A DNA stretch of 64,000 nucleotides. It comes from Crambe crambe. Its lineage: Eukaryota > Porifera > Demospongiae > Poecilosclerida > Crambeidae. Below are positions 1 through 64,000 of the stretch, one piece after another; positions within the stretch are counted from its first letter, which is position 1; each line of letters begins with the position of its first letter. Position numbers and translations under genes: made by a program. The stretch covers positions 6,793,205 to 6,857,204 of the forward strand of contig OZ004588.1 in the NCBI GenBank assembly GCA_963924555.1. Direction: 5' to 3'. The notes under the pieces were generated by a model. That model did no database searches. It saw only the letters and a list, made by a program, of their open reading frames with translations, and was not told the DNA's origin.

Positions 1-1800
1 TTAACATAGGAATTCACTTTTCATTTAGCTAGCTAAGTGTGTGCTAACAACTAGCTGCATGAGCTCAAGGGTGACCATTGACTATTCCTATCTTTATAGG
101 GTGGTCATGGGGATGCAAGGCTATATAGGAATGCTGCCTGCCAGAACCTCTCCACATTGCAGAGAGAATAGTGATGAGTTCTAACTTTTAGACACATCCT
201 TGAATGCTGAATTAGGATATGTAGCTAACATAAGACATGTTTACCATAGCAACATTGCAAATAGTACAAGATGTGTATTGTGTACTTTAGCTATAATCAG
301 AGAATAACCTTTTAAAATTTATTTTGTAATAGAAAAAAATTTCTTGATAAGATAGTTTTTGTTTGAAGATCAGAACATGCATGCTACATACTACAAAAAC
401 TATAGTGTTTCCAATGACAGTTTTATCTATAGCCAAGAGTGTAGTTTTACCCCACTATACTATCAACTCAGTACCCATTCAACAGTGCACTGTTACCCCA
501 TTATAGCACTGTAAAAACAAGAGTGTGCACTTTCCCTGTAAACGGTATAGGTATGCAGTTTATACCTTACTGTTTACAGAGAATATTCCTTAGATATGCA
601 ACACACACTTTCATTCTTAGAGTGTAGCTATCATTATACTCAAAGGTGCACAGTATATGCTCAACAGTATACATGTATACATGACCATGCATGCATGATC
701 GAACATTATTATGACTAGTTTGTCCAATAATAATACTGAAATTGATTATCCATGGTAAAAATTGATACCTCTATAGCTACCTAGCTATCTCCTAGCACGA
801 ACAGAAGTTTGCTGGTTAGTGGTAGTATTCTGATTTGAGGGTGGATGAGAACTTGCTGGGGTAGATGGAAAGTTTGATGTAGTATTTTGAATTTCCACAG
901 GACTATTCTCAATATCGAATCGCCTAAGGAGTTCTCCTACACTGCGTCCTTGCTTTCTTACTTCTATCAACTATAATAACATACAATAATATGACAAAGT
1001 CATAGCTTAATTTACTTACCTCTCTCTCTTTCTTCTGAAGTAAAAAATTTAGTTTTGTATCTGATGACATACAATGTTATAGTAACTGCATTAATCTTCA
1101 TTCTAAAACTTACCAAGAGAATTTTTTCGATTGGAATAATATGGACAAATACAATGCTTTGGAACCATAAAAATCCTATAATAGGCAATACAATTCAATA
1201 TCATTGAGAGGATGTATTGTATTAGCTATTATTGGCACTTCTAATTTATGATGGCATCTGTTATAGATGCATGATCACTTGAAAATTAGCTAGCTATCTA
1301 GTTTTTCAGAATCTTTATTGCCCATTTTGAAATCAGTAAGCAATCATGCTTGCACAATAGCTACTGTATAGCTAGCTAGCTAGCTATTTATTATGAAGTG
1401 CAAGTATAACTATAGCTATGGCTATGTTAGCTTTACCCAATTAGGCATAATACATGAAGTATTAACTGAACAGTCCAACATGTCCAACACATGATAGCAT
1501 CCTGCCTGAACATGAACCAGAAACATAATAGACTCAATAGGAAAGTTATGAAGAGACAGAACTTCAAAAAGAAAATGATACATGATGCTTCCTTCTGTGG
1601 ATTTTCTTCCAGTTCTTTTCTTCCTTTTGCAATTTTCTGTAATAATGATAGCTACGCAGTAATGTAGCTAATAGTGGAAGGTCAGTCTCCCCCTATGTAA
1701 AGCTATTATTAGCCCTTTTCACTATATGCCAGCCACTACGTAGATGAATTTCATGGATCCTCCTTTTGCTATCTATGATTTGATGTAGTCTATACTTTAA

Positions 1801-1850
1801 GTCTCGCGTATATAGCCAGACCCAAAGAATCGAGTTTGGCTACGCGAGAC
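1801..1850. repeat. Palindromic GTCTCGCG-ended element (diverged)
   Basis: The two ends are inverted copies: GTCTCGCGTA plus GCCAGAC on the left pairs with GTTTGGC plus TACGCGAGAC on the right, apart from a four-base TATA insertion. It is a diverged relative of the elements at 2123-2224 and 56425-56477. Confidence 0.6.
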
Positions 1851-2122
1851 TAGTCTTGTGTTATTCCACACATACTAGCCTCGAACCCAAGCCTCTCTTT
1901 AAGTTTTTCCTTTTTTGGGGGCGCGGGGCTACACAAGAAATGAAGAAACAGACTTACCCTCTCTAAACTTTCCAGGGTATTACATCTGTCTGTTTGGGTC
2001 TTTAAGGAGAATAAAAGTAGTTACATAGACATTATACTATTAGCTATAATAGTTATACCTCATCCAACCTATTTCCCATTTTTACTATCCCTACGAATAC
2101 GAGTAACGAGCGAGGGGTGTGG

Positions 2123-2224
2123 TAGTCTCGCGCGCCCGCCCCTCCAAAATAAAATCGAAGGGCTAGGGCTAGGGCTAGGGCTAGGGCTAGGGCGGATCCG
2201 CGGAGGGGCGGGCGCGCGAGACTA
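2123..2224. repeat. Perfect 23-bp inverted repeat around a GGGCTA tract
   Basis: The arms 2123-2145 and 2202-2224 are perfect 23-base inverted copies that begin TAGTCTCGCGCGCC and are extremely GC-rich. The 56-base loop carries about five tandem GGGCTA units (roughly 2159-2192). The surrounding DNA is AT-rich, so this is a discrete fold-back insertion. A decayed piece resembling the loop of the 56425 element (CCGACCC, then TTACCAACCGC) lies just downstream at about 2295-2320. Confidence 0.8.
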
Positions 2225-2340
2225 GGGGTGTGGCTGGCCGGCCATGAATCGAATTCATACCGCTCATGTGCGCGTGCGCTGGTCATGCTCGCGCACCGAC
2301 CCTTTACCAACCGCTAGGGACGATTAAAAAAAGATATTTT

Positions 2341-2603
2341 TTAATACAACTGAAGAATGTTATTCCCACAATCACACACGTACACCACTCCACCGTGGTC
2401 TACTGCTATTCCTTGAGGATCATCAAATGCTTCCTGACCAAATAATGTCACAAACTGACCCTCACACGTGAATACAGTAATACAGTGATTACTGTCACTG
2501 ACATATACTCTATTGCTTGTGTCAATAGCAACACCAACAGGGCAGTCAAGTTCTCCCCTTCTCTTACCGTAACTCCCAAGAACTGTCCCTCAGCTGTCAA
2601 CAC
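2341..2603 (-). pseudogene. Disabled last NHL repeats of the TRIM gene
   Basis: Downstream of the stop at 2604-2606 the minus strand still encodes NHL sequence: after one frame change near 2580-2585 it reads YGKRRGELDCPVGVAID, then VYVSDSNHCI, and ends with VYVCDCGNNILQLY and a TAA at 2341-2343. About 87 codons are recognisable. Two lesions cut them off. A TAA stands where the repeated NHL motif (ADTFNHRIQ) predicts CAA, and one base is missing about 20 bases later. Either the tail was lost recently or one or both lesions are sequence errors. Confidence 0.75.
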
Positions 2604-4397
2604 TTAGATGCGATGATTAAATGTATCGGCCACATACACTTTCCCAGCATTATCACAGGCTACACCCCATGGATTATTGAATTGTCCTTTGCCATTGCCA
2701 CGCTTTCCAAAAGTGCCATATGTGGTGAGGTCATAGTTCAATATGCTAACACAACGATTTTGATCCACCACGTATAATTTATTATTTCTAGCATTGAATG
2801 CAATATCCTTGGGTTTATAAAACAGTGCACCATCTTTATCACCCACAGCTGCTAAAAACTGGCCAGTTGGTGTGAACTTCTGAATGCGATGGTTAAAGGT
2901 ATCAACCACAAAAATGTTCTGATCCCCATCCACTGTTATTCTACGAGGGTAATTGAATTGTCCTGGACCTGATCCATGTGTACCAAATGACTGAAGCTTA
3001 TCCCCACTGGGACTGAAAATAGAGATACAGTGCCCTGAGCTTTCAGTTACTATCAATTCCTTTTTCTCGTTGATTGCTACTCCAAAAGGTTCATTCAAAT
3101 CACCGATGGTTTGGATTGGTGTACGCTTCTCTACTGGTGCTCTCACAGTGACAATGAATGGACTCCCTTGGATTTGCTGATTGTTGATTTTGATGTGGAG
3201 TTGATGTCTCCCCTTGACAGTAGGGTGGTAGTTAATCTCACACTTGTTCTGTCCTCTCTTAACTACACAGCCTTGCACTGTGATACCAGTTATCTCAGAC
3301 ACTAGCTCACATTTTAGTGATTCAGTCGGCACTTTACATGGCGAGGCCTTATCGTCAATAGCTTCCACAATAACAGTAGATTTTTCTCCCACCTCTGCCA
3401 TTTTTAAGGCCTCACCTGTAGCAAGAAATTTCGACGGATCTGATATGAGTAATTGTCCATAGTTCTGACACATTGAAGCTACTTCTGGTGAGACTGAAAA
3501 TTCTATGTCAGCTCCTGTTACGGACTTGAGAATATTTCGCTCATACGGTGTTGCTAGCTCTTTAACTTGCTTCATTATGCCCATCTTCATCTTCAGCACT
3601 TCTCCCTGATTATTGGTTTTCAGGCTTTCCTGTAAGAAGTCAAGACAGCTGCCCAACTGGGCTAGGATGGTCTCCATCTGGTCCTTTTGAGATGCAAGGT
3701 TTTTCAACTTACCTCGAGTCATTTGTTGCAGTTGGTGGATAAGTTCAGTTTTCCTGACATCGATAACTTCGCAAAGTCGTTGGGCCGTATAGTGTATGTT
3801 TGCTTCGATATCTGCTCGCTGGTCAGATATTTCCTCACAATTCTTATCTAACTGTGCCATAGCTTCAGTGATGATCTTAAGCTGTTTTCTCACTGGTTCA
3901 AGTGATGGAGTAATCTCTTCCTTGTACTTCTCAAAGCATGAACTGATCAGGTCATACTCATGGCTGTGATGTTTCTGCCCTCGAAATACGCAATGAGAGC
4001 ATATTAGCTCCCCACATGACTCACAGTATAGCTCAAGTTCTTTGCCATCATGGACAGAGCAGCATTGCTTTGAAGAAACAGGGTGAGCCATAGCAACTTG
4101 AATATCCTCCTGATCAGCATCTTTGCTTTTCTTGTGCTCTTCCAAGATCTTCAAAAGATGGTTTACTTGAAAAGCTGACTGGAGGCCTGTCACTCCATTG
4201 GCTGGTATGGGTGTAGCCTGACGACAGGTGGGGCAAGTAAGCGAGAGTTGTCCCTGCTGGTCTCGGACGACCAGTCGCACGAGGCAATCCCTACAATAGA
4301 TGTGGAAGCACTGGAGAAGTTTGGGGTCGGTATAGGTGTCTAGACAAATAGCACAGTTGAGCTGTTCTTCCAATTTCTTGAGAGCTTTCTTTGCCAT
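2604..4397 (-). CDS. TRIM-NHL protein (RING, B-box, coiled coil, filamin, NHL), C-terminally truncated
   Basis: Single-exon gene of 597 codons that starts MAKKALKKLEEQ. A C3HC4 RING (Cys15, Cys18, Cys30, His32, Cys35, Cys38, Cys55, Cys58) predicts E3 ubiquitin ligase activity. A B-box follows at about 112-151, a coiled coil at about 155-265, a filamin-type Ig repeat at about 320-420, and NHL beta-propeller repeats from about 425. This order matches the TRIM2/TRIM3/TRIM71 class, in which the NHL propeller binds RNA or protein partners. Four NHL blades are visible, with the recurring VVDTFNHRIQKFTPTGQF type of motif. The frame then stops inside a blade at ADTFNHRI, where Gln is expected, so the propeller is incomplete. 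It could be a truncated functional protein or a young pseudogene. Confidence 0.85.
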   Translation of the reverse strand: MAKKALKKLEEQLNCAICLDTYTDPKLLQCFHIYCRDCLVRLVVRDQQGQLSLTCPTCRQATPIPANGVTGLQSAFQVNHLLKILEEHKKSKDADQEDIQVAMAHPVSSKQCCSVHDGKELELYCESCGELICSHCVFRGQKHHSHEYDLISSCFEKYKEEITPSLEPVRKQLKIITEAMAQLDKNCEEISDQRADIEANIHYTAQRLCEVIDVRKTELIHQLQQMTRGKLKNLASQKDQMETILAQLGSCLDFLQESLKTNNQGEVLKMKMGIMKQVKELATPYERNILKSVTGADIEFSVSPEVASMCQNYGQLLISDPSKFLATGEALKMAEVGEKSTVIVEAIDDKASPCKVPTESLKCELVSEITGITVQGCVVKRGQNKCEINYHPTVKGRHQLHIKINNQQIQGSPFIVTVRAPVEKRTPIQTIGDLNEPFGVAINEKKELIVTESSGHCISIFSPSGDKLQSFGTHGSGPGQFNYPRRITVDGDQNIFVVDTFNHRIQKFTPTGQFLAAVGDKDGALFYKPKDIAFNARNNKLYVVDQNRCVSILNYDLTTYGTFGKRGNGKGQFNNPWGVACDNAGKVYVADTFNHRI

Positions 4398-4842
4398 TTC
4401 TGTGGTCCTTTAATAATTGGAATCATAATCATCGTGTGCACGTCATCACAAAATGTGCGCGCACACATAGTCAGAGCTAGCTAGAAAAAAAAAAATACTG
4501 AAATTCATATACAATGAAAAAGGACAAGAATGAAAAGATAAGCAAGTTAAACAACAGTGCAGTTACAAAAATTAATATAGCCTGGGGTGTTTTACTATCA
4601 AGATTATAACAACTGAAGAAAGGCTACTATGAAAAGTACAGAGAAACTACATGTATAAAGTAGAAATGATAATGGAAAATGGCATTTCTTTGCATGTGTT
4701 ATTAAACGGTTCTTGTTATTATTTTTTTTTGCTGATAGTTCCTTCCTTCTTGAAACTTTCTTTTATCATGTATAAAATTAATATATGTGTGTCTTATGCA
4801 ATAGTAAAATATGAAATGATTTTCTCACTTCTTCGATTAGCA
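4398..4842. other. Gap between the TRIM start and the STAT 3' end
   Basis: The stretch contains the 5' flank of the TRIM gene, with an AT-rich tract and an A-run near 4484-4494, and the 3' flank of STAT. I see no coding sequence. Confidence 0.5.
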
Positions 4843-7800
4843 TTAAGAATTGCTGTCTATGCCATTCAGCATGCCACTGAAGTCATTGTCATTGAATGTA
4901 GACATGGGAGGTCCACTTGTATGGAAATCCAGGTTGGGGAGGGGAATATCACTTCCCACGCCACCCATGCCGGGCTATCAAAAGAAGAAGAAGAAAAAAT
5001 TCCCTATCATACATAATTATAATAATGTCTTGTGTCAAGACTGGTATATGTATAAAGGTGGGCCATAGAGTTCAAAGGTGCAGGGGGAGCCCAGTCAAGT
5101 AGTGACACACAGTAGGCGCTACTGAAGGAAATCTACATGTGTACGTTGGAAACCTACAGTAAGCTAACTACACAATATAGCAAATCTTACCGGCCATGGA
5201 GGGGACATTGGTGTCTGCAGAGGGAGACGGGGAGGGTAAAATAAAGAGTTAAAACAAAAAGTACTAGCAATAAATATTCTACCATAGAAAACTTGTGGCC
5301 CACATCAAAGCAGAATGACTATTTCTTTAATTAAACATTAATTTTCTCAAAACTGTATCCCAAACTTCTCTTAATAGTTGGACTGTCTCTACACCAAATT
5401 TCGTCCCAAGGCTATCTAGAAAGTATGCTCTAAGATGAATCCATTATAATTATTATGTGCTCACCCCAATGGAGACGATGGAGAGAGCAGGACTTGCTGG
5501 GGCTCCCGAAGACATGAGGTGTGGCACTTGGGACACCACATGCAAGGGAGCGCTAATGTAGCCACCAGGATTCTCGACAGCTATAAACGAAATCAAATAA
5601 CATTCAGTGAGAAATCTCTCTATGTGGATCTTTATAATGGACGCATTGAAACAGGCATGTATTTCACTCCTGGACTAAAGATATCTCTTACAATGACAAC
5701 ACCTTCCTATTGTCCTAAGAGTGCCCACATCAAGATGTTCCCCATTCTTATTTACTTACGTGGAGGAGAGTAGTACTTGCCAAAGACCTTGTCCTTGGGA
5801 GTGTTTGGGTAAATCAGTAGCAAATGTGTCAAGTCATGCAGCCTACATGAAAGCCATAATACATTATAGCATAATCTCCCTCTCTCCCTGGGAAGCACCA
5901 CACACCCACTTTTCTCACCTGTCAGCAAATGTTCTCATCCCCAAGTCGTGCTTGTTCCAGGGAGCCAGACTCAGTACTGATCTCTCTCCACTCACCATGT
6001 CACCCTCCGACACCCAAGCAATGGACACACCCCCAGGGTCACCCTCACTGAACCTGATCAGGAAAGTCCCGGGAGCACAGGAAAGCAGAAGTTTCTCTGC
6101 ATCAGCCTTGTTCATGAACCCTTGAATGGATCTGAGAGACATAGTTTGCATTAACCTCATTTCAAATAATGCACACCACCATCTATCTGACTTACCCTTC
6201 CACCCACTCTCGTTTCAGCGTTGTCTTGATCAGGTCCAAGTGTTTATAAAACCACTCCCAGAAAGTGAAATTCCTTCCACGCAACTGGTCCTAATATTAT
6301 GACATTAAGGAGAGCAACATTGTGATCGTACAGGAGGAGGCAAGGGAATATCCATATAAGGAAGGCAAGGAAACATCCATATAAGGAAGGCAAAGGAATG
6401 TCCATACAAGGAAATGATGTCCACATAAGGAATATAAGGAAGAAATGAGGGATTATCCAAAGCTTTTTATATCAGTGACCCCTTACCTTACACAGCTGTT
6501 GCCTGGTAACCATCTGTCTGGAGATGTCCTCTTCTTGACCTACAAGTCAAAAAAGACGTGGAAATGAAACCGAATTGTGTGCTTACAAAGTGGCATTGAA
6601 CTGAGCTGCCATGTTGTCATAACTTGATCACTTAATTGTCATAACCCTAGTAATTGCGCGTAACCATGATTTTTGTAAACAGTCAAGTCGTTTATTTTCT
6701 CCCTTTATTGTTATCTAATAACTACTCCAAGAGCTGGACAGGATGAATGTCCTGGCACTACCACAAGAAGCATAGCAGGTGTTTGGGTAATTCAGTGCAA
6801 TGCCATCATGATTGGCCCTGCTCTGTAACAGTGGGGTTAAGTCAACTAGACCACAATGTCCTGCGAATTGTCCAGTACAGATTTGATGGGACCTACCAAC
6901 TCCAAGGAGCTTTCTTCCCAAGTAATCCAAGTTCTGGGGAGTCAGGCCACGCCCAGTGTTAGCATGGAAGAAACAGTTGATGGCATCGGAGAGACGCGGC
7001 CATTCCACACTATCTGGTATTTGAAATGGCTCGCGATTCTAAGAAAAAAATGATCAATGTTATTATTAGTATTAAGCAAGGCTATAAAGTAAGGGATTAA
7101 GAATTTGCTTGTATTTTTTTTATCTCGTGTTATACAGTAAATCTGTAATTCTTCCTTATAGCACCTATTTCCTAAAGAGACCACCTCCCTACGAAAAAGG
7201 CCACTCCACCATGTCTTATTCCAATCTCTTAAAATTGCCCTGATTATCTCACTCCCTCCCATAGCTTCTGACTTACAGCTTCAGCGAAGGCATTGTCCCA
7301 GAAGATGGTGGCTTCTGCTGGAGGCTGCTGAGTCACATGTACTATGACCACCACAGGCAAACTGGAGGTCTTTACAGAGACTTCTAGCTCTCCTCCACCA
7401 ATGGTGAAGTGCGTACGATAGAGAAGAGTGAATTTCTCTTCTGTCACCATCTGTGGGCGGAACGATTAAAGGTGAATAGGTGAGTATTAATATGGAAGCA
7501 GTAATTAGGAAGGGGAAAGACAGAGCAAACTGAGTCAATGCGCACTTTAAGCATCATCTGTTAGCAGAGCAACTACAGGTGAGCATTAATTAGAGAGAAA
7601 AAGCCCTTAGAGACGGAAGCAGAACTTAGAAAGGAGCAAACTGAGTCAATGCACAGTCCTTCACATAGTAAAGCCATCACCACCACCTTACCTCACTGGC
7701 TACAGGTGAGCATTAATTAGAGGACATGGAAGCAGAACAATGGTGAACCACAACCACCAACTTACCTCACTGGTTCTCCTATCAGAATTCCTCTTTATCC

Positions 7801-10800
7801 TCCGCAGCTGCATAAAGTTGAAGGCGGCTGAGAAGGTGCCATTCTGAGAGTTGTACTCCATGGATTTCTGGTTGTTCAGGATCTCTCCGGAAGAGAAAGT
7901 ATTTGGAATTCTGAAAAAGAAAAAAAACCATCAAGAAAAAGTATTATAACTAACACAGCATACGTAATAAAGCAAGTAAGCATTGAAGTGTACATGTTAC
8001 TCATTCTTCAACCATAAAATCATATTTCAGGTAAATGTTTCTACTTTACAGCAACAACAGCATAAATGCAGTACGTGTTACAAAAAGGTCTCAGAAATGA
8101 TTATTCTCTCATTTATCACAACTTCTCTGTCATGCCACTTCCCTCCCACTACAATGTCTGTCAGCAAGAATGCTGCAGCTGTGGAGCTTGACAACTGAAG
8201 ACGTACCAACTGACAGTATTGATGTGGATTGAGCAGAAAATATAGTGGCATGACCTTCACGCACACATACCATTGTTTACTCAATCTTTGTATGCACTAG
8301 TATAGAGGAGGCAATCGGGAAAAGTGTGACTCAAACCTTTTACCTCTCATCACTGACCTTTCAACCAAATTAGGGCAATATTGTGTGGATATGGTACATA
8401 TAGACGTACTGACTTACTGTTTATTTGGGTCCAGCAGTATTGACTTGGCTTGCTTATCACTGCATATACAGAGAGTACACATGACTGAAGTACTACAGAT
8501 GTAGTATGCATGTACATCCGATGATTCTTTTGACAACTCCACAACAATACAATTGGAGAGCTCCTCTTGGAATAATAATGAACACTTTATAAGAAAATTG
8601 TACTCCCTTCTCCCATGTGGAAATGACCACCATAATAATGTGCTTATCACTTGGAAATGGTCACCTTAATGTGGCTACATGCACATGTTGATCACCTTCA
8701 TGTGACTGCATGACTACATGCTACATGCACTCACTTAATGATCGTGACCACCACCTCAGGGACTCCAAGATGAATCTGTAGCTTGCTGCCAATCAGTAAC
8801 CTATGTAGAATAGTAACTGAAGGACCCACTCATGGAGGATCAAAATGCACACCTTCTAACATGCTCACTCAGATAAATCTCCCCTCGAGGTCTTTAATTA
8901 AGGTCCTTGGACTAATAATCTATAATTATGTCAGGGTTCTCCCCATGATCTATTGAAGGCCCAGCGTCTAGAAGCCAGCCACCAGTAATTAATAATGTAT
9001 GGGGGAAGAACTGAAGGCATAGTGGCAAGACATAAGGCATAGGGGGAAGAACTGAAGGCATAGTGGCCCACTATGCCTTAAGATGCCTGGGGAGAACCCT
9101 ATATGTATTGATCCCTTGATCATTCATTATAACTGCTCTCCTCTCCATTGGTGTAAAGAATTGAGAAAATTAGAGTGAATGGAATAGACTTTAGTGACTG
9201 CCGCAACGTGATACTTTGAGCACTGGTGGCCTTACTGGACTGTGCTGGGCTGGACTTACCGTACAGCTGTGGAGAACCTGTTTGAGGTCTTGATGACTTG
9301 AGGAGGTTGCTTCTCTATCACAAAACTCCTAAAGATAAGAACAAAGAAGTTATTGACTGTTGGCAGGAGTGACTGATGACATGTGGAATGCATGCGCCTT
9401 ACGCCTGAATGAGGCTGACGAGGATATCGGTGAGGATCTGGGGGAAAGAGATGGATTGGTCAACTGGGAGGACGCCTTGGGGTAACCGTGTCTTCAGAAG
9501 ATCAAACTATATGATGTATAATTGTTTAAATGATTTTTATGCCATTAGAGATAATATAATATGACTATGGATTGGTTTTTCATGTCAACAGCTACCAATT
9601 TAAGGAGACTACTGCATGCAGTAAAATCACCTGTTTTGAGATCTGTCTACACCTCCACAGAACTTCAGCTAATGCTTCAAACCTGCATATCAACATAGTC
9701 ATTAAATATTATACCTACCACCCACCCATTCCTTCACATACCTACCTCTCATGAGGTCACACTATCGTCCCCTTCACACCATCCCCCCTCCCACCCCTCC
9801 CTTCCTTCCTTGCCTCTCCCCTCCCACCCTCCATCTCACCACTTCCCTCTCATCTCTCCTTACCACTGCTGCATGCTGTTGAGTTCCACTTTCCCCCTAT
9901 CATCCTCCCAGTTGAAGAGCCTCTGTGACTGCTTCCAACAGGAGAGCTCTGTACCCACCAGCAGGCTCTGGCAGTTCTGAATGTTGGTCACCACATCCTG
10001 GAATCTCTGGTTCATCTCCTACATATGCAGTAAGTATGTATGGGTACATACACCAATTAGATAAGACTTCAAACAAAATGATACACGAACTCCCTGAAAT
10101 GCAGGACACTTCTTTGATGTCCTATTGCACAACATCAGAACTACTGGTATTTCAAGGTACTGAACTGGATGCCTAACCCAATCGTGTTTAAGAGTCCATT
10201 AATCAGGATAGGTCTATCAATCAGGACATCTAGGTCCATCAATCAGGACATTGTTTCTATTTTCAAGGTCCATAAATCAGGACACTGTCTTAAAAAGATC
10301 ACCAATTCTACATACATGCAATAGGTACATGTTACATACCCCACAAGTTCTCTTCATGTCTTCAGCATCTTGCTTCAAGACTTGGTCCAGCAGCTGCTTC
10401 CTCTGTTGGTATTTGCCCACCTGGTCAGGAGGGATCCTATTCCCCTGTTGGAATGCTGCTGTGAGTGGGAAGAGAAGGGAGGGGAGAGTGGAGGGGGGAG
10501 GGGAGAGGGAGGGGAGGGGAGAGGGGGAAGGAGAGGAGAGGAGGGGGAGGAGAAAGGGAGGGGAAGGGAAAGGGGAGAGGGGAGGGAGGGAGGAGATGAG
10601 AGAAAGGGGGGGGGGGGGGAGGGAAAAGGGGGGAGGGAAAAGGGAAAGGGGAGGAACAAACAAAGAGGGAAGAGAAGAAAGAGAAAGGGAGGGATGCATA
10701 TTCATGTGACAAATGTTTACAAAGGGAGTACTGTAAAATTTGCACACAATTAAAGAGAAACACTTTTCACAGGAATCCCAAGTCCTCAAGAATAGAGAGA

Positions 10801-12471
10801 AAATAAGACTCAGTTTACATACTCCAAGAAAAGGCTTAGACTTTACTTTCTCTCCACAATCTTCCAAAGTATACAGTTCTGACTGACCATACTTCTATAG
10901 TGCATACAACAATCCACACTTGACTTACTTTCAATCTGAAATTTCTCCTGATACTGCAACATAAAGTTCTCCAGCTTGGCTGACAATTGTCTGAAATTGT
11001 GCTCCAGTGTCTGGAAGGAGGGAGGGAGGAGTGAGAGGGGGGAAATGCAGTGTATGAGGTTTCTTGTTGTTTTTGTTATTGTGTCATCTGTCCTGGTTGC
11101 CTTTACCTCTGTTTTTGAGCTGAGGTTGGTGATCAGTTGCTGTATCTGTGAGTCATTGCTGCCTGTCCGTTTGTCTAAAGGTGAGGGCACCTGTCACATA
11201 TCAACAAATACATGTAAAGTATGTGTGTCCTTAATACAGAAGTTGAGTGATGCACTAAAGTATTAGTATGGGACTAGAAAAAGTGTCCTTAGTATACATG
11301 AGTAAGGATAACCAGCGCAATTATTTTAATTAGAGGTGTCCTCAATACAGAGGTTGAATAATGCACTAAAGTATTAGTATGGGACTAGAACAAGTGTCCT
11401 TAGTATAGAGGTGTCCTAGAATAAGTGTCCTTAGTATAGAGGTGTCCTCAATACAGAGGCTTTGAATAATGCACTAAAGTATTAGTATGGGACCAGAACA
11501 AGTATCCTTAGTATAGAGGTGTCCTCAATACAGAGAACAAACATCTTTAGTCTAGCTAGAAGTGTCCTTGCAAAATAACCTACAGTTAGTTGGTCCTGCT
11601 TGTCCACGAGCTCTGCCTCCTTGAAGAGGCAATGTTGTACCACACGAACAAGATCCATAGGTCGTTGAATATACTCATTCTGAACATTAAAGAAAAAAAG
11701 AAGCCATCACACATCATACATACATACATACATACATACATACCCTCATGTGTGTGTAAAGAGCCTCCAGTTGTGTTTTTGTGATGAAATTAGTAGCATA
11801 AGTTGAGATGAGCTGTAAAGAGATGTGCAATGCAGTGATATTAAAGAGTTTATTTGTCACTTGAGACAGAGAGAGTAGCCTCTTTCATTTTAGCAGTGCT
11901 GATCTATTAATTATAAGCAGGCTCACATCTTGAAGTGCTTGGAGCATTCCATCAAAGAGCCGCCTTGCTTCCTGTTCATGGAGGGGCATGGGTGTCTCGG
12001 GGTCTATGTCACCCCTGCATACATACAGACATACATAAAGGGGTATGGGTCTATGTCACCCCTGCATACATACAGACATACATAAAGGGGTATGGGTCTA
12101 TGTCACCCCTGCATACATACAGACATACATAAAGGGGTATGGGTCTATGTCACCCCTGCATACATACAGACATACATAAAGGGGTATGGGTCTATGTCAC
12201 CCCTGCATACATACAGACATACATAAATCAACCTAATTTTCCCAGGGGCATGGGGCCCTACAATTAATTACCTGAGGTTGAAACAAAACATCTGATTTAC
12301 CTCCCCCAAATGGACAATGCATTATTTGTTAGTTGAGACTAACCAGGACTGTGACTCAATCCAGTTGGCCAAGTAGTGACGGACTTCTATGGGGAACTTA
12401 GGGCCATAAAGAGCCTTCATCTGCTCCAGGAGAGGGCCTTGGAGACGCATCGACTTTTGCCACAAGGCCAT
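4843..12471 (-). CDS. STAT transcription factor, STAT5-like, 22 exons
   Basis: Cytokine/kinase-responsive transcription factor of about 762 aa. My exons (high to low) are 12344-12471, 11927-12014, 11744-11812, 11584-11679, 11107-11190, 10929-11010, 10340-10458, 9864-10018, 9631-9682, 9403-9506, 9260-9328, 8735-8800, 7766-7910, 7277-7450, 6897-7038, 6487-6539, 6196-6290, 5919-6131, 5760-5842, 5465-5580, 5192-5215 and 4843-4974. All phases agree. The N-domain has [13 protein letters not shown] and the DNA-binding region has [10 protein letters not shown] and VVVIVH. The SH2 domain has [10 protein letters not shown] with its phosphate-binding Arg at about 600. The activation tyrosine lies at about 680 in PGGYISAPL. 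The acidic tail ends [10 protein letters not shown]. The N-terminus and the FPIEVRHYL block most resemble STAT5. A 24-nt microexon precedes the last exon. An optional 48-nt exon at 8139-8186 would lengthen a short DNA-binding loop in frame, but I am unsure of it. Confidence 0.92.
6330..6440. repeat. Short tandem repeat in a STAT intron
   Basis: About four imperfect copies of a unit near 28 bases with the core TCCATATAAGGAAGGCAA lie in the intron between the 6196-6290 and 6487-6539 exons. There is no coding signal. Confidence 0.6.
8934..9104. mobile_element. Small non-autonomous element with AGGGTTCTCCCCA ends
   Basis: AGGGTTCTCCCCA at about 8934-8946 is matched by its inverse TGGGGAGAACCCT at about 9091-9103. 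Between them the phrase GAAGAACTGAAGGCATAGTGG occurs twice in near-identical form. The size of about 170 bp, the inverted ends and the lack of coding capacity fit a MITE-like insertion in a STAT intron. Confidence 0.5.
10459..10692 (+). repeat. Polypurine tract in a STAT intron
   Basis: Roughly 230 bases on the plus strand are almost pure A/G, mostly GGGA/GGAG runs with a G-run near 10607-10619. Long one-sided purine tracts can form triplex or G-quadruplex structures. It starts directly beside the acceptor of the 10340-10458 exon, so on the transcribed strand it supplies a very long pyrimidine tract. Confidence 0.8.
11230..11545. repeat. Tandem repeat in a STAT intron (GTGTCC family)
   Basis: GCACTAAAGTATTAGTATGG occurs three times, separated by variants of AAGTGTCCTTAGTATAGAGG and CTCAATACAGAGG. 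The GTGTCCTT/AGAGGTGTCC words are shared with the element at 19725-20047, so the two may derive from related insertions. Confidence 0.65.
11999..12228. repeat. Five-copy 47-bp minisatellite covering a STAT splice acceptor
   Basis: A 47-bp unit containing GGTCTATGTCACCCC, TGCATACATACAGACATACA and AAAGGGGTAT is repeated five times with almost no divergence. Read on the minus strand, every copy holds a TATGCAG acceptor followed by the first bases of STAT exon 2 (GGGGTGACATAGACC). Only the copy at 12001-12016 is joined to the rest of the exon. Confidence 0.85.
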
Positions 12472-12733
12472 GACTGCTCAGCCTGCAGGGAAGGAAGGAA
12501 GACATAGTTGACAGGCATGCTTCTCAATTTCAGAGAAAATCCTGTAATTTAACTATCCATGTAACAGGATAATGAATTATAACAGAATGCTACTTGGAAG
12601 GGATTCCGGGATGGAGGACAGGATATTGGCTTCATTACCCAGATAATTACAAGAGTGAAAAGACACAGACCACATCCTATTATTAGCAAAATGGATTGGA
12701 TGTCTTGTCACACACACACAAGGAGAGGGATTA

Positions 12734-12738
<5 letters not shown>

Positions 12739-12822
<84 letters not shown>
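12739..12822 (+). repeat. (GA)n microsatellite
   Basis: About 84 bases of uninterrupted GA dinucleotide lie just upstream of the STAT start codon region. Confidence 0.95.
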
Positions 12823-12823
<1 letters not shown>

Positions 12824-13267
12824 ATAAAGGTGTTTACATAATTAGGAAGTACACATTGTGAGCAAATTCAATAAGAAAATTGTAGAGTACAGAGGACGGT
12901 ACAAGGTACTAAGCCAATTTAGACACAGTACATAATGATTGACCGATTGCCACAATCCCACGATGGTTTCCACTTTCCTGTTCCACTTCCTTTAATGCTG
13001 ATCACAAAGAAAGTGAAGCAGGAAAAAAAATCCTACATTTATAGCTCAGATCAAAATATGGACGATCACATCAATCAAATAAGGCTGGTTTTACACCACA
13101 CACCACACTACTTCCACACAGTAATAGAAAACACTTCACAATGTTCCACTTCACCCACATTGACTGAAACTTCGGAGCAGTAAATAAACTCCACTATCCT
13201 CTTAACTACAAAACTAGCCACAAACGATAGTTCCTATTTCACATTCTTTCTGTGAGGAAATGCACAG

Positions 13268-13530
13268 CTTAATTAAGGATAGGGACTCACTCATAGTAAG
13301 GAGGATAAAGACTCACTCATAGTACATTTTGATTAAGGATAGGGACTCACTCACAGTACAGTTCAATTAAGGATAGGGACTCACTCATAGTACAGTTTGA
13401 TTAAGGATAGGGACTCACTCACAGTACAGTTCAATTAAGGATAGAGACTCACTCATAGTAGTACAGTTTAATACAGGATAGGGACTCACTCATAGTACAG
13501 TTTAATTAAGAATAGGGATTCACTCAATAT
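13268..13530. repeat. Tandem repeat, unit about 38 bp
   Basis: Seven or eight copies of a unit with the core ATTAAGGATAGGGACTCACT followed by CATAGTACAGTTT. Neighbouring copies alternate between CATAGTAC and CACAGTAC, so a two-unit block was itself duplicated. Confidence 0.8.
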
Positions 13531-14254
13531 GGATCTCTAGGCTTGGATATCTACTAAGGATAGGGGCCAACTCGCTATGCCTTTCTTACATAATATTATG
13601 GACAGGGTACACATATCAGTTATCTTTAAGACTCATGTGCATAGACTTATATAAACATGCCAGTATCTTATATGATTAAGGATGGGGGCCAACTCACTAT
13701 GATAATGCAGCCAATTTAACTCAGCAAACTTGTATGACTACAGGGCCGGATTGATATTACAAAACGCTAATTAACAAGGGAGGACCTCAACAATGTCTTC
13801 TGATGTGGTCAAATGAACTAAGCCTATGTTTCATATCTACTGGATGGTCACTCATGCTAAAGAAAATTTAGCTTTGATATTCAACAGAGGTATCCATAGT
13901 AATAGGTGTCTCAGAGCAGATCTATCCTATAGGACACAAAGGTACATGTCCCATAGTACACAGAGATCAGGATCAGAGGTATCCTATAACATACAAAGGT
14001 GTCCCATAGTATAACAAAGATCAGGATCAGAGGTGGCATCCATCTTTCTCCATTGCATTATGACGATTGGTGGGAGAACCTGTTACTATGGAACTATCAC
14101 ATGAGTGTACCCAAGAAAAGCAAGGAAGTAGTAAAATTATCCCCTATTAACAAGGAACTGATCAAACACATTAATTTTATGAAGAACTTTATCAACACCT
14201 AATACAATTCATTTTGATTAAAAATTCCAGGAAGGAGATGAGATCCATCCTGTG

Positions 14255-14515
14255 AGACAGGAAGTGGAACAGGAAACTACACATTCTGCCAGTCTTTAAT
14301 CAGGAAAGCAGTGGAAGTGAGCACTATCACACACTTCAGAAGGAGTGGAACTGTAGCACTCAAACACGACTCCACATTCTTAACCTTTAAATTCCATCCT
14401 GTGACACAGGTATTTTGTCAGTCTTTAAAGCAAGAAAGCAGCGGAAGTGAGCACCAATCACACATTTCAGAAGTGTAGCGCTCAAACAAACACGATTCCA
14501 CATTCTTAACAACTT
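14255..14515. repeat. Two-copy direct duplication of about 125 bp
   Basis: The phrases CAGTCTTTAA, GAAAGCAG, GGAAGTGAGCAC, CACACTTCAGAAG and CGACTCCACATTCTTAAC occur in the same order in the first half and again, slightly diverged, in the second half. Confidence 0.65.
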
Positions 14516-14766
14516 TGAGAAGCAAGAGATACAGCTGTCAAGAATCAGGATGGAACGTAGACCAAACTTCATACCTATGGCTGCACCAACTGTTAGGGAT
14601 TCCATTACTCACTTCTATCTGAATTACTGCATGTTTTATATATACCAGGAACTTCAACCCTCTGAGAGGATTTTTTAAAACAGAAACTTGTTCAAAGGAA
14701 ATGATGGCTGAGAGAACAATGAAAGAAAGAATGGGAAAGTTGAGATTCTCGGGTCCAGAAGAATCT

Positions 14767-14790
14767 GGGGGGGGGGGGGGGGGGGGGGGG
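14767..14790 (+). repeat. Run of 24 G
   Basis: An uninterrupted homopolymer of 24 guanines, prone to length errors in sequencing and able to form a G-quadruplex. Confidence 0.9.
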
Positions 14791-16203
14791 ATTTTCTTGT
14801 TACCTTATCCATTGTCTTATCCAACAACCAAATTACCATGCACAAAACATTGCATCTCTCCATCAAATACAGAAATTTTATGGCATGCACTTTGAACTTC
14901 ATTTTCTTGCCAAGAAGACTCAAAAATGTGAGGAGGATATGAACTGAATAGTTGCTAAACACTTCCTGAATCACAGGACAAAGAGACTCACCACGATCAC
15001 CTAAAATTTTGAAGCAAACACCTGCATAAAAGCTACATAGCCTTCTTGAGTGAATCTGATGTGCCAGAGCTGGTCATGAAACCGATAAACAAAATTCAAT
15101 AAATAATAATGTCTTTTAAGGAAATGGAAATGTAACCAGTGTTCAAACTATTATCCAGCTCTGTATAAAATCGATAGAGATCTTTTTTGCAATAAACATT
15201 AATTTTGATAAGAGCCGAAGCTTCGGTGCCATATAAAAAGGAATAAGTCAACAGTTGAAAGGTCAGATAACAATCAAAGGTTAATGTAGAGACAATTGAG
15301 AATGCATTTTATTAAATTAGGCCCAAGATCGGAACAAGCTTTCATGTCATGAAACTTTTCAGCACAGAGGGACAAAGGGAGTTCTTATTGGAGGTGAATT
15401 AGTTGTTTCATGTGAAGTGCAAGGCACTTTCTAAAAATCATTATGAAATGAGGACACCTCTCTAATCAGGACATCCTTGGTGCAGTCCCCTCTAATCAAG
15501 AATGGGAACCTTCCTTTAGTAGGGGGCCGAGAATGAGAACCTCCAATATCATACTAGTGAAGGACTCCTTCCTTCAGTGTGATAAAAAATGTGCTTTCAC
15601 TATCAGACTCTCGATATTCCCAGTTGATACATAGTAACATCATATTGAGGTTGCCCCTCCAATCATAACTCAAATTCCCTGTTGGACCTACCCATACACA
15701 TTTGTAATGGAGATTAATTAGTTCCTTGCCTTATTAAGAAGTAATGCTTTACTCCTACATTAAGAAAACCTCTCCACTTAAAGTCCTCTAATTAAAAACA
15801 CTTGCTTTAATTAAGAGCTTATGCTATATATTTCTGATTTCACCCATCTTGGCTTATCGGTCAATACAGGGTTTACTAACCTTGCAGAAAAGTTCGCACA
15901 AATTTGCAAAAATTGACTCACTGAAGATAAAGGGAAGAGAAACTCTTCTCCAATGCAGCCAGCAATACAATAGGTGAACTAGTAAACAAGCTACAAAGCT
16001 ACTTATAAATTTACAGCTGCTTTTCTTTAGTAGCTAAAGAATACAGAACTCATTCACTATACCATGTGGTGCTATGCTATATATACAGTTATATAATAAG
16101 CTAGCTAGCTAGTTAGCTTGCTCCACACTATCGCAGTCCAAATGCTCACCCCTTCCAGGAGGCTGTTCTTGTTTCGAAGAGATGGTTTGGCTATCTTCTT
16201 AGA

Positions 16204-19021
<2,818 letters not shown>

Positions 19022-20687
19022 CCTTGTATAATAGCTAAATTATTCATTGTGCAATAATAGCTAGCAATTTGCCTATTACTGGGTTTTTTTATACCTGTTT
19101 ACTATTACGAGTGATGCCCTGTGATTAATGTATTAATTGAAGCTATGCCATTACATGTAGTAGAAATTTTTTGCAGGGAAAAAAAATTTTTTCTCGACTT
19201 CATTTTGTAAGGTAGTGATTGCTGCAACTGTGGGAGATGTGGTTTAGCCATAATCACAAGTGATTTCAGAGGCAAATTGAGTATATTATACATCATTTAC
19301 TCTTTGCCAAGGTAATCAACTCTGATTGATCAACTCTGATTGACGTCGGAATTCAATGGAACCACCTTAATGCAGCCATAGACGCTACATCTGTTCATCA
19401 CAAGAATCGCCCGCCATCAACTATAGTTCTTGGTAACTGTAACTAGCCTAGCCTTCAGTTTTCTTGCTATTACACAACTAGTAGCTAACTCAACAGCATT
19501 TTATACATCGAGTTCTTCAAATGGTTCAACAATTCTCCTATGTAAACAGTAAGTATGATGTTTGTTACAAAATAATCCTATAATCCTATACTCACTGCTT
19601 CCAACTCCATGTCAAAGCTAAAGTCATACACACTGAAACCTCCAACTTTAGGATCAGCCACTTTGTCCTTCATAGAGAGGTTCTTTTTTTTTTTCTTCTT
19701 TTCTCAGATGTTAAAAATGTACTACAGTGGAACCTCCGAATAACGGACAATCTGGGGCCACTAAAATTGTCCTTACAGAGAGGTGACCTTTATTCAGAGG
19801 TCATTTAATACACAAAGTACTATGGTGGGACAGCAACAAGTGTCCTTTACAGAGAGGTGACCTTTATTCAGAGGTCATTTAATACACAAAGTACTATGGT
19901 GGGACAGCAACAAGTGTCCTTTACAGAGAGGTGACCTTTATTCAGAGGTCATTTAATACACAAAGTACTATGGTGGGACAGCAACAAGTGTCCTTTACAG
20001 AGAGGTGTCCTTTATTTGGAGTGTCCATTATTTGGAGGTTCCCACTGTAATGTTGGGAGGTTGTCTTTTTCTTGGTGGGTCCTTTATTGGAGGTGCCACT
20101 GTATATGACTATCAGAGAGAGTAGTAGCTCTCTGTTGCTGTGCAGAGGTAACCTGGAGAGCTGAATTGACTCCCACTATATATAGGGTATGCACATTCTT
20201 ATTAACACTCATCATGTTACCCGTTAGCAAATCAGAAATGCAGCATTGATTTATCCCCCAGACATATTCACAGCACTTGGTGCCATTTGTACATGCTGCA
20301 TCCATTTGTGTGGTGCTCGACAAAGAGAAAGTCGCGCTCAGAACCAAAGCAGAACTATTACTCCAAAATGGATCACCAAAGTGCAACTGTTTAAGAGGTC
20401 ATCTGCACCCAGTGAAGAAGAAAAGCAACCTGTGGATCCGTTTTATCTGAAATCACGTAATTCCACCTACACTGTTTGGGTCACACCTATTTGATCATCA
20501 ATATTTTCACATGTACACCTTTTCATATTTAGCTGAATACTTTGGGGTGTACCAGTGGGCACTGCACAGTACAAGGGGTCTCTTAAAAAAAGTTATCAAT
20601 GATTGATGATGTCATGTATTTGAGAATTACACAGAGTAGGTGTGGTTACACATAAAGGAGGCGGAGTTATATATAGAGGAGGCGGAG
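19022..20687. other. Gap between the PH gene and the TMEM245 3' end
   Basis: The main content is the inverted-repeat element at 19725-20047 and a related partial end (GGAGGTGCCACTGTATATG near 20086-20104). A plus-strand open stretch 20246-20494 encodes a short Cys-rich then polar peptide ending YTVWVTPI. It has no recognisable domain, and I do not call it a gene. Confidence 0.45.
19725..20047. mobile_element. TA-flanked terminal-inverted-repeat element (MITE-like) with internal triplication
   Basis: The left end CAGTGGAACCTCCGAATAAC matches the inverse of the right end, GTCCATTATTTGGAGGTTCCCACTG. Both ends are flanked by TA (19723-19724 and 20048-20049), the target duplication expected of Tc1/mariner/pogo-type transposons. 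The 323-bp interior is non-coding and consists mainly of three tandem copies of a 74-bp unit (ACAGCAACAAGTGTCC ... AGTACTATGGTGGG). It would need a transposase supplied from elsewhere. Confidence 0.7.
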
Positions 20688-24639
<3,952 letters not shown>

Positions 24640-24790
24640 TTTTGGTGTGTTCCTAGCTAGGCGGTATGGGCGGGAAATTTTGGGCGCGAAAGTTAGCACG
24701 TGATATCCAAAGTTTACGGCAGTCCGCCATTTTCTGTGACACTAAGCTCATGAGACACAAAAGACTAACGGCTTGAAAATTTGCTTGAAT
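24640..24790. promoter_or_regulatory. Bidirectional promoter between TMEM245 and the coiled-coil gene
   Basis: Only 151 bp separate the two divergent start codons. The GC-richer segment contains GGGCGGGAAA (24668-24677) and TTTTGGGCGCGAAA (24678-24691), both close to E2F consensus sites. A palindromic CACGTG E-box lies at about 24698-24703, and GTCCGCCATTTT (about 24722-24733) resembles a YY1 initiator site. No TATA box is obvious. The site calls are consensus matches by eye. Confidence 0.6.
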
Positions 24791-26920
24791 ATGTCCGCTT
24801 CCCAAGAGCCAGACATCTCGGATATTCATACCACCACAGTGGCCGAAACACTTTCTGTGAGAACTACGGATTCTAGCTCGATCGTGAACCCAATAGAAGT
24901 AGTAGGCACGTTGACCGGGGTAGACCCGGTGAGTCCTGTGGGGCCTCTAACAGTCAATGTAACTGTTCCTAACGATGGCCAGCCGCCTATCCCCAACGTC
25001 GGAGCCAGCATATCAGTTGGAAGCGACGCTTCTTCCGTGGGTGGGATGACAGATAGAGCATCGAATGCTCTCCTCAGCATTGCTTCCAACTCTCTGAATT
25101 TGACAGAGATCTTGAACGCCCAGCAGCAAGCCCTGGAGCAATTTCAGTGTCAGCTGCAGTTAGCCCAACAGACTGAGGCTATCAACCAACGCTTGGATGC
25201 CATAGAGAGAACCTTAAACAGTCTCATCCAACAGAAAGCCCAGGAAGATGCGGTGAAAAATCATCACCAGGGTCCCATGAATCAAGAAGCAGAAGATCTG
25301 CAGGTCCAAGCACAGGTGCAGCTGAATGCAGCTCTTAGTTCTACGCCCATACGGCCCTCACAGCAGCTGCAGATTAACACATCGAATGAAAGCATGGTGC
25401 TTTCTGAATCCAAGAAGAAAAAGCTCCCAAGAGAGTTGTGCGTACGTGAACATAAAATAGTCAGATGCAACATGTCACATTCAATACTGAATGGCCCCTT
25501 TAATAATGTGTGTCAGGTGATCACAATGTATGTAGATCATGGTGTTCTCATTTAGGCGGTGTTTTATAAAAGGGACCTTTCATTACAATACCATATTTTG
25601 TTAGTACAGGGAATTTATGCTTCAAAAAAAAAATTTTTTTTTTTTCACGGTTCTTTTATCCTTTATAGAGCAAAGTGCGATCTTCCTACCACACTCTGAA
25701 TCTTGAGTTCAAGATTGACGAGAGGTACTTATTCTAGTTACCATTTTAAGGATAAAATGGTTCAAAAAGAGATGCAATGTTGGGGAAGGAAGGGGGAGGG
25801 AGACTGGGGTAACCCATAAAGAAACCACTTCATTTTATCCTCCAGATTTCTGAGTCCGACCAACCAGCGTGTGACAGAGTCCCTCATAGACCATGTATAT
25901 ACAGAGACCAATGGGGTGTTCCCCATCAAGGACATCAAGCGCTCTGCCCACCGCTACTACGAGTCCAGGCGCCGTCTCGGCATTGAGGAGCTCCCCGATC
26001 GTCAGATAAAGGCTGCGGAACAGAGAAAGAGGAGGAAATATCGTGCCAGACAGCAGAGAGCCTATGACAGGTACATCATTAGAAACTAATTGAAGGAGCA
26101 GGAGGGGCTAGGGCTAGGTGGTAGCACAACCGCCTTATTTATTTGTCTGTTGTTGTTTTTGTTTGTTTTGTTGCTGTTTTAAAAAATATATAATTTAAAG
26201 GGTGAGGGGTAGCATTATTTTTCATGTTTCCTTTATATTGCATAGGAGAAGGAAGTTTGTGCGTGAGACAGAGATGAAGTACTGGTGTCACATCACCCCT
26301 AGTTGCATGACAGAAGAATCTGATTCAGAGAATGGAGAGAAAATCCTTACTCATCAGCTCCTTTGGCGCTCTGAATGTAATTTTAACTGTATTCTAGTAT
26401 GAAGCTAGAGATACAAAAACTAGAAAACCAGAACACCCCTGAACTAAAGATATTGCTGTGTGCTCTAGAAATGAGGCCAGCCCCTTGAATGGAATTATTT
26501 ATTTATTTATTTATTTATATTATTATTTACTCAGTTGTGAATCAGTTTATCAGCAAGCTTGATCACCGTCACGAGAAAACCAAGAAATCCACTTCAGCCT
26601 CTACTGTGAAGCGAGAGAGGGTTCCTGGTCTCCCGTCCACTTCCTCTCCCCCTTTATCCCTCCCTTCCTGGATGATTGATCCTAGCTACAAGGCAACTCA
26701 CGATGTCTCCTCCATCACCACCGTGTGCATAAGGGAGTCCTCACTCGATCCTACAAATGACCCTGCAGGTGAGCGCAAGAGTTTCACAAATTCCTCGAGT
26801 TATCTTGGCCTTTATAACACTATAGATGATATGACGACTTACACCACTCTGATTTCTGATGTGCAAGCAGTTCAGGACGATTCAAGTGACTTTGAACTCC
26901 CAGAATCTGTTGTAGTTTAG
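24791..26920 (+). CDS. Coiled-coil protein with a basic helical domain, family not recognised, 5 exons
   Basis: Predicted 482 aa. Exons: 24791-25441, 25669-25724, 25846-26070, 26246-26376 and 26535-26920. All phases agree. The N-terminal ~90 residues are Ser/Thr/Val/Pro-rich and probably disordered. A Gln/Leu-rich coiled coil follows at about 100-160 (LNAQQQALEQFQCQLQLAQQ), then a KKKKLPREL basic patch. The conserved-looking core begins VRSSYHTLNLEFKIDERFLS and contains a 12-residue DIKRSAHRYYES block and a strongly basic helix (AEQRKRRKYRARQQRAYDRR). The tail is Ser/Thr-rich and acidic. The charge pattern suggests a nuclear DNA- or RNA-associated protein, but that is inference. A broken duplicate lies at 37186-37873. 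The gene shares its promoter with TMEM245. Confidence 0.75.
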
Positions 26921-27225
26921 TCTGTCTGCCACAATACAATACTATGATGCTGAATAATTGTATACTGTGCACATGCAATCTAATTACGTGAGGAGGGCCT
27001 AGGGCAAACTGCCTTTGACACTTGGAGCACCTAGCCATAGCCACCAATGTCAATCCCAGGATTATTTGCGCATGCGTGTTGTATACAGGAAAGTTTACTG
27101 AGTGAGCATGAGACTTTCACCCTCCGGTTTGCGAGGAATATACGGAAGCTTCCCTTCAATGCGCATGACATGATGAATAAAATACGCATGAAAAACTTTT
27201 TTTGCAAAAGAAAGAAAGAAAGAAA
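26921..27225. other. Spacer before the adhesion GPCR array
   Basis: Nothing is visible except the 3' flank of the coiled-coil gene and, just before the first receptor start codon, a short GAAA repeat (about 27207-27225). Confidence 0.5.
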
Positions 27226-30200
27226 ATGATTCCTGTTCTTCGACAACTAGTCGCTACAATAATAGTGTATTTAGTGTATCCAGATATCGTAGCTGGTGGT
27301 ACAGTCACTGTGAGCTTCACTTTGAATAGAGTGCGCAATTCTAATTGCTTAGGCGAGGAGGTGGACTTGACCAATGCTTCAATCCAGTTCCAGTACAGAA
27401 CCATCAGTAATTCACCAGCTATAGGGGACTGGATAACAGAGGATGTAATACCTCTCGTATTAAGTATAAATCGTCGAACAAACTACTTGAACTTTGACAG
27501 CACTGTGGAAGGTGTGCAGTTTAGGCTGCTGCAACTGGAACATGGTGGAGGAGGATGCAATTGCTGGGAAATGCGATCCTTTGCAATTACTAACATTATA
27601 CTGCCTGCACCACTACAACCTTGTTATTCTAGAGGGACTCATTCAAGATCTATCAATGAATTGTACTGTAATGGCATTGCAAGTGATGCTCGGGGAATGA
27701 TCTCTCATGCACTGTATTTTAATGGCATGAATGATGAGGACTGTCCAGGAGACAGCAGTTCAACACTCATCTCTAATAAAGGTCTTCTTCTACCACAGGA
27801 TTGCTCCACAGTCATCCCTAGAATGTAAGCTAATAATTATAAACATTTGTTAGCCGCTACAGTTACCTAGTTAGCTAGTTACTCCACTCCAAATTGCATG
27901 CATGCCTAAATAATTACAGCAGGTGGCTAAATAATAAACTGAAAGGTGCTAACCGCCTACTTGAAGTTTTAGCTTGTACCGCAAGAATTCACATGTTGGA
28001 ATGTGACCTATGATAGGGCTGAATGTAAGAAATCACTTTTAGGAATCTCGACTTCATTCAAATAACCAATTGTTTGTTTGTTTGCTTTTTGCCTACAATG
28101 GGTATTTGCATAGTTTGTAGCTATTAGATGCTCAAATAGATACTCATGCTAACTGTTAAGCTTCCAAAAAATCAGTTACTAAGAGAACTCTTCTACGATG
28201 GTCCATTTGCCTCTATATTTTAGCATTGTGATTTTTATGCATGGCTCGTCAATCTTAGTTATTGCCTTCTTTGTCAGTTGAGTTCATGCCTCTATAGACA
28301 TTTTCCCAAACTTAGTTGTTGGCTTAGAAAAGGTACTCTTTGACGAAAACACACTTTCTAGCAGCTATACATAATAATTATAAGATTGTACACATCAATA
28401 GCATAATAATAGGCAAAGACTGATATTCGATACACTAAGCTACAAAGTCACAAGTAGTCATGAGAAAGAGAGCCAACAAAACTAAGCTAGTGACTGTCAT
28501 GCATGCAAAATTAGATCTTCAGTCTTCAGTATAACTCCTAGCTATAATACACCAGAAAAAAGAAATCAGTGACATGATAATGCATAATTTATAGTCAAGT
28601 CTATCAAAGACAAACTTGCAATGGGATAAATCACACCCAAATTATAAGACGTATTGTAGCTAATCCTTAGCTTGTCCCCAGGCCCTCCTTTTTAATTAGG
28701 GCCTGGGGGGGACAAGGTTAGCTAATCCTCTCACGCATGCACATAATAATTATGCATGTGATGAGGATTAAGTTATTGTGGAATTATGACTATGATTATG
28801 GGTATTATAGTGAGATTGTATATGGACTACTATTGAGTGTGGAACATATTGGGAGTGATTCCTGTGATGGAGTTGATGGTGGAGATACTGAATATATTGA
28901 GTTTGCCATGCGTAATAACACCAATGGTGGACCATGGATTCCTCTGCAACTAAGTTACCATGATACTTCCACCCCTCCAACACGTGTGATCAGAGGTTAT
29001 AATGTACCAGCAAGCACCACATCATCCACCGATGTGGTGCAATATACGGTACATATCTGTGGGGATGTCCTACGCACCAATCAGGTTCAGTTTCGCTGGA
29101 TGGGAACAGCTGAGTTGGAGCAGGATGTGGGAACGATGCAGAGAAGACCAAGTAATGATATATGGGCACTGGCGAATGTGAACGCTACCTTGATTGATAA
29201 CAATAATGAAACCACCAGTATACTTGAGGATGGATTTGGTTGTGACAATACAGCATCATGTACTTTAAAGTGAGTGCGGATTATAATTATAATCATATGG
29301 TTAATATTTGCTAATACATTTTCCCTCATTAGTTAGCGTGCAATTAATCCCTAATTGCACTCGTAGTTTTATAATTGCACTCCTACATCTGTGCATGTGC
29401 AGACTGGTAATGCCGTTTCTGAAGATGGTAGGCTAGCTTGAAGTTTTTTTCAAAATGAATAGTAGGTGCTAAGTGGATTGTCTGTCTAGTAGGCCACCCG
29501 GTAGGCTTTTGTAAGTGTTTTGTCAAGCATTACAGGTTCACATTAACAGCTTCCTATATGCGCTGATACAAGTAATCTACCACATGCATGATTAATAGGC
29601 GATCACATGCTTTTGAGTGCAATTTGGATAGTAATTGCATGAGAAACTGGCTAGGTAATAGCCAATCTGACTCTATATAAATCTTTAATCACTTTTCCAG
29701 TTCTTCAAGGTGGAACAATCCAAAAAGAGGAAGTCTAAGTTGTACAGCATGTTTAATGAGTGAACCATGCTTGAATCATTACTTAACATTTGGTGCATAT
29801 GATGAAACCTATACACATGAAGTTACAGTTAGTCGAATTATACTGACTCAAACCTTCTCAGTGGAACCACTTAAGACATCCAGCATGCTGACAACCACAG
29901 GGGCTACAACCCCTGAGATTCCTACCACAATGTTGATAACCACTGAAGCTACAACTCGTGAGGTTCCCACCACCATATCAGCAACCCCTGAGGCTACAAC
30001 TACCATGTCAACCACCCCTGAGGCTATAACCACCATATCAACCAGCCCTGAGGCTACGACCCCTGTTCCCACCACCATGTTGATAACCACCGAGGCTACG
30101 GGTCCTGAGGTTCCCACCACCATGTCAACCACCCCTGAGGTTCCCACCACCATGTCAACAACCCCTGAGGCTACAATCCCTGAAGTTCCCACCACCATGT

Positions 30201-33200
30201 CAGCAATCACTGAGGCTACAACCCCTGAGGTTCCCATCAGCATACTAACAATCACAGAGGCTACAACCCCTGAGGTTCCCACCACCATGTCAACAATCAC
30301 TGAGGCTACAATCCCTGAAGTTCCCACCACCATGTCAACAATCACTGAGGCTACAATCCCTGAAGTTCCCACCACCATATCATCAATCACTGATGCTACA
30401 ACCCCTGAGGTTCCCACCAGCATGCTGACAATCACAAAGGCTACAACCCCTGAGGTTCCCACCACTATGTCAATGATCACTGAGGCTACAACCCCTGAGG
30501 TTCCCACCACCATGTTGACGACCACAAAGATAACAACCCCCACCACCATGTTGGTAATCACTGAGGTCCCTACAACCAGCACAGTTTCACCATTGGTCTC
30601 ATCATTGGTGCGCACAGAGAAATCTCTACAAGAAATGGTCTGTGTGTTAGTTAATTGTGTGTCATTATTACTAATACCTTATCTGTGTAGATCAGGATGA
30701 ATAAGACATTAGAAAAAGTGATCAACACAACTGTAGGTTGAGACACTCAGTGAACTACTACCTATGAGATTTCATGATGTATGCAGGATCCACTGGAGGC
30801 TGTCAACTTAGTTCAAAACCTGACAACCAATGGTGAGCAGCCCAGCACTGCTATATATTTGTTAGGAAGCATTCTCAACAGACTCAACTCAACAGATGCC
30901 AACACACGAGACCAGTTGAGCAGAGTAAGGATAGCTAATAATAACAATCTCATAATTAGTGTACTTCATTGTGCTATATATGCAGGCCTTCATTAGGATT
31001 GGTGACTCCATAACCCAACAGACTGTCAGCAGTGAAAATGTATGTGGTCCATTTAATAATATCCCATTCCTAACTAATAATTAATTATAACACTATAATA
31101 CTATAATACTATAATCCAATAATAATCCTGATGCCAGCTGTCTTGCTTATTTGAAATATGTAATAGTAATTGGCTATAATAGGGACTGATGCAGAGGGCC
31201 ACCCTTGATGACCATCTCCAGGGGGGTAATCTCCATTAAGGCCAGTCCGGCTTTGGCCGGACCAATATTTTTTGAGACAGATTCACTGAATCTCTAGAAG
31301 TAGGAGTGCAATTATAAACTACTGCAATTAGGCATGCGAACTGATGAGGGAAGATGTAATTGCAGTAATTACTGGTAGCTACACTAGTAATTTGTTTACC
31401 ACTAGAAGTGCATATCATCCTGCATACCTCTGGATGACACTTGTTGTCTTACACAAAAAAAAATTAATGGTAAGAAATTTTTTTATCAATATACATGCCA
31501 AACCCCCCCCCCCCCCCTTAGATTGCTTCTCAGACACCTTAATCACACAAAAATTTCCTGGGGGGGGGGGCATGCCCCCAGATGGCAGGCATGCTTCGTG
31601 CACTGTGTGATCATAATAGCCTGACCAAATTTAACCTCAAGATTACACCCCTGATCTCAATAGAGTCAGTGTGGTTGAATGATAATATTCAAAGTTACTG
31701 TATTCACCAAAACAAATAGTGCTTTGTCAGGCCCCCCTTGCATATGCACCCTACAGAATTAGGGTCCCTTCCCTTTCAAAGCTGTTAAATCTTCCCCTAT
31801 AATTATCATGTATAGGAGGTTGATGGAGCCATTGCAGGGAGTTCACTACTGAGTGTGTATGATCGAGTAGCACTTGTAGCATTTCAAGAGGTGAACATTT
31901 TCTCTGGAAACATTGGTTAGTTTACAGTCTGGGTAGCAAAGTATCTATGGCAGCTAATAACAGGAATTAAAAAGACATTAGATCAATTAATTAGTGTAAA
32001 ATTGATGTGGGGATATCAATGCATTGCATGCATGGTCACACCAATTTAGGAGTTGCAGGGTTGCGATATGACACATCACTTCTCTCGTGATATCCTTGAT
32101 CCATGCCCATGGTCAACAAAATCCCAATGGCCATATATATATATATAGGATACTTCTCTATGAAACACTCAGAACAAAACAGATTCTTGCCACATTAGGC
32201 CACTAATTGACTTATGAATTTTTTTTAGTGCTCAACATTCGCCTGCTATCACCTGAAGGTGAAGCATCAAGTCTAGTGACTACTATCAACTCAGCAGACT
32301 TCGATGACACACTTCCTGAGATGTCCCTGCAGATCCCACTTGAGTTGGTCAAAATAGTTAGCAGAAGTACTGGCAATGGAAGTGAGAAAGTGAAGGCAGT
32401 TTCTTTCCTCTACTACAATGTGGAGAACTTGTTTCCAAGTGGTCCACCAAAGATAAATAAGTAAGTAAAAACAGTATCAGTGAGTGAGTTAGCTAGCTAG
32501 CTACACTGTTTCAATCTGGATTGATATCATGCACACCACAGCACTGAACTAGCATCGGGTATAGTGTCCACTGCTCTGCATAATATTGGGGGTGAACAAT
32601 TTTCCACCGAGAACTTGATGCTGGCTTCACCTGTCAGAGTGAACTTTGAGCACTCCAATAGAGTCAAGGTTGGTGAGTTAGTGCTATTTCATGAGAAATT
32701 TGACTCTGCTAGCCTGCCATGACTGATATCTTTGATCTCAAAGGAACAGTTATTGAAAGACAGTTCTTCAGAAATCATTTGCACATTTTGGGAATTTTTG
32801 TCTAGGAGGTAAATGTTCACTTTATAATTAGCCTCATAGCTACCAAGGCCCATTTTAATACCTATGGCAAAGAATGTACAAAAAATAGGCCTGGGTAACT
32901 AGTTAGCTATTGCTTAGTTATGAACATGATTATCAATCAGTTCACAGGACACCATTCTTACTGTTGGGCAGTGGTCTGACAGAGGGTGTAGCAGGAGTGA
33001 CACCCTCTCCAATTCCTCTGTGACAGTGTGTGAATGCAACCACCTCACCCACTTTGCCATCCTGCTGAGTGCTCGACCTTTGAACCTTACTCGACCTGTC
33101 ACACTCTCTCTGCAAATTATTGGAAATGTGGGTGTGTCCATATCACTGGTCACCATGGCACTCACTGTCATCATCTTCATTGCTTTAAAGTACTACATGC

Positions 33201-34403
33201 CAATATTTAATTAGTGAAATTATAAGGGATTTCCCCACAGGCCACTGCGTAACATACGAAGCTTTATCCACATCAACCTCTGCATCAGTCTCGGGATAGC
33301 TCAGCTCATCTTTGTGGTTGGTGTGACTCGTTCTGACCCTTCAAGTGACAGAGTCCCAGTCCACTGCCAGGTCATAGCTGTCCTCCTCCACTACTTCTTC
33401 CTGGTGTCCTTCATGTGGATGCTGATGGAGGGTGTGGTCTTATACATCATTCTCGTAAAAGTGTTTGTCACTAGGACAAAATGCTACATGCTAGTATTCA
33501 TGCTAGTCAGTTATGGTGTCCCCTTACTCTATATGGGTCTCTTGACTCTGCCACTGGGCTTTGCTCTGCCAACACAGCCAAATTATGGATACCCCACTGC
33601 GTAAGCTGATAAGATATTGAATATCCTTATTTTATAACTATGTACATCCTCTTCAGCTGTTTCTTAAATCCTGGCACAAGTTTTATTTGGGTCTTCATTG
33701 TTCCGGTAGTGGTTATTATTCTTGCCAATGTTGGATTATTCATCATGGCTGCTGTCGTCATGTGGCGTCATAAGAAGAGACAAACTGGTGCCATGAACAA
33801 GAAGGACATCAAGTAGGAAAACTACGTCATTTCTAATAACATGTTCACAATTGTTATAGGAAATGGTTGCTTGCATTGGTACCACTGGTGGTGATCATGG
33901 GACTGACGTGGGTGTTTGGAGTACTGATAGTGGAGGTGAAGGAACTACTACCCTTTGCTTACATCTACACCATCATGGTGGCCTTCCAAGGTCTCTTCAT
34001 CTTCTTCCTCTTTGTTATCTTCCCCAAACAAGTCAGAGATGAGTACACCAAGTGGTGGAGGACGAAGGTCAAGACACATACTGGTGAGAATATGGAAACA
34101 AGAAATATTATTGTGAGTTCATACTAAATCAATCGAATCTCCATGGCCATTATACTAACTAGCTAACTAGCTAACTTTCACCTTTTTTTCTTCTTCTTCC
34201 TTACACTGAAGAAAACTGGACAGACCAGTAATAATTCAAAGATGAATGCCAGCTCAAATATATATGAGAGTGGTGGGTTCAAGTCATGGAAGGTGGAAGA
34301 GGTGGTACTGGAATCAAAGGCTGAGCTCTCACTGATCAAAGAAAACCCATATGCTGAAACATGTGTGTCAACAGAAGAAGAAAATCACGAAGAAATTAAT
34401 TAA
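27226..34403 (+). CDS. Adhesion GPCR, array copy A (complete, 15 exons)
   Basis: Predicted 1,319 aa. Exons: 27226-27824, 28811-29269, 29701-30637, 30691-30732, 30787-30924, 30986-31039, 31819-31915, 32229-32460, 32542-32668, 32744-32808, 32941-33189, 33241-33600, 33657-33812, 33860-34112 and 34212-34403. All phases agree. After a signal peptide (LVATIIVYLVYPDIVAG) come two Cys-rich modules. Their HGGGGCNCWEMRSFAI and FRWMGTAELE ... WALANVNATL patterns resemble Reelin-type beta-sandwich repeats (inference). A ~240-residue Thr/Pro mucin region with TTPEVPTTM repeats follows, then a GAIN region (exons 4-10). The GPS (GQWSDRGC ... CECNHLTHFAIL) keeps the HL|T self-cleavage motif, with THFAILLSA as the likely tethered agonist. 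Seven class-B2-like helices follow (FMWMLMEGVVLYII, GLTWVFGVLIVEV). The tail contains ENPYAETC. I see no lesion. Confidence 0.9.
28671..28716. repeat. GC-rich hairpin in intron 1 of copy A
   Basis: CTTGTCCCCAGGCCCT pairs with AGGGCCTGGGGGGGACAAG across a short AT-rich loop. It is a compact fold-back insertion in otherwise AT-rich intron DNA. Confidence 0.6.
29880..30590 (+). repeat. Mucin-coding minisatellite of copy A
   Basis: About twenty imperfect 36-45 bp units encode variants of TEATTPEVPTTMST. Units are diverged (ITEATIPEV, ITDATTPEV), so this array is older or less homogenised than the one in copy D. Confidence 0.8.
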
Positions 34404-34546
34404 AATTACTTTAATACTATAATTATTATAATAGCTTACAATCATAATTGATATAGTCATAACATAAGTAGCTGCTTATGAATAATATCTGGATAACTTG
34501 CACCCATGAAGCATGTAAGTAAATCTTGTTAAATCTTGTTATTAAT

Positions 34547-34581
34547 CCTCAGTGTGCATGCCCAGGGCATGCACACTGAGG
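34547..34581. repeat. Near-perfect 35-bp palindrome at a duplication junction
   Basis: CCTCAGTGTGCATGCCC, one A, then its exact inverse GGGCATGCACACTGAGG. The left arm is the normal 3' flank of these receptors (compare 46134-46148 after copy C). The right arm is followed at once by receptor exon-13 sequence that starts in mid-exon. Confidence 0.85.
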
Positions 34582-35303
34582 GTCTTCATTGTTCCGGTAG
34601 TGGTTATTATTCTTGCGGATTATTCATCATGGCTGCTGTCGTCATGTGGCATCATAAGAAGAGACAAACTGGTGCCATGAACAAGAAGGATATCAAGTAG
34701 GAAAAAACTACATCACTTCAAATAGAATAGCCATTCACAATATGTTATAGGAAGTGGTTTGTTGCATTGGTACCATTGGTGGTGATCATGGGACTGACGT
34801 GGATACTGGGGGTGCTGATAGTGGAGGTGAAAGCATTACTACCCCTTGCTTACATCTACACTATCATGGTGGCCTTCCAAGGTCTCTTCATCTTTCTCCT
34901 CTTTGTCGTCTTCCCCAAATAAGTCAGAGACGAGTACACCAAGTGGTGGAGGACAAAGGTCAAGACATCTACCCTTCTTCATGAATACTTTGGTGAGAAT
35001 AAAGAAGCAACAAATATTATCGTAAGTTCATGATAGATCACACAACTGCTTAACAACCATGAATGTACAGCCTTAATTGAAATCCATGGTCGGTCATTAA
35101 TTTCCTTGTATGAAACTCCTATAGCACCTATTAATAGCTAGCTATCTATTTCAACTCCCACATATTTTAATGTGCTGAAGATAACTGGACAGACCAGATG
35201 GAAGGTGGAAGAGGTGGCATTGGAATCAAAAGCTGACCTCTCACTGATCAAAGAAAACCCATACGCTGAAACATGTGAAGAAAATCACAAAGAGATCAAC
35301 TGA
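34582..35303 (+). pseudogene. 3' fragment of an adhesion GPCR (exons 13-15)
   Basis: The fragment begins inside exon 13 at the codons for FIVPVVVII, then has a deletion that removes the codons for LANVGL. A full exon-14 copy (about 34752-35022) follows, with an in-frame TAA in place of CAA in the FPKQVRDEY motif (about 34919-34921). An exon-15 copy (about 35177-35303) lacks part of the Ser/Asn-rich stretch but keeps ENPYAETC. There is no upstream gene body. The wording of exon 14 (TWILGVLIVEV) is closer to copy D than to copy A. Confidence 0.85.
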
Positions 35304-35562
35304 TCGTGTCTTACGATATAAATAGCTTACTGAATTCAGAATCACATTTATGGAAGCTATTTTTGTGAATTCTACTATTAATTAAACCTACAATCAGGCA
35401 AGATTTTATTTCTACGTATAAGACTTCCTGGATTACGTAGCTAGTCTAGTCAGTATACTTTAGACTACTAGAAGTGGACTACTAATAGTCATCGCAAAAT
35501 TTATACATACTGCTACCTGCTAACATAGATGCAGTATATCTATGCTGCTAAGCTGTAAGAAA

Positions 35563-37029
35563 ATGTTCTCTATTTTTAAAGAAACAGTCGCCATCCTAAT
35601 GGTAGTGTTTTTACTAGATATAGTTTTAGTGCATAATTCGTCAGGCACCGTGAACGTCGCTATAAGTAACTACACAGACCGTCAGTGGACTTGTATAAGT
35701 GGTGAGGAGGTGGGCTTGACTAATACTTCAGTTCAATTCCAGTACAGAACCATCAGTACCACGTCAGACATTGGTGACTGGATAACACTGGCTGCACTAC
35801 CTGTTAATGCAACATCTTCTACAACTCCTACCTTGGACTTTAATGACAGTGTGAAGGGTGTACAGTTCAGACTACTGTAGTTAGAGCATGATGGAGGAGG
35901 ATGCAACTGCTGGAGAATGGAAGCATTCAGCTTTATGACAATATCAGAAGATGCTTGTTATATCAAAGGATCACAGTCACAGTCGAGTCAAGATCAATTG
36001 GCGATCGTAGATTCTGTGGTGGCATTGCAAGTGATGCTAGGGGACTGATCTCTCGTGATGCTGTACGTACTTTAATGGTTCAAATGATGGTGAGGACTGT
36101 AGGAGATAGCAATTCAACACTCATCTCTAACAAGGGCCCCTCTCTACCACAGGACATGGATTGTTCCACAGCCATAAGCTCTGCATGTAGAAACTAGCTA
36201 TAGCTATAGCTATAAAATTTGATGATTCCCCAACTATATATAATAATTAGTCAGCTGTTTCATAATGATACTGAGTGATTGCATAATGTTTTAGTGTGGT
36301 TACATATGGACTTCTGCTGGATGTGGATACGGCTTCGAGTTATTGTGGTGGGATTGGTGGAGATTCTGACACTGATTCTAATGCGTTTGCCATGCGTAAT
36401 AACACCAATGATGGACCACGGATTCCTCTGCAACTAAGTTACCATGATACTTCCATCCTTCCAACACGAGTGGTCAGAGGTTATGATGTACGTACCAGCA
36501 AGCACCACACCATCCACCAATGTGGTGCAACATACTGTGCATATCTGTGGGGACATCCTACTCACCAATCAGGTTCAATTTTGCTGGATGGGGACAGCCA
36601 CTTTATTTCTAAGAAGAAGATTCTTAAGCTGATCATGTGATGACGCATGGGCACTGGCAAATGTGAAAGCTATTTTAATTGATGACAATAATGAAACTAC
36701 AAGTCTTTTTAGTGATGGATTTGGTTGTGACAATCAGAATCCACATTCATGTGTTGTAAAGTGAGTTAATAGCCATTGGTATCAATCATTTATATAGAGA
36801 CTGACTCATAATAAGTTTAATTTCAGTTCTTCATTGTGGAGGGAGCCAAGGAGAGGAAGTCTAAATTGTACAGCATGTTCAGATACTAAGCCATGTAGGA
36901 ACCATTACTTAACATTTGGCGCAAATGCGGAATACAAACGTCGAGAAATGGTTACTCGAGTCGCATTAACTCAGAATTTCTCAGTGGAACCATTCATGAT
37001 GACCGCAAATCCATCAACTGATTTTGAAC
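35563..37029 (+). pseudogene. Array copy B, decayed 5' end of an adhesion GPCR
   Basis: Recognisable equivalents of exons 1-3 are present, closest to copy E (MFSIFKETVA, LVHNSSGTVNVAI). Exon 1 has a TAG at 35878-35880 where the other copies read CAG (LLQLEHGG), plus later frameshifts. Exon 2 (from about 36296) keeps VTYGLLLDVD and RNNTNDGPRIPLQL but is frameshifted near 36489, and the segment after FCWMGTA is scrambled. Exon 3 (from about 36829) ends after PSTDFEP, where the mucin region should begin, and runs into unrelated sequence. No GAIN or transmembrane exons follow. Two of the frameshifts are GTAC to GTACGTAC duplications (see findings). Confidence 0.88.
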
Positions 37030-37185
37030 CCATGGAGCTGATAGAGCTGATCTCTCTCTGTATACATATCTATGAGCCCTTGATGGCTCTTGGGCTGTTC
37101 ATAAACCAATTAATAGAGATCTTATTTTCAAGAAGGAGGTTAGATCCGGAAAATTCTTTACTTTTGCAAAGGAACTATGAGTGAA

Positions 37186-37873
37186 CAGCTGCAGTTAGCC
37201 CAAACAGACTGAGGCTAAAAGCTCCCAAGAGAGTTGTGCATACATGAACATAAATAATGGGACGCCATGTCACATTGAATACCTTTGATAGTGTGTTTCA
37301 GGTGATCACAATGTGGTGTTCTCATTTAGACGGTGTTTATAAAAGGCACCTTTCATTACAATACCGTACTGATAATTTTTTTTTGGGGTGTTCCCCATCA
37401 AGGACATCAAGCGCTCCACCCACCGCTACTATGAGTTCAGGTGCCAACTCAGGGCATTGAGGAGCTCCCTGATCGTCAGATAAAGGCTGCAGAACGAAGA
37501 GGAGTGCCAGACAGCAGAGAGCCCTACGACAGGTATATCATTAGAAGCTGATTTAAGGAGCAGGAGCAGGTGGTAGCATAACCTCATTTATTTGCTTTGT
37601 TTTGGGGTAGCATTATTAATTTTTCGTGTTTCCTTTATATTGCATATAGGAGAAGGAAGTTTGTGTGTGAGGCAGAGATGAAGTACTGGTGTCACATCAC
37701 CCCTAGTTGCATGACGGAGGAATCTAATTCAGACTCATCAGCTTCTCTGGCACTCTGAAAATGTAAATTTTAGTATGAAGCTAGGTATACAAAAACCAGA
37801 AAACCAGGACCCTAAGCTAAAGATCTGCTGTATATACAATTTGGCCTCTAGAAATGAAGCCAGCCCTAAACCT
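37186..37873 (+). pseudogene. Broken duplicate of the coiled-coil gene at 24791-26920
   Basis: The copy starts CAGCTGCAGTTAGCC, as in exon 1 of the parent, and jumps about 230 bp to the AAAGCTCCCAAGAGAGTTG donor region. It retains intron sequence, skips the parent's small exon 2, then copies exon 3 (GTGTTCCCCATCAAGGACAT), intron 3, exon 4 (GAAGTACTGGTGTCACATCA) and part of intron 4. Single-base and longer deletions destroy the frame. Because introns are present it is a DNA-level duplication, not a retrocopy. Confidence 0.9.
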
Positions 37874-39946
37874 TAGGCCAGTGTTAATGACATTCATGTT
37901 TCTGGTCAGGATTTTTCCTCACAACCATGCGGATGGGCAGTAGTTATAGTGAGTATTTTACATACAGTTCTTATTATATCAATGATTAGATCATAGCTTA
38001 GTAGAAAAACCAAATGGTATAAATCACTAGTCAGCACTTATAGCTACACCCACTCATATAATACAAGTGACACATTGTGCTTTTAATGCACTCCGATGTC
38101 AGCCATTTTGAAATTAATGATGTCATTTTGTCACGCGCAAGTGTCTGTTACGATCACATGCATGTACGCATGTGCCAACCTAGCTAGCTAGGGTCATATA
38201 AAAAGTAAACAAAAAATTTTATGCTAAATAAAAAGGCCATGTAGGATAAATTTACCTATATAGCAGTTTCTGTGAACTAACATCAAAATTATGCTGCCTT
38301 CAATAATAATCCCTACATCACTGCCTAAACCAGCACTTTTACACTGACACAGGGGTAGGGGTCCAGGGGGTCCAGACCCCCCTTTTTAAATTTTGCATTA
38401 TTGTTATATAAGTTGCATATACTATTAATATTCATTTTGTGTTTGTTCTCTAAAGGGATTCTAGCTTAACCAATTTTTGCTTCCACAGGAGGAGCATGTT
38501 GGACCCCCCCCCCCCCCCCCTTCAAAATTGCTGGATCTGCCCCTGCTGACATGAACAATTAAAGCAGCTTGGTGGGAGGCAGTGATGTAGGGATTATTAT
38601 TGAAGGCAGCATAATTTTGATGTTAGTTCACAGAAACTGCTATAGGTAAAAGTACAGACTTACCCTACATGGCCTTTTTATTTAGTATAAATTTTTTTCC
38701 TTTGATTAAGTTGATATGAATTCGATTGTCGTGGGATCATGGAGTTACAGCCTGGCAAGAAGATGAATCTGATGATAATGATGAACGAATCATAAAAATT
38801 TAGATTTAGGCAGTGGTTGGTGCTGTGCCGATTGTTGACGCTGTTCTGGAGGAGTTTGAGCTCGTCTTCTGCATTATTTTCCAGATGTAAGAAATTTAGT
38901 TGAGCCTGTACCAAGAATAGAAGAGGGCCAGTACGGAATGGGCGTGGCTTCTCTCATTAGAATAATACTGCACTGAACAGCTAGGAAGTGGTTAGTTTCT
39001 TGTACACAGTTCTCTAAGTCTTAGATAACATGTAGCTAGTGCTTATTATAGATAACATGTAGTGGTTATGAGTAGAGGTGTCAGGGTTACTTAATACTTT
39101 CCATTAGCGTGGTCAAGCTATAGCTAGCTGACTCAGTAAGTTGCTGCACAGGGGTTGCTATACCCAATTGGATGTTATTTAGACACCCTCAGGCCCTTAG
39201 TAGCACCCTCACTGCGCTCGGGATGCTACAGCCTCAGGCCCAAATAATTTATATCCCTTGGTCTCGTTATCTAAGTATAATTGATGTCAAAAATGTCAAA
39301 AATGTCCTATTTTGGAGCAGTGCCAATTTTCCAATGTGGGCAGTTCACCAGAAACATGAATATCAAGGTTCTATCTAATAGGGGGGGGGGGGGGGGAGAG
39401 AATATCTGTGCACTTATGCATAGGAAAAATTTTCCTTGGCCATGCCCACTTTCCTAACCACACCCTTTTGGATATCAAACCATGCCCACTTGATGTTTTG
39501 CAAAACAATGACTTTAAGCTAGCAGCTGCAATTGTTGATATGAGGAGATTAAGATTACACTCCTATAGCTACATGCAACATGTAGCTAGCTGGAATATAA
39601 ATACTCTCTCTTTATGGTTAATCCACTGGCATGGGTATGTGTGATTGCCACATCGTGTCCAGGGGTGTTAATGGACATGTACAATAGTATTAGCATGGGG
39701 GGGGACATTTTGGGAGGGAAGCTTCCCCCCCCAGTAGATGGAACCCTGAATATCATTAACACTGGCCTTATTTATTTATTATTTCATTATTCATTTATTT
39801 ATATTCATATTCATTTATTCATTCATTATTCATCATTATTCACCTCCCACTTGCACTTAGCACGTTCTCTGCATGTTTACTGCAGCACGGAGTTTGCACT
39901 TTAGTGCTGTGTTCATACTTACGTATGCAACCTGTGGAGGGGGGAA
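37874..39946. other. Intergenic stretch between copies B and C
   Basis: It contains the 488-bp fold-back element, a C-run near 38503-38520 and a G-run near 39381-39396. A segment at 39395-39550 (CATGCCCACTT ... CACTTGATG) reappears in diverged form inside copy C at 43320-43500. I see no coding sequence. Confidence 0.5.
38211..38698. mobile_element. Fold-back element with ~115-bp inverted arms
   Basis: The left arm 38211-38326 and the right arm 38577-38698 are inverted copies of each other. Examples are GCAGTTTCTGTGAACTAACA against TGTTAGTTCACAGAAACTGC, and CAATAATAATCCCTACATCA against its inverse. The main difference is a short insertion in the right arm (AGTACAGAC). The ~250-bp interior is non-coding with G/C runs. 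Nearly identical arms imply recent insertion or conversion between arms. Confidence 0.85.
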
Positions 39947-42900
39947 ATGGTTTCTATTTTTCGACAACAACTAGCCATAATAGTAGTGTATTTAGTGTGT
40001 CTAGATCATGTCGTAGCTAGTGGTACAGTCACTGTGAACTTCACTCTGAATAGAGTGGCCTTTTCTCCCTGCATAGGCGAGGAGGTGGGCTTGACCAATA
40101 CTTCAATCCAGTTCCAGTACAGAACCATCAGTAATTCATCAGCTATAGGGGACTGGATAACTAAGGACGCAATACCTCTCTTAGGTGGAGGCCCTCAAAC
40201 ATATCACTTGAACTTTGACAGCACTGTGGAAGGTATGCAGTTCAGGCTGCTGCAACTGGAACATGGTGGAGGACCTTGCAACTGCTGGGAAGTGCAATCC
40301 TTTGCAATTGCTGGGGCTAACATCACACAAGCTTGTTATTCTAGAGGGACTAATTCAAGATCCATCAATGAATTCTACTGTGATGGCATTGCAAGTGATG
40401 CTCGGGGAGTGATCTCTCATGCACTGTATTTTAATGATGTGAATGGTGAGGACTGTCCAGGAGACAGCAGTTCAATACTCATCTCTAACAAAGGTCATCT
40501 TCTACCGCAGGATTGCTCTACAGCCATCCCTAGAATGTAAGTCTAAAATACATTCCAAATTAAACTCACAAGTCAATTAGCTACTAGGGTATGTTTATTC
40601 AATTGTTTCATAGCTATAATCATTCACTGCATGCATATCATGCAGTACTTACCAGTCTTATGCAGCAGGATGTACTAAAGAACTCTAATTCCTTCAGGCA
40701 GGTATTATTTCAATTAGGCGCACATACTAGTCCGCATCATGCGCGAGACAATGATTGAATTTGCTATAGAAGGATATCCGGAAGCATTTCACATCCATAC
40801 GGAGAATCTTTAATCTATGATTTTATACTTCAACTTCTTAGGCTGTCAGGATGAAGTGGTTGTGGCAGCTGCATAGCTACACAGGAGGCTGTATAATGCT
40901 TACCACAAGCACTTAGAAAGCCAAACGCCTACAATCCACTTAGATACACCTAGCGCTGGTCTCTATGATAAAATGCTGTAGAAAGTAGCTGTTTGTTGCT
41001 ATGTCTTATTTGTGGGGTCAAAGGTCAAATGAACATATGCTCATGCGTATTTTTTATTTATTTGTTTGTTTTGTTTCTTATTTCATCATCACCTTTATAT
41101 TCCAAATCTATGATTACATGTGACATACATATCACACGATCAAATTTGAATCGGGCATGGGCATCGGGCATGGCGGTGTGTAGAGCTTAATCATCATTAT
41201 TATACTATAGTGAGGTTGTATATGGACTACTATTGAGTGTGGAACATATTGGGAGTGATTCCTGTGATGGAGTTGATGGTGGAGATGCTGAATATATTGA
41301 GTTTGCCATGTGTAATAACACCAATGGTGGACCATGGATTCCTCTGCAACTAAACTACCATAATGCTTCCATCCCTCCAACAAGAGTGGTCAGAGGTTAT
41401 AATGTACCAGCAAGCACCACATCATCCACCAATGTGGTGCAACATACAGTGCATATCTGTGGAGACGTCCTACGCACCAGTCAGGTTCAGTTTCGCTGGA
41501 TGGGAACAGCCGAGTTGGAGCAGGTTGTGGGAACAAATCAGAGAAGACCACGTAATGATATATGGGCACTAACAAATGTGAACGCTACCTTGATTGATAA
41601 CGATAATGAAACCACCAGTATACTTGAGGATGGATTTGGTTGTGACGATACAGCATCATGTACTTTAAAGTGAGTGGATTATATTATATCTATAGCCAAT
41701 CTGACTCTATATAAATCTTTAATCACTTTTCCAGTTCTTCAAGGTGGAACAATCCAAGAAGAGGAAGTCTAAGTTGTACAGCATGTTTAATGAGTGAACC
41801 ATGCTTGAATCATTACTTAACATTCGGTGCAAATAATGAAACCTATACACAAACAGCAGCAGTTATAGTTGGTCGAATTGCATTGACTCAAGCCTTCTTA
41901 GTGGAACTATTCAACACAATGTCCACAACTGATTTAGAGGCCATGTCAACAACAAACACAACATCAACCACCCCTGAGGCTACAACCCCTGATGTTCCCA
42001 CCACCATATCAACAACCACTGCATCAACCACCCCTGAGGTTCCCACCACGTCAGCAACCACTGTGTCAACCACTCCTGAAGCTACAACCCCTGAGGTTCC
42101 CACCACCATATCAACCACCCCTGAGGCTACAACCCCTGAGGTTCCCACCACCATGTCAACAACTACTGAGGTCCCTACTAATGTGTCAACCAGCACAGTT
42201 TCACCATTGGTCTCGTCATTGGTGCGCACAGAGAAATCTCTACAAGAAATGGTCTGTGTGTTAGTTAATTGTGTGTCATTATCATTAATACCTTATCTGT
42301 GTAGATCAGGATGAATAAGACATTAGAAAAAGTGATCAACACAACTGTAGGTTGAGACACTCATTGAACTACTACCTATAAGATTTCATGATGTATGCAG
42401 GATCCACTGGAGGCTGTTGACTTAGTTCAAAACCTGACAACCAATGGTGAGCAGCCCAGCACTGCTATATATTTGCTAGGAACCATTCTCAACAGACTCA
42501 ACTCAACAGATATCAACCCACAAGACCAGTTGAGCAGAGTGAGCAATAATAATTTCTAATAATCAGTGTACCTTATGCATTGTGCTATAATAATGCAGGC
42601 CATCATTAGAGTTGGCAACTCCATAACCCAGCAGAATGTAAAGGTATGGCTAACTAAAGCATATTTGCACATAGTTCACCTGGCACCTTGATCTTTCACT
42701 ATAATTAACTGCTCAATTCTTAACTAAATTTTAGACATTAGCAGAGAGAGTAGATAATCAGCTCTCTGTTGATGCATTAAACTAGAAGAATTGAGAAAGT
42801 TATAGTGAATGATCATGGTGCAAGGTGAATGCAAATAGATAGCTATTCTAGTACTTATTCTTATTTAGGGACTGATACAGAGGGTCCCCATTATTATCTC

Positions 42901-45879
42901 GATATAATTACGTAGTGTGATTGCAATAATACATGACATTTTCAAAGCTACACAAAAAAATAATCCCTCCTGTATACCCTGCACCCACCATCCCTGTTAT
43001 AATAACTCATGCATGTATAGGTTGATCCAGCCATTACAGGGAGTTCACTACTGAGTGTGAACGATCAATTGGCACTTGAGGTATTTCAAGAGGATGGGAA
43101 CATATCCACTGAAAACATTGGTTAGTTTAGTTTATCCATCTATAGGATATACGTAGCTAATAGAGCATGAAACATTTCATGCTTCTCTGTCTGGGGATCA
43201 AAGTAAGAAGCTTACTATAGTAGCTAATTACAGGAATTAAAATGATACTTGATTCGATAGAGCATCAAGTTTGATGTAGGGAAATTAACTTTCCAAGAAT
43301 TGCAGCTGTCAGGTGCGTAGCCAGGATTTTATCATTAGCAAGAAAAGAAATATCCATGCACTAATTGCACGTGGAAAAAATTTACCTAGCCACGCCCACT
43401 TCCCCATACCACATCTTTTGGATAAACTGCGCCCACTTGATGTCAATTATCATTGGTCAACCTTTGAACTAATAGTATAGCTAGCAGAAGTAGTTAGCTA
43501 TAAAACAAGCGTAGTTTTTATAGTCTAGCTCAATTTGAGTGGGAGAAAATTATTAGTAAGATTATTAGTAAGTACGTACAGATCGGTAAATCTTGGTCTG
43601 TTAATAATTAGCTAGCTATTTACACATCCGGTGCAGCTCAAGCCCCTTGACCCCTCCCTGGCTACACACCTGCCTGTAATGCAATGCCATTTAATTCCAT
43701 CACTTCTCTCTTATCAAAAAAAAAATTCCAACAGCCATTTAATTAATACTTCTTATTATGATGGCCACTAATGCACTCATGAATGACTTTTATAGTGCTC
43801 AATAGTCGTCAGCTATCACCTGAAGGTGACGCATCAAGTCTAGTGACTACTATCAACTCAGCAGACTTCAATGACACACTTCCTGAGATGTCCCTGCAAA
43901 TCCCACATGAGTTTGTCCAAATAGTTAGCAGAAGTGGCAATGGAAGTGAGAGAGTGAGGGTAGTTGCTTTCCTCTACTACAATGTGGAGAACTTATTTCC
44001 AAGTGGTCTGCAAATGGAAGAAAATAAGTGAGTAAAACAATTAAATTTAGGAGCTCCTGATTCTTTCGTATGCTGTTGCAGTACTGAATTGGCATCAGGT
44101 ATCATATCCACTGCTCTACAAGTTGGAGAGAGCAGATATCCCACAGAGAATTTGAAATTGGGTGCACCCATCAGAATACAAATGAAACACTCGGATAAGA
44201 TCAAAGTAAGGAGAATGTAGATAAGCTGGTAATAAACTTCGTTCATGGAAATATAATCATAGGATCATTCTTGTGTTTTATAATAATTATAGGATCGGAT
44301 GTTGAATGATAGCAATTTAGAAATCACATGTGTATTTTGGGAATTTGTATCTGGAAGGAGGCAAGTTTGATTAGCTGCTTTACACTTTCACATGTCACAA
44401 ATAATTCTGTTATAATAGTGTACAGGGTAACAGTATTCTCAGTGTTGGGCAGTGGTCTGACAGAGGGTGTAACAGGAGTGACACCCTCTCCAATTCCTCT
44501 GTGACAGTGTGTGAATGCAACCACCTCACCCACTTTGCCATCCTACTGAGTGCTCGACCTTTGAACCTTACTCAACCTGTCACACTCTCTCTGCAGATTA
44601 TTGGATATGTGGGTGTGTCCATATCACTGGTTGCCATGGCTCTCACTGTCATCATCTTCATTGCTCTAAAGTATTAGCTACATGCCAATATTCATTAATT
44701 TGAAGGGATTTCCCCACAGGCCACTGCGTAACATACGAAGCTTTATACACATCAACCTCTGCATCAGCCTCGGGATAGCTCAGCTCATCTTTTTGATTGG
44801 TGTGACTCGTTCTGACCCTACAGGTGACAGAGTTCCAGTCCACTGCCAGGTCACAGCTGTCCTCCTCCACTACTTCTTCCTGGTGTCCTTCATGTGGATG
44901 CTGATGGAGGGTGTGGTCTTATACATCATTCTTGTAAAAGTGTTTGTCACTAGAACAAAATGGTACATGCTAGTATTCATGCTAGTCAGCTATGGTGTCC
45001 CCTTACTCTATATGGGTCTCTTGACTCTGCCACTGGGCTTTGCTCTGCCAACACAGCCAAATTATGGATACCCCATTGCGTAAGCTGATAAGAGATTGAA
45101 TAGCTATACTTATTTTATAACTATATATGTACATCCTCTTCAGCTGTTTCGTGAATCCTGGCACAAGTTTTATTTGGGTCTTTATTGCTCCGGTAGTGGT
45201 AATCATTCTTGCCGATGTTGGATTATTCACCATGGCTGCTGTCGTCATGTGGCGTCATAAGAAGAGACAAACTGGTGCCATGAACAAGAAGGACATCAAG
45301 TAGGAAAACTACGTCATTTCTAATAACATGTTCATAACTGTTATATAGGAAGTGGTTGCTTGCATTGGTACCACTGGTGATGATCATGGGACTGACGTGG
45401 GTGTTTGGAGTACTGATAGTGGAGGTGAAGGAACTACTACCCTTTGCTTACATCTACACCATCATGGTGGCCTTCCAAGGTCTCTTCATCTTTCTCCTCT
45501 TTGTCGTCTTCCCCAAACAAGTCAGAGACGAATATGCCAAGTGGTGGACGAAGGTCAAGACACATACTGGAAAGAATATGGATGCGACAAATATTATCGT
45601 GAGTTTATAGTGAACTCCTGCTGATCTCCATGGCCAATGTACTAACTAGCCAACTATCACTTTTTTTCTTCTTCTTTCTATAAGGCACTGAAGATAACTG
45701 GACAGATCAGTAATTCAAAGATGAATGCCAACACAAATGTCTCTGGGAGTGGTGGGTTCAAGGTGGAAGAGGTGGTACTGAAATCAAAAGCTGAGCTCTC
45801 ACTGGTTAAAGAAAACCCATATGCTGAAACATGTGTGTCGACAGAAGAAAATCACGAAGAAATCATTAGCTTACTATAA
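39947..45879 (+). CDS. Adhesion GPCR, array copy C (complete, 15 exons)
   Basis: Predicted 1,172 aa with the same plan as copy A. Exons: 39947-40536, 41211-41669, 41735-42251, 42305-42346, 42401-42538, 42599-42643, 43021-43120, 43796-44027, 44082-44205, 44293-44360, 44419-44670, 44720-45079, 45144-45299, 45349-45598 and 45694-45879. All phases agree and I see no lesion. The signal peptide is QLAIIVVYLVCLDHVVA. The two Cys-rich modules (HGGGPCNCWEVQSFAI; FRWMGTAELEQ) are very close to copy A, but the mucin region is much shorter (about 90 residues). Intron 10 uses a GC donor (GGAGGAG|GCAAGT context). The GPS has SVGQWSDRGC and CNHLTHFAIL. The tail keeps ENPYAETCVSTEENHEE and ends IISLL. GAIN exons 8-11 pair with copy E, not A. 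Confidence 0.9.
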
Positions 45880-47095
45880 TAGCTTACAATCTCATTACAC
45901 TCTACCAATTAAGCTAGAATACCCAACAATTCCCAACCCATTATAATTTGTTACTTCAGGTTACCGGAGTTTACTGTATGTTACTAGGTTATCAGAGGTT
46001 ACTGCAGGTTACTGCAGGTTCGTCTCTATCGGGCCCGGCACCCATCAACCTCTAATAGTCATACAGTAGCATAAGTAACAATAGCTATCTGGATAGCTTG
46101 CACCCATGAAGCATGCAAGTAAATATTAGCCCTCAGTGTGCATGCACAGGACCCATTGAATATTCAGGGGTGCATCCACATGCAGGGGCCATTCATCACA
46201 AGTCCTTTTAAACCACTTGCTATATAACCTCCTTCAGACACCAACACTTTATTACTTTAGTGTTACACTTTGCCCTTTGGGTTTGAATTGAAATTGAGAT
46301 ATTCAGGGAAAACCTTCTCTACGTACATTGATTCTGTACACTGGAGCACTGCATATTCTCCTTGGAGTGAGAACTCTTCATCTCTACAGATAACATTGAA
46401 ATATGTACAGTCTCATGCTAATGCCATCCCTAAATTTCGAGCATGGATGATTATACCACTGCATGTAGCTGCTATTATATATGCACGTGTTGCTATTTGG
46501 TCAAATCTTGACCCTATGCCTGCATCCATGACACTAGGAAGTTTTGTTGAGTAGCTATGTGATGTACTGCTTGGCTTCATTTTTCAGTAACATCTTCACA
46601 TGGTACCATTATACATGCCTTTCAACCATCTTATGAAACAAAAGTGCACTAATAGGATTCACTGCATGCATTCAAGTCAAGCTCAGATGTTCTGTAGCTG
46701 GCATGGATACTAAATTGGATAGCTAACTATTTCATAGCTTTGAGAATCCCAGGTAGGAAAATCTATCTGTGTGCTCTACTATTCTGGCTAGCATTTAGGG
46801 TGAGATTTATCATATAACTAGCTATAATATTATAGCAACTTCTGTTCTCTCCAGTATCTGATAATTTTGTCATGGTAATATCATTAGCTACATAGTTGTG
46901 AATCTAGCTGAGTGAACTTCAAGGCCCATGGGTGAACTTAGCAGGGTAGCGATTCTACTGCAGCTGCTTGTGCTATTTATGGGAGCAGATGATGTGGCAG
47001 GACAACTAGCTCATAAGTATCACATGCTAATTTTTCAAAATATGATGTGCATATAATAGCTTTGGTTGACTCTTTTTTCCTTTCTTACTCTGTAG
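45880..47095. other. Spacer upstream of copy D, with a possible signal-peptide exon
   Basis: A short GGTTACTGCA repeat lies near 45958-46020. An open stretch at 46270-46554 has no recognisable domain. At 46928 an ATG opens MGELSRVAILLQLLVLFMGA, a good signal peptide. However, none of its possible donors has the phase needed to join the next exon at 47096, so either the true first exon lies elsewhere or this start is broken. Confidence 0.4.
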
Positions 47096-50000
47096 ATCCA
47101 AGGATTGAATTTGAGCAGCTTCTGTACAGCATTCAGGAATCAGAACTGGTATCTGTCTGTGCTGTTCTAAGGAACATACTGGAACGTACTACTGCAGATA
47201 TTTCGTCCCCCTTTGTGTTCAACTTCAGTGCTCCCAATCTTGCCAGTCAGTGTAGTATGATAGACATTATAATCCCATTATGGTGTAGTTAATTGGCATG
47301 TTGATGAGAGAGTGCATGGGGTGCAAAAGTACAATACGTATTTATAATTACACCCTTGGCCAGAGAATGATAGCTCTTGGGCTGTTCATAAACCAATACA
47401 GGATGACTGGTCTTATTTTCAAGTTGCAAAGGAACTATCATTCAGTGAATGCAGTAGCTGGTGGGTGCATGCTACATGTTTACTGAGATTTCTATCAAAT
47501 TGGATTAGTACAGTCAGTGAAACCTTTCAAATCAAAGCACCTTAAAATTATTAAGGCCATTCGTATAGGTTATCATAGTAAGGAGGTTTCACGTTGTCAC
47601 AGAAGCAGGTTTCACTGAATTTAAGCAAGAATATCTAGCTAGCTATTACTCTAGTGTAATATTGATTGATCATAGGCACCAATGATATTTCCAGCACAAG
47701 TCAAGCATTCACCTTTCCTGCTAATAGTGTCAATGGTACCACAAGATGTATCAACATAACTGCTTTGGATGATGATTTGCTTGAAGGAGATGAAATGTTC
47801 AGTATCTCATTCTCTCCGCTTGTGACGACTCTAACTGGAGTGAGAGCTGATGGCGTTGCAACAGTTATGATCCAGGATGGAGATAGTGAGTTGTAAATCA
47901 TAATTAATGTGCATTATTCCTGTCTGTCTGTCTGTCTGCCTGTCTGTCTGTCTGTCTGTCTGTCAGGGGGTCTCCCTGGTACCCTCCTGGTTCCTCTGCC
48001 TATGATAAGCCAAGTGCTTAGGTATTAAGCCTACATAGCTGCTCCTAGTTTATGACGAAATGCTGTTTCAGCTACGCCAGACTAGATCCTGCCCACCTTG
48101 TAGTAACTCGATGTTCTGGTCTGACTCATGTTTACGCTGCACCATTTTCAAATGAAAACGGAGGGAAACCCTCTGTTTACACAGAAATGTCACCACCAAA
48201 ACACAGCTCCAGGCTCCTAAGTAGAAACGTTATATATAAACAGTTACTTTGCATGTAAACAGGAGTCAGCTCGCTCACCGCTACGCTTTGCTCTTGCTAC
48301 ATTTGGCCTATAAGTAGACCCATTAAGCATTGAAGGGGGATAAACCATAAAACAATTTTAATGATGCGTATTAAACACAATGATAGCAACATAATGTGAG
48401 GATGCATGAAGCCAAATTAATAAAAATTGTTTATAAAAATCCCTCAGACATGCATCCATGTAGGTAAAAGATACATAGTTGTAATAATTATATTATACTT
48501 TTGTGGGTAAATAGTGAAACTATAATGGATACTCAAAGAATTTATAAGCCATAGTCAACTATACTTGCTGTAGCAAGACACACCTCCACAACTATGTCAA
48601 CAACTGAGGCCCCCACCACTATGTCAACAACAACTGAGGCCCCCGCCACTATGTCAACAACAACTGAGGCCCCCATAACTATGTCAACAACAACTGAGGC
48701 CCCCGCCACTATGTCAACAACAACTGAGGCCCCCACAACAACGTCAACAACAACTGAGGCCCCCGCCACTATGTCAACAACAACTGAGGCCCCCACAACT
48801 ATGTCAACAACCACTGAAATCCCTACCACTATATCTACAACCACTGAGACCCCTACTATGCCTACAACTACCAAGACCTCGACCACTCTGCCTACAACTA
48901 CTGAGACCCCTACCACAATGTCAATAACCACTGAGGCCCCTACCACTATGTCTACAACCACTGAGGCCCCTACTACTATGTCAACAACCACTGAGGCCCC
49001 TACCACTATGTCTACAACCACTGAGATTCCTACAACTATGTCTACAACTACTGAGACTTCAACCACTCTGCCTACAACTAATGAGACCCCTACCACTATG
49101 TCTACAACCACTGAGGCCCCTACTACTATGTCAACAACCACTGAGGCCCCTACTACTATGTCTACAAGCACTGAGACCGCCGCACCTATGTCAACAACTA
49201 CTGAGCCCCCTACTACTATGTCGACAACCACTGAGGCCCCTACAACTATGTCTACAACCACTGAGGCCCCTATTACTATGTTAACAACCACTGAGGCTCC
49301 TACCACTATGTCTACAACCACTGAGACCCCTACAATTATGTCTACAATTACTGAGACCTCAACCACTCTGCCTACAACTACTGAGGCCCCTACTACTATG
49401 TCTACAACCACTGAGGCCCCTACTACTATGTCAACAACCACTGAGGCCCCTACTACTATGTCTACAACCACTGAGACCTCCACCACTATGTCAACAACCA
49501 CTGAGGCTCCCACAACTATGTCAACAACAACTGAGGCCCCCACAACTATGTCAACTTCCACTGAAATCCCTACCACTATATCTACAACCACTGAGACCCC
49601 TACCACTATGTCTACAACCACTGAGGCCCCTACAACTATGCCTACAACTACCAAGACCTCGACCACTCTGCCTACAACTACTGAGACCCCTACCACAATG
49701 TCAATAACCACTGAGGCCCCTACCACTATGTCTACAACCACTGAGGCCCCTACTACTATGTCAACAACCACTGAGGCCCCTACCACTATGTCTACAACCA
49801 CTGAGGCCCCTACTACTATGTCAACAACTGCTGAAGCCCCTACCACTATGGTAACAACCAATGAGACCTCCACCACTATGTCAACAACCACTGAGGCCCC
49901 TACCACTATGTCTACAACTACTGAGGCCCCTACCACTATGTCTATAACTACTGAGGCCCCTACCACTATGTCTACAACCACTGAGGCCCCTACCACTATG

Positions 50001-53000
50001 GTAACAACCAATGAGACCTCCACCACTATGTCAACAACCACTGAGGCCCCTACCACTATGTCTACAACTACTGAGGCCCCTACCACTATGTCTATAACTA
50101 CTGAGGCCCCTACTACTATGTCAACAACCGCTGAGGCCCCTACCACTATGGTAACAACCAATGAGACCTCCACCACTATGTCAACAACCACTGAGGCCCC
50201 TACCACTATGGTAACAACCAATAAGACCTCCACCACTATGTCAACAATCACTGAGGCCCCTACTACTATGTCTATAACTACTGAGGCCCCTACTACTATG
50301 TCTATAACCACTGAGGCCCCTACTACTATGTCTACAACCACTGAGGCCCCTACTACTATGTCAACGACTACTGGGGCCCCTACCACTATGTCTATAACCA
50401 CTGAGGCCCCTACCACTATGTCTATAACCACTGAGGCCCCTACTACTATGTCTACAACCACTGAGGCCCCTACCACTATGTCTATAACTACTGAGGCCCC
50501 TACCACTATGTCAACAACTACTGGGGCCCCTACCACTATGTCTATAACTACTGAGGCCCCTACCACTATGTCTATAACCACTGAGGCCCCTACTACTATG
50601 TCTACAACCACTGAGGCCCCTACTACTATGTCAACAACTACTGAGGCCCCTACCACTATGTCTACAACCACTGAGACCCCTACCACTATGTCTATAACCA
50701 CTGAGGCCCCTACTACTATGTTTACAACCACTGAGGCCCCTACTACTATGTCAACAACTACTGAGGCCCCTACCACTATGTCTACAACCACTGAGGCCCC
50801 GACTACTATGTCAACAACTACTGAGGCCCCTACCACTATGTCTATAACCACTGAGGCCCCTACTACTATGTCTACAACTACTGAGACCCCTACAACTATG
50901 TCTACAACTACTGAGACCTCAACCACTCTGCCTACAACTACTGAGACCCCTACCACTATGTCTACAACGACTGAGGCCCCTACCACATTGTCTACAACCA
51001 CTGAGGCCCCTACTACTATATCAACAACCACTGAGGCCCTTACTACTATGTCAACGACCATGATGTCAATAAGCAGCGAGGCCCCTACCAATATTTCAAC
51101 AACCACTGAGGCCCCCACCATTATGTCTACAAACACTGAAATCCCTACCACTATATTTATAACTACTGAGGCCCCTACCACTGTATCAACAACCACTGAG
51201 GTCTCCACCACTCTGTCTACAACCACTGAGATCCCTACCACTATGTCAACGACCACTGAGGCCCCCACCACTATGTCAACAACCACTGAGACCCCCACCA
51301 CTATGTCTACAACCACTGAGACCCCTACCACTATGTCTACAACCACTGAGACCACCGCACTTAGGTCAACAACCACTGAGCCCCTTACCACTATGTCCAT
51401 AACCACCGAGGCCCCTACCACTATGTTAACAATCACTGAGACCCCTACCACTATGTCAACAACCATTGAGACTATATCAACAACCACTGAGACCCCCACC
51501 ACTATGTCAATGACCACTGAGGTCCCTACCACTATGTCTACAACCACTGGGGCCCCTACTACTATGTTAACTACCACTGAGACCCCTACCACTATGTCAA
51601 CAACCACTATGTCTACAACCACTGAGACTTCCACCTCTATGTCAACAACCACTGAGACCCCTACCACTATGTCAATGACCACTATGTCTACAACCACTGA
51701 GACTTCCACCACTATGTCAACAACCACTGAGGCCCCTACCACTATGTCTACAACCACTGGGGCCCCTACTACTATGTCTACAACCACTGAGACTTCCACC
51801 ACTATGTCAACAACCACTGACACTAGGTCTACAACCACTGAAGCCCCTACCACTATGTCTATAACCACTGAGGTCCCAACAACCATTGAGACTATGTCTA
51901 CAACCACTGAGACCCCTACCACTATGTCTACCACTGAGACCTCCACCACTGTGTCAACAACCACTGAGGTCCCTACCACTATATCAACAACCACTGAAAC
52001 TTCCACCACTTTATCAACAACCAGCGAGGCCCCCACCACTATGTTAATAACCACTGAGGCTCCTACCACTATGTCAACCAACACAGTTTCGCCATTAGTT
52101 TCATCCTTAATGAGAACAGTAAAATCTCTACAAGCAATGGTCTGTGTGTTAGTTAATTGTGTGTTATTATCACTAATACCTTATCTGTGTAGATCAGGAT
52201 GAATAAGACATTAGAAAAAGTGATCAACACAACTGTAGGTTGAGACACTCATTGAACTACTACCTATAAGATTTCATGATGTATGTAGGATCCACTGGAG
52301 GCTGTCAACTTAGTTCAAAACCTTGTAACCAATGGTGAGACACCCAGCACTGCTATATATTTGCTAGGGAACATTCTCAACAGACTCAACTCAACAGATG
52401 TCAACCCACGAGACCAGTTGAGCAGAGTGAGAATAATAATTTCTAATGATCAGTGTAACTTATGCATTGTGCTATAATATGTAGGCCTTCATTAGAGTTG
52501 GCAACTCCATAACCCAGCAGACTGTCAGCAGTGAAAAGGTAGGCTAGTAATGCTAGTTATCTTTCTTGCTTTGAATCATTTGTTTAAATATTCAGGTTGA
52601 TCCAGCCGTTACAGGAAGTTCACTGCTGAGTGTGTATGATCAATTTGCTCTTGAAGTATTTCAAGAGGATGGGAACATTTCCTTTGGAAACATTGGTTAG
52701 TTTATTGGTAACAGGTTTCACCTGTAACTCAGTAGGTAAAAGGAGCCTAATAATTATAACTGATCCAATTAATTTAGAACTCATAAGATGGCCACTACGT
52801 AGCTAATGCACTTATTATGACTACATGTATTATTTAGTACTCAATACTCTTCTGCTATCACCTGAATGTGAAGCATCAAGTCTAGTGACTACTATCAACT
52901 CAGCAGACTTCAATGACACACTTCCCGAGACATCCTTGCAAATCCCATGTGAGTTGATCCGAATAGTTAGCAGAAGTGGCAAGGAAGGTGAGAGAGTGAG

Positions 53001-55421
53001 GGCAGTTGCCTTCCTCTACTATAATGCGGAGAACCTGTTTCCAAGTAGTCCACCAAAGACAAATAAGTAAGTATATAAGAACACTAGTAATGGTGAGCTA
53101 TACTGTCAGTGTGATATGCACACAGCACTGAACTAGTATCGAGTATAGTGTCCACAGCTCTGCATAATATTGGAGGTGAACAATTTTCCACTGAGAACTT
53201 GACGTTGGATTCACCTGTCAGAGTGAACTTTGAACACACCAATAGAGTCAAGGTTGGTGCTATTTTATGAGGAATTTGACTCTGCTACATATAGTCTGGT
53301 ATTTTTTTGATCTCAAAGGAACAGTTACTGAAAGACAGTTCTTCAGAAATCATTTGCACATTTTGGGAATTTTTGTCTGGGAGGTAAATGCTCACTTTAT
53401 AATTAGCCTCGTACCAAAGTCCATTTTAATACCTATGGCAAAGAATGGCTTCATTGTAGGTACAAAAAATAGGCCTAGGTAACTAGTTATTGCTTAGTTA
53501 TGTATGTGATTATCAATCAGTTCACAGGATGCCATTCTTACTGTTGGGCAGTGGTCTGACAGAGGGTGTAGCAGGAGTGACACCCTCTCCAATTCCTCTG
53601 TGACAGTGTGTGAATGCAACCACCTCACCCACTTTGCCATCCTACTGAGTGCTCGACCTTTGAATCCTTCTCCACCTATCGCACTCTCTCTGCAAATAAT
53701 TGGATATGTGGGTGTGTCCATGTCACTAGTTGCCATGGCACTCACTGTCATCATCTTCATTGCTCTAAAGTATTACATGCCAATATTCATTAATTAGTAA
53801 AATTTGAAGGGATTTCCCCACAGGCCACTGCGTAACATACGAAGCTTTATCCACATCAACCTCTGCATCAGCCTCGGGATAGCTCAGCTCATCTTTGTGA
53901 TTGGTGTGAGTCGTTCTGACCCTACAAGTGACAGAGTCCCAGTCCACTGCCAGGTCATAGCTGTCCTTCTCCACTACTTCTTCCTGGTGTCCTTCATGTG
54001 GATGCTGATGGAGGGCGTGGTCTTGTACATCATTCTTGTAAATGTGTTTGTCACTAGAACGAAATGCTACATGCTAGTATTCATGCTAGTCAGTTATGGT
54101 GTCCCCTTACTCTATATGGGTCTCTTGACTCTGCCACTGGGCTTTGCTCTGCCAACACAGCCAAATTATGGATACTCCACTGCGTAAGCTGATAAGATAT
54201 TGAGTATCACTATAGCTACTTATTTTATAACTATGTACATCCTCTTCAGCTGTTTCTTAAATCCTGGCACAAGTTTTATTTGGGTTTTTTATTGTTCCGG
54301 TAATGGTAATTATTCTTGCCAATGTTGGATTATTCATCATGGCTGCTGTCGTCATGTGGCGTCATAAGAAGAAACGAATTCGTGCCATGAACAAGAAGGA
54401 AATCAAGTAGGAAAACTGCAACATTTTAAAAATAACATATTCACAATAATTATTGTTATAGGAAGTGGTTGCTTGCATTGGTACCACTGGTGGTGATCAT
54501 GGGACTGACGTGGATACTGGGGGTGCTGATAGTGGAGGTGAAGGCACTACTACCCTTTGCTTATATCTACACCATCATGGTGGCCTTCCAAGGTCTCTTC
54601 ATCTTCCTCCTCTTTGTCATCTTCCCCAAAAAAGTCAGAGATGAGTACACCAAGTGGTGGAGGACAAAGCTCAAGACATGTGCCTTTCTTTGTGAATGCT
54701 TTGGCAAGAATAAAGAAGCAACAAATAATATCGTAAGTTCATGATACCTACCACACAACTGCTTAACCATTGAATACAAACACTAATTGAGATGGTCATT
54801 AATTTCCTGGTATAGTATGAAATTCTAAGTTAATTGAACTTCGAGTGAGCTGACTCTTAGGAAATACCCCAGGCGTATGTACGTACATGTCGTGCCTTTT
54901 GGGCAGCAGGCACAAAGCTTATCTAAGCAGATTGTAGGTGCTAGGCTTATCTAAGTGCTTTGAGGTAAGCATTACAGCTTAGCTGCCTGCCACTTACATA
55001 TAAACTCACAGCAGGAGTGTTGAAGCACAAATGAATATCAGCACAAAAGCCTATAGGAATACTTGCTCGCTGTAACACAAATGTTGTACATTGCCCTAGT
55101 AGCTAGCTATCTATCATTCACTTTTTTGTTTTGTTGTTGTTGTTGTTGTTTTCATTTTTGTCATATTTTAATGTGCTGAAGATAACTGGACAGACCAGCA
55201 CTTCAAAGACAAGTGCCAGCACAAACATCTCTGGGAGTGGTGGATTCAAGTCGCAGAAGGTGGAAGAGGTGGTACTGAAATCAAAACCTGAGCTCTCACT
55301 GGTTATAGAAAACCCATATGCTGAAACATGTGTGTCAACAGAAGAAAATCACAAAGAAATCCCATATCTTTCTTACAATAATAGCTTACAGAATCACATT
55401 GATAGTCATATAAGTTCTTAG
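47096..55421 (+). CDS. Adhesion GPCR, array copy D: Calx-beta plus giant mucin domain, frameshifted
   Basis: Exons: 47096-47245, 47676-47885, 48574-52139, 52193-52234, 52289-52426, 52485-52538, 52596-52695, 52838-53066, 53126-53252, 53319-53383, 53521-53769, 53824-54183, 54250-54406, 54462-54732 and 55182-55421 (about 1,985 codons plus a missing start). The first two exons form a Calx-beta domain (IEFEQLLYSIQESE; INITALDDDLLEGDEMFSIS; VATVMIQDGDS) instead of the Cys-rich modules. It joins in phase to a 1,189-codon exon, nearly all Thr-rich 10-residue repeats (TTEAPTTMST). GAIN, GPS (CNHLTHFAIL), helices and the ENPYAETC tail follow, closest to copy A in the GAIN part. Exon 13 is 157 nt, one more than the 156 in A, C and E, because of an extra T after ATTTGGG. 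This shifts the frame within a transmembrane helix, so it is a recent pseudogene or a homopolymer sequencing error. Confidence 0.8.
47367..47435. repeat. Segment shared with the end of copy B
   Basis: CTCTTGGGCTGTTCATAAACC and TTGCAAAGGAACTAT recur at 37087-37180, where copy B breaks off. It is a dispersed or co-duplicated non-coding segment. Confidence 0.6.
47920..47964. repeat. (CTGT)n tetranucleotide repeat
   Basis: About eleven CTGT units with one CTGC variant lie in the intron after the Calx-beta exons of copy D. Confidence 0.9.
48594..52080 (+). repeat. Mucin-coding 30-bp minisatellite of about 116 units
   Basis: The array consists of 30-bp units of the type ACCACTGAGGCCCCTACTAC plus TATGTCTACA, encoding TTEAPTTMST. 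Most of it stays in the 30-bp register; a few shorter units near 51060, 51470, 51600 and 51900 break it by whole codons. Higher-order blocks of several units recur (for example the TMVTTNETST block four times between 49840 and 50180), showing recent block duplication. The reading frame is never lost. Confidence 0.95.
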
Positions 55422-55599
55422 TGAATATCATCATAAGTTGTTAGTGAATATCATCATAACTATGAATCATGCAAGATTTTTATAATGAAGTATTGTTTCT
55501 ACACACTGCTAGGTATCTACATATGTATACATAGTCTATACATACTAACAGGAACTCAGGAAGTATCTAATGCTATAATAATTATGTTGTAAGACTGGA

Positions 55600-56050
55600 C
55601 TCACAAAAGAAGTTGCATTAACTCAGAATTTCTCATGGAACTATAAATTTTGTGATGACTGCAAATCCATCAACTGATTTTGAATCTGCATCCACTACTA
55701 CTGACACACCTATATACCACAACTACTGAGACCCCTACCATGTCAACAACCACCATGTCAACAACCACTGAGACCCCTACCATGTTGATACTACCAGTGT
55801 GTAATCCAGCACACCATTGGTCTCACTATTACCTCAACGCAACTGTATGTTGAAACACTTATACTGGAAAATTTCATTTAATAATTATGATGCATGTGGG
55901 ACCCACTGAAGGCTGTTGACTTTGTTCAGAACCTGATAACCAGTGGTGAGCAGCCCAGCACTGCTATATAATATATATATTTGAAGGAACATTCTCAACA
56001 GATGTAGCTAACGCCAACACACAAAACAAGTTGAGCAGAGTGAGGATAAT
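55600..56050 (+). pseudogene. Degenerate middle fragment of an adhesion GPCR
   Basis: Remnants of exon 3 (GTTGCATTAACTCAGAATTT, then ACTGATTTTGAATC and a few Thr-rich units) are followed by a remnant of exon 4 and an exon-5 copy (CCACTGAAGGCTGTTGACTT ... AAGTTGAGCAGAGTGAG) with several indels. The exon-3 part resembles copy B/E. The upstream flank 55469-55560 matches the 5' flank of copy E (57360-57440). Confidence 0.8.
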
Positions 56051-56227
56051 GATGACCATGAGTATCTGTGTACCTTATGCATTAGATGAAAGAGAAAAGA
56101 AAGTAAATGATAGTTATTAGCTATATGGGTGGGAGTTCAAGAATTTCATGCCAGGAAATTAACGACCATCTCAATTAGAAGCTAGCTATTTCTATGTTCA
56201 TGGTTGTTGAGCAGCTGGTATCATGAA

Positions 56228-56425
56228 CTTACAAATTTGTTGCTTCTTTATTCTCTCCAAAGTACTCACGAAGAAGGGTAGCTACATGTCTTGACCTTTG
56301 TGCACTCATCTCTGACTTTTTGGGGGAAGATGACAAAGAGGAGGAAGATGAAGAGACCCTGAAAGGCCACCATGATGGTGTAGATGTAAGCAAAGGGTAG
56401 TAATGCCTCCACTTACGTCAGTCCC
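56228..56425 (-). pseudogene. Inverted fragment of adhesion GPCR exon 14
   Basis: Read on the minus strand, it encodes the exon-14 core (ALLPFAYIYTIMVAFQG, LFIFLLFVIFPK, VRDE) and then diverges. It is the only receptor fragment in the window that faces the other way, and it ends within a few bases of the palindromic element at 56425. Confidence 0.85.
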
Positions 56426-56477
56426 TAGTCTCGCGCGCCGACCCTTACCAACCGCGAGGGTCGGCGCGCGAGACTAG
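56425..56477. repeat. Perfect 21-bp inverted repeat of the TAGTCTCGCG family
   Basis: CTAGTCTCGCGCGCCGACCC and one more base on the left, and the exact inverse on the right, flank an 11-base loop (TACCAACCGCG). The outer ten bases match the arms at 2123 and 2224. Confidence 0.85.
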
Positions 56478-56991
56478 GGCTACTTCCTGCCATATCTTCA
56501 AGGACCGATCACTAAACTTTGCATCCTTACTTACCTTTGTAACACCTTTCAGAGCGCTCACTTTCTAGAGCATAATGTGAAATATAGCCAGATTTCCAGC
56601 TACTTCTCCACTCTCGATCGTCTTCCGCGGTCTTGAGCTTATAAAGTGATGACCACTACCTAAAGATTACTGATATCTTGAGTGATGACCACTTCCATCT
56701 CTGCAACATCTCACTTTCTAGATTAGAACATCATTTTCTTCTTCGTAGCTATGGTCAAACTGGCACCTCTATTATACAACAACAATAATCTCTGAGCTAT
56801 GTAATCTCAACACAGGTAGCTAGTGGTCAAACTGTGGTCATGCAACCTAAATAATTTCGAAAAAAATTTTTTTGCTGTATTCACATCATCATTTACTTCA
56901 TATCTTCACATCATTTTCTTCAATTATGAACTTCTTAACATGTATATCATGATCTTCATTGGGCTCAAGTTTCACTTGGTTTCTGATATGG

Positions 56992-57031
56992 TAGGGCTAG
57001 GGCTAGGGCTAGGGCTAGGGCTAGGGCTAGC
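56992..57031 (+). repeat. GGGCTA tandem tract
   Basis: About six GGGCTA units, the same hexamer as in the loop at 2159-2192. It resembles, but differs from, the TTAGGG telomere repeat of animals. Confidence 0.85.
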
Positions 57032-57536
57032 TGTGAGTCTAGTTGACTTCGAGGGCCATGCGTGAACTTAGCAGGTGGTTCCAACCAGGAAGCTCCATAC
57101 ATAGAAAGCTGTAAATGCTTACCACAAGCACTTAGAAGTTAGATAGCTAAGCCATAGATACTATAAGCACCTAGATAAGCCTAGCACCTCTAAGCTACGT
57201 CAATCTGAGCATGCGCATTATGCATGCGCAGTGCTACTAATTTGGGACACGTACAATGAGTCATGACGTGACCTGAGAGTCGCTGTATAAGCTATTCATA
57301 AATATTTAATAGCTACTATTCTACGTAACTAGCCTATAGCTAGCTAATTCACCCTTGAAGCATGCAGGATTTTCACTTCTACACACTGCTAGGTATGTAT
57401 TATACATAGTCTATGACAATAATAGGAATCCAGGAAGTAAACTAATCACAATTAGCTAATGATGATTGCATGGACTCAACATCCCTAAAACTATAGCCAG
57501 CCAAACTGTGCATTCTACCTGCTAACCTGTGAGAAA
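57032..57536. other. 5' flank of copy E
   Basis: The stretch includes GACTTCGAGGGCCATGCGTGA (57047-57067), related to the sequence around 46918-46945, and a segment at 57360-57440 (TTCTACACACTGCTAGGTAT) shared with the 3' flank of copy D. I see no coding sequence. Confidence 0.5.
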
Positions 57537-60500
57537 ATGTTCTCTGTTTTTCAAGAAACAGTTGCCATCATGATGGTAGTGTTTTTAGTGCATAATTCAA
57601 TAGCAATAGTGTCAGACACTGTGAATGTCGCTATAAGAAACTACGATAGTGACACCTGTATAGGTGATGAGGAAGTCGGCTTGACGGATACTTCAATCCT
57701 GTTCCAGTACAGAGCCATCATTAATACCTCAGTCATTGGTGACTGGAGAACACTGGCTGCTTTACCAGTTGATACTATCAAGGGTGTGCAGTTCAGACTG
57801 CTGCAGCTGGAACATGGTGGAGGAGGATGCAACTGCTGGGAAGTGCAGTCATTCAGCATTACTATCAACAACAGGGCAATATCAGAAGATGCTTGTTATA
57901 TCAAAGGATCACAGTCTGAGTCAAAATCAATTGGCAATCGTAGATTCTGTGGTGGCATTGCAAGTGATGCTAGAGGACTGATCTCTCGTGTGCTGTACTT
58001 TAATGGTGCAAATGATGGTGAGGACTGTCCAGGAGATAGCAGTTCAACACTCATCTCTAACAAGGGCCCCCCACTACCTCAGGACTATGATTGCTCCACA
58101 GCCATCCCTAGAATGTAAGCTGTTCATGCAGAGAAGATAGCTAGCTATAGCTTAATGATATACTGAGTGATTGCATAATGTTTTAGTGTGGTTACTTATG
58201 GACTTCTACTGGATGTGGACACAAGTAATTGTGATGGGATTGGTGGAGATTCTGACAATGAATATATTGAGTTTGCCATGCGTAATAACACCAATGATGG
58301 ACCATGGATTCCTCTACAACTAAACTACCATAATACTTCCATCCCTCCAACAAGAGTGGTCAGAGGTTATAATGTATCAGCAAGCACCACATCATCCACC
58401 AGTGTGGTGCAACACACTGTGCATATCTGTGGGGACGTCCTACGCACCAGTCAGGTTCAGTTTCGCTGGATGGGGACAGCCACTTTGAGACCAAGCCGAT
58501 CACGTGATATATGGGCACTGGCAAATGTGAATGTTACTTTAATTGATGCCAATAATGAAACTACAAGTCTTTTCAGTGATGGATTTGGTTGTGACAATCA
58601 GAATCCAGCATCATGTGTTGTAAAGTGAGTTGGTACCAATCATCATAGCTAAGACTGATTCATGTAAATTTAATTTCAGTTCTTCATTGTGGAGGGAGCC
58701 AAGGAGAGGAAGTCTAAAATGTAGAGCATGTTCAAATACTTTGCCATGTATGAGCAATTACTTAACATTCGGTGCAAATAAAGTGAGATACAGACTTCTA
58801 GAAATAGTTAGTCGAGTTGCATTAACTCAGAATTTCTCAGTGGAGCCATTTGTGATGACTAAAGTGTCCACAAATCCAACAACTGATTTCACAACCACTG
58901 ACACCCCCACCACCATGGCCCCAACCTCCATGTCAACAACCACTGACAGTGAGGCCTCCACCACTACCATCTCAGCAATAACTGAGGCTTCCACCACCAT
59001 GTCAGCAACAACTGAGGCCTTCACCACCGGCACCATCTCAACAACCACTGAGACACCCATAACAACTGCAGCTCCCACCAGCATGGTTTCACCATTAGTT
59101 ATGAGGTTGATGAACATAGAGAAATCCATACAAAATATGGTCTGTTGTGATGAGTAGCAACACAAGTAGATACATGTAGCATCTTCTTGTTTCTGTAGAT
59201 CAAGATGAACCAGACACTTAAAAGAGTGACCAGCACAACTGTACGTTGAACTTATACTTTGTTAACCTTCTTTGCTAAATTAGGTCTTTACACTCAATGT
59301 GCAGGATCCACTGGAGGCTGTTGACTTAGTTGAGAACCTGACAACCAATGGTGTGCAGCCCAACACTGCTATATATTTGCTAGGGAGCATTCTCAACAGA
59401 TTCAACTCAACAGATGTCAACACACGAGACCAGTTGAGCAGAGTGAGTGAATTGTCTCAAATGGTCATACAGTGAACGAGTTATCATAATTGTTGCTATA
59501 GACCTTTCTCACAGTTGGTAACACCTTAACAAAGCGCAATGAAGAGGTACTTTGTACGTATGTTATAGTAAAACCAGATTAATTTATGGCTGTAATACTT
59601 GAATCAAGTGTGCGAGTATTTGGGAATGTTTAATTGAGCCTAATAGGGAAGATCTTTAAATTTTCTTGTACTATGCTAATGCATGCAATGAGGAGTTTAT
59701 ATAAGCCTATGCATTATTTTAAGTAAATTCCTCCTTATGGTGTTTCCAGACATGGTTACGAGAAATTGTACATGTAAAAACACATAGCTACCCTTCAGGG
59801 AAGGAAGTACTCAGTTGGCATGTATGTAGGTTGATGCAGCCGTTACAGGGAGTTCACTTCTCAGTGTTTATGATCGATTGGCATTTGAAATATTTCAAGA
59901 GGATGGGAATATTTCTGCTGGAAACATCGGTGAGTAGTTAGCTAACAAGTAACACAAATCTTGTATAGCTGTAATTATAATGTTGCTTTTGTAATGAAAG
60001 CACCAGTGGGGTGTATGCAATGTTTGCATGTGAGCCCACTGATGTGGTTTAGTATGCGCATGTGCCACTTTCCAATAAGGGGTGTGTACAGTAGCTAGCT
60101 CTCTAGCCTCGTACCCAGGCTCTAAAATTATGCGGAGGCAGGACTCATACGAAAAAAAGACCAGGAACAAGTGAGATTTCCATGAAATGAAAAAAGATGT
60201 AAGGATGACCATTGCTCAAAAAAGTAAGGAAACAAGAAGGATAGAAATTGGGGAGCAATCTTTATTCTGTATATTCATCAGGGAAAAAAGCCTGGTATCC
60301 ACTGTTTGAAAATTTCATGCGAAATTCCCAGATATTAGCTACTGCGGTTTTAGGGAATACTGCCGCCAATGTACCGGAAGTCCATTGCATGCCATAATAC
60401 AATGTTAATTTTACGAGAATACAAACAGTATCCGGAAAATTACTGCAAACTCAGCATAAAGAATCCTTTTTAGTGTGAGTTAAGGCTTTATTCTACACTA

Positions 60501-63500
60501 GATAGTAAACGTGCATTGAAAGATATTCAAGCATATGGAAGATTTATTCAAGAAGGTAATGATAGTATCATTAGACTTCCTGAGGCTGAGAGTGCGCTGA
60601 GTCCAAGTAGCTACACAGACTGAAAGTACCAGTGGAGAGAGTGGTCAAATTTCATTCCTCCATGAATTAGTACTAAGATGTATCACTCTGAGTATTTAAT
60701 GTGATGATGCAACTTTTTTCACAAAATTCCTTCAAAATAATTTCATTGCAAGAACCCAAGAAGACATTTCCCCCCATGGAAAGAGTACTAAAACATTCGA
60801 TCTTTCCTGAGCCTAGATTCATGTTATATAATATTATATGTACAGACACCACTATTTGGTGAACAGCTGACATATACTAACACAGCATGGCAGCAAAGAA
60901 GTCAGAAATTGTGTTTGATTATGTAAGCACACACTTTATTGGAACAAGTTTGATTTTTGATATAAGATAAGATAAGATAATAAGATAAGATAATAAGATA
61001 GATAATAAGTTGAGCATGAGTTCAATGCATGTCTTACACTGAACAGGAGAAATGGTTTTTGACCACAAATTAGTATTTTTATCAGCCATGATTTCATGGC
61101 ACTAAGATATTATTTACGGTTGTTAAATAGAAAACCGTCAAGCGACAACCGTAAAATACGCATATTTTGGCCTATTGCACATGTGCAATGACGTTTGCGC
61201 ATGCCCAGTACATGGTTGTCGCTTGAAGGGTGGTGTTAAATCCAGCTCTGCACTATTCCCCAATGAACAAATGAATGGAGAGAATTGCTTGCTGCTGCAG
61301 TCCTTGTTCAGTACTAGGTGGGGTTGTCCCAGCTGAGATAGGGCATAAAACAAACACACCGTCCACGAAGAAGAACTGGTACATAAAATGAACTAGAGCT
61401 AGCTGTCAAATGTCTGGCTCTCTAGCTCTAGCTTCTAGAGCCAGCTAGCTAGCTTTCGCTCCCTTGCCATCAACCATAGCTAGCACTTTACAATTCTAAG
61501 CTGCCTGCTTCTTTACTAAACTGCGACATAGAGGTCATTCTGAGGTGAGCAAAAGTTTCGATAATTTTTAGTCTGGCGTCACCCACCCAGCTTTTTTTCT
61601 TGGCTGGCGATGCCAGACTACTCTTGATAGAAGTGCCAGTTTCAAAATCCACGAATCAGAAATCAAGTAAGTATGATTTGCTTGCTGCTAAAACGCTTAC
61701 TTGAGCTTGCATGCCACCCGTATAGCTAGCTGATAGAGCGGGAACAGACAGACAGACAGACAGACAGACAAACTGATGCGCACACTGAATTCCAATCTGG
61801 TAATCTGTAAGTTTACATGCTACATGTCTACATGTACATACAGCTAAAAGGTTATGATGCCACATGTGATGGGCATGTGCACAAATTAATTTCAGCTACA
61901 TGTATTAAAGCTATAGCATATCTTCTCTTGTACAGATAGTGATGAAACTCGTTTCTGTTTTTGTTACAGTACTCAACACTCGTGATTTATCATTTGAAAG
62001 CAAAACTCTCACTACTACTATCAACTCAACAGACTTCAATGACACACTTCCTGAGATGTCCCTGCAGATCCCACGTGAGTTGGTCCGAATAGTTGACAGA
62101 AGTGGCAATGGAAGTGAGAGAGTGAGGGCAGTTGCCTTCCTCTACTACAATGTGGAGAACTTGTTTCCAAGTGGTCTACAAGTGAAAGAAAATAAGTGAG
62201 TAAAAGAGTGAAACCATTACAATGATAGGAGCTCCTATTCATTAGTGTGCTGTTGTAGTACTGAATTGGCATCAGGTATCATATCCACTGCTCTACAAGT
62301 CGGAGAAAGAGAATATCCCACAGAGAACTTGAAATTGGTGCGTGCACCCATCAGAATAAAAATGAAGCACTCGGATAGGATCAAAGTAAGGAGAATGTAG
62401 ATAAGCTGATAATAAACTTCATTCATAGAAGTATAATTTATAGGATCAATATTATTATTCTTGTGTTTATGATAATTATAGAATCAGATGTTGAATGATA
62501 GCAATTTAGAAACCACATGTGTATTTTGGGAATTTGTATCTGGAAGGAGGCAAGTTTGCTTTACACTTTCACATGTCACAAATCAGCTAGCCTTTTGTTA
62601 ATAGTGCACAGAATAACAGCATTCTCAGTGTTGGGCAGTGGTCTAAAGAAGGGTGTAGCAGGAGTGACACCCTCTCCAATTCCTCTGTGACAGTGTGTGA
62701 ATGCAACCACCTCACCCACTTTGCCATCCTACTGAGTGCTCGACCTTTGAACCTTACTCGACCCGTCACACTCTCTCTGCAAATTATTGGATATGTGGGT
62801 GTGACCATATCACTGGTCGCCATGACACTCACTATCATCATAATACTTATTCAGAAGTATGTTGATGTGGTAAAGGATCTATAGCTACCCATAATATCAA
62901 TTTCATTTAGACCACTGTGTAACATGCGTAACATAGTCCACATCAACCTCTGCATCAGCCTCGGGATAGCTCAGCTCATCTTTGTGATTGGTGTGACTCG
63001 TTCTGACCCTACAAGTGACAGAGTCCCAGTCCACTGCCAGGTCATAGCTGTCCTCCTCCACTACTTCTTCCTGGTGTCCTTCATGTGGATGCTGATGGAG
63101 GGTGTGGTCTTATACATCATTCTCGTAACAGTGTTTGTCACTAGGACAAAATGCTACATGCTAGTATTCATGCTAGTCAGCTACGGTGTCCCCTTACTCT
63201 ATATGGGTCTCTTGACTCTGCCACTGGGCTTTGCTCTGCCAACACAGCCAAATTACGGATACCCCACTGCGTAAGCTGATAAGAGATTGAATATCACTAT
63301 AGCTACTTATTTTATAACTATGTACATCCTCTTCAGCTGTTTCGTAAATCCTGGCACAAGTTTTATTTGGGTCTTCATTGTTCCGGTAGTGGTTATTATT
63401 CTTGCCAATATTGGATTATTCATCATGGCTGCTGTCGTCATGTGGCGTCATAAGAAGAGACAAACTGGTGCCATGAACAAGAAGGATATCAAGTAGGAAA

Positions 63501-64000
63501 CAAATAGCTGACATGATTGTTCATAATTCATAATTGTTATAGGAAATGGTTGGTTGCATTGGTACCACTGGTGGTGATCATGGGACTGACGTGGGTGTTT
63601 GGAGTACTGATAGTGGAGGTGAAGGCACTACTACCCTTTGCTTACATCTACACCATCATGGTGGCCTTCCAAGGTCTCTTCATCTTCCTCCTCTTTGTTG
63701 TCTTCCCCAAACAAGTCAGAGATGAGTACACCAAGTGGTGGAGGACAAAGGTCAAGACACATACTGGCAAGAATATGGAAGCAACAAATATTATCGTGAG
63801 TTCATACAACTCCTGCTGATCTCCATGGCCAATATACTAACTAACTAACTTCTTCTTCTTCCTTGCACTGAAGAAAACTGGACAGACCAGTAATTCAAAG
63901 ACGAATGCCAACACAAATGTCTCTGGGAGTGGTGGGTTCAAATCATTGAAGGTGGAAGAGGTGGCATTGGAATCAAAAGCTGAGCTCTCACTGGTTAAAG
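57537..64000 (+). CDS. Adhesion GPCR, array copy E (intact, runs off the window)
   Basis: Exons: 57537-58114, 58187-58624, 58680-59139, 59199-59240, 59305-59442, 59502-59546, 59830-59929, 61970-62195, 62259-62385, 62482-62549, 62605-62856, 62911-63270, 63337-63492, 63543-63795 and 63874 to beyond 64000. All phases agree. The signal peptide region (VAIMMVVFLVHNSIAIV) and Cys-rich modules (HGGGGCNCWEVQSFSI; FRWMGTATLRPSRSRDIWAL) resemble copy B. The mucin region is short (about 75 residues, TEASTTMSATTEA). GAIN exons 8-11 resemble copy C, including the GC donor after exon 10. The GPS is SVGQWSKEGC with CNHLTHFAIL. Helix 1 ends differently (TIIIILIQK), and the next exon begins PLCNMRNIVHINLCI. 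Intron 7 is enlarged to 2,040 bp by repeats. The tail is cut by the window end after VEEVALESKAELSLVK. Confidence 0.88.
59930..61969. other. Enlarged intron 7 of copy E
   Basis: The same intron is 313 bp in A, 675 in C and 142 in D. Here it holds a GATAA repeat (about 60962-61008), the palindrome at 61569-61620 and a GACA tetranucleotide run (61746-61771). The remaining AT-rich sequence shows no coding signal to me. Confidence 0.6.
61569..61620. repeat. Palindromic TAGTCTGGC-ended element
   Basis: TAGTCTGGCGTCACCCACCC on the left pairs imperfectly with GGCTGGCGATGCCAGACTA on the right across a T-rich loop. The ends TAGTCT/AGACTA and the overall size match the TAGTCTCGCG elements. Confidence 0.7.

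Follow-up and report, generated by a model that had tools for sequence, protein, structure and literature searches.

Organization of the array

The stretch of Crambe crambe DNA analysed here, a 64-kb window on contig C11 (C11:6793205-6857204), carries a tandem series of adhesion G protein-coupled receptor (GPCR) genes from its position 27226 onwards. Five copies, A to E, lie within the window (Table 1; D occupies about 46.9-55.4 kb), and the array runs on for 36 kb beyond the window end, where F to J follow to about position 99,800 in window numbering, so that ten copies are present in all. The reading frame is open over the aligned part of all 14 exons in A, C, E and F, and through exon 13 in H and J, in which exon 14 is not recognisable. 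Four of the ten copies are damaged. B is a decayed 5' remnant whose exons 1-3 contain stops and frame changes and for which body exons were not found, G is decayed, with stops in exons 1, 2 and 14 (the splice reading of this copy leaves out the exon 9-10 junction), and D and I are each frameshifted by a one-base insertion, in exon 12 and exon 11 respectively. The stalk exons, which range from 336 to about 3564 bases, stay in frame, the motif CNHLTHFAILL at the GPCR proteolysis site (GPS) is present in A and in C through J, and a GC splice donor, first noticed as a feature shared by C and E, follows exon 9 in I and J as well. A preliminary description of the window had counted four near-complete receptors (A, C, D and E) and a decayed B, all on a shared plan of 15 exons. 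The tandem copies and the B remnant stand, D proves to be without family exons 1-3 in addition to its frameshift, and the exons number 14. A single plan common to A, C, D and E fails for D, in which a Calx-beta module replaces the ectodomain exons.

Table 1. Receptor copies and their parts, in window positions
Feature	Position	Strand	Remarks
Copy A	27226..34400	+	ectodomain type 1, GAIN block alpha, 7TM block type 1; 14 exons open where aligned
Copy A exons 8-9, GAIN block alpha	32542..32808	+	94-96% to D/F/G, 66-70% to C/E/H/I/J
Extra partial 7TM fragment behind A	34580..35197	+	93% to F region
Copy B, decayed 5' part, exons 1-3, ectodomain type 2	35563..37034	+	
Copy C	39947..45879	+	open 14-exon model; ectodomain type 1, GAIN block beta, 7TM block type 1
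Copy C exon 1	39947..40536	+	signal-peptide-like start and first ectodomain unit
Copy C exon 2	41211..41669	+	second ectodomain unit; family with reelin-sub-repeat-like members
Copy C exon 3	41735..42251	+	Cys-containing head and Thr-rich stalk
Copy C exons 8-9, GAIN block beta	44082..44360	+	GC splice donor after exon 9
Copy C exon 10	44419..44670	+	GPS (HL/T site) and TM1
Copy C exons 11-13	44720..45598	+	remainder of 7TM domain
Copy D Calx-beta exon pair, phase 1-1	47096-47245 and 47676-47885	+	91-92% DNA identity to C14 Calx-beta gene
Copy D Thr-rich stalk exon, 3.6 kb	48574..52139	+	mostly 30-base repeats, no stop in its frame
Copy D body, exons 4-14, GAIN block alpha, 7TM block type 1	52289..55361	+	frameshift in exon 12 (54239-54406)
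Copy E	57537..64000	+	ectodomain type 2, GAIN block beta, 7TM block type 1; last exon reaches 64053, outside window; 14 exons open where aligned

The model of copy C, four junctions of which were finished by hand, has 14 exons with phase-matched splice sites and an open frame of 1161 amino acids, with exons 1 and 2 encoding the ectodomain units, exon 3 the stalk, exons 4-9 the GAIN region, exon 10 the GPS and TM1, exons 11-13 the 7TM domain and exon 14 the C-tail. The secretin-type 7TM domain of an adhesion GPCR (class B2) is recognised by 7tm_2 (PF00002) at 163.4 bits against a cut-off of 20.6, and a GPS preceding TM1 is recognised by PF01825 at 44.9 bits against a cut-off of 22.5. Within CNHLTHFAILL, HL/T is presumably the cleavage site, following the HL/T rule. 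GPS and 7tm_2 were the only Pfam domains found in copy C, with no EGF domain among them, and this copy is therefore not assigned to the EGF-TM7 (ADGRE) receptors.

The ectodomain

The extracellular units are related to reelin sub-repeats at the level of the family. Eight of 13 members of the exon-2 family match reelin sub-repeat B (PF21471) at E≤1, the best at 1.6e-4; three members score 12-16 bits against a cut-off of 27, and exon 2 of copy C in the window has no PF21471 match and so falls short of the 27 bits. Genome-wide the profile gave 11 matches among 12 candidates, four of them over the cut-off and two of these four only together with their neighbours. Nine of the 11 matches are found 3-15 kb upstream of a 7TM match on the same strand, two at C5:2113022-2114013 have no 7TM match listed nearby, and two (C5:323796 and C5:2113022) coincide with places matched by exon 1. 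As these scores are weak or below the cut-off, the ectodomain is termed reelin-sub-repeat-like by family relation and is not filed as a proven reelin domain. Pfam searches with exon 1 brought up three families, each in one of 15 members (best E 0.013), and profile searches of the PDB with the exon-1 and exon-2 alignments returned no match at E≤10. AlphaFold2 models, made for three window sequences of each exon, had a mean pLDDT of 44.7 for exon 1 and 33.1 for exon 2, and a Foldseek search with the exon-1 model found no match at E≤0.001; no claim is therefore made for the fold. Judged by its sequence, the typical receptor is predicted to begin with two reelin-sub-repeat-like units, which are followed by a Thr-rich stalk, a GAIN region containing the GPS cleavage site and a 7TM domain of the secretin type.

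Blocks of two types along the genes

Pairwise DNA identity by exon divides the genes of the C11 array into three blocks, each of which comes in two sharply different types. The ectodomain block, exons 1-3, is of type 1 in A, C, I and J and of type 2 in B, E, F, G and H, with identities of 80-100% within and 64-84% across types. The GAIN block, exons 8-9, is of type alpha in A, D, F and G and of type beta in C, E, H, I and J (84-98% within, 65-70% across). The 7TM block, which begins in the middle of exon 11, is of type 2 in H and J and of type 1 in all other copies (exon 12: 92-100% within, 63-68% across). The exons between the blocks are better matched in all copies, at 84-99% in exons 4 and 6, 78-99% in exon 7 and 85-95% in exon 10, with E and H set apart from the rest in exon 7 and 93% identical to each other there. 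All four combinations of ectodomain and GAIN types are present, 1-alpha in A, 1-beta in C, I and J, 2-alpha in F and G and 2-beta in E and H, as are all four combinations of ectodomain and 7TM types.

The pairings first proposed from copies A to E are borne out at both ends. In exons 1 and 2 the A-C pair shares 87 and 94% and the B-E pair 80 and 88%, compared with 64-82% between pairs; once F to J are added, B is closest in exon 1 to G (93%) and H (92%), and is about equally close to E, G and H in exon 2 (88, 87 and 86%). In exons 8-9 the pairs are A with D and C with E, each at 94% as against 67-70%. The motif pairs described as PPKINK/PPKTNK and QMEENK/QVKENK are recovered, with PPKIN in A, PPKTN in D, QMEEN in C and QVKEN in E, and the difference between ILTVGQW and ILSVGQW is likewise found.

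The positions at which the types change can be traced in several copies. Along exon 11, H and C are 95% identical per 40-base bin to about base 200, and identity then drops abruptly to 58% in the next two bins. The change from ectodomain to GAIN type sits between exon 3 and exon 8, at positions that differ among copies, close to the breakpoints expected in introns 3-7. The exception is G, which is 93-95% identical to B and H in exon 1 and the head of exon 3 and 96-100% identical to F over the stretch that starts at the end of exon 3 and reaches to exon 6, and which must therefore switch inside exon 3.

Conflicting trees and synonymous divergence

Separate phylogenies of the segments, an approach proposed in the preliminary description, gave strong reciprocal conflict between the ectodomain and exons 8-9 (AU p≤1.4e-4). 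The trees and constraint tests cover eight of the ten copies (A, C, E, F, G, H, I and J) and leave exon 5 aside; B and D, each of which is without one of the segments, stand outside them. The ectodomain alignment rejects the split of exons 8-9 (deltaL 398, AU p=1.35e-4) and exons 8-9 reject the ectodomain split (deltaL 115, AU p=1.3e-10). The ectodomain alignment also rejects the split that separates H and J (deltaL 424, AU 2e-13), and the ectodomain split is rejected by exon 11 (deltaL 124) and by exons 12-13 (deltaL 135). The exons between the blocks are less exacting: exons 4-7 (without 5) reject the H+J split (AU 0.008) and neither the ectodomain split (0.21) nor that of exons 8-9 (0.63), and exon 10 rejects none of the three (AU 0.08 for the ectodomain, 0.47 for exons 8-9 and 0.42 for H+J). 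Exons 8-9 and the 7TM block show no mutual conflict, one tree fitting both. Six control comparisons within blocks gave a deltaL of only 1.5-20; three of them nonetheless reject at 0.05, namely exon 1 against exon 2 (AU 0.006 and 0.025) and the exon 12 data on the exon 13 tree (0.028), which may reflect some exchange inside blocks, or noise in single-exon trees.

Synonymous divergence follows the same pattern, with roughly tenfold jumps between neighbouring exons. Between A and C, dS is 0.15, 0.10 and 0.09 in exons 1, 2 and 7, rises to 1.03 in exons 8-9, and returns to 0.12, 0.07 and 0.18 in exons 10, 11 and 13; the H-J values are 0.73 for exon 1 and 0.09 for exon 11, and the A-F values 0.59 for exon 1 as against 0.10 for exons 8-9 (J was left out of the dS values for exons 8-9). 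Jumps of this size within a few hundred bases indicate that the segments differ in the age of their common descent. It could be argued that no exchange has taken place at all and that the blocks are the ordinary outcome of genes duplicating and diverging, selection having driven rapid change in some blocks and constraint having held others back. The exon 11 protein is indeed more conserved than the ectodomain, and in exon 1 of A and C the dN of 0.146 is close to the dS of 0.149. The block pattern, however, is the same at synonymous sites, the trees conflict reciprocally, and the splits cross each other; as a sole cause, divergence without exchange has the reciprocal conflict and the dS jumps against it, and it can be given hardly any credence.

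Related receptors elsewhere in the genome

A search of one genome assembly of 143 Mb gave 85 matches for exon 11 and 52 for exon 1. Of those for exon 11, which involve seven contigs, 36 are strong, with E≤1.6e-47 and an identity of 68-100%. The mosaic comparisons cover the C11 array and the genes on C6, C5 and C9, leaving out the groups on C3, C8, C14 and C10 and a second group on C11. For the C6, C5 and C9 genes, position was the only basis on which an exon 1 was assigned to an exon 11, and in one case on C6 (5280 and 5292) there are partial exon-1 matches between the two.

A second array, on C9, adds to the case for exchange with a like conflict between exons 1 and 11. Exon 1 is 89-99% identical in nine of its genes, a comparison made without genes 3694 and 3801, and exon 11 is of two kinds, only 67-70% alike, that are mixed along the array; g3715 and g3756 are 99% identical in exon 1 and 68% in exon 11. 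When 3694 was added, giving ten genes for the trees (downstream of 3801 another exon 1 is reached before any exon 11), the cross tests of exon 1 against exon 11 gave AU p=1.3e-4 and 5.9e-39. The conflict persists in a set of 23 genes comprising 7 of the 10 C11 copies, 5 of 8 retrieved on C6, 1 of 3 retrieved on C5 and 10 of the 11 exon-1 places on C9 (cross AU 4.9e-6 and 2.9e-8). In the exon-1 tree of this set the genes cluster by contig, and in the exon-11 tree the C6 genes nest among those of C11, the C5 gene groups with H and J, and the C9 genes fall into two separate sets, both trees being described here by topology alone.

The C6 genes extend the block types of C11 to another contig. Three C6 bodies have a GAIN block of alpha type, 88-93% identical in exon 8 to A, D, F and G and 70-77% to the others, and a type 1 7TM block, 95-97% identical in exon 11 to all copies but H and J (85%). 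Their ectodomains are distinct from those of C11, at 73-80% over the aligned part, and dS between A and C6 is 0.14 in exon 11 as against 0.75 and 0.91 in exons 1 and 2. Exchange between ectodomain and body, as first envisaged among neighbours, is supported in its essentials by the reciprocal tree conflict; the partners, it appears, need not be neighbours, since exon 11 of H and J groups with the C5 gene, and copy D is a case of replacement by a Calx-beta module.

An error of assembly, in which haplotypes or related loci were joined in tandem and the mosaics are chimeric contigs, might be suspected from the closeness of some pieces (F and G are 97.2% identical over 1.1 kb, I and J 99% in exon 1) and from the frameshifts of D and I, whose one-base insertions resemble sequencing errors. 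The 124 kb examined nevertheless contain no N, the copies diverge by up to 36% in exon 1, the switch points differ from copy to copy, and the like pattern recurs on C9 and between C6 and C11. An artefact of this kind is accordingly regarded as very unlikely.

Copy D

Upstream of the stalk exon of D no convincing match to family exons 1-3 was found, and a pair of Calx-beta exons lies there, the first boundary and last donor of which were read by hand. The second exon of the pair, the only one scanned, reaches 27.6 bits against Calx-beta (PF03160; cut-off 27) over profile positions 70-119 of 119, which places it in that family. Its protein is 97% identical to that at C14:1345666, and the DNA of the pair is 91-92% identical to this locus over matches of 290 and 195 bases and 88-90% identical to C3:5814845 and C14:1485529. 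The nearest 7TM match to the C14 and C3 places, with the exon-11 query, is weak and lies on C3 at a distance of 42 kb. Judged by eye, the neighbourhoods of these places contain more Calx-beta-like frames.

The two parts of D could be unconnected, a fragment of a Calx-beta gene merely lying in front of a receptor truncated at its 5' end. A signal-peptide-like frame at about 46928 reaches the Calx-beta exon only via a weak acceptor, as read by hand, and the body is frameshifted, both of which would fit such a juxtaposition; yet the Calx-beta pair is followed by a donor whose phase, 1, is that of the stalk exon's acceptor (also a hand reading), and the stalk exon, with an end of the usual kind, continues into exon 4. 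A chance neighbourhood of this sort deserves serious consideration while falling short of an even chance, and D is probably a chimera in which a recently duplicated Calx-beta module is joined to a receptor body, the source of the module being, it would seem, a gene similar to the Calx-beta genes on C14 and C3. The capture was probably independent and recent, because a donor-like gene with 91-92% identity exists in the same genome without such a 7TM match nearby. Given the one-base frameshift, this most extreme of the chimeras may be dead.

How exchange may shape receptor function

With all of these observations in view, the array is very probably a tandem set of adhesion GPCRs that are recombinants of divergent block types, with a Calx-beta pair in place of the ectodomain in D. 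The exchange would have proceeded by unequal crossing-over or gene conversion, both within and between contigs, and the well-matched exons between the blocks (4-7, 10 and the early part of 11) would have aided it. Adhesion GPCRs join an extracellular module to a signalling body. By analogy with the class, the ectodomain would be the sensor for a ligand or surface, the stalk a spacer, the GAIN domain and GPS the release device and the 7TM domain the output; the GPS would cleave itself at HL/T, and removal of the N-terminal part would then expose the tethered agonist. Recombination among the genes would couple new sensors to new signalling bodies. Exchange of exons 8-9 would alter GAIN strands near the tethered agonist, and the type 2 7TM block, which we take from class B positions to start near ICL2/TM4 and to cover TM5 and ICL3, could by virtue of that span alter coupling.

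Whether these combinations matter to the animal is a separate question. The genes may be true recombinants and still be neutral, the products of gene conversion in an array that is falling into decay, adding nothing of value to the pairing of sensors and signals. The damage to B, D, G and I is in keeping with decay, but the frames of A, C, E and F are open throughout their aligned exons, those of H and J as far as exon 13, and stalk exons of very different lengths have kept frame; neutrality is thus a possibility of some weight, if not one to be given even odds. A more ambitious proposal, put forward tentatively and with more doubt than confidence, is that of a germline combinatorial system in which at least three exchangeable cassettes (the ectodomain as sensor, the GAIN block for release and the 7TM block for output), existing in a few deep and old types, are repeatedly recombined among tandem genes on several contigs, with the occasional capture of a foreign sensor module such as the Calx-beta pair of D, so that the pairings of sensor and signal used in recognising self, neighbours or microbes keep changing. 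The recombinants appear to form a natural swap series, in which the alpha body of C11 follows type 1 (A), type 2 (F and G) and Calx-beta (D) N-termini, and matched pairs such as g3715 and g3756 on C9 could show which part sets the ligand and which the output, and how far sensors and bodies are interchangeable.

Comparison with known systems

EMR2 is a single mammalian chimera, and carries EGF domains. The nearest precedent for recombination among adhesion GPCRs is the human EGF-TM7 group of EMR2 (ADGRE2), CD97 and EMR3, for which passages of PMC2720389 describe concerted evolution by gene conversion and term EMR2 a chimera, with Kwakkenbos 2006 cited there as the original report. The present array differs from EMR2 in its ten copies, in having at least three separately combined blocks, in its reelin-like ectodomains with no EGF match (in copy C), and in the second array that is likewise in conflict. 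ADGRV1 is an adhesion GPCR with Calx-beta repeats. Copy D is like it in placing Calx-beta on an adhesion GPCR and unlike it in having a single Calx-beta exon pair. Calx-beta is included among the adhesion-GPCR ectodomains listed in an excerpt of PMC12716839. For the sponge Amphimedon, sections of PMC4302439 report 40 adhesion GPCRs with varied N-terminal domains and mention domain addition and shuffling; its main text, as far as it was searched, contains none of the words reelin, calx and tandem. In the part of the adhesion-GPCR literature surveyed, on sponges, reelin, gene conversion or tandem arrays, and domain shuffling, no account was found of a multi-block mosaic array of adhesion GPCRs or of reelin-like ectodomains on such receptors. 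The Sp185/333 genes of sea urchins and the KIR genes of primates, examples of mosaic recognition families, are made up of mosaic segments and are not known to encode GPCRs. As immune gene families that are clustered and diversify fast, they may be compared in these respects with the array described here.

Related sequences elsewhere in the assembly

Two homologues of exon 1, an ectodomain unit of the array receptors, each sit within a long open frame, of 515 codons on contig C5 and of 689 codons on contig C6, and thus some relatives may differ in exon layout. On contig C10 two reelin-like matches lie upstream of 7TM matches and may represent a remoter branch of the family. A densely packed, 250-kb run of Calx-beta-like exons on contig C14 holds 24 of the 36 genomic matches to the Calx-beta exon of copy D, whose Calx-beta module was probably copied from exons of this kind.

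Other features in and near the window

The stalk exon of copy D is open on its antisense strand too, over 1212 codons, which is probably a by-product of the 30-base repeats in that exon. Elsewhere in the window, RING, B-box, filamin and NHL matches all fall within one long open frame, predicted to be of the TRIM-NHL type. Beyond the window, a tandem repeat with a unit of ~62 bases lies between copies E and F. A stretch 3' of exon 2 in copy A has many matches scattered across the genome. Beside these same sites the end of the stretch also occurs inverted, and the stretch resembles a short mobile element ending in a hairpin.

Positions of the features discussed
Sequence	Positions	Strand	Feature
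C5	307856-308389		exon-1 homologue
C6	5339916-5340449		exon-1 homologue
C10	7970197-7982321		reelin-like and 7TM matches
C14	1306929-1557436		Calx-beta-like exons
Window	2604-4409	minus	TRIM-NHL-type frame (predicted)
Window	29280-29662		mobile-element-like stretch
Window	48542-52180	minus	antisense frame
L010 (array DNA)	2358-3412		tandem repeat
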